Source: Flavitalea plasmicola (GTDB taxonomy: Bacteria > Bacteroidota > Bacteroidia > Chitinophagales > Chitinophagaceae). Taken from it: a stretch of 64,000 nucleotides of DNA. A model generated the notes under the pieces. The model searched no databases. It saw only the letters and a program-made list of their open reading frames with translations, and was not told the origin of the DNA. Location: assembly GCF_030546645.1 (NCBI RefSeq), contig NZ_JAUOTO010000001.1:1054001-1118000 (forward strand), given 5' to 3'. Positions 1 through 64,000 of this stretch are shown piece by piece. Within the stretch, counting starts at the first letter, position 1. Each line of letters starts with the position of its first letter. The translations under genes were made by a program, and so were the position numbers.

Positions 1-1186
1 AGAATGCGGGATAACTGCCGGCTAACAAGCCCGTCAACAGGATGAACCCGGTGAATGCCATCCATGTATAGATATTGCCAAAGTCTATGAATAAGTTTTT
101 CTCAGTAAGCTGGTTGAAGCCGGGCAGGCTTATCTGAACAATAAGGAGGGCCAAAATACCCGCCAGAAGGGCGAGACAAACGGATTCCCCGATGAACTGG
201 GTGATAAGGGAGCTTTTCTGAGCACCCGCAACTTTTCGTATTCCCACTTCCTTCGCCCTTTTTTCACTTCGTGCGGTACTCAGGTTCATAAAATTGATGC
301 ATGCGATCAATAATATAAACCCTGCGATGATGGCCAGGAGGCTTACGAATGTGCTACGGCCTCCGCCGTCTTCTACACCATTGGTGAAGCTTGAATATAA
401 GCGCCAGCGGTTGAGCGGGTAAAGAAAGAGCTCCCATTTCATTTTTTTTGCTTCATCAGCGTATTTCTGTTTTAATCCTTTTATTTTAGGAGCTATGGCA
501 GCGTAGCTTGCATTTGGTTTCAGCAATACATAGGTAGGGGTGCTGTTGTCGTTCCACCCCAGATCCTGTCCCTCCCCGTATTTTACATTTGACCAGGGCA
601 ACAGGTACTCAAAATTGAATCTTGTATTGTTAGGCAGATCTTTTAGCACACCCGTGACGGTAAAATTCTCTTTATTCTCAATCTTTATGATTTTTCCCAT
701 CGCCTCTTCATCGCCGAATAAACTCTTAGCAGTTTTTTCGGTAAGTACCACCGAATGCATATCGTTCAGCGCCGTGGAAGGGTTGCCTTTCAGCATCGGG
801 AAGCTGAACATTTGCAGAAAACCAGTATCAACCATACATCCCGACCTCATCATTTTCTTATCACCCACTGAAAAGAGAAAAGTACTATTCCAATTTACTC
901 TTACTGCACGCTCTACTTCAGACAAATCTTTTTCCAGTGTGCGGGCCAGTGGTGCGGATACAGTATTCCAGCACGAGACCTGGCCATCTTTTGGAACGCG
1001 ATTCCATACCTGGTAGATCCTGTCCTTGTTCTTATGGAACTCGTCGAAGCTGCGTTCGTTCTGGATCCAGAGAAAAATAAGCATCGCAGCGGCCATGCCG
1101 ATGGCCAGTCCTGTAATATTGATAGCTGAATAGGTTTTGCCTCTCATAAGGGTGCGCCAGGCGATGGTGAAATAGTTCTTAAGCAT
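1..1186 (-). CDS. FtsX/MacB-like ABC transporter permease, 3' part outside the window
   Basis: The visible 395 residues begin MLKNYFTIAWRTL and hold an N-terminal membrane helix (about residues 16-38), a MacB-like periplasmic core with the usual SVVLTEKTAKSLFG segment, and an FtsX helix bundle entered by INFMNLSTARSEKRAKEVGIRK. Family members have about 790 residues, so roughly half is present and the reading frame is still open at the window edge. An ATG six bases upstream (1192) is possible, but the AAAGGA ribosome site lies at a proper distance only from the ATG at 1186. Relatives in Bacteroidota work with a separate ATPase in exporting or remodelling envelope substrates; the substrate cannot be read from the sequence. 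The gene is divergent from the lipoprotein that follows. Confidence 0.9.
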   Translation of the reverse strand, partial: MLKNYFTIAWRTLMRGKTYSAINITGLAIGMAAAMLIFLWIQNERSFDEFHKNKDRIYQVWNRVPKDGQVSCWNTVSAPLARTLEKDLSEVERAVRVNWNSTFLFSVGDKKMMRSGCMVDTGFLQMFSFPMLKGNPSTALNDMHSVVLTEKTAKSLFGDEEAMGKIIKIENKENFTVTGVLKDLPNNTRFNFEYLLPWSNVKYGEGQDLGWNDNSTPTYVLLKPNASYAAIAPKIKGLKQKYADEAKKMKWELFLYPLNRWRLYSSFTNGVEDGGGRSTFVSLLAIIAGFILLIACINFMNLSTARSEKRAKEVGIRKVAGAQKSSLITQFIGESVCLALLAGILALLIVQISLPGFNQLTEKNLFIDFGNIYTWMAFTGFILLTGLLAGSYPAF

Positions 1187-1451
1187 GGACATTTCCTTTA
1201 AAATATGTTGAATGTAAAGTGTTTTCTTTATCCATATCGTGGGGGACGATACTTTGAACCAAGAAGGTGCCATTCCTGTATTGGTTTAATATTCAATTAA
1301 TTGTAGTGTGGTCGGGGTGCCAACTGTTCGTTATTGATACACGAGGTGTTTGTTTTTGTCGCCTTTTGGCGAAATTGCTGGTGGCAAGGCAGTAAATAGT
1401 ATATTGTTAAGCGGATCCCGTTGGGAAAACCTAAACCCAAAGATCAGGAAC

Positions 1452-2027
1452 ATGAAAGGCATATACATATGTTTATTATTCCCAATTGTATGGGCTGCTT
1501 GCGATTTCAGAAGCAAATATCATAAGGCTGCTGATGAAATGGCGGCCAAATTGCCCGAATCCACCAATATGAATGTCGGTAAGCAAAATTATAGCCTTTA
1601 CATTCCAAAAGGTTGGACAACTGAACATCGAAGTGCCTATGGGATCGACTATTATTATTTATTGGCGCCCAAAACTGAGGAAGACCGTAATACAAGCATC
1701 AACGTGATTACTGAATTCATGCAAAACCTAAGTTTGGAAGTCTTCAAAACAAAAGCAATTGAATCTGTGAAAAGGGGCATCCCAAGTGCGTCAAATTTTG
1801 AAGAGGGGGGATTGACCGCAAATGGTTTACAGGGCGCCTGGTACAGTTATACAATGGAACCACAAGGAATAAAGGCCGCGTTGGTTAGTTATATTTTCCC
1901 AAAGGATGGCATTGCTTATACAATCACTGCGGGAACGGAAGTCAAAGATCCATCACGGTACAGGAGTCTCTTCGATTCAATAGCCAGGTCTTTAAAATTT
2001 ACCGAGTTGGTGCCAGTTAAAAAATAA
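1452..2027 (+). CDS. Lipoprotein, PsbP/DcrB-like fold suspected
   Basis: The 191-residue protein starts MKGIYICLLFPIVWAAC, a short signal ending in a lipobox with Cys17, so it should be lipid-anchored in the envelope. I start it at 1452 because an AGGA lies just upstream and the lipobox is then well placed; an earlier in-frame ATG at 1350 would bury the signal peptide. The mature part has the alternating pattern of PsbP/DcrB-like proteins: a YSLYIPKGW opening, a middle helix (EVFKTKAIESVKR) and a C-terminal helix (SRYRSLFDSIARSLKF). That fold is an inference from pattern alone. The TlpA-like gene begins 11 bases downstream, so the two are probably co-transcribed. Confidence 0.75.
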   Translation: MKGIYICLLFPIVWAACDFRSKYHKAADEMAAKLPESTNMNVGKQNYSLYIPKGWTTEHRSAYGIDYYYLLAPKTEEDRNTSINVITEFMQNLSLEVFKTKAIESVKRGIPSASNFEEGGLTANGLQGAWYSYTMEPQGIKAALVSYIFPKDGIAYTITAGTEVKDPSRYRSLFDSIARSLKFTELVPVKK

Positions 2028-2038
2028 AATGCGTTTTC

Positions 2039-3160
2039 ATGCCAATATATATTCGATTATTACTACTGTTAGGCAGTATAACAATTCACGCCCGGGCGCA
2101 AAATGCGGGATCTATTTTGCTGAACATCGGAGATCCCGCCCCGCCGCTGCGGTTGCGTGGCTGGGTTAAAGGCGAGCCTTTTGAAAAATTCGAAAGAGGG
2201 AGAGTGTATGTCTTGGAGTTTTGGGCCACCTGGTGCAGGGCTTGTAATGCGGCAATGCCCCATCTATCCGAATTAGCCAGGGAATACGAGGATAAGGTAA
2301 GCGTTTTAGTTATTGATGTCTATGAAGAGAAGTCTTCCCTGGAGAAAATAAAGACTTTTGTAGACAGCATGGGGCATCGGATGGATCTACAGGTGGCGGC
2401 GGAAGATAGCAATTTTATGGCAACTGGGTGGCTCGGGGCTTCCGGTGAGCAGGATGATCATATTCCCAGGTCTTTTGTAGTTAATGCAGACGGAAGGCTT
2501 GCCTGGATGGGATATCCTACACAGCTTGATGAAGTATTACCCAAGATCCTGAATAATACATGGGATATGAAGGAGGCGCTGGCAAAAAGAAATGAGAACA
2601 GGAGGCTGGCGGCGCTGGATGATTCATTAAGTTTTGAATTGATGGTATACAGAGGGAATTCTTCTAAGCCAGGTGATCGCGGAAAGCCGGAATCGGCTCT
2701 TTTGCTGATCGATGAAATCATAAAGAAGGAACCGAAGTTGAAATATGCCCCCAAGATTTCTTCTCATACATTTGCTGCGTTGCTCAAAACAAACCCACAT
2801 AAGGCTTATGAGTATGGTAAGATGGCGATAGTGACACCGACTTATGAGGAACCGAACTTTCATCTTATTTATGGTGCTATCGAGTTTGATTCAGGCAGAT
2901 CAGATCTTCCGGCAAAAATTTACCAGTTAGGCGCTGAAGCCTATCAGGCGGAAATTGATCATAGGCCCTATCCGGATATGGCTGACATTGCAGCGCTTTA
3001 TCACAAAATGGCGGCGTTTTATTGGCGGGCAAACGATAGGCCCAAAGCCATTGATGCCGAACAAAAAGCAATAGACACATTGAAAAGCGGGTCGGGTTTT
3101 TCCAAAAAGGACCTGGCAGTATTTGAATCCCAGCTTTTGAAATACAAGAATTGTGACTAA
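2039..3160 (+). CDS. TlpA-like thioredoxin-domain protein with helical C-terminal extension
   Basis: This 373-residue secreted protein has a signal peptide (cleavage likely after HARAQ, about residue 21), then a thioredoxin fold of the TlpA/ResA type. The redox motif WCRAC follows LEFWATWC, and a cis-Pro strand (DDHIPRSFVV) lies about 90 residues later. Residues from about 195 on form a helical region with TPR-like spacing (for example AIDAEQKAIDTLK near the end). Such proteins usually reduce or sense disulphides in the periplasm; the partner is unknown. The stop codon overlaps that of the convergent gene at 3157 by three bases. Confidence 0.85.
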   Translation: MPIYIRLLLLLGSITIHARAQNAGSILLNIGDPAPPLRLRGWVKGEPFEKFERGRVYVLEFWATWCRACNAAMPHLSELAREYEDKVSVLVIDVYEEKSSLEKIKTFVDSMGHRMDLQVAAEDSNFMATGWLGASGEQDDHIPRSFVVNADGRLAWMGYPTQLDEVLPKILNNTWDMKEALAKRNENRRLAALDDSLSFELMVYRGNSSKPGDRGKPESALLLIDEIIKKEPKLKYAPKISSHTFAALLKTNPHKAYEYGKMAIVTPTYEEPNFHLIYGAIEFDSGRSDLPAKIYQLGAEAYQAEIDHRPYPDMADIAALYHKMAAFYWRANDRPKAIDAEQKAIDTLKSGSGFSKKDLAVFESQLLKYKNCD

Positions 3161-3642
3161 AAAGTTGTTCCACTAAAACTAGTTTCTCCTCGGTCAGGGA
3201 ATTCCTGTGACGTAGTCAAAGCTGGTGGTTTCCGAATAATTTGTTCATATCCGCTCGCTTTGAAATAAATGTTACCATTGCCCAATTCGATCTGCCATTT
3301 CCAGTAGGTACCCCCATTGGGGTAGGTTAATTCCTCCAGACGATAAATGTCCCGTATTTCAAAATCAAAAGTGTAGGGTGGTTCATGATTGATCTCCAGG
3401 TTCAGATCGGCTACGTGCTTGAATATGAGCGTAGCCGGAGCGATCCAGAAGGAAAAATGGTTGTCAGGTGGGATTGGAGTGATCCATTGGAAAATATAGT
3501 CCAGGTCGAATAGTAACTGATTAGACAATGCAGACGCATCGCTTAGGAAAGTCATTCCGTATACCGGTGCATCATGCCAGCCCATTATAGGGAAGTCCGA
3601 TTCTGTCCATATTTTTTTCTCTAAATGGTAGGGCTGGGACAT
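3157..3642 (-). CDS. Conserved-looking hypothetical protein, WHDAPVYG type
   Basis: A 161-residue acidic, aromatic-rich soluble protein without signal peptide or membrane helix. Visible landmarks are MGWHDAPVYG near residue 20, a LLFDLDYIFQW segment, FWIAPATLIFKHV and a final Tyr/Trp-rich stretch. I think this resembles a widespread uncharacterised family with a WHD motif and a FDxDYI motif, but I cannot name a domain. It is the last gene of a tight leftward run of three (gaps of 18 and 3 bases) and is AT-rich like its neighbours. No function is assigned; an immunity or anti-toxin role is only a guess from the setting of several small unknown genes. Confidence 0.65.
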   Translation of the reverse strand: MSQPYHLEKKIWTESDFPIMGWHDAPVYGMTFLSDASALSNQLLFDLDYIFQWITPIPPDNHFSFWIAPATLIFKHVADLNLEINHEPPYTFDFEIRDIYRLEELTYPNGGTYWKWQIELGNGNIYFKASGYEQIIRKPPALTTSQEFPDRGETSFSGTTF

Positions 3643-3660
3643 AATCGAATATAATTAGAT

Positions 3661-4170
3661 TTACTGTTCGGCTTTAGTGTCGGTTTCTATTTTTAAACTC
3701 CAGGCGTTTCCTAAATAATAGGTGTTGATCCCCATATATTTGATTTTTCCTGTAGCATTTTTTATGATCCATTTTGTTACAGATAGATAAAACTTTTCGA
3801 AATCTTCGACATTATAAAGGAGGGTATCCGATAAAAAAAATTTACTCCAATATATACGCCCATTCACTACGTGATTAGGAATGGTCTTAGAAAATTCGAT
3901 CAATGGTGCATTACGGGTGTTACTGAGGTAATAATACTGTCGATCGACAGTATTTATTAGTTCAAATGCAGGTGTCCAAGGAAATGCCTTATTCCAAATG
4001 AAGATCTGGGAGCTGAAGGGATGGCTTGTTTCTGTAAATGATTCAATAATTAACTTTTCCGCAGTGGGAGCGGAGGGTTGGAAGAAAACGCAATCGAAAT
4101 TTTGTTTCAGGAAACCTTCAAATACGAGGTTATCGTCGTCAGTAGTACATATTTGGATCTGTCTGCCCAT
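3661..4170 (-). CDS. Hypothetical protein in a three-gene unknown cluster
   Basis: A 169-residue soluble protein beginning MGRQIQICTTDDDNLVFEGF. I do not recognise the family. It is rich in aromatic residues and Asn/Thr, with no signal peptide or membrane helix, and shows a mixed alpha-beta pattern. It starts three bases after the stop of the DUF4265-like gene, which argues for coupled translation and for a real gene. Its GC content is visibly lower than that of the housekeeping genes to the right. The start at 4170 is the first ATG of the frame. Confidence 0.6.
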   Translation of the reverse strand: MGRQIQICTTDDDNLVFEGFLKQNFDCVFFQPSAPTAEKLIIESFTETSHPFSSQIFIWNKAFPWTPAFELINTVDRQYYYLSNTRNAPLIEFSKTIPNHVVNGRIYWSKFFLSDTLLYNVEDFEKFYLSVTKWIIKNATGKIKYMGINTYYLGNAWSLKIETDTKAEQ

Positions 4171-4173
4171 AAG

Positions 4174-4626
4174 TCAAAGATTTGATGCATGAACTTTGCT
4201 TCGACAATCTCTGAAATCAATATTTTCAATTGAATGTTCAGTAAGTAAAAAGGACAGAATCGGTTGATACAATAGTTGTGATGGAACACTTATAACGAGA
4301 TAGTTGTCTGCCACGTTGGTATTAACGCCGCACCCCAGGTCGTCTAGTGTAGATATAATTCGATACTTAGATTCCTGTTTCCATATGACAATTTGAACGA
4401 CGCTGAATCCTGATTCTTCTATTAATTCATCAAAGTGAAACTCTCCGTCGTCAACTTCTACCTTCACAATATCTCCATAGGCAATATTGGGAGCGAAAGC
4501 AGGGACTTGGACCAATTTATAGTATTCACCGACCCTTTCGGCTTTCACTTTTTCTGTGAAAATATCTGTGTCATCAGGATCGTGCTTATACGTTAATACT
4601 AACTCTATTTTGTCGGGATAATTCAT
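4174..4626 (-). CDS. DUF4265 domain protein
   Basis: A 150-residue protein that matches the DUF4265 pattern: a YKLVQVPAFAPNIAYGDIV segment followed by EVDDGEFHFDELIEESG and a strand-rich second half. This is recognised by pattern, not by search. I start at the ATG at 4626 (MNYPDKIELVL); the longer frame to 4746 adds a hydrophobic N-terminus that does not fit the family and would run close to the tRNA gene. DUF4265 proteins are small cytoplasmic proteins of unknown function found in many bacteria. It is the first gene of the leftward three-gene run lying directly 3' of tRNA-Met. Confidence 0.65.
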   Translation of the reverse strand: MNYPDKIELVLTYKHDPDDTDIFTEKVKAERVGEYYKLVQVPAFAPNIAYGDIVKVEVDDGEFHFDELIEESGFSVVQIVIWKQESKYRIISTLDDLGCGVNTNVADNYLVISVPSQLLYQPILSFLLTEHSIENIDFRDCRSKVHASNL

Positions 4627-4762
4627 TTGGGGCAAATGTCTTATAAAAATAAGGCTGTATTGAACTCCAACAGCATTAGGCAGGGTGCCGACAAGATTTA
4701 TTTGACGAAATTGAAATAAAAAGCCCCATAATAAATTGAAGATCAAAATATTATGGGGTTTG

Positions 4763-4836
4763 TAGCGCGATCGGGATTTGAACCCGAGACCTCAGGGTTA
4801 TGAATCCTGTGCTCTAACCAACTGAGCTATCGCGCC
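4763..4836 (-). tRNA. tRNA-Met (CAU, elongator)
   Basis: The complement folds as a complete cloverleaf of 74 bases without encoded CCA. The acceptor is GGCGCGA with TCGCGCT (G1:U72 wobble), D stem GCTC/GAGC, anticodon loop TTCATAA with CAT at 4802-4800, and T arm TCGGG-TTCAAAT-CCCGA. The first acceptor pair is formed, unlike the initiator tRNA at 39.7 kb, so this is elongator Met. A lysidine-modified Ile tRNA also carries CAU and is not strictly excluded. Base composition changes on the 3' side of this tRNA (see findings). Confidence 0.93.
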
Positions 4837-5050
4837 TGATTCGTCTGGTAGTCTTTGAGGAGGCTTCCAAACGGGTTGCAAATGTATAGAAAAGCCGGGA
4901 AAAATTCGAGGAAAATCTGGGAGAAAAGGGAGAAGGGTGGAAGTGCGTGTCACGAGCCGAAGGCAGGGGCGGAGATTGCCAGGCATGGAGCGGAAGAGAA
5001 CGGCCAGGCACGGACGGGGTAAAAGCAGAAACCGGGGCAAAAGGCAGGAC

Positions 5051-5081
5051 AAAAAAAGGCCCTCTGTGGAAACAGAAGGCC
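5051..5081 (-). terminator. Rho-independent terminator, possibly ending a small RNA
   Basis: On the minus strand GGCCTTCTGT pairs with ACAGAGGGCC around a TTCC loop (10 pairs, one G-U) and is followed by seven T. It ends no recognised gene: the nearest upstream gene on this strand, the aminotransferase, stops 380 bases earlier. It may end a short RNA starting somewhere before 5200 or a long 3' UTR. Confidence 0.7.
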
Positions 5082-5384
5082 GTCTAACGATTGCTTGCCA
5101 TATGAAAAGAGATAATGATCTTGTTGTGTGCCCCGCAAAGCTACTGGGTAAATCTTCCGGAACAAAGAGCTTAACATTATCAAATAGTTAAAATAAATAT
5201 CTAAGCTGCTAAATCCTTTTTCTATCCTCGCTTTTTGCTTCTAACTGCTTGTTCAATCGAATCTGTATGCAATTTAGGGAGAATTTCAGGAACACGCAAA
5301 TTAGTTTGCCAATTTTTTCAAAAAAAATGGAAAAAAGTTGGTTAGCATACACATGTAGTTATTTAGTATATGTTTTTTTGCCTT

Positions 5385-5408
5385 AAAAAGGGGTAAAAAG
5401 CCCTTTTT
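5385..5408. terminator. Palindrome downstream of the aminotransferase gene
   Basis: AAAAAGGG and CCCTTTTT pair around an eight-base loop, giving A- and T-tracts on both sides, so it can act in either direction. It lies about 55 bases after the aminotransferase stop on the minus strand and is its likely terminator. Confidence 0.55.
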
Positions 5409-5462
5409 TGAGCGAAAATTCAAAAATGAACTATATATGTTATTTATTTTAATATAAATTAA

Positions 5463-6656
5463 TTAAATCTTTCCGGGATATTCCTCCAGCGCCTTTTGCA
5501 AACAGTCCATTGCCTTATGTAAGGCAGCGGTATTGAGAACATACGCCAAACGTATCTCTTTTTTCCCCAATCCAGGCGTGCCGTAAAAGCCGCCGGCGGG
5601 AGCCAGCATCACCGTTTGGTTCTCGTATGAAAAGGATTCTAATATCCATTGGCAGAATTTATCCGTGTCATCCACGGGTAGGCTGGCCATGGCATAGAAC
5701 GCGCCTCCGGGATTAGGACAATAAACGCCTGGGATGGCATTCAGGCGGCTGACGAGGACGTCCCTTCTCTTCAAATATTCTGCCCTGGTAGCGTCAAAAT
5801 AATCGGCAGGAAGGTCACAGGCGGCTTCGCCGAGGATCTGGGCGAAGGACGGGGGGCTAAGCCGGGCCTGGGCGAACTTCAGCACAGTGTCCAGGATGTC
5901 CTGGTTACGGGTGATGAGGGCGCCGATCCTTCCTCCACAGGCGCTGTATCGTTTGGAGATGGTATCGATCATGATAACACGGTCTTCCACGCCTTGCAGG
6001 TTCAGGGAATGGATATGCTGGCCGGTGTAGCAAAAATCGCGGTAGGCTTCATCGGCGAAAAGGTACAGGTCGTGCTTTAGGATCAGCTGCCGGAGCGTTT
6101 CCATCTCCTCAGAGCTGTATAAATAACCAGTAGGGTTATTCGGATTGCAGATCATGATGCCCCGGGTGCGCGGGCCGATGAGCTTTTCGAATTCCGCCAC
6201 GGGAGGCAGGGCGAATCCAGACCCTATATAAGAGGTAAGGGGTTTGACCAGGATGTCCGCGGCTACGGCGAAGCCATTGTAATTGGCGTAAAACGGCTCG
6301 GGTATGATGACCTCGTCACCTGCGTCCAGGCAGCTCATGAAGGCAAAAAGGATGGCTTCCGAGCCTCCGGTGGTGACGATGATCTGCTGGTAATCAATGT
6401 CCATCCCCGAACGCTTGTAATAGGCGGAGAGCTTTCTCCTGTAGCTTTCGTTGCCCGCGCTGTGGCTATATTCCAGCACTTTAAAGTCGAAATGCCTTAC
6501 TGCGTCCAGCGCCATTTGGGGCGTTTCGATATCCGGCTGCCCGATGTTGAGATGGTATACTTTTACGCCTCTTTTTTTGGCAGCCTCGGCATAGGGCACG
6601 AGTTTCCGGATCGGCGAAGCCGGCATTTGCTGTCCGCGGTGACTGATTGTTAACAT
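5463..6656 (-). CDS. PLP-dependent class I/II aminotransferase (aspartate aminotransferase type)
   Basis: A 397-residue fold-type I enzyme. Visible motifs are QMPASPIRKLVPYA near the N-terminus, the NPNNPTG loop (about residues 171-177), Asp202 in FADEAY that binds the pyridine nitrogen, and the PLP lysine (about 235) in TISKRYSACGGRIG. The family transfers amino groups between aspartate, aromatic or similar amino acids and 2-oxoglutarate; exact specificity is not visible. The start at 6656 (MLTISHRGQQMPASP) matches the normal family N-terminus. The ATG at 6671 would begin at the base of the upstream terminator hairpin. A -7 box ends only four bases before the start, which suggests a leaderless mRNA. 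Confidence 0.88.
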   Translation of the reverse strand: MLTISHRGQQMPASPIRKLVPYAEAAKKRGVKVYHLNIGQPDIETPQMALDAVRHFDFKVLEYSHSAGNESYRRKLSAYYKRSGMDIDYQQIIVTTGGSEAILFAFMSCLDAGDEVIIPEPFYANYNGFAVAADILVKPLTSYIGSGFALPPVAEFEKLIGPRTRGIMICNPNNPTGYLYSSEEMETLRQLILKHDLYLFADEAYRDFCYTGQHIHSLNLQGVEDRVIMIDTISKRYSACGGRIGALITRNQDILDTVLKFAQARLSPPSFAQILGEAACDLPADYFDATRAEYLKRRDVLVSRLNAIPGVYCPNPGGAFYAMASLPVDDTDKFCQWILESFSYENQTVMLAPAGGFYGTPGLGKKEIRLAYVLNTAALHKAMDCLQKALEEYPGKI

Positions 6657-6660
6657 CCGG

Positions 6661-6668
6661 CAAAAATA
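6661..6668 (-). promoter_or_regulatory. -7 promoter element of the aminotransferase gene
   Basis: The minus strand reads TATTTTTG, a perfect TAnnTTTG box, four bases before the ATG. No good -33 TTTG is seen at the usual distance because that stretch is the terminator of the upstream gene. The box is a sequence match only. Confidence 0.45.
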
Positions 6669-6669
6669 C

Positions 6670-6703
6670 AAAGAGGCCCCAAGCTTTTGCCTGGGGCCTC
6701 TTT
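6670..6703 (-). terminator. Terminator of the DUF1573 pair
   Basis: AAAGAGGCCCC and GGGGCCTCTTT form an 11-pair stem, with T-rich sequence on the minus-strand 3' side. It separates the DUF1573 genes from the aminotransferase gene, which begins 14 bases later. Confidence 0.8.
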
Positions 6704-6728
6704 AATTTATTTAATTGTGCAGGAGTGA

Positions 6729-7157
6729 CTATCTTCCGCCGACCTTACTGGTGGTCTTGCTGGCGTCGGCTGCCAGGACTTCACCGGTGATCTTCAGCTG
6801 CAGCGGCAGATCGATACCTGCTACTTTCACAGTGATGCTTTTATTAAAAGGGCCCACTGCGGCGGCATTGAACCCCGCAGTGATCTTGTTGTCTTTCCCT
6901 TTAGGAATGGCTCCTTCGGGCTTAACCGGCGTTGTGCAGCCGCAGGAAGGCGTGGCTGATTCGATGATCACGGGCGCGTCGCTGATGTTGGTAAATGCAA
7001 AATCATGCGTAACGGGAACACCCTGCTTGATCTTACCGAAGTCGTAAGACAATTCTTTGAACTTGACGACGTCTTCTGCCTTTTTCTGGGCTGCCTGCTG
7101 AGCAAACATGGTCGTCGAGAGCACTATGGCACTTGCAAAAAGGAACAATTTTTTCAT
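6729..7157 (-). CDS. DUF1573 domain secreted protein (second of a pair)
   Basis: A 142-residue protein with a Sec signal peptide (MKKLFLFASAIVLSTTMFAQ) and one DUF1573 domain. The landmarks are LSYDFGKIKQG, the FTNISDAPVII strand, the conserved SATPSCGCTTP with its Cys pair, and VKVAGIDLPLQLKITGEV. DUF1573 is an Ig-like, ASPM/SPD-2/hydin-related fold very common in Bacteroidota; its role is unknown and usually assumed to be envelope or adhesion related. It lies five bases after its paralogue, so the pair is one transcription unit ending in the hairpin at 6670-6703. Confidence 0.88.
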   Translation of the reverse strand: MKKLFLFASAIVLSTTMFAQQAAQKKAEDVVKFKELSYDFGKIKQGVPVTHDFAFTNISDAPVIIESATPSCGCTTPVKPEGAIPKGKDNKITAGFNAAAVGPFNKSITVKVAGIDLPLQLKITGEVLAADASKTTSKVGGR

Positions 7158-7162
7158 TGTTA

Positions 7163-7621
7163 TCAGTTTATTTGTTTTAATAATTGTATTGACGGATTTT
7201 CTGGTGCGGAGGTCGTCGGAGTCTTATAAACTTCCCCGGAGATCGTGATGGTCTTTGTCATGCTCGTATTGTATACGACGGTCACCGTCTTGGTAAAGGG
7301 CCCTTCGGCATAAGCGTTGTAACCTACCTTGATTTTGGCCGTACCGCCGCCTTCGATGGCGTCCCTGCTCCATTCAGGGGTGGTGCACCCGCAGGAGGCC
7401 TGGACATTGTCCAGCTTGACGGGCGTATTACCCAGGTTGGTGATCTCAAAGACGTATACGGCGGGCCGTCCCTGGGGGATCTTCCCGAAATTATGGCTAT
7501 TCTCCTTCAGCTCCAGCATGTTGGCGGGCCTTGGCAAGGCCTCCCCCTTAACGGCAGTCACCTGCGCATAGCTGGAAAGAATGGTGAAAAATAGGCCGGC
7601 GACAATTGCTATTTTTTTCAT
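7163..7621 (-). CDS. DUF1573 domain secreted protein (first of a pair)
   Basis: A 152-residue paralogue of the next gene: a signal peptide (MKKIAIVAGLFFTILSSYAQ), then NSHNFGKIPQGRPAVYVF, the Cys motif NVQASCGCTTPEW, and the closing KTVTVVYNTSMTKTITISGEV. It differs from its neighbour mainly in the linker after the signal and in a short Pro/Thr-rich tail, which suggests an old tandem duplication. The protein is expected in the periplasm or outer envelope. It is divergent from the E1 gene; about 160 bases between them carry the promoters. Confidence 0.88.
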   Translation of the reverse strand: MKKIAIVAGLFFTILSSYAQVTAVKGEALPRPANMLELKENSHNFGKIPQGRPAVYVFEITNLGNTPVKLDNVQASCGCTTPEWSRDAIEGGGTAKIKVGYNAYAEGPFTKTVTVVYNTSMTKTITISGEVYKTPTTSAPENPSIQLLKQIN

Positions 7622-7684
7622 AGTTTGCCCGATATAAAAACGTCTATAAAATTAAGTTTTTAACGCCAGCTTTGCCAATAAATT

Positions 7685-7706
7685 ATAGGATCATCCTATT
7701 TTTTTA
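7685..7706 (+). terminator. Terminator-like hairpin upstream of the E1 gene
   Basis: ATAGGAT and ATCCTAT flank a single C and are followed by eight T on the plus strand. No gene precedes it on this strand, so it may be an attenuator in the E1 leader, or it may limit antisense transcription of the DUF1573 genes. The loop is short, so its strength is uncertain. Confidence 0.4.
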
Positions 7707-7783
7707 ATAATCAAGTGGATACCCTGGCGCATGGTGTGTTAGAGAATGTTAATTTTGCCTTTTGGCCCTTCAAATTTACTCTA

Positions 7784-10177
7784 ATGGAGAACCTTTCTAC
7801 TAACGAACTCATTGACCAGGAAAAACTATCTTTCGATAAATTCCGGGAGGAAGTATTGAAGGATTACCGGGTGGCCTGTGAAAGCCGTGAAGCCAGCCTG
7901 CTGGGGAGAAAAGAGGTGCTGACCGGCAAGGCTAAATTCGGCATATTCGGGGACGGAAAGGAAGTTCCACAGGTGGCCATGGCGAAATTCTTCAGACCGG
8001 GGGACTTTTATGCCGGCTATTACCGGGACCAGACCTTTGCTTTTGCCACGGGCGCGGCCACCATTGAAGAATTTTTCTCCCAGCTGTACGCCGATCCTGA
8101 TGTACACAATGATCCTCATAGTGCCGGCCGGCAAATGAACTCCCATTTCGCCACACCATTTGTTGGTCCGGACGGTGAAACGCTGGACCTGATCAATCGT
8201 AAGAACCTGACGGCTGGGCTGGCTCCTACGGCTGCCCAGATGCCGAGAGCCCTGGGACTAGCCTATGCTTCCAAGGTTTTTCGGGAAGTAGAGCAGCTCA
8301 AGTCTTTTACGGATCTGTCCAGCAATGGTAACGAAGTTTGCTTCTGCACGATCGGAGATGCTTCCACCAGCGAGGGGCATTTTTTTGAGACCGTGAATGC
8401 TGCGGGGGTCCTGCAGGTGCCCCTGGCCATATTTGTCTGGGACGACGGCTATGGCATTTCGGTGCCCCGGAAATACCAGACCACCAAAGGTTCCATTTCA
8501 GAAGCCCTGAAAGGATTCCAGAAGGAGGAGGGCACCAATGGCGTAGAGATATTCCGGGTAAAAGCCTGGGATTATGCTGGTATGTGCGAGGCCTTCGAAG
8601 CAGGTATCCGTGCCATACGGCTCACCCACACCCCCGTGATCTTCCATGTGGAAGAAGTGACTCAGCCGCAGGGGCATTCTACTTCGGGCAGCCATGAGCG
8701 ATATAAATCCCCGGAGCGCCTGGAATGGGAGCGGGAATGGGACGGGATCAAAAAAATGAAGGAATGGATCATCGATAACGAGCTGGCCGGCGAAGAGGAG
8801 CTGGACGATATCGAAACTGCCTGCAAGGAGCTGATCCGGCATCACCGGAATGCTGCCTGGGAAAAATACCAGGAGCCGCTGAAACGCCAGGTATCGCGTT
8901 CTGTGGAGCTCATCCGCAACCTGGTGGACTATTTCCCCTATCGTGGCGAGATGCTGGAAAAGACCGCCGCAGACCTGGCGGCCAATCGGGAGCCGGGCCG
9001 CAAAGAAGTGCTCAGGGCCCTGCATCAGGCATTGGACCTTGCGGGCGATGACCCGGTGGGAAACTCCCTTAAGGAGTATTACCTGGACCTGAAAAAAGAA
9101 AATGCGGCATTGTATAACACGCACCTTTATCATGAAGGCGCCCGGAATATTTTACATATAGCTGAAGTGCCGGCGGAATATGAGGACGATGCGCCCCTGA
9201 TCAACGGGTATGAGATCCTCAATCATTATTTCGACGAGCTATTCTCCCATAATCCGAAAGTACTGGCTTTTGGAGAAGACCTGGGTAAGATCGGGGATGT
9301 CAACCAGGGATTTGCTGGCTTACAGGCCAGGCATGGCGCCAGCAGGATCTTCGACACCGGGATACGCGAACTGACCATCATGGGCCAGGGTATCGGATTG
9401 GCTTTCCGTGGCCTGCGCCCCATCGCCGAAATTCAATACCTGGATTATCTTTTATACGGTCTTCAGCCATTGAGCGATGACCTGGCTTCCCTGCAATACC
9501 GGACCGCGGGTCAGCAAACAGCGCCCCTGATCGTGCGCACCAGGGGCCATCGCCTGGAAGGCATCTGGCACAGCGGATCTCCCATGGGGATGGCCATCCA
9601 TGCGTTGAGGGGCATGCATATCTGCGTTCCCCGTAATATGACGCAGGCCGCCGGTATGTACAATACCTTGCTGGAAGGCGCAGACCCCGCCCTCGTGATC
9701 GAGTGCCTGAACGGCTACCGGCTGAAAGAGAAGCTTCCTTCCAACCTCCTGGCGTTTCGGGTACCGCTGGGGGTTCCCGAGGTCGTCAGGGAAGGCGAGG
9801 ACATCACGCTCGTGTCCTACGGCGCCACGCTGCGCATCGTCCAGGAAGCTGCCGCCACACTGCAGGAGCTGGGCATCAGCTGCGAGGTGGTCGACGTGCA
9901 AACTTTGCTGCCTTTCGATATTCATCATAAGATCCTGGACTCCCTGAAGAAGACCAGTCGCATCGTTATCATAGACGAGGATGTACCGGGCGGCGCCGCA
10001 GGTTATATCTTTAATAAGGTAATGGAGGAACAGGGGGGCTACCGGTGGCTGGACACGGCTCCGAGGACGATCACGGCCCAGGCGCACCGGCCGGCCTATG
10101 CCAGCGACGGCGACTATTTCAGCAAACCGAATGCAGAGCAGATCATCGATGTCGTCAAGGAAATGATGGCGGAATAA
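7784..10177 (+). CDS. 2-oxoacid dehydrogenase E1 component, alpha and beta fused
   Basis: A 797-residue thiamine-diphosphate enzyme in which the alpha half (about residues 30-400) and beta half (about 465-797) of a branched-chain/pyruvate-type E1 are one polypeptide. The alpha half shows DPHSAGRQMNSHF, then the ThDP/Mg motif beginning TIGDASTSEGHFFE with N in ETVNAAG, and the SGSHERYKSPER loop. The beta half shows AFGEDLGKIGDVNQGF, FDTGIRELTIMGQGIGLA and DIHHKILDSLKKT. It decarboxylates a 2-oxoacid and passes the acyl group to the lipoyl E2, which is not encoded here. The start at 7784 (MENLSTNEL) is preferred over an ATG at 7715 that adds non-conserved residues. The product is cytoplasmic; substrate preference is uncertain. 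Confidence 0.88.
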   Translation: MENLSTNELIDQEKLSFDKFREEVLKDYRVACESREASLLGRKEVLTGKAKFGIFGDGKEVPQVAMAKFFRPGDFYAGYYRDQTFAFATGAATIEEFFSQLYADPDVHNDPHSAGRQMNSHFATPFVGPDGETLDLINRKNLTAGLAPTAAQMPRALGLAYASKVFREVEQLKSFTDLSSNGNEVCFCTIGDASTSEGHFFETVNAAGVLQVPLAIFVWDDGYGISVPRKYQTTKGSISEALKGFQKEEGTNGVEIFRVKAWDYAGMCEAFEAGIRAIRLTHTPVIFHVEEVTQPQGHSTSGSHERYKSPERLEWEREWDGIKKMKEWIIDNELAGEEELDDIETACKELIRHHRNAAWEKYQEPLKRQVSRSVELIRNLVDYFPYRGEMLEKTAADLAANREPGRKEVLRALHQALDLAGDDPVGNSLKEYYLDLKKENAALYNTHLYHEGARNILHIAEVPAEYEDDAPLINGYEILNHYFDELFSHNPKVLAFGEDLGKIGDVNQGFAGLQARHGASRIFDTGIRELTIMGQGIGLAFRGLRPIAEIQYLDYLLYGLQPLSDDLASLQYRTAGQQTAPLIVRTRGHRLEGIWHSGSPMGMAIHALRGMHICVPRNMTQAAGMYNTLLEGADPALVIECLNGYRLKEKLPSNLLAFRVPLGVPEVVREGEDITLVSYGATLRIVQEAAATLQELGISCEVVDVQTLLPFDIHHKILDSLKKTSRIVIIDEDVPGGAAGYIFNKVMEEQGGYRWLDTAPRTITAQAHRPAYASDGDYFSKPNAEQIIDVVKEMMAE

Positions 10178-10183
10178 GCTAAT

Positions 10184-10266
10184 AGCTACAAGCTACTAGC
10201 TGCAAGCTGCAAGTGATAAGATTTAATAAGACTTGCTTGTAGCTTGAAGCTTGCCGCTCACAGCTA
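10184..10266. repeat. 7-base-period AGCT repeat element, copy A
   Basis: The left arm runs as AGCTACA, AGCTACT, AGCTGCA, AGCTGCA, AGTGATA; then a core with AATAAGACTTGCT; then a right arm with the complementary period (GCTTGTA, GCTTGAA, GCTTGCC, GCTCACA, GCT). It fills the space between two convergent genes: it begins six bases after the E1 stop and its last bases reach the DCC stop codon. The arms can pair into a long hairpin. Confidence 0.85.
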
Positions 10267-10677
10267 TTCGAGGAACCTCGACTTCCACTCAGGCGAAGGC
10301 AGCCAGCAGCTGTCGTTCTTGCCGAACCAACGGTAGCGCCGTCGCGCTATCCAATTATAGACAGCATCTCTTAGTGGCCGGGGAATGATCCGGAAGAAAG
10401 ACAAAAGGGGCCATGCGCCATCCAGTTTCCGGCAAACGCGCAGCGCGCCCGCAGAACGGGTGTATACCTTATTGTTTTCCACCAGCACGAAAGAATCCAG
10501 CTGATCTGCCGGCAATCCGGAATGTCTCAGCAGGGATTGTCCTACTTCGCTTTGCAGGGACGCAAAGCGGAAAATGCCCCTCCGGTCTCTTTTTAAAATG
10601 AATTGAACGCTGCTGCTACAAAGATGGCAGACACCGTCGAATAAAATGATAGGAGAGGCGCCTGGCGTATGGGTTAT
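10264..10677 (-). CDS. DCC family (YuxK, DUF393) thiol-disulphide oxidoreductase-like protein, apparent ATA start
   Basis: The frame encodes 137 residues: [19 protein letters not shown], then [24 protein letters not shown], and a C-terminal [27 protein letters not shown] is the family's DxxCxxC motif, so the domain is complete. No ATG, GTG or TTG exists in frame before the motif; the first ATG (10515) would delete it. The family N-terminus would be MTHTPGA at 10677, but the codon there is ATA. That base lies in the overlap with yebC, which reads ATAA where ATGA is the usual stop-start overlap. Either translation starts at ATA, or the copy is a start-codon mutant, or there is a base error. The family's role is poorly defined. 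Confidence 0.7.
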
Positions 10678-11396
10678 TTTAGATTGTAAAAGACTTTCTG
10701 GACGTCCTCATCCTGTTCCAGCTTGTCTACCAGCTTCAGCACGTCCTGTGCCTGGTCGTCCGGCAGCTCGACGGTAGTGCCGGGGATCCATTCGATCTCG
10801 GCGCTGATGGGAGTGATGCCTTTTTCTTCAAGGGCCTTCTGCATGCTGCCGAATTCACTGAAAGGAGCGCGGAGCACCAGCACCGGCACGTCATTTTCGC
10901 CCACGCCTTCGCCCATTTCCTCCAGGCCGTGGTCGATCAGCTCCAGTTCCAGGTCGTCTGCGTTCAGGCCTTCGGGCTTTAGTTTAAAAACACCCATTTT
11001 CTTGAACTGGAAGCTTACACTACCGCTGTTGCCCAGGGTGCCGCCGCCTTTGTTGAAATGAGATTTTACGTTGGCCACTGTCCGGACATGGTTGTCGGTA
11101 GCGGTTTCCACCAGTATGGCGACGCCATGGGGACCGTAGCCTTCATAGAGGATCTCTTCATAGTTCTCCATCTCTTTACCCTGCGCCCGTTTGATAGCGG
11201 CCTCCACCCTGTCTTTGGGCATGTTGACGCTCTTGGCGTTCTGAAAGCAACGACGGAGGGCGGGGTTGGTGGCGGGATCGGGGCCCCCGGCCTTTACGGC
11301 TATGGCTATTTCTTTACCGATGCGGGTGAATTGCTTGGCCATCCGGTCCCAGCGGGCGAACATGGCATGCTTACGTACTTCGAATATGCGACCCAT
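10674..11396 (-). CDS. yebC: YebC/PmpR-family protein
   Basis: A 240-residue cytoplasmic protein with typical features: [20 protein letters not shown] at the N-terminus (TACO1-type proteins have SKWANIKHRK here), [19 protein letters not shown], the IKRAQGKE segment, [19 protein letters not shown] and [20 protein letters not shown]. YebC proteins were annotated as transcription regulators, and later work links the family to relief of ribosome stalling on proline-rich stretches. Its stop overlaps the presumed start of the DCC gene. A good -7 box lies 27 bases upstream, with a long inverted repeat further up. Confidence 0.92.
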
Positions 11397-11423
11397 AAGA
11401 ACTATTTATGCTTGATTGGGGTG

Positions 11424-11431
11424 CAAATTTA
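11424..11431 (-). promoter_or_regulatory. -7 promoter element of yebC
   Basis: The minus strand reads TAAATTTG, a perfect TAnnTTTG, giving a leader of roughly 20-25 bases before yebC. The -33 region falls in one arm of the inverted repeat at 11440-11483 and has no clear TTTG. Confidence 0.5.
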
Positions 11432-11439
11432 TGACAATG

Positions 11440-11483
11440 TCCGGAAAATGGGCCTTTTAAAAATATAGCCCATTTTCCGGAAA
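11440..11483. repeat. 14-base perfect inverted repeat upstream of yebC
   Basis: TCCGGAAAATGGGC at 11440-11453 is exactly complementary to GCCCATTTTCCGGA at 11468-11481, with an AT-rich 14-base loop. On the plus strand it is followed by A-rich sequence, so it is a weak terminator there. It overlaps the -33 position of the yebC promoter and may be an operator, or a terminator for transcripts coming from the permease gene. A second hairpin, AACGAACC-TTT-GGTTCGTT, lies at 11507-11525. Confidence 0.6.
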
Positions 11484-11533
11484 AATCTAATATCTGTCCT
11501 TCGGAGAACGAACCTTTGGTTCGTTATTGAAAA

Positions 11534-11567
11534 GAGGGCAGCCCGGAAGAAAAAATGGGCTGCCCTC
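11534..11567 (-). terminator. Terminator of the amino-acid permease gene
   Basis: GAGGGCAGCCC and GGGCTGCCCTC form an 11-pair GC-rich stem with TTTT on the minus-strand 3' side, 19 bases after the permease stop. Confidence 0.85.
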
Positions 11568-11585
11568 ACATAAATTAAGCTTTTA

Positions 11586-13070
11586 TCAGGCTTTCAGCTT
11601 GCTATTGTTCTTGCTGTAGCTAAAATATACCACCAGCCCTATGATCATCCAGAAAAAGGCGGTCAGCAGGGTGGTGGAATCCAGGGAAACGATCATGGCA
11701 GTACAGACCAGCATCCCTAATATGGGTACCAATGGCACCAGGGGAGTCTTAAAAGGACGGGCCCGGCCCGGGTCATTTTTCCGCAGGATCATTACACCCA
11801 CACAAACCAGCACAAAAGCAAAGAGGGTCCCGATGCTTGTCAGATCCCCGGCAACACTACCCGGGACGAATGCCGCAAACAGGCCTACAAATACGAACAG
11901 GATGAGATTAGACTTGTACGGTGTGCGGAACTTCGGGTGAAGCGCACAGAATACCTTCGGCAGCAGGCCATCAGTAGCCATGGTATAAAATACACGGCTT
12001 TGGCCCAGGAGCATTACCAGGATGACCGAGGAAAAACCTGCCAGGATACCGATGGTTACCAGGGAGGCCAACCAGCCATAGCCATGCATGTAGGTATCGA
12101 TGGCATAAGCCACAGACGCTTCCTTACCTGCTTTTACGAAATCCGTATAAGGCGCTACGCCGGTAAGCACGTAGGAAAAGAGGATATACAGGACGGTGCA
12201 GATGACCAGCGACCCCAGGATGCCGATGGGCATGTCCTTACTGGGGTTCTTGGCTTCCTGGGCTGCCGTGGAGACCGCATCAAAACCGATGAAAGCAAAA
12301 AATACGATAGCCGCCCCGGTCAATACGCCTCCCCAGCCATGTCGGAAGAAGCCCGTATAACTATAGAAGGTGCCATCCCGGAGCTGCGCGGGCGGGGCAT
12401 CTGCGGGTATCAGGTAGGGATGGTGATTGGAGGGGTTGATGAACTGCCAGCCTACAGCGATGAATACCAGAACAATAGCTACTTTAACGAACACGATGAT
12501 CGCGTTGACGGTGGCAGATTCCTGGGTACCTTTTATCAATAGAAGGGACAGGAGCAAAAGGATGAGAAGAGCGGGCGCATTGATGATCCCATGATGCATG
12601 ACACCGCTGGCGTCCAGGGCCCGTTCGAAAGGCGAATGAGACCACTCAAAAGGGATGGCTCCTCCTACCAGCTTGTTCAGGAACTCGCTCCAGGCAATGG
12701 AAACAGTGGCAGCTCCCAGGGCATATTCGAGGATCAGGGCCCAGCCTATGATCCAGGCTATCAGCTCTCCCATCGTAGCATAAGCATAAGTATAGGCGCT
12801 GCCTGCAATGGGGATCATGGAAGCAAACTCTGCATAGCAAAGTCCGGCAAAAGCGCAACCGATGGCGGCGACGATGAAGGAAATGGTGACGGCAGAGCCC
12901 GCATGTTCGCCCGCCGCCGCCGCGGTCCTTACAAACAGACCGGCGCCGATAATGGCGCCGATTCCCAGGGCGATCAGGCTTCCCGCCCCCAAGGTTCGTT
13001 TAAGTCCCTTTTCGGAGTCTCCCGCCTGGGACATGAGGACATCTAAAGACTTCTTTCGAAATAAACTCAT
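11586..13070 (-). CDS. APC-superfamily amino-acid permease (cationic amino-acid transporter type)
   Basis: A 494-residue inner-membrane protein with about 12-14 helices. It opens with MSLFRKKSLDVLMSQAGDS and then the hallmark first-helix motif GAGSLIALGIGAIIGAGLFV, where the unwound GIGAIIGAG binds the substrate backbone. Later comes FFAFIGFDAVSTAAQEAKNP, characteristic of the CAT/YfnA group. It should move amino acids by proton symport or exchange. I start at 13070 since the longer frame (13124) adds a polar N-terminus not typical of the family. It is transcribed alone, with its own terminator. Confidence 0.9.
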   Translation of the reverse strand: MSLFRKKSLDVLMSQAGDSEKGLKRTLGAGSLIALGIGAIIGAGLFVRTAAAAGEHAGSAVTISFIVAAIGCAFAGLCYAEFASMIPIAGSAYTYAYATMGELIAWIIGWALILEYALGAATVSIAWSEFLNKLVGGAIPFEWSHSPFERALDASGVMHHGIINAPALLILLLLSLLLIKGTQESATVNAIIVFVKVAIVLVFIAVGWQFINPSNHHPYLIPADAPPAQLRDGTFYSYTGFFRHGWGGVLTGAAIVFFAFIGFDAVSTAAQEAKNPSKDMPIGILGSLVICTVLYILFSYVLTGVAPYTDFVKAGKEASVAYAIDTYMHGYGWLASLVTIGILAGFSSVILVMLLGQSRVFYTMATDGLLPKVFCALHPKFRTPYKSNLILFVFVGLFAAFVPGSVAGDLTSIGTLFAFVLVCVGVMILRKNDPGRARPFKTPLVPLVPILGMLVCTAMIVSLDSTTLLTAFFWMIIGLVVYFSYSKNNSKLKA

Positions 13071-13279
13071 ATTAAAGCTGTTTTGATCAGTTAAGCGGAC
13101 CTGCGGCCCGCATGGGGTGAACAATAAGGTGAATCATGTATGTGTGACAATTCAGGGTCGTAAAATAAACAAATATTTAATAATGAGGCTCCAATTCTTA
13201 CCAGCGGGTCGTTTTTATGGATTAAAGTTTTGCCAAGTCAGGATTTTTCGATTTTTTGCACCTTAAAGAAAGGCCAACT

Positions 13280-14527
13280 ATGCGGAAGATCAGTCTTACG
13301 AGCTGGATTATGATTGCGATGGTGCTGGGGGTGGTCGTGGGACTCTGGGTACATTACACCGGATCTGCACAAACGATCGATAGTTTTTCCGGAGGTATTT
13401 CGGTTTTAACTGATATATTCCTTCGCCTGATCAAAATGATCATTGCGCCGCTTGTATTTAGCACCTTGGTGGTGGGGATCGCTAAGCTGGGGGATGTGAA
13501 GTCGGTGGGACGCATCGGGGGAAAGACATTGCTGTGGTTCATGGGCGCATCGCTGATGTCCCTGTTGCTGGGTATGGTGATCATGAATAGCCTGGAATTA
13601 GGGAATGAGCTGGCGCTGCCTTTGCCGGCCGCCAATGCCGCAACGGGTATTGAGCAAACCTCCCTTTCCTTCAAAACTTTTATCACGCATGTTTTCCCCC
13701 GCAGCATCTTCGAGGCGATGGCGGGTAATGAGATATTGCAAATCGTTGTATTTGCCGTGTTCTTTGGGATCGCCACGGCAAGCATTGGCGAACAGGGCAA
13801 GATCGTCATCAAAGGACTGGATGCCGTGGCGCATGTGATCCTCCGGGTGACGGGATATGTCATGTACTTTGCACCCGTCGCTGCCATGGCGGCCATCGCT
13901 TCTGTCCTGGCGGTGAAGGGACCGGAACTGCTGGTGACCTATGGGAAATTTATCATCAGCTTCTACCTGAGCATTCTCGGGCTTTGGCTGATCCTCCTGC
14001 TGATAGCTTCCATCTTCGTTGGAAAGCGGGTGATCTACCTGGCCATTGCCGTAAAAGATATGATCCTGCTGGCTTTCAGCACGGCCAGCTCGGAGGCTGC
14101 TTTTCCCCGGCTGATCCAGGAACTGGAGGCATTCGGGTGTCCTCCAAAGATCGTCAGCTTTGTCCTGCCCCTGGGATATTCCTTCAATCTGGACGGGAGC
14201 ATGCTGTATATGACGTTTGCTTCTCTTTTCATTGCACAGGCCTATGGCATTCCTTTGACCATCGGGCAGGAGATCTCGATGCTGCTGGTGCTAATGCTCA
14301 CCAGTAAGGGGATCGCGGGTGTTCCGAGGGCGTCCCTGGTGGTGATCGCGGGAACCTTGTCATTATATAATATTCCGCAGCAGGGATTGTTGTTACTTTT
14401 GGGGATCGACCAGATCTTGGACATGGCGCGGAGCGCAACAAATGTTTTGGGAAACAGCATTGCAGCAGTGGTGGTGAGCAAGTGGGAAGGTGAACTGGGA
14501 GAAACCGCTGTGAATACCTATAAATAG
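13280..14527 (+). CDS. Dicarboxylate/amino-acid:cation symporter (DAACS)
   Basis: A 415-residue membrane protein of the glutamate/C4-dicarboxylate symporter family. Features are the N-terminal MRKISLTSWIMIAMVLGVVVG helix, IKMIIAPLVFSTLVVGIAKL, hairpin loop 1 with STASSEAAFPRLIQELE, the NMDG-like motif as SFNLDGSMLY, and the DQILDMARSATNVLGNSIA ion-binding helix. Transport is coupled to Na+ or H+; the substrate is not decidable. The start at 13280 has AGAAAGG upstream; the frame also opens at 13256. It is the first gene of a tight rightward run (gaps of 23, 27 and 9 bases) through the GT9 gene, likely one operon. Confidence 0.9.
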   Translation: MRKISLTSWIMIAMVLGVVVGLWVHYTGSAQTIDSFSGGISVLTDIFLRLIKMIIAPLVFSTLVVGIAKLGDVKSVGRIGGKTLLWFMGASLMSLLLGMVIMNSLELGNELALPLPAANAATGIEQTSLSFKTFITHVFPRSIFEAMAGNEILQIVVFAVFFGIATASIGEQGKIVIKGLDAVAHVILRVTGYVMYFAPVAAMAAIASVLAVKGPELLVTYGKFIISFYLSILGLWLILLLIASIFVGKRVIYLAIAVKDMILLAFSTASSEAAFPRLIQELEAFGCPPKIVSFVLPLGYSFNLDGSMLYMTFASLFIAQAYGIPLTIGQEISMLLVLMLTSKGIAGVPRASLVVIAGTLSLYNIPQQGLLLLLGIDQILDMARSATNVLGNSIAAVVVSKWEGELGETAVNTYK

Positions 14528-14550
14528 CACCTTTAAATGGCACCTTTTTT

Positions 14551-15237
14551 ATGATCGAACTTTTGGTTTTTACCTGGAAAGATCTCCTTAATCCTGACTT
14601 TTATATCAATAATGGCGGCTTATGGGTTCTGTTATTCATCGTCTTCGCTGAGACCGGTCTGATGGTCGGCTTTTTTCTCCCGGGCGACAGTCTTCTTTTC
14701 GTGGCAGGTATTTACAGCGGCAAGCTGATCGCCAGTCTTTTGCCGGGAGGGACGGGGAGTGATTTTCTCGACCTGGCGATCCTGCTGATATTGGTGTCGG
14801 CGGCGGGCATCATTGGGAATGCACTCGGGTATTGGTTTGGCCGGAAAAGCGGTCCTTTCCTTTTCCACCGGAAGGACAGCTTTTTTTTCAAGCAACGGTA
14901 TTTATTCCAGGCAAAGGAGTTCTATGACAAGCATGGAGGACAGGCGATCGTCTTCGCCCGCTTTCTACCGATCGTCCGGACCTTTGCGCCCATCATCGCC
15001 GGCATCGTATCGATGGACAGGAGAAAGTTCATGCTTTATAATATCATCGGTTGTATCGCCTGGGTTTTTGCCATGCTTTTCGCGGGACACTATCTTCAAA
15101 AGTTTGTCATGACCAGGTATGGATTTGACCTGACGAAACACCTGGAGGTCATCGTCATCGGCATCGTGGTGATCACCACCTTTCCTGTTCTGTACAAGCT
15201 GTTCTTCGGGAACAAAAAATCGGCTGCAGGGAAATAA
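14551..15237 (+). CDS. DedA-family membrane protein
   Basis: A 228-residue inner-membrane protein. The DedA signatures are FAETGLMVGFFLPGDSLLF near residue 35, the GNALGYWFGRKSG segment, and FARFLPIVRTFAPIIAGIV with its two essential-type arginines, followed by a final pair of helices. DedA proteins are lipid or undecaprenyl-phosphate flippases or needed for membrane homeostasis. The basic C-terminus (FFGNKKSAAGK) is cytoplasmic. It lies in the middle of the symporter-DedA-MFS-GT9 run. Confidence 0.92.
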   Translation: MIELLVFTWKDLLNPDFYINNGGLWVLLFIVFAETGLMVGFFLPGDSLLFVAGIYSGKLIASLLPGGTGSDFLDLAILLILVSAAGIIGNALGYWFGRKSGPFLFHRKDSFFFKQRYLFQAKEFYDKHGGQAIVFARFLPIVRTFAPIIAGIVSMDRRKFMLYNIIGCIAWVFAMLFAGHYLQKFVMTRYGFDLTKHLEVIVIGIVVITTFPVLYKLFFGNKKSAAGK

Positions 15238-15264
15238 ATATCCTTTTAAAAACGTATTGCTTAC

Positions 15265-16509
15265 ATGGAACAAAAAAAACTTCCTCTTTTTAACCTGGCT
15301 GTCATCGTCGGGGCATTGGGCTATTTTGTAGATATCTATGATCTCCTGCTTTTCAGTATTATCCGGGTACCCTCTTTAAGGTCTTTGGGGCTGAATGCGG
15401 ACAGTATCGCAAAAGACGGTCTGCGGATCATCAATATCCAGATGCTGGGACTTCTCGTAGGAGGCATTATCTGGGGTGTATTGGGAGACAAAAAAGGCCG
15501 GCTGAAAGTATTATACGCATCCATTATTCTCTACTCCCTGGGAAATATTGCCAATGGTTTTGTGCAGAATGTGACGCAATATGAGATCGTTCGTTTTATT
15601 ACGGGACTTGGGCTGGCGGGCGAGCTCGGTGCGGGTATTACTTTGGTGAGCGAGCTGATGCCAAAGGAGCGGCGCGGTCTGGCTACTTCCCTAGTAGCGG
15701 GGATCGGGCTCAGCGGAGCGGTATTTGCCTATTTTATACGGGTATGGTTGGTTGGACCCAACGGCGAGGGTTGGCGCACCTGTTATTTCATCGGGGGTGG
15801 GCTGGGCTTCCTCCTGCTATTCCTTCGGGTGGGGGTGCTGGAATCCGGGATGTTCAAGAGCATCGAAACGAGCGAAAAGGTACGAAAGGGGGATTTCCTG
15901 ATGCTGTTCACCAATGGCAAGCGGCTGAAAAAATATCTCACGGCCATCCTGATAGCCCTGCCGAACTGGTTTGTCATTGGTATCCTGATCTCTTTCTCCG
16001 ATAAGTTTGCCGCCAAACTGAATATCAAGGGCGCGGTGGACCCCGGAAAAGCGGTGATGGTGGCCTATGCAGCTATTTCCATTGGAGACGTTCTCATCGG
16101 TTTTGTGAGCCAGTGGCTGAGAAGCCGTAAGAAGTCATTGTATATCTTTAATATTATTACAGTGCTGTCCATTTTCTGGTTCTTCAGTCTCGACGGACAG
16201 TCATCCACGACGATGTATGTGGTTTGCGCCTGCCTGGGTTTTGGCACAGGTTTCTGGGCGATGTTCGTCACCATGGCTGCCGAGCAATTCGGTACAAATA
16301 TCCGGGCTACCGTGGCGACCACAGCGCCTAATATGGCCAGGGGGTCGCTGAACCTGGTGTCCCTGCTGTTCGTCAGCCTGCAAGGAAACTTTGACTACCT
16401 GAAAAGCGCCTGGATCACGGGCATCATCGTATTCACCATCTCTTTCATTTCTTTGATCCTTACGGAAGAAACTTTTGGAAAAGACCTGGACTATATCGAG
16501 CCGGCATAA
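15265..16509 (+). CDS. MFS transporter
   Basis: A 414-residue protein with 12 predicted membrane helices. The MFS loop 2-3 motif appears as GVLGDKKGRLKVLYAS, and the helix 4 motif as IVRFITGLGLAGELGAGITL, reminiscent of the sugar-phosphate and metabolite:H+ symporter branches. The ELMPKERRG sequence after it is typical of the same branch. Substrate unknown. It starts 27 bases after the DedA gene and ends nine bases before the GT9 gene, so co-transcription is likely. Confidence 0.88.
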   Translation: MEQKKLPLFNLAVIVGALGYFVDIYDLLLFSIIRVPSLRSLGLNADSIAKDGLRIINIQMLGLLVGGIIWGVLGDKKGRLKVLYASIILYSLGNIANGFVQNVTQYEIVRFITGLGLAGELGAGITLVSELMPKERRGLATSLVAGIGLSGAVFAYFIRVWLVGPNGEGWRTCYFIGGGLGFLLLFLRVGVLESGMFKSIETSEKVRKGDFLMLFTNGKRLKKYLTAILIALPNWFVIGILISFSDKFAAKLNIKGAVDPGKAVMVAYAAISIGDVLIGFVSQWLRSRKKSLYIFNIITVLSIFWFFSLDGQSSTTMYVVCACLGFGTGFWAMFVTMAAEQFGTNIRATVATTAPNMARGSLNLVSLLFVSLQGNFDYLKSAWITGIIVFTISFISLILTEETFGKDLDYIEPA

Positions 16510-16518
16510 ATTTGTGAA

Positions 16519-17505
16519 ATGAAGTTTCTCATCATTCGCTTTAGCTCCATCGGGGATATCGTGCTCACCACACCCGTGGTGAGGTGTCTGAAGCGTCAGG
16601 TAGTCACAGCTGAAGTGCATTTTCTGACGAAGGCTGCTTTCCGGCCTGTGCTGGAGGCCAATCCTTATATCGACAAGCTTCATTTACTGGGGGATGACTG
16701 GGAGGGGATGATGAAGGACCTGCGGGCGGAGGATTTCGATTATATCATCGACCTCCATCATAATGTCCGGACGCTGAAAGTGAAGAAAGCGCTGGGCAAA
16801 AAAGCTTTCTCCTTCAACAAGCTGAACATAGAGAAATGGCTGTACACGAATTTTAAATGGAACCGGATGCCGGACGAACATATCGTGGACCGGTATCTGG
16901 ATACGCTACGTTCCTTTGGAGTGCGCAATGACGGGGCGGGACTGGACTATTTTATACCGAAGGCCGATGAGCTGAAGCCGGAAGATATTCCCACTGCCCA
17001 CCAGGCGGGGTATATTGGGGTGGTCATCGGCGCGGCATTGGCAACCAAGCAGCTGCCACTGCATAAACTAAAAGAAGTTTGTGCCGCTATGGCGCATCCG
17101 TTGATCCTGCTGGGCGGCCCTGAGGACGCGGCGCTGGGAGATCAGCTGGCGGCCATGGACCCTATCCGGATCTACAATGCCTGTGGGAAGTTCAACCTGA
17201 ATGAATCGGCGGGACTGGTGCGGCTGGCAAAGTCGGTGGTGACACACGATACGGGCCTTATGCATATTGCGGCTGCCTTCGGGCGTCCCATTGTTTCTGT
17301 CTGGGGCAATACAGTACCTGAGTTTGGTATGTCTCCTTATTACGGGACCAAGGGCCAGCCCCATGAGGTGATGGAGGTCAGGCCGCTGTCCTGTCGTCCC
17401 TGTTCAAAGATCGGGTATAAGAAGTGTCCGAAGGGACACTTCAAATGCATGGAGCAGCAGTCTGCCGATAAGATCGCAAAGGCCGCGATGAAGCTGCGCC
17501 ACTAA
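16519..17505 (+). CDS. Glycosyltransferase family 9 (heptosyltransferase-like)
   Basis: A 328-residue cytoplasmic GT-B enzyme of the LPS heptosyltransferase family. The N-terminus has FLIIRFSSIGDIVLTTPVVR, the classic GT9 opening, and the C-terminal domain has TKQLPLHKL, ILLGGPEDAALG, VTHDTGLMHIAAAFGRPIVS and VWGNTVPEFGMSPY. GT9 enzymes add sugars, usually heptose, to LPS or LOS core. Four cysteines near the end (LSCRPCSKIGYKKCPKGHFKC) are typical of the Bacteroidota members. It is the last gene of the operon and converges on mdh, with a shared hairpin between. Confidence 0.9.
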   Translation: MKFLIIRFSSIGDIVLTTPVVRCLKRQVVTAEVHFLTKAAFRPVLEANPYIDKLHLLGDDWEGMMKDLRAEDFDYIIDLHHNVRTLKVKKALGKKAFSFNKLNIEKWLYTNFKWNRMPDEHIVDRYLDTLRSFGVRNDGAGLDYFIPKADELKPEDIPTAHQAGYIGVVIGAALATKQLPLHKLKEVCAAMAHPLILLGGPEDAALGDQLAAMDPIRIYNACGKFNLNESAGLVRLAKSVVTHDTGLMHIAAAFGRPIVSVWGNTVPEFGMSPYYGTKGQPHEVMEVRPLSCRPCSKIGYKKCPKGHFKCMEQQSADKIAKAAMKLRH

Positions 17506-17538
17506 AAAACCCCCGGCGATCAGGTGATGCCAGGGGTT
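17503..17538 (-). terminator. Terminator between the GT9 gene and mdh
   Basis: AACCCCCGGC and GCCAGGGGTT pair with one mismatch around an 11-base loop. The minus-strand side ends in six T, so it mainly serves mdh; the plus-strand side is weaker. Confidence 0.7.
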
Positions 17539-17562
17539 GGTATTATATCTTCAGCCTGAAGG

Positions 17563-18492
17563 TTACAGTGTCTTCAGTACATCATTCATGCTGCGAACTG
17601 CCTCGGCGCTCTTATTAAAGAGGGCCTGCTCTTCTGCGTTCAGGCCGAAATCGAGGATCTTTTCCCATCCATTGCGCCCTATGACGACGGGAACGCCCAG
17701 ACAGATGTCCTTTTGCCCGTATTCCCCATTGAGAGAAACACAGCAGGTGAATAATTTCTTTTCATCCCGCAGGATGCTTTCCACCAGCGCTGCTCCTGCC
17801 GCTCCGGGCGCATACCATGCAGAGGTTCCGATGAGCTTGGTGAGGGTGGCGCCGCCTACCATGGTATCGGCGACGATCTGCTTCTGCTGCTCTTCGGAAA
17901 GGAATTTGGTCACTGGAGCGCTGTTCCAGGTAGCCAGGCGGATGAGGGGGATCATCGTAGTGTCTCCGTGACCGCCGACGACCACCGCATTCAGGTCTGC
18001 AGGGCTACATCCCAGATGTTGACTCAGCTGATATTTGAAACGGGCGCTATCGAGGGTGCCGCCCATACCGATGATACGTTGTTTTGGAAGACCTGTGGCG
18101 GTGAGAGCCAGGTAGGTCATCGTATCCATGGGGTTGCTGATGATGATAATGATCGCGTCGGGCGAATGTTTGAGGATGTTTTCCGCCACGCCTTTTACGA
18201 TGCCGGCGTTGGTGCCGATCAGCTCTTCACGGGTCATTCCGGGCTTGCGGGGCAGGCCTGAGGTGATGACCACCACGTCGCTGCCGGCAGTTTTGGAATA
18301 ATCATTGGTGCTGCCGGTGATGCGGGTGTCGAAACCCAGCAGAGCGGCGGTTTGCATCATATCCTGGGCCTTTCCTTCGGCTAATCCTTCCTTGATGTCC
18401 AACAGCACCAGTTCCTGGGCTAATGCTGCACGGGCGATATTATCAGCGCAGGTTGCGCCTACGGCACCTGCACCTACAACCGTAACTTTCAT
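17563..18492 (-). CDS. mdh: Malate dehydrogenase (LDH-like type)
   Basis: A 309-residue NAD-dependent dehydrogenase. The Rossmann motif is VTVVGAGAVGATCADNIA, substrate arginines lie in GLPRKPGMTREEL, NPMDTMTYLA follows, and the catalytic His is in VVGGHGDTTMIPL. The Arg in the specificity loop (PRKPGM) points to malate rather than lactate. It interconverts malate and oxaloacetate in the TCA cycle; aconitase is also in this window. Two ATGs are adjacent (18495 and 18492); I take the second, which gives the usual MKVTVVGAG. A perfect -7 box at 18531-18538 gives a leader of about 35 bases. Confidence 0.93.
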   Translation of the reverse strand: MKVTVVGAGAVGATCADNIARAALAQELVLLDIKEGLAEGKAQDMMQTAALLGFDTRITGSTNDYSKTAGSDVVVITSGLPRKPGMTREELIGTNAGIVKGVAENILKHSPDAIIIIISNPMDTMTYLALTATGLPKQRIIGMGGTLDSARFKYQLSQHLGCSPADLNAVVVGGHGDTTMIPLIRLATWNSAPVTKFLSEEQQKQIVADTMVGGATLTKLIGTSAWYAPGAAGAALVESILRDEKKLFTCCVSLNGEYGQKDICLGVPVVIGRNGWEKILDFGLNAEEQALFNKSAEAVRSMNDVLKTL

Positions 18493-18530
18493 CATTCTAT
18501 ATTTTATAAGTGACAAAATTATTTGCGGAG

Positions 18531-18538
18531 CAAAGGTA
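18531..18538 (-). promoter_or_regulatory. -7 promoter element of mdh
   Basis: The minus strand reads TACCTTTG, a perfect TAnnTTTG and of the common CTTTG-C form. A second match, TAATTTTG at 18514-18521, lies closer to the gene. No strong -33 box is visible for either. Confidence 0.45.
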
Positions 18539-18560
18539 GGGGTATTGAGCTAGTCAATGA

Positions 18561-19109
18561 CTAATCTTCACTTGCTTTTTGCTGAAAGGCTTTCACGATG
18601 GTGTCGACTTTCTGCGTGCCTTCGAAAGTGGTGATCAGGTTGCCCTTTTTGTCGTAAAGCGCCAGGTAGGGCAGGTTGCGTATTTTATAGAAGGGAGCTA
18701 AGAAGAATTTTTCGTCCCGGCCTATTTTGATGTTGGGGTGCTCGAAGAGACGGTAATGGGTATTGAACTCTTTCATCTCCGAAAAGGGCTGATAGGTGGC
18801 CATAATGATCTCTATGTCCTTAAAATCGGCAAAGTCGGCCAGGATGGATTCCGTCTGGTGTTTGCAATGGTCGCAATCCGGGCTGAAGAACATGACCAGT
18901 GTCCGGTGATGTTTTTTCAGGTCGTCTTTTGTCAGATAGGTGGTGCTGTCCAATTTCAGCAGGTGAAAGGGGGGGACAGTGGGATATTTGAGATAGGGTG
19001 CCTGGTCCTGGGCGACGGTGGCCGTGGTCTGGGCAGGCTGTTGCGGTTGCTGGGCAAAAAGGAAATGAGAACCGGCGAATGCGAGTACGATCAGGAATGC
19101 TTTTTTCAT
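18561..19109 (-). CDS. Secreted thioredoxin-like protein with CDHC motif
   Basis: A 182-residue protein with a signal peptide (MKKAFLIVLAFAGSHFLFAQ), a short Gln/Pro/Thr linker, and a thioredoxin-like fold. The motif is FFSPDCDHCKHQTESIL and the cis-Pro strand reads IRNLPYLALYDKKGNLI. The CxxC with acidic and His middle residues resembles DsbA/TlpA-like periplasmic redox proteins. It lies between mdh and the BlaI gene, transcribed away from the latter; the intergenic region of 155 bases carries the BlaI operators. Confidence 0.87.
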   Translation of the reverse strand: MKKAFLIVLAFAGSHFLFAQQPQQPAQTTATVAQDQAPYLKYPTVPPFHLLKLDSTTYLTKDDLKKHHRTLVMFFSPDCDHCKHQTESILADFADFKDIEIIMATYQPFSEMKEFNTHYRLFEHPNIKIGRDEKFFLAPFYKIRNLPYLALYDKKGNLITTFEGTQKVDTIVKAFQQKASED

Positions 19110-19216
19110 CTTGCTATTTTCTGTTTAATTGAATGCACCCAGGGTGCGGTCCAGCCAATTTCGAACTTTAGATCGAAGTGTAAAATTAAAAGTTTAACGA
19201 AAACCGGAACTTTTTA

Positions 19217-19260
19217 TTTGTTTATTACGAAAAACTCGTAGCTTTACGAAAACTTCGTAA
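19217..19260 (+). promoter_or_regulatory. Promoter and two operators of the blaI-blaR1 genes
   Basis: A -33 TTTG (19217-19220) and a near-perfect -7 TAGCTTTA (19239-19246) are 18 bases apart. Two inverted repeats overlap them: TACGA-AAAAC-TCGTA at 19226-19240, between the boxes, and TTACGAA-AAC-TTCGTAA at 19244-19260, over the -7 box and start site. The arrangement is that of a repressor blocking its own promoter, and the gene downstream encodes a BlaI-type repressor. The second repeat ends four bases before the ATG. Confidence 0.75.
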
Positions 19261-19264
19261 TTAT

Positions 19265-19660
19265 ATGGAAAAACTTACCATGCAGGAAGAAGAGGCTATG
19301 CAGGCCGTATGGAAGGTGGGAGAGGGAAATGTAAAGGCATTTCTGGAAAATATGGAGGCGCCGAAGCCCCCTTATACGACCCTGGCTTCCACGATCAAGA
19401 ACCTTGAAAAGAAGGGTTTTCTGACGAGCCGTCTTATCGGGAATGCGTACCTGTACAAGGCGGCTATCACCGAAGACGAGTATAAGAAGAAATTCATGAA
19501 TGGGTTTGTAAAGGATTATTTCGCCGACAGCTATAAAGAACTGGTGAACTTTTTTGTAGAGGAAAAGAAGCTGAGTGCGCGGGAGCTGAAGGAGATCATT
19601 GACCTGATAGAGCGGTCGGGCACCGGGGCAGGCCAGCATCCGGGGGGCAAAGGGGAATAG
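19265..19660 (+). CDS. BlaI/MecI-family repressor
   Basis: A 131-residue winged-helix protein: MQEEEAMQAVWKVGEGNVKA, then PYTTLASTIKNLEKKGFLTS as recognition helix and wing, and a C-terminal dimer domain ending in a Gly/His/Lys tail. BlaI-type repressors bind inverted repeats as dimers and are inactivated by the membrane sensor-protease BlaR1, which is encoded 37 bases downstream. Two inverted repeats sit directly on its own promoter, so self-repression is likely. The target regulon is unknown, and no beta-lactamase gene is nearby. Confidence 0.9.
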   Translation: MEKLTMQEEEAMQAVWKVGEGNVKAFLENMEAPKPPYTTLASTIKNLEKKGFLTSRLIGNAYLYKAAITEDEYKKKFMNGFVKDYFADSYKELVNFFVEEKKLSARELKEIIDLIERSGTGAGQHPGGKGE

Positions 19661-19697
19661 GAGCGGGATTATCTTTTTATACAGTTAACTGATACAT

Positions 19698-21233
19698 ATG
19701 CCTTCGATTGTTTTATACCTGCTGAAATGTTCGATCTCACTGGCCATTATCTGGTGTCTCTACCAGCTGCTGCTGCGCAGGCTGACCTTTTATACGATGA
19801 ACAGATGGTATCTGCTGGGGTATGCGATCCTGTCCTTTTTACTTCCGCTGATCCATATTGTACTGCCTGCTGAGGAGGCGATCTCGGGTAAGGTCAGGGT
19901 GATCAGCTATATCCCTGCTATTACGGCGGTGCAGACCGCGACGGCGGCACCCGTCTTCACTGGTTGGAATTTACTGCTGTATTTGGTGGCGCTGGGATCA
20001 TTGGTACTGACCGGTCGGCTGCTCATGAGATGGATGTCGCTCCGCAGCATTCGGAAAGAGGCTACCCTGGTACGGGACGCGGCGGTAGCGGTTTACCAGG
20101 TGGATAAGCCCATCATTCCCTTTTCTTTCGGGAATGCGATTTATGTAAATGCGCGACTGCATACGGAAAAAGAGTGGGATGAGATCATCCTGCATGAGTA
20201 TGTGCATGTCCGGCAAAAGCATACGGTGGACATCATACTGGCGGAATTGTTGTGCATTGCATGCTGGTTCAATCCTTTCAGCTGGCTTATCCGTCATGCC
20301 ATCCGGCAGAACCTGGAGTTCATTGCGGATCAGCAGGTCCTGGCCAGCGGCCTGGACAGGAAAAGCTATCAGTACCATTTGCTGAAAGTCATCGGCGCAC
20401 CCTGCTATCGCCTGGCCAATAATTTTAATTTTTCTTCTCTTAAAAAACGCATTATTATGATGAACAGATCTAAAAGCACCCATCTTCATCTGCTGAAGTT
20501 CCTTTTTATAGTGCCCATGCTGGGCGTATTGCTCCTGGCATTCCGGGACAAAGTAGCTATGCATGTGCATCGGCAGGCTACTGTTAGTAAGCTGGATACG
20601 ACCCCGGTGAAAAATTATCTGAGCAAGATTACCCTCCAGCAGAAAGACACCAAGCCTATGATCGTCATTGACGAGGTGGAGGCGGAAGAAGGTTTGTCGA
20701 AAGTGAACCAGGCTGATATTGCTTCCGTCAATGTCCTGAAAGCTGCTGGGGCGTTTGGGCCAAGGGGAAAGAATGGCGTTGTGCTGGTGTATACAAAGAA
20801 CTATGTGAAGAAAGGTGAGGTCCGGCTGAAAGACGGCAAGCGGGTGCCTGTCCAGATGGAAGCTGGCGCAGACGGCGGTCGTGCAAAGACCAGGGATACT
20901 TTGCAGCTCGTCACGGTGGAAAGCAGATCCGTGGACAGTATATTCGCACAATGCCTGATCTTTGTCGATGGAGTGGAGACTTCCTATGAAGAGATGAGGA
21001 AGCTGGACCAGAACAGCATCGCATCGATCGAGGTGCTGAAGGGGGAGTCGGGAAGGGCATTACATGGGGAAAAGGGGCGAAATGGGGTGGTGAACATCAA
21101 GACCAAATCCGAAGGCTACAAGGGGGCAGTTTCTATGGTCATCGTTGGAATGAAAGATACGATGATCTTTACTGCGGATAGTGTCCATTACAAGTTTCCT
21201 GCCGCCGGAAAACCTGAGGATCATCGTCATTGA
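19698..21233 (+). CDS. BlaR1/M56-family membrane metalloprotease with two plug-like repeats
   Basis: A 511-residue protein. The N-terminal half has about four membrane helices and the zinc motif HEYVHVRQKH, with the third ligand probably in NLEFIADQQVL. After a further helix (LLKFLFIVPMLGVLLLAFRD, about residues 265-285) comes a periplasmic part with two similar segments, ADIASVNVLKAAGAFGPRG then KNGVVLVYTKN, and NSIASIEVLKGESGRALHG then EKGRNGVVNIKTK. These resemble the plug of TonB-dependent receptors. M56 proteins cleave their partner repressor after ligand binding. The periplasmic sensor here is not penicillin-binding-like, so the signal is unknown. It is followed by a terminator. Confidence 0.88.
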   Translation: MPSIVLYLLKCSISLAIIWCLYQLLLRRLTFYTMNRWYLLGYAILSFLLPLIHIVLPAEEAISGKVRVISYIPAITAVQTATAAPVFTGWNLLLYLVALGSLVLTGRLLMRWMSLRSIRKEATLVRDAAVAVYQVDKPIIPFSFGNAIYVNARLHTEKEWDEIILHEYVHVRQKHTVDIILAELLCIACWFNPFSWLIRHAIRQNLEFIADQQVLASGLDRKSYQYHLLKVIGAPCYRLANNFNFSSLKKRIIMMNRSKSTHLHLLKFLFIVPMLGVLLLAFRDKVAMHVHRQATVSKLDTTPVKNYLSKITLQQKDTKPMIVIDEVEAEEGLSKVNQADIASVNVLKAAGAFGPRGKNGVVLVYTKNYVKKGEVRLKDGKRVPVQMEAGADGGRAKTRDTLQLVTVESRSVDSIFAQCLIFVDGVETSYEEMRKLDQNSIASIEVLKGESGRALHGEKGRNGVVNIKTKSEGYKGAVSMVIVGMKDTMIFTADSVHYKFPAAGKPEDHRH

Positions 21234-21256
21234 GATCGACGTATCTTTATATCAGG

Positions 21257-21277
21257 AACCCCCGTAAGGGGGTTTTT
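21257..21277 (+). terminator. Terminator of blaI-blaR1
   Basis: AACCCCC-GTAA-GGGGGTT followed by TTT, 24 bases after the stop codon. Confidence 0.85.
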
Positions 21278-21310
21278 CTGTCGGCGCCGGGGGGAATCGT
21301 TCCTTTCGGT

Positions 21311-21342
21311 CTTGGCCGGGTGTTGTTTTTGCCGTAGATTTG
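21311..21342 (+). promoter_or_regulatory. Promoter of efp
   Basis: CTTG (21311-21314) and a perfect -7 TAGATTTG (21335-21342) are 20 bases apart. Transcription would start near 21349, leaving a leader of about 40 bases before efp. Confidence 0.55.
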
Positions 21343-21387
21343 CCCCCCGCCTCGTGGAAACCGGGGAGGTAAAATATTACTGGATAT

Positions 21388-21951
21388 ATGGCAAATACAG
21401 CAGACATCAGTCGTGGTATGATCATCAAATTGGACGGCAGTCTATACACCGTCGTTGAGTTCGGCGAGAACAAGACAGCCCGGGCCGCAGCAAAAGTTTG
21501 GGCCAAGCTGAAGGGGGTGGATAATTCCCGCTCTATCGAGAAGACCTGGAACAGCGGCGATACCATATACCCGGTGCGCGTGGAAAGAAAGGCCTTTCAA
21601 TACCTGTATAAGGATGACACGGGCTATAACTTCATGGATAATGAAACGTTCGAGCAGATTGCCCTGCAAGAACATCTGATCGATGCTCCCCAATTCTTAA
21701 AAGAAGCACAGGAAGTTTCCGTATTGATCAATACCGAGACGGAACAACCCATGAGCGTTGAATTACCTGATAAGATCGTTGTTTTAGTGACCTATTCCGA
21801 GCCGGGCATGAAAGGGGATACGGCTACCCGTACGTTGAAACCTGCGACTATTGAGACGGGCGCCACGGTGAATGTACCGTTGTTTGTGAATGAAGGCGAG
21901 CTCATCCGTGTCAACACCAAGACGGGTGAGTATGTGGAAAGGGTGAAATAG
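21388..21951 (+). CDS. efp: Elongation factor P with an atypical domain I loop
   Basis: A 187-residue EF-P of normal length with three domains: MANTADISRGMIIKLDG at the start, YNFMDNETFEQIAL in domain II and EPGMKGDTATRTLKPATIETG in domain III. EF-P relieves ribosome stalling at polyproline. In most bacteria the tip of domain I reads KPGKG with Lys34; here the aligned stretch is KTARAAAKVW, with Arg32 at the tip and no PG. Arg at this place is the site of rhamnosylation in the EarP group, but no EarP-like gene is in this window. It lies upstream of accB and accC. Confidence 0.93.
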   Translation: MANTADISRGMIIKLDGSLYTVVEFGENKTARAAAKVWAKLKGVDNSRSIEKTWNSGDTIYPVRVERKAFQYLYKDDTGYNFMDNETFEQIALQEHLIDAPQFLKEAQEVSVLINTETEQPMSVELPDKIVVLVTYSEPGMKGDTATRTLKPATIETGATVNVPLFVNEGELIRVNTKTGEYVERVK

Positions 21952-22053
21952 TACTGATTGTCAGACCGTTGAATTTTTAAATTTCACCGGTGTTTTTGGG
22001 TATTTTTAGCTTTAATCCCTAATTTGCCGCCCAAACACTGTAAATTCATCCAT

Positions 22054-22548
22054 ATGGATTTTAAACAGATTCAGGAACTGATCAAGATGATCAATAAGTC
22101 AAATATTGGAGAAGTTAGCATAGAGGAGAAAGGATTTAAATTGACGATCAAGCAAAAAGAAGAACCCGTTCAGCAACTGATCGCTGCCCCCATGCAGGCG
22201 CAGCCCATGGCAGCCATGGCTGCTGGTTCGGCCCCAGTCGCTCAGCAGCCTGCGGCAGTCTCTGCATCTGAAAAACCTGCCAAAGCCGCTGAAGCGCCCG
22301 CCGGTAATACCGTCACTATAAAGAGCCCGATGATCGGAACTTTCTACCGCAGTCCATCCCCGGACAAGCCTTCGTTTGTGAACGTGGGTGACGAGATCGA
22401 GCCGGGAAAAGTAGTTTGCATCATAGAGGCCATGAAGCTTTTCAATGAGATAGAAAGCGAAGTAAAAGGCAGGATCGTAAAAGTGCTTGCAGAGGATGCC
22501 TCGCCAGTGGAATATGACCAACCTTTGTTCCTGGTAGAACCTGCTTAG
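22054..22548 (+). CDS. accB: Biotin carboxyl carrier protein of acetyl-CoA carboxylase
   Basis: A 164-residue carrier: an N-terminal helix ([17 protein letters not shown]), an Ala/Pro-rich flexible linker, and the C-terminal biotinyl domain with [19 protein letters not shown] and the biotin-lysine motif [12 protein letters not shown]. It carries carboxybiotin between AccC and the carboxyltransferase in the first step of fatty-acid synthesis. I use the ATG at 22054, since the frame from 22024 adds residues not seen in the family. A candidate promoter with TTTG, 21 bases and TAATTTG lies just upstream, so efp and accBC may be separately transcribed. Confidence 0.93.
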
Positions 22549-22567
22549 TTACCACAAAATAGTCAGA

Positions 22568-23903
<1,336 letters not shown>

Positions 23904-23905
<2 letters not shown>

Positions 23906-23987
23906 CTATGAGCGAGAAGCCGCGAGCTGCGAGTCAGGGACTAATAAGACCTGCTCATAGCTCGAAGCTGGTAGCTCGCAGCTTATT
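23904..23987. repeat. 7-base-period AGCT repeat element, copy B
   Basis: Left arm units AGCTATG, AGCGAGA, AGCCGCG, AGCTGCG, AGTCAGG, then a core with TAATAAGACCTGCT, then right arm units GCTCATA, GCTCGAA, GCTGGTA, GCTCGCA, GCTTATT. The first unit begins inside the accC stop codon and the last covers the ispH stop codon, so the element exactly fills the gap between the two convergent genes. Confidence 0.85.
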
Positions 23988-25197
23988 TAAGAGTTTGGAG
24001 TTTGTCGGAGGCATTGTAGTACCCGGCCAGTTTGCTGATGACGGATTCTACCAGTGCGTCAGGGCAGGAAGCTCCGCTGCTGATGAGGATACGTGCGGGC
24101 TTTTGCTCAGGCAGCCAATCTTTCGTTGTTATTTCCTGCTTATTATGAAAGTTGTAGTGTAAGATCTCGGTAGGGGACAGGATCTTTTCTTCCGAGCTGA
24201 TGAAGTAGGTCGGCAGTTTCTCTTCACATAGCTCCACCAGGTGTGAAGTATTGGAGGAATTATATCCGCCCACGACGATGGCGAGGTCGGCAGGGGTATC
24301 CAACAGGCCAATGACGGCGGACTGGTTGTCCAGGGTGGCATAACAAAGGGTGTCGCGGGTGTCGGCGAAACGTTCCCCGATGGTGCTTTCGTCCAGCCCG
24401 TGGGTGTCCATCATCGTCGCCTTCAGATAATCCGCAATGGCCTGCGTATCGCTGGCCAGCATGGTGGTCTGATTGACCACGCCAATGCGGCGGAGGTCTT
24501 TCTCCACGGCAAACCCTTCGCTGTATTGTCCTTTGAAAGCGTGATAGAACTCACTGGCTGGCCTTGACCCCCTGATATATTCCGCCAGTACTTTTGTTTC
24601 CTCCATGTCTTTCACCACCACGGTAGGCGTGTCTGCCGCAGCGTGGGAAAAGGTGGCTCTTGTCTCTTCATGTCCCGGTTTGCCATGGACGATGATCGTA
24701 TAGTCTTTTTTCGCAATCTGAGAAGACCTGTTCCAGACTTTTTCCACGAAAGGGCAGGTAGTGTTGTATTGTTCCGTATGAATGCCGATGGAATGCAGCT
24801 TGTTTTCGATCTCCAGGGTAGTGCCGAAGGCGGGGATAATTACAATATCATCTGCATTCAGCTCCTCGAATGGAATGAGCTGTTTTCCGTAGGTGTCCTG
24901 CAGGAAGCGTACCCCACGGGATTGAAGGTCTGCATTTACCTGTGGGTTGTGGATCATTTCGCTGAGCAGGAAGATGCGACGGCCGGGGTTCTCTTCAATG
25001 GTCCGGAAAGATATTTCGATGGCGTTCTCTACCCCGTAGCAAAAGCCGAAATGGCGGGCCAGGTAAATATGCAAGTTGCCCAGCTCCAGCAGGGTGGGTG
25101 CAAAATCCTTCTTCATTTTATCCTGCTGTTTACGCCGCTGTTTTATGGCGCTGATCAGCGGGCTACGGTAGATGATGGGAACGTTGAAGGTTTTCAT
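23983..25197 (-). CDS. ispH: 4-hydroxy-3-methylbut-2-enyl diphosphate reductase
   Basis: A 404-residue enzyme of the long IspH subtype (about 400 residues, as in cyanobacteria and plants, against about 315 in E. coli). The three iron-sulphur cysteines are in RHFGFCYGVENAIE, NTTCPFVEKVW and ISSGASCPDALVE; the catalytic Glu region is VVNQTTMLASDTQ. It makes IPP and DMAPP in the last step of the MEP isoprenoid pathway. The N-terminal 35 residues are basic and not conserved, so the start could be at a later ATG (MKKDFAPTLLELG), but a promoter -7 box 13 bases before 25197 favours the long form. Confidence 0.92.
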   Translation of the reverse strand: MKTFNVPIIYRSPLISAIKQRRKQQDKMKKDFAPTLLELGNLHIYLARHFGFCYGVENAIEISFRTIEENPGRRIFLLSEMIHNPQVNADLQSRGVRFLQDTYGKQLIPFEELNADDIVIIPAFGTTLEIENKLHSIGIHTEQYNTTCPFVEKVWNRSSQIAKKDYTIIVHGKPGHEETRATFSHAAADTPTVVVKDMEETKVLAEYIRGSRPASEFYHAFKGQYSEGFAVEKDLRRIGVVNQTTMLASDTQAIADYLKATMMDTHGLDESTIGERFADTRDTLCYATLDNQSAVIGLLDTPADLAIVVGGYNSSNTSHLVELCEEKLPTYFISSEEKILSPTEILHYNFHNKQEITTKDWLPEQKPARILISSGASCPDALVESVISKLAGYYNASDKLQTLK

Positions 25198-25210
25198 TAC
25201 TTGTGATTGT

Positions 25211-25218
25211 CAAAGGTA
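25211..25218 (-). promoter_or_regulatory. -7 promoter element of ispH
   Basis: The minus strand reads TACCTTTG, a perfect TAnnTTTG, 13 bases before the ispH ATG, which predicts a leader of fewer than ten bases. No clear -33 TTTG is seen. Confidence 0.5.
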
Positions 25219-25284
25219 CAAACTTGTGTGTTGCGAAAGAGAATATATATTAACTTCCCGCCCGAAGCAAAAGATCGAAGCAAC

Positions 25285-26565
25285 ATGACTGTCCCTTTTC
25301 AACGTGCCGGATGGACCTACGGTTCCAATATTTATGAAGTTAATCTGCGACAATATACTCCCGAGGGGTCTTTTAATGCTTTTGCCCGCGAGCTGCCCCG
25401 GCTCAAAGACATGGGGATCGACATTCTTTGGTTTATGCCTGTTACTCCCATTAGCCTGGAAAAGCGCAAGGGAACCCTGGGCAGTTATTATGCCTGCAGC
25501 GACTATGTGTCTGTGAATCCGGAGTACGGCGTTTTGGACGATTTTAAAAGTCTGGTAAAGGCCGCTCATGAACTGGGCATGCGGGTCATCATCGACTGGG
25601 TGGCCAATCATACTGGCTGGGACCACAGGTGGACCAGGGAGCACCCCGAGTATTACCGTAAGAACCAGGACGGTCAGTTCTATGAAGCGCATGGCTGGGA
25701 CGATGTGATCGACCTGAACTATGACAATAAGGATCTGTGGCGGGAGATGATCGAGGCAATGTCATTCTGGCTGCGGGAATGCGATCTCGACGGGTTTCGC
25801 TGCGATATGGCGATGCTGGTGCCGCTGGAATTCTGGAAAGCGGCCAGGACGGAGCTGGACAAGGTAAAGAAAGACCTGTTCTGGTTGGCAGAATGCGAGG
25901 AGATCGCTTACCATGAGGTCTTCGACGCCACCTATACCTGGAAGTTCCTTCATAAGATGGAGTCCGTATGGAGAAAGGAGTCGGGCCTGGACGGGCTGGA
26001 TGAGGTACTGATGTATTACACCTCTATGTTCCCGCCCGGTGCAATACGCGTTTACTTTACTTCCAACCACGATGAGAATTCCCACAGCGGCAGTGAATAC
26101 GAAAGAATGGGGAATGCTGCCAGGCCTTTTGCCGTATTGTGCGCTACCTGGGACGGCATGCCCATGATCTACAGCGGCCAGGAACTGCCAAACCACAAGC
26201 GGCTGCAATTTTTTGAAAAAGATCCCATTGCCTGGACGGGTCAGTGTGAGCTGCATGCTTTTTACAAGACGCTGCTGGAATGCAGGCGGCGGAACCCGGC
26301 CTTAAGAGGGGGCGATCCTGCCGTCATTACCCGTCGCATATCCACCGGCGAGAGCTGGCGTTGCTTTGGCTTCGTGCGCACCCTGGGCGATCATGAAGTG
26401 GTGGTGGCATTGAATATTTCGGGGGAATCGCTGACCATACCTACCGTCGATTGGCAGGTGACGGGCGTTTTCAGAGAGATATTTACGGGCACCGTGGTCG
26501 ACATAGCCGGAACAGCGCAGGTAATGGTGGAACCATGGGGGTATGTCGTATTTGAAAAGCACTGA
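25285..26565 (+). CDS. GH13-family alpha-amylase-type glycosidase
   Basis: A 426-residue cytoplasmic protein without signal peptide. GH13 regions visible: GIDILWFMPVTPIS, IIDWVANHTGWDHRW (region I), LDGFRCDMAMLVPLEFW with the nucleophile Asp (region II), LAECEE with the acid/base Glu (region III) and YFTSNHDENSHSG with the third Asp (region IV). It is close to the alpha-amylase or alpha-glucosidase subfamilies and would act on internal glucans or imported maltodextrins. I start at 25285 (MTVPFQRAGW); the longer frame adds a basic non-conserved N-terminus. It is divergent from ispH. Confidence 0.85.
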   Translation: MTVPFQRAGWTYGSNIYEVNLRQYTPEGSFNAFARELPRLKDMGIDILWFMPVTPISLEKRKGTLGSYYACSDYVSVNPEYGVLDDFKSLVKAAHELGMRVIIDWVANHTGWDHRWTREHPEYYRKNQDGQFYEAHGWDDVIDLNYDNKDLWREMIEAMSFWLRECDLDGFRCDMAMLVPLEFWKAARTELDKVKKDLFWLAECEEIAYHEVFDATYTWKFLHKMESVWRKESGLDGLDEVLMYYTSMFPPGAIRVYFTSNHDENSHSGSEYERMGNAARPFAVLCATWDGMPMIYSGQELPNHKRLQFFEKDPIAWTGQCELHAFYKTLLECRRRNPALRGGDPAVITRRISTGESWRCFGFVRTLGDHEVVVALNISGESLTIPTVDWQVTGVFREIFTGTVVDIAGTAQVMVEPWGYVVFEKH

Positions 26566-26570
26566 TCTAT

Positions 26571-26604
26571 AAAAGAAAAAGGGCTGACCTCCGGGTCAAC
26601 CCTT
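26571..26604 (-). terminator. Terminator of the HtrA gene
   Basis: AAGGGCTGACC and GGTCAACCCTT pair around a TCCG loop with one mismatch; the minus-strand side is followed by TTTTTCTTTT. It lies 22 bases after the HtrA stop. Confidence 0.75.
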
Positions 26605-26626
26605 CTTATGGGGAAGATCTTTTTAT

Positions 26627-28132
26627 TTATTCTCCGCTGTTGAGTCGTAAAGGATAGGTATACACGCCTTCATAGCCTGCAAAAACGCCTTCCAGCTTAA
26701 CCGTGCCGGATGCTTTCTGCAGTATGGCCTGGAGCTCTTCCACATTCTTTACTTCCTGTCCATTGGCTTTCAGGATGATGAATCCTTCCTGGATCCTGGA
26801 TTTATCCATCAGTCCGTTTTCGGTGATGGATTTTACTACAACACCGCCTTTCACGTCCAGGGTAGCAGCATCTTTTTTGGAGAGGGTTTCCAGTGCGGCG
26901 CCCAACTTGTCCAACACAGAGGTCTTGACGACCGAAGTAGTGCCTGAGTTGTTGCGCAATACTACGGGAACCGTATACTCCTTGCCATCTCTCTTATAGG
27001 TGAGCTGGACCTTTTCGCCTGGGCTATAGGTGGCGATGAGTCCTACCATTTCCGCACCGGTGGCGATCTGGTTGCCATTCAGCTTCGTGATGAGGTCGCC
27101 TTTTTTTAAGCCTGCATGGAAGGCTGCACCATCGGGAGTAACGTCCATTACATAAACGCCTTCACCGTCCTTGATACCCTGTTCCTTTTTCTGGTCTTCG
27201 CTCATGTTGTCCCTTGGGTATTGGATGCCCAGGAATGCCCGCTGGGGGGTACCGAACTTCATGATGTCGCTGACGATCTTTTTCACGATGTTGACAGGGA
27301 TCGTGAAGGAATAGCCCGCATAGGAACCCGTGGGGGAGGCGATGGCCGAGTTGATGCCGATCAGCTGTCCCTGGGTATTGATGAGGGGGCCTCCGCTGTT
27401 GCCTGGATTGACGGCAGCATCTGTCTGGATAAAGGATTCAACGGGGGTTTGGCTCTGACGTTTGTTGATGTCGAGGGTACGGCCCTTGGCACTGACGATA
27501 CCGGCAGTGACCGTCGTTTCCAGCGTGAGCGGGTAACCTACTGCCAGCACCCATTGCCCCACCTTTACCTCGTCGGAATTTCCGTAGAGCAGGAAGGGTA
27601 AGCCCTGGGCATCTACCTTTACGACAGCGAGATCGCTGCTGGGGTCAGCGCCAATTACTTTTGCCTTGAATGATTTTCTGTTGCTGAGGGTCACCGTCAC
27701 TTCGTCGGCTCCATCCACAACGTGGTTGTTGGTGACGATATAGCCATCGTTGCTGATGATGACGCCTGAGCCTGAAGCCATTTCCGGCATGGAGCGCATG
27801 CCATTGCCATTTCCGAAGAAGTCATCGGGATCGATGCCAAACAGGTCGGAAAAGGGGTTGCGCTTCGGGAGATTATTGCTCACTGTACGGACTGTCTTTG
27901 TCTTGATGTGCACCGTAGCCGGGATGGCGGCGCTGGCTGCATCGGAAAAGTCTCCGGGTCCCGAGCCTTTATCGCCATCGAAGAATTTCGCATAATTGGC
28001 CGGAACTTTCCCCGAGTCCTGGGAATAATAATAGGTTGTCTTACCACCTGCGACATGATTATAGCCCCACATGGTAGCAACGGCGGTCGAAGCACTGATC
28101 AGAATTACAGCTACTACTTGTTTTGCTTTCAT
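26627..28132 (-). CDS. HtrA/DegP-type serine protease with PDZ domains
   Basis: A 501-residue periplasmic protease anchored or secreted by an N-terminal hydrophobic segment (MKAKQVVAVILISASTAVAT). The trypsin-like domain has His in VTNNHVVDGADEV, Asp in ADPSSDLAVVKVD and Ser in VNPGNSGGPLINTQGQ. A first PDZ domain follows (about residues 300-390, with GAAFHAGLKKGDLITKLNG) and a shorter second one at the C-terminus (about 415-495). It degrades or refolds misfolded envelope proteins. The upstream 300 bases carry its promoter; no -7 box of full consensus was found, only TTATTTTG near 28195. Confidence 0.93.
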   Translation of the reverse strand: MKAKQVVAVILISASTAVATMWGYNHVAGGKTTYYYSQDSGKVPANYAKFFDGDKGSGPGDFSDAASAAIPATVHIKTKTVRTVSNNLPKRNPFSDLFGIDPDDFFGNGNGMRSMPEMASGSGVIISNDGYIVTNNHVVDGADEVTVTLSNRKSFKAKVIGADPSSDLAVVKVDAQGLPFLLYGNSDEVKVGQWVLAVGYPLTLETTVTAGIVSAKGRTLDINKRQSQTPVESFIQTDAAVNPGNSGGPLINTQGQLIGINSAIASPTGSYAGYSFTIPVNIVKKIVSDIMKFGTPQRAFLGIQYPRDNMSEDQKKEQGIKDGEGVYVMDVTPDGAAFHAGLKKGDLITKLNGNQIATGAEMVGLIATYSPGEKVQLTYKRDGKEYTVPVVLRNNSGTTSVVKTSVLDKLGAALETLSKKDAATLDVKGGVVVKSITENGLMDKSRIQEGFIILKANGQEVKNVEELQAILQKASGTVKLEGVFAGYEGVYTYPLRLNSGE

Positions 28133-28439
28133 AATTATTTATAAATTTTTTTCGTTTGAGACATTCATTTCCTCGATCGTATAGTATGACAGCAAAATAA
28201 CGCCAAGGTTTTAATTATGGTCTTACCAACGGTCCGGTTTAACAAAAAATTTACTAAGGTCTTCGTAGATCGCTAGGGCCGGGCCATTGTTATAAGCTCA
28301 GTTTCAGCGAAGAACGAAAAGTCCTCCTATAAATTTACAAAAGAAATGCCGGGTATGAAAGGATTTCTTACCCGCGAAAAAATAGCAGTCGGGCTGCCAT
28401 GTGTGCAGCTTGTCCGGAAAGAAAGGCAGGTCTTAAACA
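28133..28439. other. Intergenic region upstream of htrA, no gene seen
   Basis: About 300 AT-rich bases between htrA and repeat copy C. There is a weak inverted repeat GGGTA/TACCC near 28350-28375 and no reading frame of quality. The minus-strand frame of 60 codons here is translated repeat and leader sequence. Confidence 0.5.
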
Positions 28440-28576
28440 AGCTGTGAGCAGCGAGCTTTGAGCTGTGAGCCGGTCTTTTATAGGTCTTTGCTCGTAGCTC
28501 GTAGCTCATAGCTCATGGCTCGCAGCTGGTAACTCATGGCTCGCAGCTGGTAACTCATGGCTCGCAGCTGGTAACT
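28440..28576. repeat. 7-base-period AGCT repeat element, copy C, with a 21-base triplication
   Basis: The element has left units (AGCTGTG, AGCAGCG, AGCTTTG, AGCTGTG, AGCCGGT), a core whose complement reads AAGACCTATAAAAGACC, and a long right arm of about 13 units. Within it a 21-base block (three 7-base units, starting CTCATGGCTCG) is present three times in tandem at 28512-28532, 28533-28553 and 28554-28574. The right arm ends at the stop codon of the LuxC-like gene. Confidence 0.85.
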
Positions 28577-29574
28577 CAGAGTCCAGTGAGGAACTGCATG
28601 GTGTCCACCCCGTCAGCGTAGTCGGCGAGACCCGGTCGCTGTGCCATGCCAAAATGGGTTTGCCCCTGGGCTACCACGCATTGGATATCCGGGTTGCCCA
28701 GGAGGCGGGGGGTGGGATCTTCACCAGGCGCGTAATATTCATAGTTCAATACGCTGATGGCACTGAAGGGGGAGGGGGCTTCCACCAGCAGAATAGACTC
28801 ATTTGTCATGTAATATTTCTTATTCAGGAGAAGGATGGCGAGCTGATAGTCGTAATTATTCTTGTATTTGGCAAGGTCGGCGAGGTAGTTATACCTGCGA
28901 AACGCTTCCAGCAGGGATAGAAAATCATATTTTTCCGGTACGTACAGCTTGGTGACGTTGCGGCATCCCAGCCCGAAATACTGGTAGACGTCATCGGCCA
29001 GTCCGTCCAGGTCTTCGTAGGTTTCCAACCCGGTGAGCACCGCCACGGAGGTACGATTGCGGCGGATGATATGGGGGTATTTGGCGAAATAATAGTCAAA
29101 ATAGCGGGCTGAATTATTGCTGCCGGTGGCAATATAGGCGTAGCAGCCGTTGAGGCGCTCGGCAAAGCTGACCAGGGAAGGGATCTCAGGATCGTATGTC
29201 TCCAGTTGCTGGAGCAGATGCCTGAAAAGGACGTTGTCGCGGGAAGAAGGCTTGATCAGCTGCCGGTGACCCGTCATAAAAATGCTGAGAAAGTCATGAA
29301 ATCCTACCAGGGGGATGTTGCCGGCCATGGTTAGTCCGATGGTCTTGGGGGTAGGATTTTCCGTGGGAAGGTCATATTTGCGGGCCCATGCCGTCAGCTT
29401 GTCCTTTTGGAGAAATTCGTTTGCTATCTGCTTGATGGCCAGCTGAATGAATTCCGGGGTAAACCAGCCATTTTCGGCGTGGGCACGCTGCTGGGCGGCT
29501 AGCCATGCGGGATCTTCGGATATGCAATAATTCCCTAGCTTTGTCAATACATCGATCCGTTGTTCCAAGTTCAT
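28576..29574 (-). CDS. LuxC-like acyl-CoA reductase
   Basis: A 332-residue protein of the LuxC acyl-CoA reductase family within the aldehyde dehydrogenase superfamily. Landmarks: LTMAGNIPLVGFHDFLSIF (nucleotide-binding region), LIKPSSRDNVLFRHLL, ATGSNNSARYFDYYF, IRRNRTSVAVLTG and the catalytic-Cys region GLGCRNVTKLYVP. It would reduce a fatty acyl-CoA or thioester to the aldehyde. LuxC without the other lux genes is common in Bacteroidota and regularly sits divergent to a small ferredoxin gene, as here. The start at 29574 (MNLEQRIDVL) is chosen because a -7 box lies 30 bases upstream; the frame also opens at 29607. Confidence 0.85.
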   Translation of the reverse strand: MNLEQRIDVLTKLGNYCISEDPAWLAAQQRAHAENGWFTPEFIQLAIKQIANEFLQKDKLTAWARKYDLPTENPTPKTIGLTMAGNIPLVGFHDFLSIFMTGHRQLIKPSSRDNVLFRHLLQQLETYDPEIPSLVSFAERLNGCYAYIATGSNNSARYFDYYFAKYPHIIRRNRTSVAVLTGLETYEDLDGLADDVYQYFGLGCRNVTKLYVPEKYDFLSLLEAFRRYNYLADLAKYKNNYDYQLAILLLNKKYYMTNESILLVEAPSPFSAISVLNYEYYAPGEDPTPRLLGNPDIQCVVAQGQTHFGMAQRPGLADYADGVDTMQFLTGL

Positions 29575-29582
29575 AGATACAC

Positions 29583-29612
29583 TATATTTGTGTCTTCGAA
29601 ACAGCAAAATTA
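29583..29612. promoter_or_regulatory. Divergent -7 boxes for ferredoxin and luxC-like genes
   Basis: On the plus strand TATATTTG (29583-29590) is a perfect TAnnTTTG with a TTG about 20 bases upstream, reading toward the ferredoxin. On the minus strand TAATTTTG (29605-29612) is also perfect, with TTTG 22 bases upstream, reading toward the LuxC-like gene. The two promoters overlap face to face, so the genes may compete or be co-regulated. Confidence 0.55.
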
Positions 29613-29640
29613 ACCTTAATCATCCCCTAATTTTCAAAAT

Positions 29641-29988
29641 ATGGCTATTAAAATAACAGAAGAATGTATCAATTGCGGGGCCTGCGAGCCGGAATGTCCG
29701 AATAATGCCATCTACGAAGGTGGTGTGGAATGGGCGATCACGGATGGCACCAGTGTAAAAGGAGCATTTACCCTGCTGGATGGCAATGTCATAGATGCCA
29801 ACCTGCGGAATGCTCCTATAAGTGTGGATACATATTATATCGTTCCTAATAAATGCACCGAGTGTCAGGGTTTTCATGAAGAACCGCAGTGTGCGGCTGT
29901 CTGCCCGGTGGATTGCTGTGTGCCGGACGAGATGTACCAGGAGACGGTGGAGCAGCTGCTGGCGAAGAAAGAGAAGCTGCACCTGTAA
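29641..29988 (+). CDS. 4Fe-4S dicluster ferredoxin
   Basis: A 115-residue protein with two cluster-binding motifs: CINCGACEPECPNNAIY near the N-terminus, and CTECQGFHEEPQCAAVCPVD (residues about 78-97), followed by C at VDCC. The second motif has an eight-residue insert between the second and third Cys, typical of Allochromatium-type 2[4Fe-4S] ferredoxins. It is an electron carrier, and its constant neighbourhood with the LuxC-like reductase suggests a shared redox pathway, which is inference. The start ATG follows an AT-rich leader with no clear Shine-Dalgarno sequence. Confidence 0.93.
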   Translation: MAIKITEECINCGACEPECPNNAIYEGGVEWAITDGTSVKGAFTLLDGNVIDANLRNAPISVDTYYIVPNKCTECQGFHEEPQCAAVCPVDCCVPDEMYQETVEQLLAKKEKLHL

Positions 29989-30022
29989 AAAGTCCCCGTG
30001 TGGATAAATACATGAGGTATAA

Positions 30023-30167
30023 TTTGGATTTGAATGTCCAAGATTAGTACCTTAAGGGTAGTTTAAAAGAGAGTCTTACGAATGTAGCCTGGCTACATGA
30101 AAATAGGCGGGTGATATTTCCCGTCATCAAGGGGTGAGAGGGATTAACTTTCACCCTATTTTTTTGC
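30023..30167 (+). ncRNA. Candidate small structured RNA with its own promoter and terminator
   Basis: A TTTG (30023-30026) and TACCTTAA (30048-30055) are 21 bases apart, so transcription could start near 30062. The following 100 bases hold a palindrome (ATGTAGCC-T-GGCTACAT, 30082-30098), a CGGG/CCCG hairpin (30108-30123) and a strong terminator (GGGTGAGAG/CTTTCACCC, 30132-30156, then a T-run). No reading frame is visible. It could instead be the 3' UTR of the ferredoxin mRNA. No known RNA family is recognised. Confidence 0.4.
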
Positions 30168-30247
30168 GCGCTCGCCGGACTGCTGAGCTGGCTGAGCACT
30201 AAACCCCATCGTTTTTTCGTTTATTTGCTGAAAATTTATCTCCATTC

Positions 30248-31246
30248 ATGAAGCCTACAATAGCTTTTGTCACCGGCGGATATTCCGGGGAGTCTGTCAT
30301 ATCCTATAAAAGCGCTATCACCATTGAGAATAATATTGACAAAGATCGATATACTGTCTACAAAATAGACGTCACAAAAGAGGGCTGGTTTTATGTGAAA
30401 AAAGATGGTTCCAGGCTATCCGTGGACAAAAATGATTTTTCCCTGCTCCTGGATGGTAAGAAAATACACTTTGATGCGGTGCTGATCGGTATTCATGGGA
30501 CTCCTGGGGAGGATGGGAAGCTGCAAGGGTATTTCGATCTGCTGAACCTTCCTTATACCAGCTGTGATGCGGCTACTTCGGCCATTACTTTTAACAAACG
30601 ATTTACAGTGGGGGTGGCTGCTTTCAGCGGGATCAACGTGGCAAGGTCTGTGCATCTGGTAAAGGGGCGGTTTGACAATCCTGAAGAGATAGCACGGCAT
30701 TTGCAGTTCCCTGTATTTGTCAAGCCGGCCAATGGAGGATCCAGCATCGGTATGTCCAAGGTCAATTCTGCTTCCGAGGAGTTGGGGGCGGCCATTGAAA
30801 AGGCCTTTAAGGAGGACAGCCAGGTATTGATAGAAGAATTTATCACCGGTCGCGAATTCACGGTGGGGGTGTTCCGCAGCAAGGGGGAGATCATCATCCT
30901 GCCGATCACCGAAGTGAAGAGCAAGAAGGAGTTTTTTGACTTTGAGGCCAAATATACTGCGGGGCTGAACGAGGAGACGACGCCGGCCCAGGTGGAGGAG
31001 GCCGTTGCGGAAAAGGTCCGGGCTGCGGCTAAGAAGATCTACCAGATATTTAACTGCCGCGGGGTCATCCGGATAGATTTCATTTATAATGAGGCGAAGG
31101 GTGAGCCATTTATGCTGGAGGTCAATACGGTGCCCGGGCAAAGCGAGGCGAGCATCGTCCCTCAGCAATTGAAGGTTTTCGGGTGGACGTTGAAGGAATT
31201 TTATTCCTCTCTTATCGAAGAGGCGCTGGCGAGTAAACAGGAATAG
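30248..31246 (+). CDS. ddl: D-alanine--D-alanine ligase
   Basis: A 332-residue ATP-grasp ligase: IAFVTGGYSGESVISYKSA in the N-terminal domain, GIHGTPGEDGKLQGYFDLL, the ATP-site loop FVKPANGGSSIGMSKV, VLIEEFITGREFTVGVF, and the Mg-binding strand with FMLEVNTVPGQSEASIVPQQ. It makes D-Ala-D-Ala for peptidoglycan in the cytoplasm. Tyr replaces the more common EHSVS serine context in the omega region, as in many Bacteroidota enzymes. The PASTA-domain gene follows after 43 bases and is probably co-transcribed. Confidence 0.93.
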   Translation: MKPTIAFVTGGYSGESVISYKSAITIENNIDKDRYTVYKIDVTKEGWFYVKKDGSRLSVDKNDFSLLLDGKKIHFDAVLIGIHGTPGEDGKLQGYFDLLNLPYTSCDAATSAITFNKRFTVGVAAFSGINVARSVHLVKGRFDNPEEIARHLQFPVFVKPANGGSSIGMSKVNSASEELGAAIEKAFKEDSQVLIEEFITGREFTVGVFRSKGEIIILPITEVKSKKEFFDFEAKYTAGLNEETTPAQVEEAVAEKVRAAAKKIYQIFNCRGVIRIDFIYNEAKGEPFMLEVNTVPGQSEASIVPQQLKVFGWTLKEFYSSLIEEALASKQE

Positions 31247-31289
31247 CGGCGCCAGGCAAAAATGTATTACTTTAAATAAACTATAAGGC

Positions 31290-32099
31290 GTGTTCAAATT
31301 TCTCACCTCCAGGCCTCTTTGGGTAAATATAGTAGCGGGTATCGTCCTATTATTATTATTGTTGTTGTTGTTCCTCGGATCGCTCGCCTTGCTGACCCAG
31401 CATGGCAAAACGATGAAGATCCCTTCTGTCACGGGACTGTCCTTTGCGGATGCGAAGAAAAGCCTCGAATCATCAGGGTTTAGCGTGCAGGTCCAGGATT
31501 CCGTCTATTCTGACACGATGCCGCCGCTGCGGGTGGTGAGACAATTTCCGGAAGCCGATAACCTGGTGAAGGTGAACCGTACTGTGTATCTAACGATCAA
31601 TCGGAGCGAGGCTCCCTTTATCCAGATGCCGAACCTGGTGAGCATGAGCTTTCGCAATGCGGATATGATCCTGCGTCAATACGGCCTGCGATTGGAGGAC
31701 ACAGTCTTCAAGCCAAGCTTTGCAAAGAATTCTGTCCTTGAACAAATATATCAGGGTGAACCCATCAAGCCGGGTCAGCAGATCCACCAGGGAAGCTCTA
31801 TCACCCTGGTATTGGGCAGTGGCATCGGAGGCATTGGTTTTGTTGTCCCTGACCTGTTCGGTCTGACATACCAGCAAGCAAAAAACCGGTTGGATTCCAT
31901 GAGCCTTACTTTCGGAGCTGTCGTCCCGGACAATGATGTTCGGGATTCCGCGGAGGCCTTTATTTATAAGCAGGAACCTCAGCAGATTGGCGAGGGCGGC
32001 CGTGCAAACCGGATCTACCCCGGACAGGTGATCAATATCTGGCTGGGCACTCAAAGACCAGTGAGGAAGGTTGATTCTACGGCGACGGGGAATTATTGA
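31290..32099 (+). CDS. Membrane-anchored protein with three PASTA domains
   Basis: A 269-residue protein with a short cytoplasmic start, one membrane helix (VNIVAGIVLLLLLLLLFLGS, about residues 12-31) and three PASTA domains outside: MKIPSVTGLSFADAKKSLES, IQMPNLVSMSFRNADMILRQ and FVVPDLFGLTYQQAKNRLDS mark their starts at about residues 42, 112 and 187. PASTA domains bind peptidoglycan fragments. No kinase or penicillin-binding domain is attached. Its place after ddl supports a cell-wall role. The start codon is GTG at 31290. Confidence 0.9.
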   Translation: MFKFLTSRPLWVNIVAGIVLLLLLLLLFLGSLALLTQHGKTMKIPSVTGLSFADAKKSLESSGFSVQVQDSVYSDTMPPLRVVRQFPEADNLVKVNRTVYLTINRSEAPFIQMPNLVSMSFRNADMILRQYGLRLEDTVFKPSFAKNSVLEQIYQGEPIKPGQQIHQGSSITLVLGSGIGGIGFVVPDLFGLTYQQAKNRLDSMSLTFGAVVPDNDVRDSAEAFIYKQEPQQIGEGGRANRIYPGQVINIWLGTQRPVRKVDSTATGNY

Positions 32100-32111
32100 G
32101 CCTGGGCCGTA

Positions 32112-32145
32112 AGCTACAAGCTACATGCTGCAAGCAGGAATGAGC
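32112..32145. repeat. 7-base-period AGCT repeat element, partial copy E
   Basis: One arm only: AGCTACA, AGCTACA, TGCTGCA, AGCAGGA, ATGAGCA, starting 12 bases after the PASTA gene stop. No core or second arm is seen. Confidence 0.65.
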
Positions 32146-32195
32146 AATGCTATTACATTATTCAATATATTCGCGGTCTTAAAACAGATGCAGGT

Positions 32196-32504
32196 ATGCA
32201 AGCTATCACTGTAGAGGAATTAAAAGCCAGATTAGATGCCGGAGAAACCCTCCATTTGCTGGATGTCCGCGAGCCGTCGGAAAGAGCAGAATTCAACATC
32301 GGTGGGGTATTGTTGCCCCTGGGCAAGATCCAGACCATGCAGACGGATGATATCGACGACTGGAAGGACGAAGAAGTGATCGTTTACTGTCGCAGCGGTA
32401 ACCGCAGCGGGCAGGCCAGCCTCATACTTGAAACAGCCGGCTTCTCCAATGTGAAGAATCTCACAGGCGGCATGCTGGCCTGGCAGGACCGGATCCTCAA
32501 ATAG
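32196..32504 (+). CDS. Rhodanese-like domain protein
   Basis: A 102-residue single-domain cytoplasmic rhodanese: [37 protein letters not shown] (CH2A-type region) and the active-site loop [16 protein letters not shown] with Cys70 or thereabouts. It transfers sulphane sulphur or carries persulphide; single-domain forms often supply sulphur to cofactor or tRNA pathways. The -7-like TATATTCG lies about 25 bases upstream. It is convergent with the S9 peptidase gene, 21 bases away. Confidence 0.93.
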
Positions 32505-32525
32505 GCGGACTGTCGTACGGGGTGA

Positions 32526-34541
32526 CTACTTCAGATATTTCCCATACCATGCCAGGTATCTTTCCAGCCTGTCCTTCTGATAGGAGGGCAAGGTGATGCC
32601 ATGAAACTGTCCCGGGTAGATGATAAGTTCTGTCGTGACGCCGAGTGTACGCAAGGCCTGGTACATCTGTTCGCTTCCTGCCGAGGGCACGTTAAAATCC
32701 TTTTCACCACTGAGAAACAGCGTTGGCGTCCTGATCCTATCGGCCTTCAATAAAGGATAGGATATCTTCAGGTACTTGTCGATGCTTTTCCAGGGCGCCC
32801 CGATCTCATTATTATATTGGTTGACGTATCGATCCACTCCATAGAGGGAAAGGGTAAAACCTGTGCCTGCGCCACTGGTGGCGGCTTTAAACCGGGTGTC
32901 GGCTGCGATGAGATAATCGGTGAGGATACCGCCGTAGCTCCATCCGCCTACTCCCAGCTTGTCGGGATCGGCGATTCCCTGTTTTACCAGGTAGTCCACC
33001 GCACCATGCAAGTCTATCACTTCTTTGTTTCCCCAATCCGCGGAGATGATCTTGCAAAAGTCCAGGCCACGGCCATTGCTGCCTCTGTAATTGACGGCTG
33101 CGACGGCATAGCCGCCCGCGGCCAACACCTGCCGGGTGAGGTCAAAGCCATAGTCGTCCTGGCTCACCGGGCCGCCATGGATGAATAGGATCAGGGGAAG
33201 CTTTTGTCCCGGAGTGGCTGTTGCCGGACGGAAAAGGAGGCCGGATACCTGCGTCCCGTCGTTGCTCCTGGAATTGAATCCTTCCACGGTCGCCAGGGAA
33301 AGGGGCGTCAGGAATTCATCCATATGATGGGTGAGGCGACGGGGTTTCCCATTTTCCACCACAAAGAGCTCGGCAGGTAATTGCGGCTCGCTCAGGGTGG
33401 TAAGCCAGCTGTCATCGGAGATGGCGTCCGCGGGGCCGTAGCTGCGGGGACCATCTGCCAGCTTTGTCATTTTTCCATCGACGGGAGAAAAAGCGGCAAG
33501 ATATTGCTGGCGGTCGTCGGTCACCTGGGCGATGATATTTTTGCCGTCCTTTGACCACCGGGGGTTCCTTACGGGGCGATCCAGGTTCCTGGTAAGTAAT
33601 TTGGGTTCGCCGCCATCTTTGGAGATAAGGGCCAGGACGGGTTGGTCATACATGATATAATCCGCATCCGACGTGGAGCGGGTGTAAGCGATATATTGTC
33701 CGTCAGGGCTCCATCGGGGGGAATTATCGGCGCCTTTCCAGTTGGTGAGCTGGCGGGGTATGCTGCCCGGCCGGGCGGCAATGGTGTAAAGGTCCGTGTT
33801 CTCGTTCTTATCAGGGTCTTCCGTGCGATTGCTGACGAAGGCAATGGTGGCGCCGTCAGGGCTCCAGACGGCTGCGCCTTCATCATGGACGCCCCGGGTG
33901 AGGGTGTCTGTTTTTTTTGTGTCGATGGTGAAAAGATAGAGGTGGGTATAGAGCTTTTTGAACTGGTAGCCTTCCACATCCTCTTTGTATTTATAGCGAT
34001 CTATTACATAAGGTTTGGTGGTCTTTACTTTACCCGTGTCTTCCGGCTCCTGGTCGGTGAGGGTAAGGAGGAGCTGCTGTCCATCGGGGCTCCAGGCGTA
34101 GTCGTTCACGCCGCCTTTGATCTCTGTCAGGCGCCGGCCTTCTCCACCCCGGCGATCCATCAGCCATACCTGGCTGCCTTTCGACTCATGGCGGGAAGAA
34201 AGGAAAGAAAGGTATTTGCCATCAGGGCTCCAGCGTGGCCTGGATTCCCCCTCGGGGCTATTGGTCATCCGGAGGTCCTGGCTGCCGTCCGTGCTTATCA
34301 TCCATATTGCTGAAGTGCGTTTGTCTTTGATGGAGTCGATCGTTGTCAATGTGTAGGCTACCCATTTGCCGTCGGGTGATAATTGCTGATCGCTGACAGC
34401 CGGAAGACGATAAAGGTCTGCCGGTCTTAAAGGTCGTTTGGACGGCGAGGGGACGACGGTGTCGCCAGCTGGTCCGGAATATGCAGGCAGGCTATGGCCC
34501 ATCGCGGCCAGGCCGAAGACTACGGTGAAGAGGATCCTCAT
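32526..34541 (-). CDS. S9-family prolyl oligopeptidase-type peptidase
   Basis: A 671-residue secreted peptidase: a signal peptide (about residues 1-22), then a seven-bladed beta-propeller with WD40-like DPP6 repeats (SPDGKWVAYT, SPDGKYLSFLSS, SPDGATIAFVSN, SPDGQYIAYTRS), then an alpha/beta hydrolase domain from about residue 410. The nucleophile Ser is in GVGGWSYGGILTDYL, the Asp in FLSGEKDFNVPS and the His in YPGQFHGI. It would cleave oligopeptides in the periplasm or outside. It stands alone between the rhodanese and receptor genes. Confidence 0.92.
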   Translation of the reverse strand: MRILFTVVFGLAAMGHSLPAYSGPAGDTVVPSPSKRPLRPADLYRLPAVSDQQLSPDGKWVAYTLTTIDSIKDKRTSAIWMISTDGSQDLRMTNSPEGESRPRWSPDGKYLSFLSSRHESKGSQVWLMDRRGGEGRRLTEIKGGVNDYAWSPDGQQLLLTLTDQEPEDTGKVKTTKPYVIDRYKYKEDVEGYQFKKLYTHLYLFTIDTKKTDTLTRGVHDEGAAVWSPDGATIAFVSNRTEDPDKNENTDLYTIAARPGSIPRQLTNWKGADNSPRWSPDGQYIAYTRSTSDADYIMYDQPVLALISKDGGEPKLLTRNLDRPVRNPRWSKDGKNIIAQVTDDRQQYLAAFSPVDGKMTKLADGPRSYGPADAISDDSWLTTLSEPQLPAELFVVENGKPRRLTHHMDEFLTPLSLATVEGFNSRSNDGTQVSGLLFRPATATPGQKLPLILFIHGGPVSQDDYGFDLTRQVLAAGGYAVAAVNYRGSNGRGLDFCKIISADWGNKEVIDLHGAVDYLVKQGIADPDKLGVGGWSYGGILTDYLIAADTRFKAATSGAGTGFTLSLYGVDRYVNQYNNEIGAPWKSIDKYLKISYPLLKADRIRTPTLFLSGEKDFNVPSAGSEQMYQALRTLGVTTELIIYPGQFHGITLPSYQKDRLERYLAWYGKYLK

Positions 34542-34586
34542 ATGCAGTGATTGTCTAAAAATATTATCGGATGATGTCCAGACAAT

Positions 34587-37058
34587 TTACAATTTAATAT
34601 TCACTGCAAACATAAAATTCGTCCCCGCCATGGGGAAATAGAAGTTTTCCGTAGTGACGCTGCCGCCGAAATAGGAGCTGTAGGTATAGCCATTGGGCTC
34701 ATACTGCTTATTGAATACATTGTTTAGCTGGAAGATAAGTTCTATGGCTTTGAAAGGACGGGGCTTCAGCGTATACATCATGCGCAGGTCCTGCACATAG
34801 TAGCTGCGTAGGCTCCTGCCTTCTTTCTGCGAATTGTCCAGATATTGCCTGCTGACGTATTTGGCGGGCAGGCTGATGCTGTAACGGGGAAAAGGGAAAA
34901 ATTCCAGCGAAGCGGCGCCTATGATGGCAGGAGAAAAAGCGATATCCGGATGTTTGTAGAAATAGCTCTTTTGACCTCCATTGTCATAGTCGTCCACATA
35001 TTCCGTGTAGTTGTTGATCTTATTACGGCTGAGGGTCAGGTTGGCTGTCGCCGCCATAAAATTGCTTATACGGGCACTGCCTTGTAATTCCAGGCCCAGG
35101 CGATAGCTATCCCCGATGTTGGTGCGGGTGTAAGCGCCCACGTCGTTGATCTGTCCCGTGAGGACCAGTTGATCTTTGTAAACCATGTAATAGGCGGTAG
35201 CCCCATAGGAATAGCGGCTGGATTTTTTCTCATATCCCAGCTCGAAGTCATTGAGCGTTTCGGGACGTGGCTGCTGGCCCTGGCCGGCTTCGAAATCATC
35301 CCTGTTTGGTTCATGGCTTGCGCGGGACCAGGAAAGATAGGTCTGCCATTCATGACCTGCCCAGGTGAGGCCGGCTTTAGGGTTGAAAAAGTCGTAATGC
35401 TTGTTGATGAATAGGGTAGGATTGTTCTTGAAACCTTCCAGGTCATAGCTTACACGACGGTATTGCATGTCGGCGAAGAAGGAGAGATGTTCTGTCAATT
35501 GTTGCTGCCATTTGCCATAGATATTAAAATCTGTTTTGTGCGCGGGAAGGTTGTAGTATTGAAAATCCTTGCCGATGCCCCCGTTTTGCGCCCAGATGAC
35601 ATTGCCATAATGTTTGCCGTCATATTTATCCCATCCGCCTCCCAGCGCCAGCTGCCGGGGCCCGTCCTTATATTGGACGGAGAAAATACCACCGTAGAAA
35701 TAATTGTCCAGCCATTGCTGCCGTACCAGGTCGGTGTTGTGAATGGTATCCAGGCCTATAACGGGATCGGTCAGGCCATAATCGCCGTAGGAAGCCTGCT
35801 GCTGATACTCTTCATAGTAGCCCCGGCCCCTGGTGAGAAAGCCGGCCACATTGAACGAGAGCTTTTCATCGAGCTGGTGGTTAAAGAAGAGCTGGTAATG
35901 ATCCTGCTGGTAGTTATCCGTCTGGTTGTTGTAGGTGAAATAATTGTAGGTGCGCCTGTTGGAGTTGTAAAGGTTGAGGGAATCGGCCTGTGTGTAATAC
36001 AGGTATCCCAGGTTGTTGTTATAATGCTGGTCCAATGCTGCTTTGTCCCCGAAAAGTTTTGATTCAGGGATTCCATTCCAGGCCTGATAAGTCTTTTCCT
36101 TGCCGGAGATGATGTTCAGCCGGAGCGAGGAGTTATGGTCCAGCCAGGCGGCGGAAAGATAAAATGAATGTAGATCGCTGGTGGCCCTGTCTATATAGCC
36201 ACTGCTGCTGAGCCTGGAAAGACGTGCATCGAGGGTGAAATGTCCGTCGATGAGCCCGGAGCCGGCTTTCACGGTGTTTTTCCAGGTATTGAATGATCCA
36301 TAGCTGTTGTTGGATTCGGCATAAGGCTTTTCATTGAACTCGTTCGTGGAAAAGTTGATGGTAGCGCCAAAGGCGCCGGCCCCGTTGGAAGAGGTGCCAA
36401 CGCCTCTTTGGATCTGGATGCTGTTGACGGAGGATGCGAAGTCGGGCAGGTCGACAAAAAAGATGGCCTGCGATTCAGCATCATTATAGGGGATGCCGTT
36501 GAGGGTCATGTTAATGCGGGTGGCGTCGGTCCCACGGATGCGGATGCCGGTGTAGCCTACGCCGTTGCCTGCGTCCGAGTTGACGGTGACGGAAGGGGTT
36601 TGATTGAGCAGGAAGGGTAGGTCCTGTCCCAGGTTAGTGGCCTCTATCTGCTTTTGGGTGACGTTGGTCTTCGTAAAGGGGGCCCTTTCCCCCGCCCGGA
36701 GCGCACGGACCTCCACGGGCTGCATGAAGAGATTGATCCTGGAGAGGAATATTTTGAGTGGAGCGCCGCCTGGAACAGTGAGTGCTGTCTCATAGGGGAG
36801 GTAGCCCACGTTGGTCACTTTCAGGGTATAGGTTCCCGGACGGGTGAGGCGGAAGTCAAATTGGCCTTCTCCCGTTGTGATTGCATTGGAAAATGTCCCC
36901 AGTTCAATGCTGGCTCCGGCCAGGGGAGCGCCACTGAGGGTATCGACCACCTGCCCGGTGACATGGAAGGGAGTGGTAGCGTTCTGGGCGTGGCTGACCA
37001 GGAAGGAGGCACAAAACAGGATGAAAAGCGTTGAATAGATTTTTCTCATTCGTAACAT
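34587..37058 (-). CDS. TonB-dependent outer-membrane receptor, predicted thiamine-related uptake
   Basis: An 823-residue receptor: signal peptide (RKIYSTLFILFCASFLVSHA), a carboxypeptidase-regulatory-like domain (about 30-105, VTGQVVDTLSGAPLAGASIE), a plug (about 115-240, with TPSVTVNSDAGNGVGYTGIR then IRGTDATRINMTLNGIPYND) and a 22-strand barrel ending in an aromatic-rich MAGTNFMFAVNIKL. No SusD partner follows, so it is a siderophore- or vitamin-type receptor rather than a glycan one. A TPP riboswitch in its leader shows that TPP controls it, so it most likely imports thiamine or a precursor, as proposed for riboswitch-linked receptors in this phylum. Start may be 37058 or 37049. Confidence 0.9.
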   Translation of the reverse strand: MLRMRKIYSTLFILFCASFLVSHAQNATTPFHVTGQVVDTLSGAPLAGASIELGTFSNAITTGEGQFDFRLTRPGTYTLKVTNVGYLPYETALTVPGGAPLKIFLSRINLFMQPVEVRALRAGERAPFTKTNVTQKQIEATNLGQDLPFLLNQTPSVTVNSDAGNGVGYTGIRIRGTDATRINMTLNGIPYNDAESQAIFFVDLPDFASSVNSIQIQRGVGTSSNGAGAFGATINFSTNEFNEKPYAESNNSYGSFNTWKNTVKAGSGLIDGHFTLDARLSRLSSSGYIDRATSDLHSFYLSAAWLDHNSSLRLNIISGKEKTYQAWNGIPESKLFGDKAALDQHYNNNLGYLYYTQADSLNLYNSNRRTYNYFTYNNQTDNYQQDHYQLFFNHQLDEKLSFNVAGFLTRGRGYYEEYQQQASYGDYGLTDPVIGLDTIHNTDLVRQQWLDNYFYGGIFSVQYKDGPRQLALGGGWDKYDGKHYGNVIWAQNGGIGKDFQYYNLPAHKTDFNIYGKWQQQLTEHLSFFADMQYRRVSYDLEGFKNNPTLFINKHYDFFNPKAGLTWAGHEWQTYLSWSRASHEPNRDDFEAGQGQQPRPETLNDFELGYEKKSSRYSYGATAYYMVYKDQLVLTGQINDVGAYTRTNIGDSYRLGLELQGSARISNFMAATANLTLSRNKINNYTEYVDDYDNGGQKSYFYKHPDIAFSPAIIGAASLEFFPFPRYSISLPAKYVSRQYLDNSQKEGRSLRSYYVQDLRMMYTLKPRPFKAIELIFQLNNVFNKQYEPNGYTYSSYFGGSVTTENFYFPMAGTNFMFAVNIKL

Positions 37059-37118
37059 ATTGATAATAAGTTCTTAAAAGAGGGGAATGCACGAAGGAGA
37101 AAAGTGAGTTGTATGGTT

Positions 37119-37206
37119 ACCTTCCCTGCGCAGGCATTACCCTGACCAGGTTCTACGGGTATCTTCTCAGCCACTCCGCCACCAGCGGAACAGCACCCCG
37201 AGGAAT
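37119..37206 (-). promoter_or_regulatory. TPP (thiamine pyrophosphate) riboswitch
   Basis: The minus strand carries the Thi-box consensus in order: TCGGGGTGC, a GC-rich variable P3 arm (TTCCGCTGGTGGCGGA), GGCTGAGA, ATACCC, GTAGAACCTGGTCAGGGTAA and TGCCTGCGCAGGGAA. TTCC at the 5' end pairs with GGAA at the 3' end to form P1. It ends about 60 bases before the receptor start, so TPP binding probably shuts the gene off by terminator or by hiding the ribosome site. Confidence 0.96.
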
Positions 37207-37336
37207 CTGAAAACGGATACAAAGATACTGGTAAATTTCGAGGATGGGTTTGTAACTTTTAGAAGGCCCCGGTCGTCCCAGGGAAGAGAATGCAACATTT
37301 ATTACAGGGGGCCGTCTTTAAAAAAAATTGCTAATT

Positions 37337-38047
37337 ATGAAGAATACGCTACTACTGGCAGCTCTTACGATGATGAGCCTGCTTGCTTTTTCACAGAACG
37401 ATGTCATCAGCGATAAGAATGCGGAAAAAAGGAATGTTATGGGATTTCATGCCATTCGCATCTCGGCCGGGATCGACCTTTATTTCAGCCAGGGTGATGA
37501 GGCGGTGGCTGTCAGTGCTGCGAGCACATCGGACAGGGACAAGATCGTGACGGAAGTGGTGAATGGGGTGCTGAAGATATATATGGACGACCACAATTGG
37601 GGTGTCCGTGGCGACCGGAAATTAAAGGCATATGTATCCTGTAAAGTGCTGGACGCGCTGGAGGCTTCAGGCGGCAGCGACATTTTTATCAGGGATGCCG
37701 TCAAGGGTGATAAGCTGAACATGACGATCTCGGGCGGGAGTGATCTGAGAGGGAAGTTCATTGTAGGGCACCTGGCTATTACGCAAAGCGGCGGATCAGA
37801 CAGCTATATCAGCGGAAGCGCAGCTCAGTTGTCGTTGATCGCCAGTGGCGGCAGCGATTTTCACGGGTATGACCTGCTTGCGGAAGAAGGAGATATCCAG
37901 GCCAGCGGCGGCAGCGACGTGCAGCTCACGGCCAATAAGGGATTGAGTGTCCAGGCCAGCGGCGGGAGCGATGTAAATTATAAGGGCGCAGCTGTTATCC
38001 GGGCAAAGCAATCCAGCGGCAGCAGCAGCATCAGTCACAAAGGGTAA
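37337..38047 (+). CDS. GIN-domain (DUF2807) secreted protein, paralogue 1 (GGSD repeats)
   Basis: A 236-residue exported protein: signal peptide (MKNTLLLAALTMMSLLAFSQ), the domain opening VMGFHAIRISAGIDLYFSQG, then a right-handed beta-helix-like region with turns spaced by about 15-25 residues. The turn motif is almost always SGGSD or ASGGSD, seen six times. GIN domains are predicted auto-transporter adhesin heads; the cellular role in Bacteroidota is not known. I start at 37337, as the frame from 37328 has three extra residues. It is the first of three tandem paralogues with gaps of 30 and 9 bases. Confidence 0.88.
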   Translation: MKNTLLLAALTMMSLLAFSQNDVISDKNAEKRNVMGFHAIRISAGIDLYFSQGDEAVAVSAASTSDRDKIVTEVVNGVLKIYMDDHNWGVRGDRKLKAYVSCKVLDALEASGGSDIFIRDAVKGDKLNMTISGGSDLRGKFIVGHLAITQSGGSDSYISGSAAQLSLIASGGSDFHGYDLLAEEGDIQASGGSDVQLTANKGLSVQASGGSDVNYKGAAVIRAKQSSGSSSISHKG

Positions 38048-38077
38048 TTAACCATCATGCTTTAAAACCAATCTATC

Positions 38078-38794
38078 ATGCAAAAGATGCTCCTTTTGCT
38101 GGCGGCGTACTTTACCATGTCGTCAGCCATTGCACAGAAAACCATCATCAAGGACCCGAATGCAACATTGCGGAAGGTGGGTGATTTTCATGCCATCCAT
38201 GTATCTACGGGTATTCGTCTTTTCCTGACGCAGGGTACCGAGAAAGCTGTTGCGGTGAGCGCAGCCAATGAAGAATACCGGGACCGGATCGTGACGGAGG
38301 TAAAGAATGGGGTATTGCATATCTATTATGATACGCAAAAGTGGAAATGGCTAGACCTTCATGGAAAGGAGCTGCAGGTATATGTATCCTGCACTGCTTT
38401 GGATGGATTGGAGGCAAACTCAGGCGCCAAGGTGGAAGTGGATGGCACCCTGAAATCAGGTACATTTACAATGTCATTCACCAGCGGGGCGAAGTTCCAG
38501 GGGAAAGTAGAAGCTACTAACCTGAAGATCGAGCAGAACAGCGGCGCCCAGAGCTCTATTGCCGGGACCGCCGCTCACCTGAAAGTTTCTGCTACCAGCG
38601 GCAGTCATCTGCATGGGTTCGACCTGGTGGCAGGAGAATGTGATGTCAATGCCAACAGCGGCGGCAGCATCGATATATCCGTGGAAAAGGAAATGGAAGT
38701 ATCCGCGCATAGCGGAGGAAGGATCCGTTACCAGGGTGCGGGCCTGATCAGGGAGGTGCATACCAGCAGCGGCGGATCCGTGAAGAGGGCTTAA
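38078..38794 (+). CDS. GIN-domain (DUF2807) secreted protein, paralogue 2 (NSG repeats)
   Basis: A 238-residue paralogue with a signal peptide (MQKMLLLLAAYFTMSSAIAQ), KVGDFHAIHVSTGIRLFLTQ and the same helix-like body. Its turns read NSGAK, TSGAK, NSGAQ, TSGSH, NSGGS, HSGGR and SSGGS, so they are based on (N/S)SG and differ from both neighbours. Conserved positions such as EVKNGVLHIYYD and LHGFDLVAGEC align with the other two. The likely location is the outer surface or periplasm. No function is assigned. Confidence 0.88.
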   Translation: MQKMLLLLAAYFTMSSAIAQKTIIKDPNATLRKVGDFHAIHVSTGIRLFLTQGTEKAVAVSAANEEYRDRIVTEVKNGVLHIYYDTQKWKWLDLHGKELQVYVSCTALDGLEANSGAKVEVDGTLKSGTFTMSFTSGAKFQGKVEATNLKIEQNSGAQSSIAGTAAHLKVSATSGSHLHGFDLVAGECDVNANSGGSIDISVEKEMEVSAHSGGRIRYQGAGLIREVHTSSGGSVKRA

Positions 38795-38803
38795 ATATCT
38801 GAT

Positions 38804-39526
38804 ATGAAGCGTTTAATTATCATAGCCATGTTGGGGCTGGGTTTGGTCCCGGCGATGGCCCAGCAGCCGACGGTGATCAATGATCCCAATGTGGAATTGC
38901 GACCTGTGAATGAATTTCATGGGGTGAGTGTTTCCGACGGTATCGATGTCTACCTCAGCCAGGGGAGCCAGGAGACGGTGGCTGCCAGTGCCGATGAGAT
39001 CAGGTGGCGGGACCGTATACGGACGGAGGTCAAGGATGGGATATTGAAGATCTGGCTGGATCGGAAAGGTTTTACGTGGAGCATCGGGGGAAAGAAAATG
39101 AGGGTCTATATTGGCTTTACTTCGCTGGATAAGCTGAGCGCATCTGGCGCCAGCAATATGTATGTGGATGGGGTGATCGCAGCCAGCAGCCTGAATATTG
39201 ACCTGTCGGGCGCCAGTGATTTCAAGGGGGCCATTAATGTAGGGGCGCTAAAGCTCGATCTCAGCGGCGCCTCGGATGCGCATATCACTGGTACGGTAAT
39301 GGGCGCTACCAATGTAAGCTCCAGCGGCGCCAGCGATCTGAAAGGGTTTGACCTGGTGACGGAGACCTGCAATGCGCATGCTTCAGGAGCTTCCGATATC
39401 CGCATCACGGTCAATAAGGAATTGAATGTACATGCTTCCGGCGCCAGCGGCATTTACTATAAGGGGCCGGCGGTGATCAGGGAAATGCATTCCAGCGGAG
39501 CCAGCAGTGTGTCGAAGAAGAGCTGA
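38804..39526 (+). CDS. GIN-domain (DUF2807) secreted protein, paralogue 3 (SGASD repeats)
   Basis: A 240-residue paralogue: signal peptide (MKRLIIIAMLGLGLVPAMAQ), PVNEFHGVSVSDGIDVYLSQ, then turns SGASN, SGASD (five times), SGASG and SGASS. The C-terminal pattern, YYKGPAVIREMHSSGASSVS, matches the other two copies. It starts nine bases after paralogue 2, so the three are very likely one transcript. About 150 bases of AT-rich sequence follow before the initiator tRNA. Confidence 0.88.
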   Translation: MKRLIIIAMLGLGLVPAMAQQPTVINDPNVELRPVNEFHGVSVSDGIDVYLSQGSQETVAASADEIRWRDRIRTEVKDGILKIWLDRKGFTWSIGGKKMRVYIGFTSLDKLSASGASNMYVDGVIAASSLNIDLSGASDFKGAINVGALKLDLSGASDAHITGTVMGATNVSSSGASDLKGFDLVTETCNAHASGASDIRITVNKELNVHASGASGIYYKGPAVIREMHSSGASSVSKKS

Positions 39527-39681
39527 GATCGCTATGGTTTGAGCTTCAATGAATTTGCACAATAAGAGGATATTTATTTGGTAGGGAAAGTAAATGGTAG
39601 TACTTTTGCTGCCCACATCGCGAAGTAGCGTATTGAGTGAGCGGGCGATTGTAAAGTAGATTAAAAGTATTAAAGATATAT

Positions 39682-39753
<72 letters not shown>

Positions 39754-39759
39754 CACAGG

Positions 39760-39782
39760 GACCTCGGCAGAGGTCTTTTTTG
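39760..39782 (+). terminator. Terminator of tRNA-fMet
   Basis: GACCTC-GGCA-GAGGTC followed by a T-run, seven bases after the tRNA. Confidence 0.9.
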
Positions 39783-39936
39783 TTTGTAGAGGGTTTGGCC
39801 GAGGCCCCCATCGTTGGCCCCGCCAGGTGCCTTTGGCACCGGTACGAAGCAGCCATCTGGCTATCGCGCCGCCATCAGCCGCGAAAGGAACTCGCCCCGT
39901 AAGGCACTTGCTGTCAAAGGAACCAGCCCAAACAAA

Positions 39937-39944
39937 TATATTTG
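39937..39944 (+). promoter_or_regulatory. -7 promoter element of era
   Basis: A perfect TAnnTTTG (TATATTTG) ends seven bases before the era ATG, with AAGGA between. Transcription would begin at or next to the start codon. No clear -33 TTTG is seen at the usual distance. Confidence 0.5.
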
Positions 39945-39951
39945 TAAGGAA

Positions 39952-40818
39952 ATGAAAGTCGGATTTGTAAGCATATTTGGTAAGCCGAATGCCGGAAAAA
40001 GCACCCTTCTCAACGCATTGATGGGGGAAAAGCTGGCTATTGTCTCACCGAAGGTGCAGACCACCCGCCACCGGATCAAGGGTATCCTGACGGAAAAGGA
40101 CTTCCAGATCATATTTTCCGACACTCCGGGTATCATCGAACCCCGGTATAAGCTGCACGAGAAAATGATGCAGGTGGTGAAGAGCTCCCTGGAGGATGCG
40201 GATCTTGCCCTTCTCCTGGTGGATGTTAAAGATGACTGGGAGGAGAACCACCTGCTTTTCGAGTCCCTCAAGCTGGGCTCGCCGGCCATTGTCGTGCTGA
40301 ATAAGGCGGATGAGGTCACTGCGGCAAAAATGCAGGAAGGTGTGGCATTCTTTTCGCCTAAGAGCTATTGCAAGCAGGTGGTGACAGTGTCGGCCCTGAA
40401 AAAGCAGCATCTTGCTTCACTGATGGAAGCTATTCTGCAACGATTGCCGGAGGGACAGCCTTTTTTCGAGGGAGATGATCTGACGGACCTGCCAGTGAAA
40501 TTCTTTGTGGGAGAGATGATCCGGGAAAAAATATTTTACTGTTACGGAGATGAGATACCTTACCAGACCACTGTGCTGGTGCAGGAATTCAAGGAAAAAA
40601 CTACGCTCACCAAGATTCGGGCGGATATTATTGTACAAAGAGAGTCTCAGAAAGGGATTATTTTAGGGGAAGGAGGAAAAATGATCCGGAAGGTGGGTAC
40701 GGAAGCGCGGAAGGATATTGAAGCTTTCCTGGACCGGCAGGTTTTTTTGGAGCTGTTCGTAAAGGTGCGACCGAAATGGAGGGATAGCGATATTTTTCTG
40801 AAAGAGTATGGGTATTAA
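39952..40818 (+). CDS. era: GTPase Era
   Basis: A 288-residue GTPase for 16S rRNA maturation and small-subunit assembly. G1 is GFVSIFGKPNAGKSTLLNAL (residues about 4-23), G3 is SDTPGII, G4 is VVLNKADEV, and the C-terminal KH domain has RADIIVQRESQKGIILGEGG. I start at 39952 (MKVGFVSIFG); an in-frame extension from 39814 is Pro/Arg-rich and not part of the family. The der gene follows after 26 bases, a common era-der pairing in this phylum. Confidence 0.95.
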   Translation: MKVGFVSIFGKPNAGKSTLLNALMGEKLAIVSPKVQTTRHRIKGILTEKDFQIIFSDTPGIIEPRYKLHEKMMQVVKSSLEDADLALLLVDVKDDWEENHLLFESLKLGSPAIVVLNKADEVTAAKMQEGVAFFSPKSYCKQVVTVSALKKQHLASLMEAILQRLPEGQPFFEGDDLTDLPVKFFVGEMIREKIFYCYGDEIPYQTTVLVQEFKEKTTLTKIRADIIVQRESQKGIILGEGGKMIRKVGTEARKDIEAFLDRQVFLELFVKVRPKWRDSDIFLKEYGY

Positions 40819-40844
40819 GTCCCGGGCGGAATAAAAGATCAAAT

Positions 40845-42152
40845 ATGAGTGGATTTACAGTGGCCATAGTTGGCCGGCCTAATGTTGGAAAAAGCACATT
40901 CTTCAACCGGCTGCTGGAGCAGCGGAAGGCGATCGTGGACGATGTAAGCGGCGTAACGCGCGACAGGCAATATGGCGTGGCGGATTGGGCCGGTAAGAAC
41001 TTTAATCTCATCGATACGGGCGGCTTTGTGCCCGATAGCGAGGATGTCTTCGAAAGGGAGATCCGCAAGCAGGTGCTGATAGCCCTGGAAGAAGCCAATG
41101 CGCTTATCTTTATGGTGGATGCGGCTACAGGGATCACTAATCTGGACGAGGCAATGGCGGACGTGCTTCGCCGGAGCACCAAGCCTGTGTACCTTGCTGT
41201 GAACAAAGTAGATAATAGCGACCGCCTGCTGGAAGCGGCGGAATTTTATAGTTTGGGCTTCGACAATATCTTTTTTCTTTCTTCCATGACGGGCAGCGGC
41301 ACGGGTGAATTGCTGGATGAGATCGTAGCCCTGATCAAGGATGAGGCAGATACAGACCCAACAGACCTGCCGAAATTTGCCATCATCGGGCAACCGAACG
41401 TGGGCAAATCGTCTTTATTGAATGCGTTGGTCGGGCAGGAACGGACCATCGTCAGCGATATCGCCGGCACTACCCGGGATACCATTCATACGCGTTACAA
41501 CCTGTTCCAAAAAGATTTTGTCCTCATCGATACGGCTGGCATACGGCGCAAGACCAAGGTGCATGAAGACCTGGAGTTCTATTCCGTGATTCGGGCCATC
41601 AAAGCCATGGATGAGGCGGATGTATGTATGCTGCTGCTGGATGCATCCAAGGGCATCACTGCGCAGGACCTGAATATTTTTAGCCTGGCTGTGAAGAAAG
41701 GAAAGGGCATCGTCGTCCTGGTGAATAAGTGGGACCTGGTGCAAAAGGAAACCAACACCGCTAAGGACTATGAAAAGGAATTAAAAGAACGGCTGGCGCC
41801 TTTCACGGACCTGCCGGTCATATTCATTTCCGTCACCGAGAAAATGCGCATATTCAAGGCTATTGAAGCTGCCCTGGAGGTTTATGAAAACCGGCAGCGT
41901 AAAGTGCCTACGGCGGAGCTGAACGATGTCATGCTGAAAGCGGTGGAAGCCTATCACGCACCCGTAGTCAGGGGACATCCGCTGAAGATAAAATACATCA
42001 CGCAGCTGCCCACGAAGGTGCCGTCCTTTGCCTTCTTCTGTAATTTCCCGGATGATGTGAAGCAGCCTTATAAGAATTATCTTGAAAACAAACTGAGGGA
42101 GAATTTCAATTTCAAAGGGGTACCCCTCCGATTGTTCTTCCGGAAGAAATAA
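40845..42152 (+). CDS. der: GTPase Der (EngA)
   Basis: A 435-residue protein with two GTPase domains and a C-terminal KH-like domain. G1 motifs are VGRPNVGKSTFFNRLL (about residues 7-22) and IGQPNVGKSSLLNALV (about 182-197); G3 motifs are IDTGGFV and IDTAGIRRKTKV; G4 motifs are AVNKVDNSD and LVNKWDLVQ. Der is needed for large ribosomal subunit assembly. It ends 11 bases from the stop of the convergent DUF4954 gene, with no obvious terminator in between. Confidence 0.96.
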   Translation: MSGFTVAIVGRPNVGKSTFFNRLLEQRKAIVDDVSGVTRDRQYGVADWAGKNFNLIDTGGFVPDSEDVFEREIRKQVLIALEEANALIFMVDAATGITNLDEAMADVLRRSTKPVYLAVNKVDNSDRLLEAAEFYSLGFDNIFFLSSMTGSGTGELLDEIVALIKDEADTDPTDLPKFAIIGQPNVGKSSLLNALVGQERTIVSDIAGTTRDTIHTRYNLFQKDFVLIDTAGIRRKTKVHEDLEFYSVIRAIKAMDEADVCMLLLDASKGITAQDLNIFSLAVKKGKGIVVLVNKWDLVQKETNTAKDYEKELKERLAPFTDLPVIFISVTEKMRIFKAIEAALEVYENRQRKVPTAELNDVMLKAVEAYHAPVVRGHPLKIKYITQLPTKVPSFAFFCNFPDDVKQPYKNYLENKLRENFNFKGVPLRLFFRKK

Positions 42153-42163
42153 GAGATCACCTG

Positions 42164-44377
42164 TTAGAGCCTGAATTTCTGAACGATGGCTTCTGTCTCT
42201 TTTTTGTATGCTCTCAACGCCGCCTTTTCCTGGCGGATGAAGCCATTGTCCTGTAATGAGCCGACCACCACATTCATTTCTTCCAGGGAGCTATAGACCA
42301 TTTGACGGAAAGGGTTGGTATAGTCCTTGGCCCGGGAATTGTAAATGCCCCTGGTCATCCATTCTTTTGTCTCCACGCTCTTTTGCAGGACATCTTTCAG
42401 GGCTGTCTTGCCGGCCCGACGGAGATTGATGCCATGCACCTGTTTGAGAGCTGCCAGCGCATGATACAATTTATCCTTGCTGTAATTCCCGCCCTGGGCA
42501 ATGTAGAACTGATGCACCTGCCGCCATTCCTTTATTTTGCCGTTCCTGATCTGCTGGATCAATTTCTGCAATTCGGACGCACGGATGAGCTGGCCTCCGG
42601 CATTCACCCATTGGGCGAGGGGAAAGCTGGCGGGAAGGCTTTCCTGCAAGGCTTCATAGCTGCCAATACTGTTGGCGCGGATATAGGCGGTCAATTGGCT
42701 GGCTGCGTACCAGGTGATGAGCTCTTTAAAGAGGTGGTAGGCCTGATGGACCTTTACGATACGGACTTTCCTGTCGCCATTTTCAAAGCCGTCCGCCAAT
42801 ATTTCCATTGGATCTACTTCGCCGGCGGGCCCCTCCAGCAGCTGACGGCCCAGGGACAGCAGCTCCTCGTCGGTATATTTTTTTGGTTTGGCTGCCAGGC
42901 GGGTGTATGCTTTTGCTGTGAAGCGCTGCAGGAGCGTAAGGGCATCCACGATCTCATTCACCGTATCAGGCGCCATGAAATCGAACTCCAGGAGCTGGGT
43001 CTTATCGATGCGCCGGTCCCTGTCCGGATATTTCCAGGAATTACGGGCCAGTGCGTACATATTATGAAGGAACCAATAAGCGGGCATTACCACCAGCTCG
43101 TCCTTGCTGGCGTCATTGCTGATGAGAGAAAAAGGCAGCGGAATGTCCAGCTCTGCGGGATAGTCGCCTTTTGCCAGGATTGAAAATGAGGCAAAGCGGG
43201 AATTGTGCTTCAGGCTGACACAAAGTCCAGGCCAGAAGCCGCGCCCTGCGATGATCTCCCCGTCGGGGCTCCGGGAGTTGTGGTTGGATCCGATGGTGGC
43301 GCCGGCTGCCATATTGCTTTGCCCCATCACCAGTGCCGCACATAAAAAGGAGTTGTTATGGTGCTGCTCGTGAGCCGGAAAGATCAGCGAGTTCAGCACT
43401 TCGCAGCAGGAGATCGTGGCATTATTCCCCAGGTAGGAATTGATGAGGCGGGCGCCGTATTTCAGCTGGGAATGGGAGGCCATGACAAAGCGCACGGCTT
43501 TTACGCCATAGAATATCCGGCAACCATAACCTACGATGCCATTCACCAGCTCACAGCCTTCCCCGATCTGGGATTTGGCTTTGGCAGAGGAATTGATGGT
43601 GACGTTCTTTATTTTGTTGGCGCCTTTCAAATAGGCGTCGCTGCCGATCCATACGTCCTTGATGATCTTACAATTCTTGATGACCGTGCGATCCCCGATT
43701 TGACCATAGTACCCCCTCCGGTGATCAAAGATCCTTTCGGTGAACTCTTTGAACCTGTCCTGCAGCGGCTGGTCGTCGCGAAAGCGGCTCCATAGCCAGG
43801 CGTCGCCGGGCAGCATGCCATTGAAGGGGATAATGCTGCGTCCGCCATTTTCATTACATACTTCCATCCAGATACGGACGGATTCGGACTCGCCTTCCTT
43901 GAGGATGCCATTGCCGAATTTAGCATAGTCGGTGGTGGCCAGCTCATTGGTATTGACGATCATGACATCGTTGCCGACGATGTAATGGGAAAGATAGTTG
44001 GTATTGTCGACACAGATGTTGTCGCCCAGGTCACAGCTGATGATAGTGCTGTTGTAGAGGCCGACAGGCCTGCGCAGGTTGTGGAATTCCAGGTAATAAG
44101 GGTCCAGCCTGCCGATGCGCACCAGTCCAAAGAACTTACAGTTCTGCACCAGCTCGGGGGTAAAGGCATCGGATACCAGTATGTCATTCCAGTTGGAAGA
44201 GGTATTGCGATTACGTACCAGCACTTCTATCTCGTAAGCCGTCAGCTGCCTGTAACGGGCATCTTTGCCTTTTTGCAGGAAGCGCAGGTAATACTCGTCC
44301 TTACCTTCGGGAAGGTAACGGCTATCGATAAAATCATACCCCAGGGAATCGATAGGGCTCTTTTTGATCTCATTCAT
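42164..44377 (-). CDS. DUF4954 family protein with left-handed beta-helix region
   Basis: A 737-residue cytoplasmic protein that fits the DUF4954 family of Bacteroidota. The middle (about residues 90-410) has many hexapeptide-like rungs (LGDNICVDN, VGNDVMIVN, IGDRTVIKN, IGSDAYLKG, ATIGSNHNS), as in nucleotide-sugar acyltransferases and pyrophosphorylases; the C-terminal 300 residues are helical. Catalytic function is unknown. It starts 11 bases after glmS, so it is in the same transcript as the enzyme that makes glucosamine-6-phosphate. A role in amino-sugar or cell-envelope metabolism is an inference from that. Confidence 0.82.
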   Translation of the reverse strand: MNEIKKSPIDSLGYDFIDSRYLPEGKDEYYLRFLQKGKDARYRQLTAYEIEVLVRNRNTSSNWNDILVSDAFTPELVQNCKFFGLVRIGRLDPYYLEFHNLRRPVGLYNSTIISCDLGDNICVDNTNYLSHYIVGNDVMIVNTNELATTDYAKFGNGILKEGESESVRIWMEVCNENGGRSIIPFNGMLPGDAWLWSRFRDDQPLQDRFKEFTERIFDHRRGYYGQIGDRTVIKNCKIIKDVWIGSDAYLKGANKIKNVTINSSAKAKSQIGEGCELVNGIVGYGCRIFYGVKAVRFVMASHSQLKYGARLINSYLGNNATISCCEVLNSLIFPAHEQHHNNSFLCAALVMGQSNMAAGATIGSNHNSRSPDGEIIAGRGFWPGLCVSLKHNSRFASFSILAKGDYPAELDIPLPFSLISNDASKDELVVMPAYWFLHNMYALARNSWKYPDRDRRIDKTQLLEFDFMAPDTVNEIVDALTLLQRFTAKAYTRLAAKPKKYTDEELLSLGRQLLEGPAGEVDPMEILADGFENGDRKVRIVKVHQAYHLFKELITWYAASQLTAYIRANSIGSYEALQESLPASFPLAQWVNAGGQLIRASELQKLIQQIRNGKIKEWRQVHQFYIAQGGNYSKDKLYHALAALKQVHGINLRRAGKTALKDVLQKSVETKEWMTRGIYNSRAKDYTNPFRQMVYSSLEEMNVVVGSLQDNGFIRQEKAALRAYKKETEAIVQKFRL

Positions 44378-44388
44378 TTTTCCGGATA

Positions 44389-46224
44389 TTATTCCACAGT
44401 TACACTTTTGGCCAGGTTCCTGGGCTTGTCAACGTCATATCCTTTGGCAACGCCGATGTAGTATGCCAGCAGCTGCAAAGGGATAACGCTGAGCAGGGGG
44501 GCCACCAGCTCGTCGGCTTCGGGTACGATCATCGTGTCGTCGGACATTTTACTGATGACGTCATCGCCCTTGCTGATGACTGCGATGACCTTTCCTTTCC
44601 GGGCTTTGATCTCCTGGATATTGCTGACGATCTTCTCGTAATAGGAGTCACGGGTCGCAACGAAGACTACGGGCAGATGTTCGTCCACCAGTGCGATGGG
44701 GCCATGCTTCATTTCCGCCGCGGGATAGCCTTCTGCGTGAATGTAAGATATCTCTTTCAGCTTGAGGGCTCCTTCCAGGGCGATGGGGAAATTGTACCCG
44801 CGACCCAGGTAGAGGGCGTCTTTTGCATCCTTGTATTTGTCCGCGAGCCGTTTAATGGAGTCGCTCAGCTTAAGCACTTCTTTTACTTTTTCGGGAATGG
44901 CGTGCAATTCCTCCAGAAGGTGAATATAGCGGCTCTGATCGATGGTGCCTTTTTCCTTCGCTATCTTAAGCGCGATCATGGTCAGTACGGTCAGCTGCGC
45001 CGTAAAGGCCTTGGTGCTGGCTACGCCTATCTCGGGGCCTGCATGGGTATAAGCGCCTGCATGGGAGATACGGGCGATGGAAGAGCCTACCACGTTGACG
45101 ACACCCATAATGAAGGCGCCATTCTCTTTTGCTTTTTCAATGGCGACGATGGTATCGGCCGTTTCGCCGCTTTGTGAGATGGCGATGATGACATCTCCCG
45201 GGTGGATGACCGGGTTGCGGTAACGAAATTCCGAAGCGTATTCCACTTCCACGGGAATGCGGCATAGCTCTTCAAAGACATATTCGGCCAGTAAGGCTGC
45301 GTGCCAGCTGGTGCCGCAGGCGATCATGATGATGCGGTTGGCCTTTGTCAGCTTGTCTATGTTGTTCTGAATGCCGGCCATGGTGATCGTGCCCTTCGTC
45401 ACGTCCAGGCGGCCACGCAGGCAGTCGAAGATGGTGTCGGGCTGTTCGAAGATCTCTTTGATCATGAAGTGGTCGTAGCCCCCCTTTTCAATAGCGGCCA
45501 GCTCCAGGTCCAGCTTTTGGATATAGGGGGTCAGCTTTTCGTTGCCCAGGTTCTTGAGGATCAGCTCATCCGCCTTGAGGATGGCCAGCTCATAATCGTT
45601 GACGTACACCACTTCTTTTGTGTATTCAATGATAGGCGAAGCATCTGAAGCAAGGAAATGTTCTCCTTTACCGATGCCGATGACCAGAGGACTGCCTTTC
45701 CGGGCGGCGATGACGGTGTCGGGCTGATCTCTATCCAGCAATACGATGACATAGGCCCCTACCACTCTTTTGAGCGCAATGCGAACGGCCTCTTCCGTGC
45801 CGCAGTTGTTGTTCTTCTGTATATCTTCTATAAAGTTGAGCAGCACTTCCGTGTCGGTGTCGCTTTTGAAAGTATATCCTTTTCTGGTCAGCTCGGCTTT
45901 CAGTTGGGTGTAGTTCTCGATGATGCCGTTGTGGATCATTGCCAGCCGGCCGCTGGCAGAGCTGTGGGGATGGGCATTACGGTCGCTGGGTTCGCCATGG
46001 GTCGCCCAACGGGTATGACCGATGCCGGCATGTGCGTGTACGTCTTTGCCCACCAGGCTGTCTTCCAGTTCGGCCACTTTCCCTTTTTTCTTAAAAACCT
46101 GGAGGTTTTTATTAAGCAGGGCAACGCCTGAGCTGTCATATCCGCGATATTCCAGTCTCTTGAGTCCTTTCAGTATAATGGGATAGGCTTCCCTCGGGCC
46201 TATGTAAGCAACGATTCCGCACAT
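44389..46224 (-). CDS. glmS: Glutamine--fructose-6-phosphate aminotransferase (isomerising)
   Basis: A 611-residue enzyme. Cys2 of the N-terminal glutaminase follows the start (MCGIVAYIGPREAY); GHTRWATHGEPSDRNAHPH lies near residue 75. Two SIS domains follow the linker at about 240, with ACGTSWHAALLAEYVFEE and SQSGETADT, and it ends with the usual LAKSVTVE. It makes glucosamine-6-phosphate, the entry to peptidoglycan and LPS amino sugars. The start is fixed at 46224 by the need for Cys2. No glmS ribozyme is seen upstream, only a -7 box and a terminator. Confidence 0.96.
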   Translation of the reverse strand: MCGIVAYIGPREAYPIILKGLKRLEYRGYDSSGVALLNKNLQVFKKKGKVAELEDSLVGKDVHAHAGIGHTRWATHGEPSDRNAHPHSSASGRLAMIHNGIIENYTQLKAELTRKGYTFKSDTDTEVLLNFIEDIQKNNNCGTEEAVRIALKRVVGAYVIVLLDRDQPDTVIAARKGSPLVIGIGKGEHFLASDASPIIEYTKEVVYVNDYELAILKADELILKNLGNEKLTPYIQKLDLELAAIEKGGYDHFMIKEIFEQPDTIFDCLRGRLDVTKGTITMAGIQNNIDKLTKANRIIMIACGTSWHAALLAEYVFEELCRIPVEVEYASEFRYRNPVIHPGDVIIAISQSGETADTIVAIEKAKENGAFIMGVVNVVGSSIARISHAGAYTHAGPEIGVASTKAFTAQLTVLTMIALKIAKEKGTIDQSRYIHLLEELHAIPEKVKEVLKLSDSIKRLADKYKDAKDALYLGRGYNFPIALEGALKLKEISYIHAEGYPAAEMKHGPIALVDEHLPVVFVATRDSYYEKIVSNIQEIKARKGKVIAVISKGDDVISKMSDDTMIVPEADELVAPLLSVIPLQLLAYYIGVAKGYDVDKPRNLAKSVTVE

Positions 46225-46253
46225 AGTTTTGATTTGTACGATCAATAAACGGG

Positions 46254-46261
46254 CAAACATA
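46254..46261 (-). promoter_or_regulatory. -7 promoter element of glmS
   Basis: The minus strand reads TATGTTTG, a perfect TAnnTTTG. It gives a leader of about 25 bases, too short for a glmS ribozyme. Confidence 0.5.
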
Positions 46262-46281
46262 GGAAATATTATTAGAAAAAT

Positions 46282-46307
46282 GAGCCCCGCACTATTGTGC
46301 GGGGCTC
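46282..46307 (-). terminator. Terminator of the Gly/Tyr-rich protein gene
   Basis: GAGCCCCGCAC-TATT-GTGCGGGGCTC, an 11-pair stem with TTTTTC on the minus-strand 3' side, just after the stop at 46315. Confidence 0.88.
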
Positions 46308-46314
46308 AGCCTGA

Positions 46315-47010
46315 TTATTTCCAGTAGCCGTCTATCCAGATCCAGCCGTCGCCGGTGTGCTTCCAGTGCGCCTTTATCCAGACCTTATTTTTGGTGGAAT
46401 AAGCGCGGGAAGAAGACGATAGGTTGGTGCCGGGCTTATACGTCAGCGAGTCGGGATTGACAGGCCGGCTGTCATCGATATTTTCCTGGGGCGCTGGCGT
46501 CCCCTGGTTCCGGCTGCGGGATGGGTTGTTGTTGCTGTTGTCCTCGCGGTAAGGATCCGAGGGCGTATTTTGATCCTGCGCGGGATCATCGTCATAGTAG
46601 TCATCGTTACGCTGCTGAACGATGACGGGTGGCTGCGCATATACGGGTGGGTAGGCATAATAGGGCGAATAATAGGGGTAGCCATACCCGTAGGGGTAAC
46701 CGAAGCCGCCATAGTAGCCGCCGAATCCCAGGCCCAGACCGAAACCGAGGCTCAGGCCGCCCCAACCACGATAGCCGCCCCAGCCGCCATAGTAACGTCC
46801 GCTGCCATAATAGCCACCGCCATAGCCTCGATAGCCGCCAGAGTAGTGGGCTCCTCCGTAGCCTCCTCCATAGGATCGATAGCCGCCGCCATAGCCGCCG
46901 TGTGGAAGATGGCCTCCACCACTGTAACCTACGCCGCGGTGCTGGGCGGATGCGGACATTGCCGCCAGGATGAATATGAAGAGGGGGATGAATAGTTTTT
47001 TAGGGCTCAT
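46315..47010 (-). CDS. Secreted Gly/Tyr-rich protein with C-terminal Trp-repeat motif
   Basis: A 231-residue exported protein: signal peptide (LFIPLFIFILAAMSASAQ), then about 110 residues of Gly/Tyr-rich sequence (units such as GGYGGGYRSYGGG and PYGYGYPYYSPYY), a disordered Asn/Asp/Arg/Pro stretch (about 130-190), and a C-terminal KVWIKAHWKHTGDGWIWIDG ending in YWK. The last part resembles the YXWGXW repeats of Bacteroidota proteins. It looks like a structural or surface protein; no enzymatic motif is present. The length is set by a single ATG and signal peptide. Confidence 0.8.
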   Translation of the reverse strand: MSPKKLFIPLFIFILAAMSASAQHRGVGYSGGGHLPHGGYGGGYRSYGGGYGGAHYSGGYRGYGGGYYGSGRYYGGWGGYRGWGGLSLGFGLGLGFGGYYGGFGYPYGYGYPYYSPYYAYPPVYAQPPVIVQQRNDDYYDDDPAQDQNTPSDPYREDNSNNNPSRSRNQGTPAPQENIDDSRPVNPDSLTYKPGTNLSSSSRAYSTKNKVWIKAHWKHTGDGWIWIDGYWK

Positions 47011-47106
47011 AAAACTGCATTTAGTCCCTATTAGACCAGGCCTGGCCGGACGGGTTTAATAGACCATTGGTCATTAACAAATTGAATTTTTTAATAATTT
47101 ATTAGC

Positions 47107-49650
47107 CTATTTCAGCCAGGTCTCGAACAGGCGAAAGATCCTTTTGTATTCATCCGTCCAACTGCTGGGTTCTAAGAATCCATGGTCTTCCACAGGGTAG
47201 ACTGCCAGCTCCCAATTATCCTTATGCAGCTCGATCAGTCGCTGTGTCAGCCGTACAATGTCCTGAAAATGCACATTTTCGTCCACCATGCCGTGGCACA
47301 TCAGGAGATGGCCCTTCAGCCCGTCCGCAAAATAGAGGGGGGAGCTCCGATGGTAGGCCAGGCTGTCGGAAAAGGGTTCGTTCAGGATGTTAGCGGTATA
47401 GCCATGATTATAGTGGGCCCAGTCCGTTACGGACCGGAGTCCGGCGCCGGCTGTGAACACGTCCGGCTCCGTAAACAAAGCCATCAGGGTGATAAAGCCG
47501 CCATAAGAGCCGCCATAAATGCCGATGCGTTTAGGGTCGACGCCTTCACGCTCTACCAGGTATCTGACGCCATCCACCTGGTCGCTGAGATCTTTGCCGC
47601 CCATATGCCGGTAAATTCCTGTGCGCCAATCCCTGCCATAACCGGCGCTGCCCCTGTAATCGATGTCCAGGACGGTGTAGCCGTTGTCGGCGAGGAGGTT
47701 GTTGAACATATACTCCCGGAAATAGCTGCTCCACCATTTGTGGGCATTTTGAAGATAGCCGGCGCCATGGACGAAAATGACGGCGGGTCGGAGGGCTGGG
47801 AGCTGTGAGCTTTGAGCTGTGAGCTGCGAGCTGCGAGCTCCGGGCGAAGAGCTGTAAGCTGCGAGATGAGGGGAGTCGGGATGTGGGCGGTAGATCCTTG
47901 CATAGACGGTGGCGCCATCGCTGGCCTGGAAGGTGATGAGGTCGGGGTCGCGCCAGGGATAGGCCCTGAATGTGTCGCTCATGGCCAGATTCGTCACCTG
48001 GTGCGGCTGGCTGCCGGGCATATTGTCCTGGAGGTAGAGTTCCCAGGGTTTGTTGGTATAGGAATACAGGATGGCCAGCTGTTTTTCATCGGGTGACAGG
48101 GTGACCAGGTTGGCGCCCGTCAGGGTGGTGATGCGTTGCGCTTTCCCGCCTGTGACAGGCAGTTGGTAGAACTGTTGCTCACCGGGCCGGACCTCATTGG
48201 TCGAGATATAGAAGCGCTTTTTATCCTGGGATAAGGCTGCCTGCAGTATTTCGAAGCGGCCGCCGGTCAGGCGGGTCTTTGCGCCTGTGCTTACGTCAGC
48301 CTTATAAATATGGGAGTAGCCGGTGGCTTCACTCTGGAACCAGCAGGTGTTCTCATCTATCCATCCGAGATTCGGGCGACCGATGCCGGGGCCGCCGATC
48401 CAGGCTTCGTCCCTTTGCCTGTCGAGCGGGCTAAGTTTGCCGGTGGCTGCGTCCAGGATCATCAGCCAGCGATCCTTGTTGTCCTGGGAACGGATGTCCA
48501 CGACCGCGTGCATACCCTGTTCGGACCACCAGGGGCCGTTGATGGTGACGGGGCGGGATGCGGGGGAAGCTGCAAGCTGCAAGCTACCAGCTACAAGTGA
48601 AGGAGCAGGGAAAGATGCGAGCTTCGAGCTGCGAGCTCTGAGTTCGTGAGATGAGGAGGTGTCGGGATAGTCTTTTACATAATCGGGTTGATCGGCGATG
48701 CCGGGGAGCTGGTCTGTCGCGATGGTGAGGACGGTGTCTTTTTCCGCATCGAATACGTAGAAGGTGGATAGAGATGGTGCAACTCCTACCTTGGTTCTGC
48801 CGGGGATGTCCCGGGTAAAACCTGTTTCCGTGACATAACTGGGTACGATGGTCGTTTTGGCATCGGTGGGTCTTTTGGTCAGACGGTAGGTGATAAACCT
48901 GCCGGTGGGGCTGATGACGAGGTTTGTCAGTTCCTTGTCGTCGATGTAGATATTCTTAAGGGGCTTGGGTTCACGGGCCTTATTGATGGCGTCTGCGATA
49001 TCTTTTTTTCTCTTGCGGCTCTTCAGTATGTCGAATTGCTGCAGCTGGTCGTTCTGCAGCCATTTTTCCTGCCGGGAAAGGTTGTCTTTTTTCTCGTCGG
49101 GCGGAGCAGGAGTGTGTTGAAAATTGGTCAGCTGCTCCGTGGCGCCGGAGGCGATGTCCCACGAATACAGATTGCCACCGCGCGTATAGACGACACGGCT
49201 GTCATGGAAGGAAAAGAGCGGACTGCTTTCTTTGTCGGCTGTGCGGGTGATCCTTTTTTCTTGATGGGTCTTTAGCTCCGTATAAAAGATATCTCCTTCC
49301 CTGGCATAGGTGCACGCAGAGCGTGCAACATTATAGCTAAGGCTTTCCTTAGGGACTGCGGACTGCTGCAGGGCATAGGAAGCTTTTTGGGGATGAAGGT
49401 TCTCTTTTGTGATGTAATAAAGGGAGTCATCCAGCTGCCTGTCCGGGTTCCATTTGAAAAAAAGGTATTTCCCGTCGCCACTCCAATAGGGATCGGAAGG
49501 ACTGGTACCGATCCATTTCGGGTCCTGCATGATCTTTTCGACGGTGAGCTTCTCGTTGGGAGTCTGGCCGTGGCTTGCATTGGACAAAGACAATAACAGG
49601 AAGCCGAGGAAGCAGGCGGACACTTCCTTTTTGAGGGTGGAGGTTGGCAT
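47107..49650 (-). CDS. DPP-IV-like S9 peptidase carrying two in-frame repeat-derived linkers
   Basis: An 847-residue secreted peptidase: N-terminal signal (LLLSLSNASHG), a beta-propeller (about 45-570) and an alpha/beta hydrolase domain from about 620 with AVIFVHGAGYLQ, YGGSYGGFITLMAL (Ser), HGMVDENVHF (Asp) and EDHGFLEP (His). It should remove dipeptides or cleave oligopeptides outside the cytoplasm. Two stretches have no place in the fold: residues about 332-365 (SSSHELRARSSKLASF and after) and about 593-620 (GARSSQLTAQSSQLPAL). Both are translations of the 7-base AGCT repeat and sit exactly at a loop and at the propeller-hydrolase junction. The reading frame stays open through both. Confidence 0.9.
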   Translation of the reverse strand: MPTSTLKKEVSACFLGFLLLSLSNASHGQTPNEKLTVEKIMQDPKWIGTSPSDPYWSGDGKYLFFKWNPDRQLDDSLYYITKENLHPQKASYALQQSAVPKESLSYNVARSACTYAREGDIFYTELKTHQEKRITRTADKESSPLFSFHDSRVVYTRGGNLYSWDIASGATEQLTNFQHTPAPPDEKKDNLSRQEKWLQNDQLQQFDILKSRKRKKDIADAINKAREPKPLKNIYIDDKELTNLVISPTGRFITYRLTKRPTDAKTTIVPSYVTETGFTRDIPGRTKVGVAPSLSTFYVFDAEKDTVLTIATDQLPGIADQPDYVKDYPDTSSSHELRARSSKLASFPAPSLVAGSLQLAASPASRPVTINGPWWSEQGMHAVVDIRSQDNKDRWLMILDAATGKLSPLDRQRDEAWIGGPGIGRPNLGWIDENTCWFQSEATGYSHIYKADVSTGAKTRLTGGRFEILQAALSQDKKRFYISTNEVRPGEQQFYQLPVTGGKAQRITTLTGANLVTLSPDEKQLAILYSYTNKPWELYLQDNMPGSQPHQVTNLAMSDTFRAYPWRDPDLITFQASDGATVYARIYRPHPDSPHLAAYSSSPGARSSQLTAQSSQLPALRPAVIFVHGAGYLQNAHKWWSSYFREYMFNNLLADNGYTVLDIDYRGSAGYGRDWRTGIYRHMGGKDLSDQVDGVRYLVEREGVDPKRIGIYGGSYGGFITLMALFTEPDVFTAGAGLRSVTDWAHYNHGYTANILNEPFSDSLAYHRSSPLYFADGLKGHLLMCHGMVDENVHFQDIVRLTQRLIELHKDNWELAVYPVEDHGFLEPSSWTDEYKRIFRLFETWLK
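47801..47874. repeat. 7-base-period AGCT repeat inside the DPP-IV-like gene, copy F
   Basis: Ten consecutive 7-base units on the plus strand: AGCTGTG, AGCTTTG, AGCTGTG, AGCTGCG, AGCTGCG, AGCTCCG, GGCGAAG, AGCTGTA, AGCTGCG, AGATGAG. It encodes the linker before the hydrolase domain on the minus strand. Confidence 0.9.
48567..48657. repeat. 7-base-period AGCT repeat inside the DPP-IV-like gene, copy G
   Basis: Units AGCTGCA, AGCTGCA, AGCTACC, AGCTACA, AGTGAAG, a degenerate middle, then AGCTTCG, AGCTGCG, AGCTCTG, AGTTCGT. It encodes residues about 332-365 of the peptidase on the minus strand. Confidence 0.88.
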
Positions 49651-49668
49651 ACCTTGGCGTATAGATGT

Positions 49669-51045
49669 TTATAATAAAATTAAAAAAGCGACTGAGAAAT
49701 AAATGACAAGACCGGTGACGTCCACAAGCGTAGCAACGAAGGGAGCGGAAGATGTCGCGGGGTCAGCTCCAAACCTTTTCAGGACGATGGGCAGCATGCT
49801 GCCGGCAATCGTACCCCAGAGGACCACTCCTACCAGGGACAAGCCGATGGTACTGGCTATCAGCAAAGAGTTATTGCCATAAGTATGGAATATCTGGTTC
49901 CACAGCATCACGCGGGTAAAGCCGATGACGCCCAGGACGGTGCCCAGCAGCAGGCCGGAAATGACCTCTCTCTGTATGACCCGCCACCATTCGGCGATGG
50001 TGATCTCACCCAGGGCCATGGCCTGGATGATGAGAGTAGAAGCCTGGGAGCCGCTGTTGCCTCCGCTGGAGATGATCAGGGGAATAAAGAGGGCCAGGAC
50101 AGTGGCCTTTGCTATTTCATCCTCGAAGTAGCCCATGGCTGTGGCGGTCAGCATTTCGCTGAGGAAAAGAACTACCAGCCAAACAATCCGTTTTTTAAAC
50201 AGCTTCAGGAGGGGGATCTCCAGGTAGGGTTCGTCCAGCGCTTCGGTACCCCCTATTTTTTGGATATCTTCCGTAAATTCTTCCTGTGCCACCCATAGTA
50301 CGTCATCGATAGTGACGATACCCAGCAATATATTGTTGTTATCCAGGACGGGCAGCGCCACACGGTTGTTCATTTTAAAAGCTTCGCTTGCTTTTTCCTG
50401 GTCGTCGTCCACGTAGAGTGCTATATACCGATTGTCTATTACGTCCTCGATCTTTTTTTCCGGATTGGCCAGGATGATCTCCCGGATACGAATGTCATCG
50501 ATGAAGACGCCCTTATCGTCCACTACATAGATCACGTCGATGGTTTCGCTGTCCTTTCCTACCTCACGGATATGCTCGATGACCTCTTTTATGGTCCAGT
50601 CTTTTTCCACGGCTATATAGTCGGGGGTCATCAGCCTGCCCACGCTGCTTTCGGGATAGCCCAGCAGGGAGAGGGTGATCTTTCTTTCCTCCGGGTCCAG
50701 TGTCTTGATGAGCTCCTTCACTACCTCGCTGGGCAATTCCTCCAGGAAGGCAGTACGGTCATCCGCGGAAAGGTCATTCAGCAGCTCGGCCGTCTTGAAG
50801 GCGGGTAATTCCTGTATGATCCTTTTCTGGGTGGAGAAGTCCAGGATCTTGAAGGTACTGGCTGCCCGATGGGTGCTCATATTGCCGATGATCTGCACTT
50901 CATAATCGGGGAATTCATAGATCAGTTCGGCGACGTCACTGATATTCTGATTGTTTAGAAATTCCCTGATCAGCAATACGTCTTCCGACTGGATGATTTC
51001 CAGGAATTGCTCCTGCGGCGTAGCATTTTCTTGCTCTAAGGACAT
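49669..51045 (-). CDS. mgtE: MgtE-type magnesium transporter
   Basis: A 458-residue channel: the cytoplasmic N domain of helical repeats (about 15-130, with LLNDLSADDRTAFLEELPSE), two CBS domains (about 135-255, GRLMTPDYIAVEKDW and ALPVLDNNNILLGIVTIDDV), a plug helix, and five C-terminal membrane helices with IPLIISSGGNSGSQASTLII, the pore motif of MgtE. It moves Mg2+ inward and is gated by cytoplasmic Mg2+. The ATG at 51045 is five bases from a promoter -7 box, which argues against the longer frame from 51081 and for a leaderless mRNA. Confidence 0.94.
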   Translation of the reverse strand: MSLEQENATPQEQFLEIIQSEDVLLIREFLNNQNISDVAELIYEFPDYEVQIIGNMSTHRAASTFKILDFSTQKRIIQELPAFKTAELLNDLSADDRTAFLEELPSEVVKELIKTLDPEERKITLSLLGYPESSVGRLMTPDYIAVEKDWTIKEVIEHIREVGKDSETIDVIYVVDDKGVFIDDIRIREIILANPEKKIEDVIDNRYIALYVDDDQEKASEAFKMNNRVALPVLDNNNILLGIVTIDDVLWVAQEEFTEDIQKIGGTEALDEPYLEIPLLKLFKKRIVWLVVLFLSEMLTATAMGYFEDEIAKATVLALFIPLIISSGGNSGSQASTLIIQAMALGEITIAEWWRVIQREVISGLLLGTVLGVIGFTRVMLWNQIFHTYGNNSLLIASTIGLSLVGVVLWGTIAGSMLPIVLKRFGADPATSSAPFVATLVDVTGLVIYFSVAFLILL

Positions 51046-51050
51046 GGGTT

Positions 51051-51082
51051 CAAACCTACGTTCAAAAACCGAAATGGACAAA
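51051..51082 (-). promoter_or_regulatory. Promoter of mgtE, abutting the start codon
   Basis: On the minus strand TTTG (51082-51079) and TAGGTTTG (51058-51051) are 20 bases apart, a full match to the Bacteroidota consensus. The ATG follows five bases later, so transcription would start at about the A of ATG. Confidence 0.65.
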
Positions 51083-51239
51083 CAACTGTTGGTTGGCCAT
51101 GAAAAATGTTCAGGGATGGGGGGCGGCTAGCTTCATCTTCACCATTGGTAATGCCATTATGACCGAAGATGGAGGCACACCCAAAAAGTCAAATGAACAA
51201 AAAGCGGTAACTTGTCGCGCCTAAAACAGTCATTTACGG

Positions 51240-51626
51240 ATGATATTACCGTCGCTTGTTATAGCGCCCACTGGCGAGAAGGGCAGAGGGGTATTTACCA
51301 CTGAGGACATCGGGAAAGGGACTATTGTTGAGGTGTCCCCTGTCATTGTCATGAGCCGGGAAGATCGCATGCTGCTGGACCAGACCTTATTGCATGATTA
51401 TATATTTGAATGGGGCGTCGATCCAAAAGGGTGCTGCATGGCTTTGGGCTATATACCCATCTACAATCATTCATATCGCAGTAATTGCGAATATGAAATG
51501 GACTACGGATCGGCGTTGATATCCGTCAGGGCGGTACGTTTTATACAAGCCGGGGAGGAGCTGTCCATCAACTACAACGGGGATTGGAACAATGAAACCC
51601 CCGTTTGGTTTGACGTACGGCCGTAG
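51240..51626 (+). CDS. Small SET-domain protein
   Basis: A 128-residue protein that is one SET domain: GRGVFTTEDIGKGTIVEVSP at the start (SET-N), the pseudoknot motif as GYIPIYNHSYRSNCEYEM, and RAVRFIQAGEELSINYNGDW (SET-C). SET enzymes transfer a methyl group from S-adenosylmethionine to lysines; NHS and GEELxxxY are the cofactor and active-site residues. No pre- or post-SET cysteines are present. Small bacterial SET proteins of this kind exist, but their substrates are not known. The gene stands alone between mgtE (divergent) and the barrel gene (convergent, 26 bases). Confidence 0.88.
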   Translation: MILPSLVIAPTGEKGRGVFTTEDIGKGTIVEVSPVIVMSREDRMLLDQTLLHDYIFEWGVDPKGCCMALGYIPIYNHSYRSNCEYEMDYGSALISVRAVRFIQAGEELSINYNGDWNNETPVWFDVRP

Positions 51627-51652
51627 GCGGCGGGCGGGCTGCCTCTGCCGGA

Positions 51653-53332
51653 TCAACGCTTTCTTTTCCGGCTGAGGACCGGAGAATAGCGAAGACCGAC
51701 GTTAATACCCACGCTGCTCATCCTGACCCTTCCGAAGCCCAGATCGCTCAGGGGGAGCTTCATATACGGAGCCACCATGATGGAGAAGTCATTGCTAATG
51801 CCTGTCTCCACGCCCAGGGACAGGTTGGCGGAGGATAAGATACCTTGTTTGTTGGTATACTGAAACTCCCTGCACACCTCTCTTCCAAAGAAATCAAAAT
51901 AGTACTTGTTACGTTCGCTACCGAACAGGTAAGTAGAAACGCCGCCGCTGGCGAAGAAGACGGTGTTGCCTGTTACGCTGAAATCGTAACGGAGATTGAG
52001 AGGGATCTCCAGCATATTCATTTTGCCTTTTATAAAATCTACATCTTTAAGACCGACGGACCTGTAATAGTCAGGGGGTGCTTTGAAGTCTGTCGCCCTG
52101 GCGGTATAGTTCTTTCTGGAAAAAAGGAGGCCTGTTCCCAGGTGCCATCTGTCCAGGACCTGATAGTCAACGGTGACGCCGATGCTGCTACCGGGCTTAT
52201 CGCCTGCGAGGGCATTGACGGAGGCGAAATCGGGCGCCACCTGCAGGCCGAAGGTAATTGGCCGGCTGATCCGGAGAGAGGGGCCGTTTTTCTTACCCGG
52301 GTTGGTGGGCGTCTGGGCGGTGTATGCTCTCAGCGCGGAATCACTGATGGTAGGGCGGCTATGCGGGAACTGCGGACGCCGGATAAATGATCGGGAAAGG
52401 CCGGCAGGCGCTGACAGGCCGGATATATTATTGGATGCTGTGTTGCCGCTGGGCGTTGTGTTTCCGTCGGTCGTAGTTTTCGATATGTCTTTATTTGATT
52501 TGTCCATATTGTTTGACTGCCTGCCGTTGGCGCCGGGGTGGTCATGCGGATGGCGGCTACGGAAGCCGGTGGTGGCTGCAAGGTGGTTGCCGGCGGTGAT
52601 AGGAGATGCAACGGAAAGGCTGCCGGCGGAAGGGTCTTTGGAGAGACCTTTGGCTGCGCTTTCGGATTTTCCAGCGGCTCTGCCGGAAGTCCCCGGAGAT
52701 ATCCCGGAATGGCCGGATGGTGTCCGGGTGGACCCGGAGGAGGGGGCAAATGCATTGGATACACCGCCGGAAGCACCGGGTGTACTGACGGGGGTATTGG
52801 GTGCTCTGACGGAACCATTGGATGCGCTGCCCGGGGTATTAGCTATTTTGGCGGCGCCGGCCGGGACGTTACGGGATGCCCCGGACACGTCCGTAGGTGC
52901 GGGTTCCGCCGAAGCAAGGCTGGAATCGATGTTCTGACTTTGATCCTGGTGGTAAGGTGTGGAAGTAGATTTATCTCTATAATCAGGGTTTTGAGTGGAT
53001 GAATCGGAGGCCAGGGTCCCGGGCTGTTGCTGCGGGGCCTTGACGACTGTCAGGGGCGGACTGCCTGAGTTTTCGGCCTTCCGTCCTTTGGCTTGCTTTA
53101 CGAAATAGTAGGAGACCCCCACGATCAGAAGGATCACCGGGGCATATTGAAAGGGGAGACGCCGGAAGCCGCGCAAACCGCGGGAGATATCCGGGCCGGC
53201 CCTGCCCAATTCCTTGTCCAGGCGGACTTCCAGTCTTTCCCATGCCTGGGGACCCGTAAGGTCTCCAGGGTCATGCTGACTGGCAGCTTCCCGGCTAAGG
53301 CGGTCCAATTCATTATCGGATAGGTTCAACAT
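51653..53332 (-). CDS. Putative trans-envelope anti-sigma-like protein with outer-membrane beta-barrel
   Basis: A 559-residue protein with four parts. Residues 1-60 are cytoplasmic, beginning MLNLSDNELDRLSREAASQH with PQAWERLEVRLDK, as in proteins encoded next to ECF sigma factors. One membrane helix follows (about 63-79, APVILLIVGVSYYFV). Residues about 85-354 are a Gly/Ser/Pro/Asn/Thr-rich, unstructured linker. Residues about 355-559 have the beta-strand pattern of an outer-membrane barrel (ITFGLQVAPDFASV to VGINVGLRYSPVLS). The start overlaps the sigma gene end by 20 bases, so they are translationally linked. Regulation of the sigma factor is inferred, not shown. Confidence 0.8.
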   Translation of the reverse strand: MLNLSDNELDRLSREAASQHDPGDLTGPQAWERLEVRLDKELGRAGPDISRGLRGFRRLPFQYAPVILLIVGVSYYFVKQAKGRKAENSGSPPLTVVKAPQQQPGTLASDSSTQNPDYRDKSTSTPYHQDQSQNIDSSLASAEPAPTDVSGASRNVPAGAAKIANTPGSASNGSVRAPNTPVSTPGASGGVSNAFAPSSGSTRTPSGHSGISPGTSGRAAGKSESAAKGLSKDPSAGSLSVASPITAGNHLAATTGFRSRHPHDHPGANGRQSNNMDKSNKDISKTTTDGNTTPSGNTASNNISGLSAPAGLSRSFIRRPQFPHSRPTISDSALRAYTAQTPTNPGKKNGPSLRISRPITFGLQVAPDFASVNALAGDKPGSSIGVTVDYQVLDRWHLGTGLLFSRKNYTARATDFKAPPDYYRSVGLKDVDFIKGKMNMLEIPLNLRYDFSVTGNTVFFASGGVSTYLFGSERNKYYFDFFGREVCREFQYTNKQGILSSANLSLGVETGISNDFSIMVAPYMKLPLSDLGFGRVRMSSVGINVGLRYSPVLSRKRKR

Positions 53333-53906
53333 ATGCTTTATGATCGGTTTTTTTTGTTAGGATCTTTCTTAGGTTCTCCCTTGCTTTGGAGAGATTGGAT
53401 TTGGAGGACCCGACGGAAATACCCAGCTGGCTGGCAATTTCTTCATGGGTCAGTCCTTCTATGACAAATAAGTTAAAAACGGTGCGGTAGGCTGGGGATA
53501 GCAGCCGGATGGCTTCGATGATCTCCTTGTACGACAATACGTCGAGGCCCGTTTCCTGTTTGTCTGCTATGTTCTCTGTGTCTTCGGACAGCATTTGTCC
53601 ATTGATGTAGGATGCGTTCTTCCGATAGTGGTCGATGCAGGTGTTGACAAGGATGCGCTTAAACCAGCCTTTAAGGGAGGCTGTGACATCGGTGTGTCGT
53701 GCTTCCTCGAATTGGCCGATGTTCCTGAACAGCTTGATAAAGCCTTCGTTCATGATCTCTTCTACTTGTTCAAGGTTGTTTTGGTAGCGATAGCATATTT
53801 TCATAGCATAGTCCTTGAGCATACTGTATAGCTCTTTCTGGCTAGCCCGGTCGTTGGCCCTGCAGCCTTCTATCAAAGCGAGTATTTGCGTGTTTGCCGC
53901 GATCAA
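53313..53906 (-). CDS. ECF-type RNA polymerase sigma factor
   Basis: A 197-residue sigma factor: region 2 with ELYSMLKDYAMKICYRYQNN, VEEIMNEGFIKLFRNIGQFE and LKGWFKRILVNTCIDHYRKN, and region 4 with LLSPAYRTVFNLFVIEGLTH, then EEIASQLGISVGSSKSNLSK. This is the typical Bacteroidota ECF layout. The frame has no ATG at the conserved N-terminus; TTG at 53906 (MIAANTQILAL) is the best start, and the next Met is already within region 2. The next gene, overlapping by 20 bases, is the proposed envelope-spanning partner. Confidence 0.9.
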   Translation of the reverse strand: MIAANTQILALIEGCRANDRASQKELYSMLKDYAMKICYRYQNNLEQVEEIMNEGFIKLFRNIGQFEEARHTDVTASLKGWFKRILVNTCIDHYRKNASYINGQMLSEDTENIADKQETGLDVLSYKEIIEAIRLLSPAYRTVFNLFVIEGLTHEEIASQLGISVGSSKSNLSKARENLRKILTKKTDHKAYVEPIR

Positions 53907-54023
53907 ATTATGTGTAGCGTTAAATGGTGAGCGCCGATATTGTTAAAACGCGCAAACTACTTTTAGCCATTAAGAAATTACGATAATGATATGTTAATGG
54001 TTGCTTGCCGGGTAGAATTTCCT

Positions 54024-54105
54024 GGCTACAAGCTGCAAGCCCCAAGCTTCAAGTTGAGGATAAATAGACGCTTGTAGCTTGCAGCCATCGGCTTGAGGCT
54101 GATTA
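54024..54105. repeat. 7-base-period AGCT repeat element, copy D
   Basis: Left units GGCTACA, AGCTGCA, AGCCCCA, AGCTTCA, AGTTGAG; core with GATAAATAGAC; right units GCTTGTA, GCTTGCA, GCCATCG, GCTTGAG, GCTGATT. The right arm runs into the stop codon of the DUF4403 gene. Confidence 0.8.
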
Positions 54106-55524
54106 CAAGCCCGTGCTTGTCACGGATAGGTCGGCTTTGACAAAGAGCTGTGCCTGGAGGGACTTATCTCCGGCCAGGAGGCCGATCATCTTTAACTCCT
54201 TGATATTCCCTCTTGTATAGAGGTTTGGAGCCAGGGTTCTGTTCAGCTGGGCGTCAAGGAGGGGCATATTTGCCTTTAGCATGGCTGCCAGATCATAAAA
54301 GGAACTGCCCTGGATATTCTTGCGGATCTTCTTTTTGAAAAAGGTGCGGGCGATGACGATCATCATATCCCCGTCGAGGGTGTACTTAAGATCGGGAATG
54401 GTTAGCGCCTGTTTTAAAGGGTCCAGCACGGGCGTGCCCCAAAGACGGACCTGGCCTCTGCGGCTGCCTCCAAAGTCGACTGTCAGCTCCACCTGGTGAT
54501 GACCTATGCCCTTGACATTGAGGTCTTTGATGGTGATGGTCTGGCCTTTTACCAGGAAGGACCTGCCTTTCAGGGTGTCATTCAGCAATTTACTGATGAA
54601 TCCATAGTCGTAATTGGTGCCCAGGTATAACGAAATGCCGTTATCCCTTACATTGCTGGTGAGGGGCGGAAGGGGTGGGATCACGGAAGATACGTCCGAT
54701 TCTGACGTCAGCTGCGGCCGGCAGGTCAGGCCGATATTGATGCGAAACGTGTCCTGGATGTAGTTCAGTGGCCCTACCCGCAAGGCCAGGGGATTGGTGA
54801 CCAGGTAGCCATAGGGACCCAGGGGCATGCGTTGCCAGGCCCTGATGGCTGAATGATGGAGATAGCCGGTGAAATCCAGGCCGGCGAGGGTTTGGTCGAG
54901 GATCGAACAAAAGCTGGTGATCGAGCTGCGGATGCTATCCACGATCATCTGGGTCATATCCATGGAAAAGACGGACATCACGCATTTATCCTGTGTTTTC
55001 AACTGATCCAGCCGGGTGATGGTCCTGACCTTATAATTTGGCAGCAAGGTGAGCTGGGAACTGAGGTTGATGTCTACTTTCCGCATGGTTTCGGTGCCGA
55101 ACCCGCAGTTGCCGGAGATCCAGGGGGAGACGGGCTTACCCATGGCGCAGAGGCACCGCCCGCCCGCTACCTGGTAGCTTCCGCCCATTTGAAGGAAGAT
55201 CTTATTATTGGTGCAGCTGAGATTGAAGCCGGTGCGAACGAAGCGGTATTTATACCGCAATTCGCAGGAGGTTTGCAGATAGGACGGCCATCCTTCGGAA
55301 GTGAATTCCTTTGGTACGATGGTGTCCGCTATCTGGATCAGGGGGCGTCCGGCGACCTTCAGGGGCAGGTCGATCTCGGAAGCCGGCAGGGGAGGAAGGC
55401 TATCCGGCACCAGGGCTGAAATGGCGGACCTGGCGCTGATTTTTTTTGATGAGGAACACGAGCAGATGCAGGCAGCCAAAAGCAACAGCCAGATCAGTGA
55501 TCTTTTGCGGAGGTTGTCAACCAT
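54103..55524 (-). CDS. DUF4403 family lipoprotein
   Basis: A 473-residue protein with a signal ending in a Cys cluster (LLLLAACICSCSSSKK), so probably lipid-modified. The body is beta-rich: RYKYRFVRTGFNLSCTNNKI, repeated long strands such as GPYGYLVTNPLALRVGP and VELTVDFGGSRRGQVRLWGT, and a C-terminal ARTFFKKKIRKNIQG, which matches the DUF4403 pattern of Bacteroidota. Function unknown; these resemble TULIP-type lipid-binding or envelope proteins in composition, but that is speculation. Its start lies within the chitinase gene (31-base overlap), so the two are translationally coupled. Confidence 0.8.
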   Translation of the reverse strand: MVDNLRKRSLIWLLLLAACICSCSSSKKISARSAISALVPDSLPPLPASEIDLPLKVAGRPLIQIADTIVPKEFTSEGWPSYLQTSCELRYKYRFVRTGFNLSCTNNKIFLQMGGSYQVAGGRCLCAMGKPVSPWISGNCGFGTETMRKVDINLSSQLTLLPNYKVRTITRLDQLKTQDKCVMSVFSMDMTQMIVDSIRSSITSFCSILDQTLAGLDFTGYLHHSAIRAWQRMPLGPYGYLVTNPLALRVGPLNYIQDTFRINIGLTCRPQLTSESDVSSVIPPLPPLTSNVRDNGISLYLGTNYDYGFISKLLNDTLKGRSFLVKGQTITIKDLNVKGIGHHQVELTVDFGGSRRGQVRLWGTPVLDPLKQALTIPDLKYTLDGDMMIVIARTFFKKKIRKNIQGSSFYDLAAMLKANMPLLDAQLNRTLAPNLYTRGNIKELKMIGLLAGDKSLQAQLFVKADLSVTSTGL

Positions 55525-56669
55525 TCTTTTTTAGTATTATCGATGACGTCCAATAATCCATCTGTGAACTTATCCTCCGGCAGCTGCCAGAACATGATGC
55601 CCCCCAGGTGCTGGTCCATGGCATACCGGGTCTTGAGCCGGACGGACAAAGTGTCGTCGTAGGTAACAAAGAGTTTTTGCCGGGCATTGTACATATAAGG
55701 CGCTTGCGCCACCGGGTCCCAATGAAAGACGAACCCACTGTCTTTGGAGAGGACGGTGGCCTGGTCGCGATAGGACACGCCGCGTTTGAAGCGGCAGGGA
55801 CGATAGAGCCCATTGTTGATGCTGTCGACACCTTCGAAGATACGGGCATAGAAGGCAACGCCGATGGCGAGCTTAGCCGCGGGAACGCCGATGGATTCCA
55901 GGTAGCGTACCGCATTGTCTGTCGACTCCCTCTGTTGAGCAGTGGAGTACAGTGGCGTATGGTGTCCTGAGATGGTGTCATAGCCGCTGACCAGGTCATA
56001 GGTCATGAGGTTGATATAATTCACCCGGGGGGTAACTTTTTTCCAGTCGATGGAGGTAGTGAGATACTTGGTAAATCCGCCGGCGGCAAAGCTGATCTCA
56101 TTGGTCTTGTCCAGCTTTTTACGCAGTCGTTTGATCAGGAGGGTGAAGTGATCCTTGTCTTCCGGGGAGTATGGATACCCGGGGACGTTGGTGAGCGCCG
56201 GGTATTCCCAATCCAGGTCGATGCCATCGGTGTGGAAATAATCTGTCAGCTCCTTTACCGAGCGCACGAATTCGTTGCGACCTTTGCGGGTAGCGAATAC
56301 CAGGGGGCATGTTTTGCAGCCGCCCCATCCGCCCAGGGAAAGGATCACTTTCAGCCGGGGGGTCCTGCGCTTCAATTCAACCATGTGCAGGATGGTAGCG
56401 GTGTCCCTGGCGTTGCTGACGGAAAGGCGATTGCCTTGCAGGTGGCAGAAGCTAAAAAGGATATGGGTGAGCTTTTCGGTAGCAAAGCTGTCCAGGGCGG
56501 TGCTTCTGCCGGCGTAATAGCCGATGACGGCGGGCTGTGGGGAAGTGTCGAGCGATGAACTGTGCGCTTCGAGAGAGGAAGGGGCCTGGGAATGGACTGT
56601 ACTGGTGAACAAGGTAGTCAGGGCGGATAGCATTGTGAAAATGAAATGTCTGCGAAAATGATTGGTCAT
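55494..56669 (-). CDS. GH18 chitinase-type glycosidase
   Basis: A 391-residue secreted enzyme: signal peptide (FIFTMLSALTTLFTSTVHSQ), a short linker (SSLEAHSSSLDTSPQP), then a GH18 barrel. The catalytic motif is TDGIDLDWEYPAL, with Glu as acid; VILSLGGWGGCKTCP precedes it and YINLMTYDLVSGYD follows. It would cleave chitin or other GlcNAc polymers. I start at 56669 because a longer frame (56813) places the signal peptide internally. The linker resembles translated AGCT repeat but is more degenerate. Together with DUF4403 it forms a two-gene unit. Confidence 0.88.
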   Translation of the reverse strand: MTNHFRRHFIFTMLSALTTLFTSTVHSQAPSSLEAHSSSLDTSPQPAVIGYYAGRSTALDSFATEKLTHILFSFCHLQGNRLSVSNARDTATILHMVELKRRTPRLKVILSLGGWGGCKTCPLVFATRKGRNEFVRSVKELTDYFHTDGIDLDWEYPALTNVPGYPYSPEDKDHFTLLIKRLRKKLDKTNEISFAAGGFTKYLTTSIDWKKVTPRVNYINLMTYDLVSGYDTISGHHTPLYSTAQQRESTDNAVRYLESIGVPAAKLAIGVAFYARIFEGVDSINNGLYRPCRFKRGVSYRDQATVLSKDSGFVFHWDPVAQAPYMYNARQKLFVTYDDTLSVRLKTRYAMDQHLGGIMFWQLPEDKFTDGLLDVIDNTKKEWLTTSAKDH

Positions 56670-56831
56670 AAATAATTGCTTGGTTGAAAATGATGGGCAA
56701 GCATCGCCGGAGAGCCGGTTGTCTGATCCTGTGCCGAAAATAAGCCGGTTGTAATGGACAGCCAAAAGGAAAATGGTTAATGGTCCGGGACAGGTGGCAA
56801 CGGGGCGGAGCAATCATGCGTACCGTAGTAT

Positions 56832-57419
56832 ATGAGTAAAGCAAACAAGATCTGGCTCCCGGGGCTCGTGCTGCTGTGTTTGGTGTGCGGGCTCCTGTCT
56901 TGCCGGAAAGAAAACCTGAACGGCATCCATTCGGCGGCTGATTCCACGGCCGTTTTTTCCGCTACGGTAGATGGGGCGGACTGGTCTACTGATTCCGTCT
57001 CAGCCTTTTTGGTGGGGGACGATCGCGGCAAGGCCAGGATCATGACCATCACGGGTTATACGTCTGAACGCGTGATCTCCATCAGCCTGAGGGATACTTC
57101 CACAGGCCCCAACGACAGTTCGATGTCCGTGCAGCAATATCCGTTGGAAAGGTGGGGGAATGCGTCAGCATTTGCCTATGGCAATAACAGGATCAATTTT
57201 GGCCCGAATGTCACCTGGCAGGAGCAGGGGGAGGCCATCAGCGGCGAAGCCAATGTAACAGCCTGTGATGGGGAGAATAAAAGGATCTCGGGGTCCTTCA
57301 GCTTTACCGCCAGGGTGCTGGTGATCGGCACTGCCGGATCGGGCCTATCCACGGATTCGGTGCATGTGACGAATGGCGTATTTAAAAATATACCTTATAG
57401 CTATTTAAAGCACCCTTAG
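56832..57419 (+). CDS. DUF6252-like lipoprotein
   Basis: A 195-residue lipoprotein: signal peptide with lipobox LLSC at about residue 24 (LPGLVLLCLVCGLLSC), then a beta-rich domain opening FSATVDGADWSTDSVSAFLV and closing SGSFSFTARVL and VTNGVFKNIPY. These match the DUF6252 pattern of Bacteroidota lipoproteins of unknown role, expected in the outer membrane or periplasm. Its stop codon overlaps that of the convergent ABC gene by three bases. It is divergent from the chitinase gene. Confidence 0.8.
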   Translation: MSKANKIWLPGLVLLCLVCGLLSCRKENLNGIHSAADSTAVFSATVDGADWSTDSVSAFLVGDDRGKARIMTITGYTSERVISISLRDTSTGPNDSSMSVQQYPLERWGNASAFAYGNNRINFGPNVTWQEQGEAISGEANVTACDGENKRISGSFSFTARVLVIGTAGSGLSTDSVHVTNGVFKNIPYSYLKHP

Positions 57420-58075
57420 CGCCTGGGGAGGTAGCCGGATGATTCGAGGTCTTCGGTTCCTTTTGCCAGCTGGGTGCGGCCATCGAGGAGCATATACAGC
57501 TTATCTGAAATCTCAAGAATATCCTGGTAGAGATGGTCTGTTATGAGGATGCCCTTATTTTGTCGTTCTACCGTCAATAAGGCCTTTACTTTTTCGATCT
57601 GCAGAGGGCTGAGGTGGGAAAAGGGTTCGTCTAGCAGTACAAATTGCGACGGACTGCGGGTGATGACATAAATATTTATCAACCTCCTTTCTCCCCCGGA
57701 AAGGTCTCTTATCCGGGATGCGCAGGATGGCCGGAATTCGGGGAATATGTCTCCCAATTCGCGGAGCTCCAGGTTGAAATCGTTGAAGACCCTTTTCAAT
57801 GTCAGTGATCCTGGGATGAAATTGAACTGGGGCAGGTATCTTACCAGGTCCGGCCTGGTATAGGGCTGGAGAACGGCTGTATCATCAAATCTTACGGACC
57901 GGCTGCTGCAGGCCAGGTCGCCATAGATGGCCCGCATCAGGCATGTTTTGCCCTGACCATTACGGCCCAGCAAGCCTGTGATCCTGCCTGTCCGGCATTG
58001 AATATAAATATCAGATAGGATGGGACGAAGGCCGAATTCCAGCTGGATGCTGTCTGCTGTCAATGTGTGGGTCAT
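57416..58075 (-). CDS. ABC transporter ATP-binding protein of a small two-gene module
   Basis: A 219-residue ATPase: MTHTLTADSIQLEFGLRPIL, Walker A in GLLGRNGQGKTCLMRAIYGD, signature LSGGERRLINIYVI, Walker B with FVLLDEPFSHLSPLQIEK, and the H-loop ILITDHLYQDILEISD. It is LptB-like in size and lacks any fused membrane part. I start at 58075, where ATG overlaps the stop of the small membrane protein (ATGA); the longer frame from 58405 is antisense junk of the neighbour. It probably powers the membrane protein encoded before it; the substrate is unknown. Confidence 0.88.
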   Translation of the reverse strand: MTHTLTADSIQLEFGLRPILSDIYIQCRTGRITGLLGRNGQGKTCLMRAIYGDLACSSRSVRFDDTAVLQPYTRPDLVRYLPQFNFIPGSLTLKRVFNDFNLELRELGDIFPEFRPSCASRIRDLSGGERRLINIYVITRSPSQFVLLDEPFSHLSPLQIEKVKALLTVERQNKGILITDHLYQDILEISDKLYMLLDGRTQLAKGTEDLESSGYLPRR

Positions 58076-58383
58076 GGTCGTATCCAGTATGTCAGGATGA
58101 GGAAAATAATGTAAAGGCAGCCATCGAAGCCAAGCGTGAGTCCCCATAGGACCGGGTCGCGGATGCCCAGGTTCCTGTAGTAATAAAATTCCTTTTGTCG
58201 GTACTCCCGAATGAAATAGAAGGTCAGGAACAGGGTGGCTATTTTGAGCCATAAAAGAACCTTGAGGATAGGAGGGCCGTATTCCCAATATAAAAATGCA
58301 CAGGTCAGCGTTATGAGGAAGCTGAAGACAAAAAAGTTTTTGTAAAATGTTACCAGAAGTCGTATGACAGCCTTGAATTTCAC
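58072..58383 (-). CDS. Small membrane protein with EFYYYRNLG motif, partner of the ABC ATPase
   Basis: A 103-residue protein with about three membrane helices (about residues 12-33, 39-56 and 78-98) and a basic cytoplasmic loop, FIREYRQKEFYYYRNLGIRD, between helices two and three. That loop has the Glu-Phe-Tyr-Tyr-Tyr-Arg-Asn-Leu-Gly character seen in small Bacteroidota membrane proteins next to an ABC ATPase and could be the coupling element. Its stop overlaps the ATPase start by four bases (ATGA), so they are translated together. It is too small for a normal permease; function unknown. Confidence 0.7.
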   Translation of the reverse strand: MKFKAVIRLLVTFYKNFFVFSFLITLTCAFLYWEYGPPILKVLLWLKIATLFLTFYFIREYRQKEFYYYRNLGIRDPVLWGLTLGFDGCLYIIFLILTYWIRP

Positions 58384-58453
58384 TATTGCAATATATTTTA
58401 TTCACCGGTGAATAGAGATATAGGTTATTTTTATGACAGTTAAATAATAGCCA

Positions 58454-59416
58454 ATGTCGTCACGCGATACGAACCAGGAATTTTCCCGGGGTGGTTGGAA
58501 TAGAAGGGATTTTGTCTCCAATGCGCTGACTGTGCTGGCCGGAGCTTCGTTGTTGAAGCCCTTGGGAGCCCGTGCGGAAAGGGATGTACGTGATGGAGCC
58601 GGACAATTGGCGGGGAAAGGTCCGAAAGAAATGACCATCCGCCAGGCCATCGACCGGATAGTGGCAGACATTCCCGGAGCGCCATTCTCCTCCACGGTGG
58701 ATACGGTGAAGTCGGGGGATCCTACGCAGCTGTTGAAAGGGATCGTCACTACTATGTTTGCCACGGATGCAGTGATCGAAAAGACGATCCGCCAGGGCGC
58801 CAATTTCATCATCGCCCATGAGCCCACTTTTTACAATCACCAGGATGAGACAGCATGGCTGGAAGGAGATAAGGTCTATGCTTTTAAAAAGGAACTGCTG
58901 GAAAAACAAAATATCGTGGTATGGAGATTTCATGATTACTGGCATACTTTCCGGCCTGATGGCATTTTAATGGGTATGCTGGTGGCAATGGGGTGGGATA
59001 AATATTATAATGCGGGTGAACCGGAGATCATCACGGTCCCTGCCGTTTCATTAAAGGACATCGTGCGCTCCGCGAAGAAAGCGTTGGGGATCGATAAAAT
59101 GAAGGTCATCGGGGACCTGTCGGGAATGTGTCAGCGCATCGTGCTGTCACCCGGGGCTGCGGGGGGGCGGCGGCAGATTGAGATGTTGCGCAAGTATGAG
59201 CCCGACCTGCTCATCTGCGGGGAGCTGAATGAATGGGAGACGAGTGAATATGTCAGGGATGCGCGGTACCAGGGACGGCAGGTGTCATTGGTGGTATTGG
59301 GACACGCCGTCAGTGAGGAGCCGGGGATGCAGGCGTTGGTGCCCTGGCTGGAGGCAAGGCTGCCGGGGGTGCCGGTGAAGCATTTTGCTTCGGGAGATCC
59401 GTTTACATGGGTGTAA
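58454..59416 (+). CDS. Nif3-like dinuclear-metal protein with a Tat-type signal
   Basis: A 320-residue protein. The N-terminus is NRRDFVSNALTVLAGASLL with a following Ala-rich stretch ending LGARA: a twin-arginine motif plus hydrophobic core, unusual since Nif3 (DUF34) proteins are normally cytoplasmic. The body has the family's metal-site motifs: ANFIIAHEPTFYNHQDE (His and Glu), DYWHTFRPDGI, and a C-terminal LVVLGHAVSEEPGM. It is shorter than two-domain Nif3 but the site appears complete. Nif3-family proteins bind two metals and may act as hydrolases; the substrate is unknown. The start has no close Shine-Dalgarno sequence. Confidence 0.82.
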   Translation: MSSRDTNQEFSRGGWNRRDFVSNALTVLAGASLLKPLGARAERDVRDGAGQLAGKGPKEMTIRQAIDRIVADIPGAPFSSTVDTVKSGDPTQLLKGIVTTMFATDAVIEKTIRQGANFIIAHEPTFYNHQDETAWLEGDKVYAFKKELLEKQNIVVWRFHDYWHTFRPDGILMGMLVAMGWDKYYNAGEPEIITVPAVSLKDIVRSAKKALGIDKMKVIGDLSGMCQRIVLSPGAAGGRRQIEMLRKYEPDLLICGELNEWETSEYVRDARYQGRQVSLVVLGHAVSEEPGMQALVPWLEARLPGVPVKHFASGDPFTWV

Positions 59417-59428
59417 GTATATAATGAA

Positions 59429-59455
59429 AAAGGCCCGGCTGAAAGCCGGGCCTTT
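59429..59455. terminator. Bidirectional terminator between the Nif3-like gene and aconitase
   Basis: AAAGGCCCGGCT-GAA-AGCCGGGCCTTT, a 12-pair stem with A- and T-tracts on both sides, lying between two convergent genes. Confidence 0.88.
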
Positions 59456-59458
59456 GTA

Positions 59459-61723
59459 TTATTTGGCGAATTCCGCTCGTATGACATTCAGGGCGCCTCC
59501 GGCCTTGAACCATTCGATCTGCGGCTGATTGTACGTGTGATTCAGCGTGACTTCGTCCTTGCTGCCGTCCTTATGGTTGAGCACCATCGTAAGGGGCTTG
59601 CCTGGCGTGAAGCTGGTCAGCCCTTTGATATCGATGGTGTCGTCTTCCTGTACCTTGTCGTAGTCTTCCTTATTGGCGAAGGTGAGGGCGAGCATTCCCT
59701 GTTTTTTCAGGTTGGTCTCGTGGATACGGGCGAAGCTCCTGACCACGATGGCGCGGACGCCCAGGTGACGGGGTTCCATAGCCGCATGTTCCCGGGAAGA
59801 GCCTTCTCCGTAATTCTCGTCCCCTATGACGACGGAGCCCATGGCGGCTGCTTTGTAGGCCCGGGCGGTTGCAGGAACAGGACCATATTCCCCGGTGAGC
59901 GCATTTTTAACGGAATCCGTCTTTTCATTGAAGAAGTTGACGGCGCCGATGAGCATATTATTAGAGATATTGTCCAGGTGGCCGCGGAACTTCAACCAGG
60001 GTCCTGCCATGGAAATGTGGTCGGTGGTACATTTGCCTTTTGCTTTAATCAGGAGCTTCAGCCCTTTCAGGTCCGTGCCTTCCCAGGCGGCGAAGGGGGC
60101 CAATAGCTGAAGGCGCTGAGAGTCCTCCTTTACTACGACCTGTACGCTCTTGCCGTCACTGGCAGGGGCCTGGTAGCCGGCATTTTCCACGGAAAATCCA
60201 TTGGGGGGCAGCTCTACGCCCGTGGGCTCATCCAGCATCACTTCTTCGCCCTTCTCATTCTTCAGCTTGTCTTTCAGGGGATTGAAGGTCAGGCTACCGG
60301 CAATGGCAAAGGCGGTGACGATCTCTGGCGAGGCGACAAAAGCATGGGTGCTGGCCAGTCCGTCATTGCGCTTCGCAAAGTTCCGGTTGAAGGAAGTGAT
60401 GATGGAGTTCTTGCGATTGGGATCATCGATGTGGCGGGCCCATTGTCCGATGCAGGGGCCGCAGGCATTGGCGAGCACAACGCCCCCGATCTTATCGAAG
60501 GTCCGGAGGAACCCATCCTTCTCGATGGTGTACCGGACTTGTTCGGAACCTGGGGTTATAGTGAATTCTGCTTTGGTTTTCAAGTTCTTATCAATAGCCT
60601 GCTGGGCGAGGGAGGCGCTGCGGCTGATGTCCTCGTAAGAAGAGTTGGTGCAGGACCCGATGAGGGCGACCTCCAGCCGCTCGGGCCAGTTGTTGGCTTT
60701 GACGGCCGCTGCAAACTCGCTGATGGGCGTGGCAAGGTCGGGTGTAAAGGGACCGTTGACATAGGGCTCCAATTCGTTGAGGTTGAGCTCGATGACCTGG
60801 TCGTAATATTTTTCGGGATTGCTGTATACTTCCTTGTCGGGGCGGAGGTAGTCCCTGATACCGTCTGCCAGGGCAGCTACTTCTGTCCGTCCGGTGGCTT
60901 TCAGATAGTCGGCCATTTTGGAATCGTAAGCAAACAGGGAGCAGGTGGCACCGATCTCGGCGCCCATGTTACAAATGGTGCCTTTACCGGTGGCGCTCAG
61001 GCTGTCGGCGCCTTCTCCAAAATATTCCACGATGGCGCCTGTGCCTCCTTTTACCGTGAGCTTACCGGCCACCCAGAGGATGATGTCTTTTGCGCTTGTC
61101 CAGCCGCTCATTTTCCCGGTGAGCTTAACGCCGATGAGCTTGGGCATTTTCAGCTCCCAGGGAAGGCCGGCCATTACGTCCACTGCGTCGGCGCCGCCAA
61201 CGCCGATGGCCACCATGCCCAGACCCCCTGCATTCGGCGTATGGGAGTCGGTGCCGATCATCATGCCGCCGGGGAATGCATAATTTTCCAGGACAACCTG
61301 GTGAATGATGCCGGCACCGGGCTTCCAGAAACCGATACCATACTTATTGGAAATGGAAGCGAGGAAATCGTATACTTCTTTATTTACGTCCTTTGCCGTG
61401 GCCAGGTCGCTGACAGCGCCTGTCTTAGCTTGTATAAGGTGGTCGCAATGTACGGTGGAGGGGACGGCTACCTTGTCACGGCCGCAGGTCATGAATTGCA
61501 AAAGGGCCATCTGTGCGGTGGCGTCCTGCATAGCTACGCGATCGGGTGCAAAATCTACATAGTCTTTACCTCTTTCATAGGCGCGGGTGGGGGTTTCGAA
61601 CAGATGTGCGTACAAAATTTTCTCAGCGAGGGTGAGGGGAGAGCCTACCAGCTTACGGGCAGCGTCTACCTTTGCCGGCATGTTCCCGTATAACTTTTTG
61701 ATTAGATCCAGGTCGAAAACCAT
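59459..61723 (-). CDS. Aconitate hydratase
   Basis: A 754-residue enzyme of the mitochondrial-like aconitase type. Motifs: [20 protein letters not shown], the cluster Cys in [17 protein letters not shown], the cluster pair in [20 protein letters not shown], and the swivelling domain with [20 protein letters not shown]. It holds a 4Fe-4S cluster and interconverts citrate and isocitrate in the TCA cycle, complementing mdh elsewhere in this window. The gene is single and ends at the bidirectional hairpin. The start at 61723 is the first ATG; no consensus promoter is evident upstream. Confidence 0.95.
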
Positions 61724-61795
61724 GATAAATTGTTTTTATATGTTAAGCCTTAAGTGCTTAGTTACTAACGTAATGCTTGCCGCGGTTAGTCGGGC

Positions 61796-61814
61796 GCCAG
61801 CGCTGTGCGCTGGC
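61796..61814. repeat. Inverted repeat upstream of aconitase
   Basis: GCCAGCGC-TGT-GCGCTGGC, eight perfect pairs, followed by two further GCTGGCAGG copies. It lies between aconitase and the PspC gene, about 75 bases before aconitase. It could be an operator; nothing confirms this. Confidence 0.5.
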
Positions 61815-61907
61815 AGGGCGCTGGCAGGGGCTGCAATTTACCTAAAAAATAGGTTATTGTGTCAATTACATGCTAGGGGGTTTGTCGTTTTTTTTTAATT
61901 TAGTGGT

Positions 61908-62129
61908 ATGAACAGACTGAAGCATTTCATCGAATGGCAGGTATTCGGCGTGTGCTCTGCCATCGGGGAAAGAATGGGTATCGCCACTTCCCGGATCCGG
62001 ACATGGTTTATCTATATTTCATTTCTGACCATGGGTTCACCGCTGATCATTTATTTTATCCTGGCATTCTGGATGAACATCAAGCGATATATTTTTTCTG
62101 CGCGCAGAAATCCCGTGAAATATCTTTAA
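61908..62129 (+). CDS. Small PspC-domain membrane protein
   Basis: A 73-residue protein consisting of a PspC domain: MNRLKHFIEWQVFGVCSAIGERMGI with the typical GVCSAIGE turn, then a membrane helix (about residues 30-53, TWFIYISFLTMGSPLIIYFI) and a basic tail. PspC-type proteins are inner-membrane sensors in envelope stress systems in other phyla; single-domain copies are common in Bacteroidota with unknown role. The start is supported by the -7-like TAATTTAG just upstream. Confidence 0.85.
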   Translation: MNRLKHFIEWQVFGVCSAIGERMGIATSRIRTWFIYISFLTMGSPLIIYFILAFWMNIKRYIFSARRNPVKYL

Positions 62130-62189
62130 CGGCGGCCTCATTGCCTGCCGTTTTTTCGTATCTTACTGTGGTGCCCATATCCCAGTCCG

Positions 62190-63257
62190 TTGTTAAATGA
62201 CGATTCACTACTGAGAGCCTGGCCTGATCAGTGGCTAATTATTGTACAGATAAAACAACTGCCTTTGTTCCAGTTTGATTTTTCGTATACGGATTATGAG
62301 CTGTTGCAGAATGATCTGGCTCAACGGCTGAATGTACGGGTGATAAACCATAAGCTGGTGTTTCCGGAGGCTATTGCAACCGGCAGCCTGACCTTTGTCC
62401 GTCTGCCGAACGGGATTAATGTCAATGTCATCAATTGCAGGTTTAACCAGGACTGGTTCCTCCTTCGCAGGAAGATAAAAGAGGAATACTATACCCTCCG
62501 TTTCCACGAGCTGACCATTCCAGATACTCTGGAGATACGCATCGGGAAGGAGCGGCTGAAGGAATCCAACACCACGCGGTCTATCGCCTATCTTACCAAT
62601 ACGCTTTCCGAATGGGCCTACCTGGGAGCCCAGGGGACTGTTTATAAAGGGATCGATGTCCTCTTCGATGCAAAATGGCTGGCGGATTACCTGGGAGTGA
62701 GCAATATCGATGATGTCCTCACCACGTATTTGTCCTTGCAGCTGGAAAACGTGCATACGGAACCGCTGGATAGCGAGTACCGGCGGCTTATACAGGAGAT
62801 CATGGAGGTGGAGGATGATAATCCCATGCGGCTGGCCATTATTCAGAACAGGGTTATGTTCCTGATCGAGCGATTTTTCACGCGGGTGTATGAAAGACGT
62901 AAGAATTCTCATTTCGATATTCCTTTGTCCAAGACGGATATCGACCGGATGATGCAGGTGGAGTCCGCATTGACCAGGGATATTTTTGAGCCGGCGCCTA
63001 CCATTAGCCAGCTGGCGAAAATGGTATCCATCAGTGAATCGAAGCTAAAGAAGGATTTTAAGCTCATATATGGACTTCCGGTATATGAATATTTTCAAAA
63101 GATAAGAATGCAGGCCGCCAAAGACAAGCTGTTGTCGGGCGATCACTCTGTAAAGGAGGTGGCCATGGAGCTGGGATACTCCAATCTCAGTAATTTTACG
63201 ATCGCTTTTAAGAAAGAGTTCGGGCTCCTGCCCAGCAAGCTGTTGAGTGCTTATTGA
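62190..63257 (+). CDS. AraC-family transcription regulator
   Basis: A 355-residue protein. The C-terminal 100 residues are the AraC DNA-binding domain: EPAPTISQLAKMVSISESKL for the first helix-turn-helix, KDFKLIYGLPVYEYFQKIRM, and HSVKEVAMELGYSNLSNFTI for the second, with KEFGLLPSKL at the end. The N-terminal 250 residues are unrecognised and probably bind a ligand. No in-frame ATG precedes the conserved part; the best start is TTG at 62190. A hairpin follows the stop (63281-63300). The target is unknown. Confidence 0.88.
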   Translation: MLNDDSLLRAWPDQWLIIVQIKQLPLFQFDFSYTDYELLQNDLAQRLNVRVINHKLVFPEAIATGSLTFVRLPNGINVNVINCRFNQDWFLLRRKIKEEYYTLRFHELTIPDTLEIRIGKERLKESNTTRSIAYLTNTLSEWAYLGAQGTVYKGIDVLFDAKWLADYLGVSNIDDVLTTYLSLQLENVHTEPLDSEYRRLIQEIMEVEDDNPMRLAIIQNRVMFLIERFFTRVYERRKNSHFDIPLSKTDIDRMMQVESALTRDIFEPAPTISQLAKMVSISESKLKKDFKLIYGLPVYEYFQKIRMQAAKDKLLSGDHSVKEVAMELGYSNLSNFTIAFKKEFGLLPSKLLSAY

Positions 63258-63280
63258 TCACAAGCGGCTGATTTCAAGAT

Positions 63281-63300
63281 TCCTGCAATCCCCTGCAGGA
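63281..63300 (+). terminator. Probable terminator of the AraC-family gene
   Basis: TCCTGCA-ATCCCC-TGCAGGA followed by GTATTTT, 24 bases after the stop. The T-run is short. Confidence 0.6.
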
Positions 63301-63352
63301 GTATTTTAATCTCAGAAAACATTTCCAGCTATTTTTATCACCTTTTCGGGTG

Positions 63353-63383
63353 TTGAATGGTAGGATTCGGGAGTACCTTTGCA
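63353..63383 (+). promoter_or_regulatory. Strong consensus promoter with no assigned gene
   Basis: TTG (63353-63355), then 18 bases, then TACCTTTGCA (63374-63383), the fullest match to the Bacteroidota consensus in the window. It reads rightward into the 3' end of kdsA on the opposite strand. A 60-codon frame starting with TTG at 63390 follows but is not convincing as a protein; the product may be an antisense or small RNA. Confidence 0.55.
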
Positions 63384-63501
63384 TAGAGTTTGTACACAAC
63401 GCTGCGCAATTGCTTATTTGAAAGCAAGTTTGAATGTCCCGTTTTTAATTCCTCGTTTCCAGAAAGACCAGCCTCTATTCAGTACCCTTTTGAAAGTCGT
63501 T

Positions 63502-64000
63502 TTAAAACTCCGAAACAACTTTGCGGATCTTTACCAATTGTTCCAGAAGACCCTGAAGAAGATCCAATCTGAGCATATTCGCTCCGTCGCTTTTGGCAAT
63601 GGAAGGATTGGGGTGTGTCTCTATGAACAGGCCCTCGGCACCGGTGGCGATCGCAGCTTTTGCAATTGTGGCGATCAGTTGGGGATTGCCGCCGGTGATA
63701 CCGCTTGTCTGGTTGGGTTGTTGGAGCGCATGGGTGCAATCCATCACTACGGGAGCCTTGTGCTCCTGCATCCAGGGTATGTTGCGGTAGTCCACTACCA
63801 GGTCCTGGTAACCAAAGGTGGTGCCTCTTTCAGTGAGGATGATCTTTTCATTTCCCGCCCGGCGTATCTTTTCCACGGCGAACTTCATGGCTGGTCCACT
63901 AAGGAACTGGCCTTTTTTTACGTTGACCACTTTTCCTGTTTCGGCGGCTGCCAGGAGCAGGTCGGTCTGCCGGCAGAGGAAGGCGGGTATTTGCAATATG
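63502..64000 (-). CDS. kdsA: 3-deoxy-8-phosphooctulonate synthase, N-terminal part outside the window
   Basis: The visible 165 or so residues read ILQIPAFLCRQTDLLLAAAE, then NVKKGQFLSGPAMKFAVEKI, LTERGTTFGYQDLVVDYRNI, VMDCTHALQQPN and IETHPNPSIAKSDGANML, all KdsA signatures. It condenses arabinose-5-phosphate and phosphoenolpyruvate to KDO-8-phosphate for LPS. The frame continues past the right edge (codons ATA and TTG precede the visible part), so the TTG at 63996 is not a true start. It agrees with the GT9 gene in indicating an LPS-making, Gram-negative cell. Confidence 0.93.
   Translation of the reverse strand, partial: ILQIPAFLCRQTDLLLAAAETGKVVNVKKGQFLSGPAMKFAVEKIRRAGNEKIILTERGTTFGYQDLVVDYRNIPWMQEHKAPVVMDCTHALQQPNQTSGITGGNPQLIATIAKAAIATGAEGLFIETHPNPSIAKSDGANMLRLDLLQGLLEQLVKIRKVVSEF

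What the first reader, a model, noticed from the sequence alone, without database searches (positions are those of the whole stretch)
10184..54105. Dispersed 7-base-period repeat (AGCTNNN)n that repeatedly lies next to stop codons
Seen directly: five intergenic copies (10184-10266, 23904-23987, 28440-28576, 32112-32145, 54024-54105) share a 7-base unit with a palindromic AGCT. Four of them have two arms around a related core (AATAAGAC.TGCT-like). Both arms can pair into long hairpins. Copies A and B fill the space between convergent genes; B starts inside the accC stop codon and ends on the ispH stop. C and D end at the stop of the leftward gene, and E begins 12 bases after a stop. This looks like an element that spreads to, or is retained at, 3' gene ends, perhaps working as a bidirectional terminator or 3' mRNA stabiliser. 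I do not know of a named family for it.
Basis: partly seen in the sequence, partly recalled or inferred. Interest (0 to 1): 0.72.

Follow-up and report, generated by a model that had tools for sequence, protein, structure and literature searches.

The report
Heptad-armed hairpin repeats behind genes
This bacterium carries many short DNA hairpins built from a seven-letter unit, often sitting right behind the end of a gene, and the two arms of a hairpin are mismatched at one fixed position more often than chance explains.

Summary
The repeats are real: AGCTNNNAGCTNNNAGCT with at most 1 mismatch occurs 1129 times in the 8.73 Mb genome against 5 for a control. The complete unit is an about 80-bp hairpin: four AGCTNYR heptads, an oriented core (AGGACTTAATAAG-like), four reverse-complement heptads; 39 clusters have L-R order, none R-L. 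In a 1.66 Mb sample 51 of 82 boundaries facing a gene's 3' end lie within 10 bp of its stop (random placement 7.7). None of 19 syntenic spacers of a relative shows one. A canonical terminator role is not supported: T-tracts near background, core orientation random to transcription, copies in operon-like gaps. One-armed arrays lie inside 25 called genes, two of them in one window gene. Unexpected: the hypervariable base of each heptad is complementary to its facing base in only 31 of 175 cases (0.328 expected; 0 of 2000 shuffles as low), in the facing register only. I infer that the hairpin forms in vivo and perfect pairing is disfavoured. Best reading: a species-specific REP/MITE-like hairpin family, tolerated behind stops, mobiliser unknown. 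Hairpin arrays of other 7/8-bp units occur in other Bacteroidota.

The parts
10177..10265 (.). Copy A: two-armed element (L arm, core with AATAAGAC, R arm) between the stop of 7715-10177 (+) and the stop of a leftward 83-aa ORF
23904..23983 (.). Copy B: two-armed element filling the space between the stops of accC (22568-23905) and ispH (23983-25197)
23932..23952 (.). Core of copy B between its arms (AGTCAGGGACTAATAAGACCT)
28437..28583 (.). Copy C: CG/TG-type arms with core, right side extended, holding three 21-bp tandem units; overlaps the stop of the leftward gene 28576-29574
32105..32139 (+). Copy D: one-armed L array between two rightward genes
54024..54100 (.). Copy E: two-armed element next to the stop of the leftward gene 54103-55524; spacer 196 bp here, 120 bp in G018
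47794..47870 (.). In-frame one-armed array inside the S9-peptidase-like gene 47107-49650 (-), residues about 593-619
48568..48640 (.). In-frame one-armed arrays inside the same gene, residues about 336-361

Best explanation
A species-specific, high-copy family of short non-autonomous DNA hairpins, REP/MITE-like in behaviour but with its own architecture. Shown: complete copies have four AGCTNYR heptads, an oriented core of about 20-25 nt and four reverse-complement heptads; spacers that hold them here lack them in a relative; their boundaries cluster at stop codons; core orientation is random to transcription; the variable base of each heptad is non-complementary to its facing base far more often than chance. 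Inferred: copies arise as DNA insertions, probably through a folded single strand; most in coding or 5' regions are lost and those directly behind a stop survive. The mismatch rule reflects either recognition of an imperfect hairpin by a mobilising enzyme or the loss of copies whose hairpin is too perfect. One-armed arrays are offshoots that change length by whole heptads; since 7 is not a multiple of 3, one strand of an array gives the same cyclic heptapeptide in each frame, so in-frame survivors inside genes are tolerated. Effects on transcription or translation would be secondary.
For: 1129 against 5 control matches; two-armed pattern 154 against 0; 39 L-R clusters, no R-L; oriented core; 51 of 82 boundaries within 10 bp of a stop against 7.7; none of 19 syntenic G018 spacers shows a copy; 193 of 195 family genomes have no two-armed match; orientation 9 against 9; facing position 5 complementary in 31 of 175, expected 0.328, 0 of 2000 shuffles as low, other offsets not below P 0.05; repeated in 25 copies outside the first 23, 17 of 92 against 0.337; same rule near and far from stops.
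Against: No mobiliser found: the two Y1_Tnp genes have no heptad pairs within about 1.5 kb, and the 48 genes between close copies were judged only from their first residues. No target duplication or strain-level empty site could be read, because the relative is too distant; spacers often differ by replacement, not clean insertion. Position 5 shows no master base in any unit, unusual for copies of one source. In the 11 copies from newly fetched places alone the rule is not significant (10 of 43, P 0.09).
Confidence: 0.5

Rival explanations
1. A bidirectional terminator, mRNA 3' stabiliser or ribosome-stalling hairpin kept by selection on the neighbouring genes.
For: Strong hairpins (mean -39 kcal/mol as RNA, median z -4.0); 17 of 88 convergent spacers of at least 30 bp occupied against 6 of 182 divergent; few terminator-like sites beside copies in convergent spacers (2 of 17 against 30 of 64). 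E. coli REPs within 15 nt of a stop are reported to stall ribosomes (PMC12306157, passages).
Against: T-tracts near background; orientation random to transcription, no G-U preference in sense RNA (G-T 12, A-C 20); copies in gaps of 12-49 bases between neighbouring genes; G018 has only 7 bp between the accC and ispH stops; pairing rule unrelated to stops.
Confidence: 0.15
2. Hairpin arrays that grow in place by slippage and template switching, replacing neutral DNA until they meet a stop codon, without movement between sites.
For: Commonest junctions use A or AG of the first AGCT to end the stop codon; spacers partly replaced; three 21-bp tandem units in copy C; other genomes have arrays of other units also at gene ends.
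Against: Copies all over this genome share unit, arm length and oriented core, which needs dispersal; arm-templated copying should make facing bases agree, the opposite of what is seen.
Confidence: 0.2
3. A true REP family mobilised by one of the two Y1 (RAYT-like) transposases of this genome.
For: Two Y1_Tnp genes; REPs too lie mostly behind genes, between convergent and unidirectional ORFs, and sometimes inside genes (PMC3733652, passages).
Against: No heptad pairs around either gene; G018 and G004, without arrays in the stretches sampled, also have two each; the outer end of both arms is AGCT, no GTAG or CGTC tag.
Confidence: 0.1

Closest known systems
REP / BIME elements with RAYT transposases
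   Same: High-copy short hairpins, mostly behind genes and in convergent or tandem spacers, some inside genes (PMC3733652, passages)
   Different: About 80 bp with heptad arms; no GTAG/CGTC end tag; no Y1 gene with flanking copies; facing-base anti-pairing
MITEs
   Same: Short, non-autonomous, inverted-repeat, dispersed
   Different: No parent transposon and no target duplication seen; arms are short-period repeats
Rickettsia palindromic elements (RPE)
   Same: In-frame presence inside unrelated protein genes (PMC10969869, passages)
   Different: Here only one-armed arrays are genic (25 of 25), not the palindrome; unit is 7 bp
TAACTGA heptamer direct repeats of Beggiatoaceae, Cyanobacteria and some Bacteroidetes
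   Same: Seven-base tandem unit, mostly intergenic (PMC4679880, abstract and passages)
   Different: Those are one exact heptamer, direct, mostly just before start codons; here two facing arms, a core, a variable unit and gene ends
Rho-independent terminators
   Same: Hairpin behind stops
   Different: No clear T-tract enrichment; long loop; copies in operon-like gaps

Membership tests
REP/RAYT | GTAG or CGTC tag at one end of the palindrome | tested here: not met
   Outer units of both arms are AGCTNYR; flanks have no fixed tag
REP/RAYT | Copies flank a Y1 transposase gene | tested here: not met
   No AGCT pairs spaced 7 or 14 in the 3.2-3.3 kb around either gene
REP/RAYT | Location behind genes, convergent and tandem spacers | tested here: met
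MITE | Absent from the same spacer in relatives | tested here: met
   0 of 19 syntenic spacers in G018, by eye
MITE | Target-site duplication | tested here: inconclusive
   Flanks too diverged from G018
MITE | Ends shared with an autonomous transposon | not tested
   No genome-wide search for a parent transposon was run
Rho-independent terminator | T-tract after the stem | tested here: not met
   At least 5 T in 9: 10 of 76 against 11.9%; at least 6: 6 of 76 against 4.3%
Rickettsia palindromic element | Whole palindrome in frame inside genes | tested here: not met
   None of 25 genic arrays is two-armed
Rickettsia palindromic element | Sequence similarity to RPE families | not tested
   No RPE sequences compared
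TAACTGA heptamer repeats | Direct TAACTGA units close before start codons | tested here: not met
   Unit is AGCTNYR; 8 of 56 boundaries within 10 bp of a start, 51 of 82 within 10 bp of a stop
RNA families of Rfam 15 | Match at gathering score | tested here: not met
   Only two tRNAs and a TPP riboswitch in the window

The most novel reading that the evidence does not exclude
A general, unit-independent class of 7- or 8-bp-period hairpins in Bacteroidota, made by one process that writes short-period arrays with a conserved part and one free position, places them directly behind stop codons, keeps the free position unpaired, and now and then writes the same period in frame into proteins. The process could be a template-copying enzyme with one error-prone template position; no such enzyme was searched for here.
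Probability: 0.15. Interest if true: 0.85.

Novelty: new variant of a known kind. Interest (0 to 1): 0.6.

Why it matters
The facing-base rule gives statistical evidence, from one genome, that a dispersed hairpin forms in the cell in a given register and that perfect pairing is disfavoured. That makes the question of what copies, recognises or removes such hairpins testable. The in-frame arrays show how a repeat unit that reads alike in every frame can change the linkers of conserved proteins, and the other 7/8-bp hairpin arrays suggest that the kind is wider than one species.

Tried and rejected
Y1 transposase as nearby mobiliser: no flanking arrays, and array-poor G018 and G004 have the same number of genes. 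Compensatory pairing between arms: position 7 agrees between arms at every offset tested, so it marks subfamilies and not compensation. RNA wobble: no excess of G-T in sense orientation. A stop-related cause of the mismatch rule: 17 of 99 complementary near stops, 4 of 33 elsewhere. Back-up stop codons as purpose: the three commonest units (AGCTGCA, AGCTACA, AGCTTCA) hold no stop when read from the gene (reasoning). Autonomous copy between close elements: 48 genes listed, none recognised from its first 45 residues; no family search was run on them. The same AGCT element in array-containing relatives: a stricter two-armed pattern matched only G008 (4 matches) of ten genus members. Periodic mismatches in other families: mismatches concentrate in one phase (75 of 167 against 62.6), which is expected when both arms share a variable position, so I do not count it as the same rule. 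Papers: nine searches of the open-access library listed no paper that I recognised from title or abstract as describing this family; most subscription papers are not held there.
Full report
What is there. The window is part of an 8.73 Mb genome held as G000. The five reported copies are real, with the corrections given in the observation check, and two further arrays lie inside a gene.

Abundance. AGCTNNNAGCTNNNAGCT with at most one mismatch occurs at 1129 places (overlapping matches counted) against 5 for the reversed pattern. In the 32 other genus members the count is 0-21 in 27 and 60-123 in five (G008, G013, G014, G017, G020; controls 0-10). A two-armed pattern gives 154 against 0 (overlapping matches counted). 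Of 195 family genomes only the own one and one other, with 2 matches, have it (four of the 195 are of this genus).

Sample. I read 1.664 Mb of the own genome, window included. Heptad runs at score 20 or more: 160, against 15 and 16 in two second-order Markov copies; they form 107 clusters. I kept 94 with total score 30 or more and dropped 13. Genes were called by a simple hexamer script, so single gene limits may be wrong.

Anatomy. Left-arm units are AGCTNYR (L), right-arm units the complement (R). 39 clusters have L followed by R, none R followed by L. Over 919 units, read as L, positions 1-3 are A 92, G 98 and C 94%; position 4 is T 69%; position 5 is G 48, A 34, T 15, C 3%; positions 6 and 7 are mostly C/T and A/G. 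Typical copies have four units per arm; one arm runs on as AGCC(A/T)GG, the other as AGT, around a core like GGACTTAATAAGAC, and both orientations occur. With a strict rule 14 of 37 pairs could be oriented, with a looser one 25. No unit has a fixed base at position 5.

Location. The 94 clusters: 44 in tandem spacers, 19 convergent, 6 divergent, 25 inside called genes. Of 82 boundaries that face a gene's 3' end 51 lie within 10 bp of the stop; random placement in spacers of the same class gave 7.7 on average and 16 at most in 1000 runs. At starts it is 8 of 56. The commonest junctions use A or AG of the first AGCT as the end of the stop codon. Part of this is automatic, because an ORF that runs into an element may find its stop there. 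But against G018 I count by eye eight pairs in which the stop falls on the same codon as in the relative; elsewhere the ends differ by up to 11 residues.

Empty sites. G018 is the genus member with the highest DNA identity over accC (89%). A 400-kb stretch of it matches 193 adjacent gene pairs; 19 of these carry an element here and none of the 19 G018 spacers shows a heptad array (by eye). A de novo scan found no periodic hairpin in that stretch, although the whole G018 genome has 19 matches to the one-armed pattern against 3. For copy E the spacer is 196 against 120 bp, for a 77-bp copy. Other spacers range from shorter than in G018 to about 70 bp longer, so sequence was often replaced too. 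Five of 11 tandem pairs are 12-49 bases apart between matches in G018, which is operon-like.

Terminator reading. As RNA the elements fold strongly (mean -39 kcal/mol, median z -4.0). Flanks with at least 5 T in 9 nt are 10 of 76 against 11.9% background, with at least 6 T 6 of 76 against 4.3%. Core orientation is with transcription in 9 and against it in 9 tandem cases. Convergent spacers with a copy have a terminator-like site outside it in 2 of 17, without a copy in 30 of 64 (p 0.011); for tandem spacers of 100 bp or more it is 1 of 27 against 34 of 212 (p 0.14). As the copy fills most of such spacers, this does not tell replacement from lack of room. G018 has 7 bp between the accC and ispH stops, while G016 has a canonical hairpin there.

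The facing-base rule. If the hairpin forms, position 5 of a left unit faces position 5 of a right unit. In 23 canonical copies they are complementary in 13 of 92 cases, against 28.9 (across-element shuffle) and 28.2 (within-element shuffle), no shuffle of 4000 being as low. Anchored at the loop, 46 of 54 pairs had two or more units on both arms (8 dropped): 31 of 175, expected 0.328, 0 of 2000 shuffles as low; the six offsets of one to three units gave no P below 0.05, the lowest being 0.056. Within-element shuffling, which keeps base composition, gives 52.9 (0 of 4000 as low). In the 25 copies outside the first 23 it is 17 of 92, expected 0.337 (0 of 4000). In the 11 copies from newly fetched places alone it is 10 of 43 against 0.325, P 0.09, the same direction but not significant. 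Position 4 shows a weaker effect (96 of 175 against 0.603, P 0.007 across elements, 0.17 within). Identical facing heptads are 10 of 175 against 21.1, P 0.0015. The loop-anchored register was chosen after the outer-anchored result, and P values are not corrected for the positions tried. The fraction is alike near stops (17 of 99) and elsewhere (4 of 33) and in tandem, convergent and divergent spacers (13 of 81, 6 of 36, 2 of 15). I infer that the hairpin forms in the cell and that near-perfect copies are lost, or that an imperfect hairpin is what is recognised; the data do not separate these.

Inside genes. The 25 genic arrays are all one-armed; 15 read as L and 10 as R on the coding strand and give ELQAASxKLQATS-like or SSQLTAHSSQL-like peptides. 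Four genes with six arrays could be compared with G018: five arrays coincide with extra residues here; the sixth (first array of the rRNA-methyltransferase-like gene) faces a similar peptide in G018 and is probably no insertion. Two of the five lie in the window gene 47107-49650 (Pfam Peptidase_S9). The names of the other genes are my recognition of their sequences, not family searches. That one strand of a 7-bp array gives the same cyclic heptapeptide in each frame is arithmetic.

Wider class. A scan for short-period hairpins found 18 in 300 kb of G020, of many different 7- and 8-mers, 0 in the stretches of G018 and G004, and 0 in third-order Markov copies. In 875 kb of other loci it found 26, of which 21 have period 7 or 8, among them Niastella, Rufibacter, Flavobacterium and Mucilaginibacter. 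In G020 one is genic, three divergent, and the other 14 each have a stop within 12 bp; arrays that contain stops bias this. At the accC 3' end several relatives hold arrays of other units (by eye). A shared origin with the AGCT family is not shown.

Comparison. REP literature describes the same preference for spacers behind genes and intragenic units (PMC3733652, passages), and E. coli REPs within 15 nt of a stop are reported to stall ribosomes (PMC12306157, passages). RPEs are reported in frame inside genes (PMC10969869, passages). TAACTGA heptamers are the nearest seven-base case (PMC4679880, abstract and passages). This family fails a defining test of each (membership table).

Verdict. A real, abundant, lineage-specific family of dispersed hairpins, REP/MITE-like in behaviour; the anti-pairing rule is the unexpected part and the first thing to re-test.

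Noticed in passing
window 37106-37210 (-), 4763-4836 (-), 39682-39753 (+): A TPP riboswitch and two tRNA genes by Rfam.
   Followed up: no
window 10264-10515 (-): An 83-aa leftward ORF that may be a shortened gene; the corresponding gene pair in G018 is only 35 bases apart.
   Followed up: partly
L213-L227 (G020), one search places: One genome holds hairpin arrays of many different 7- and 8-base units, nearly each with its own unit in both arms.
   Followed up: partly
own genome C11:43557-43807 (script stretch A): Two complete copies share one convergent spacer, one next to each gene's stop.
   Followed up: no
own genome sample, stretches A-D: Copies are clustered (25 gaps under 2 kb against 9.6 expected) and long stretches have none.
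   Followed up: partly
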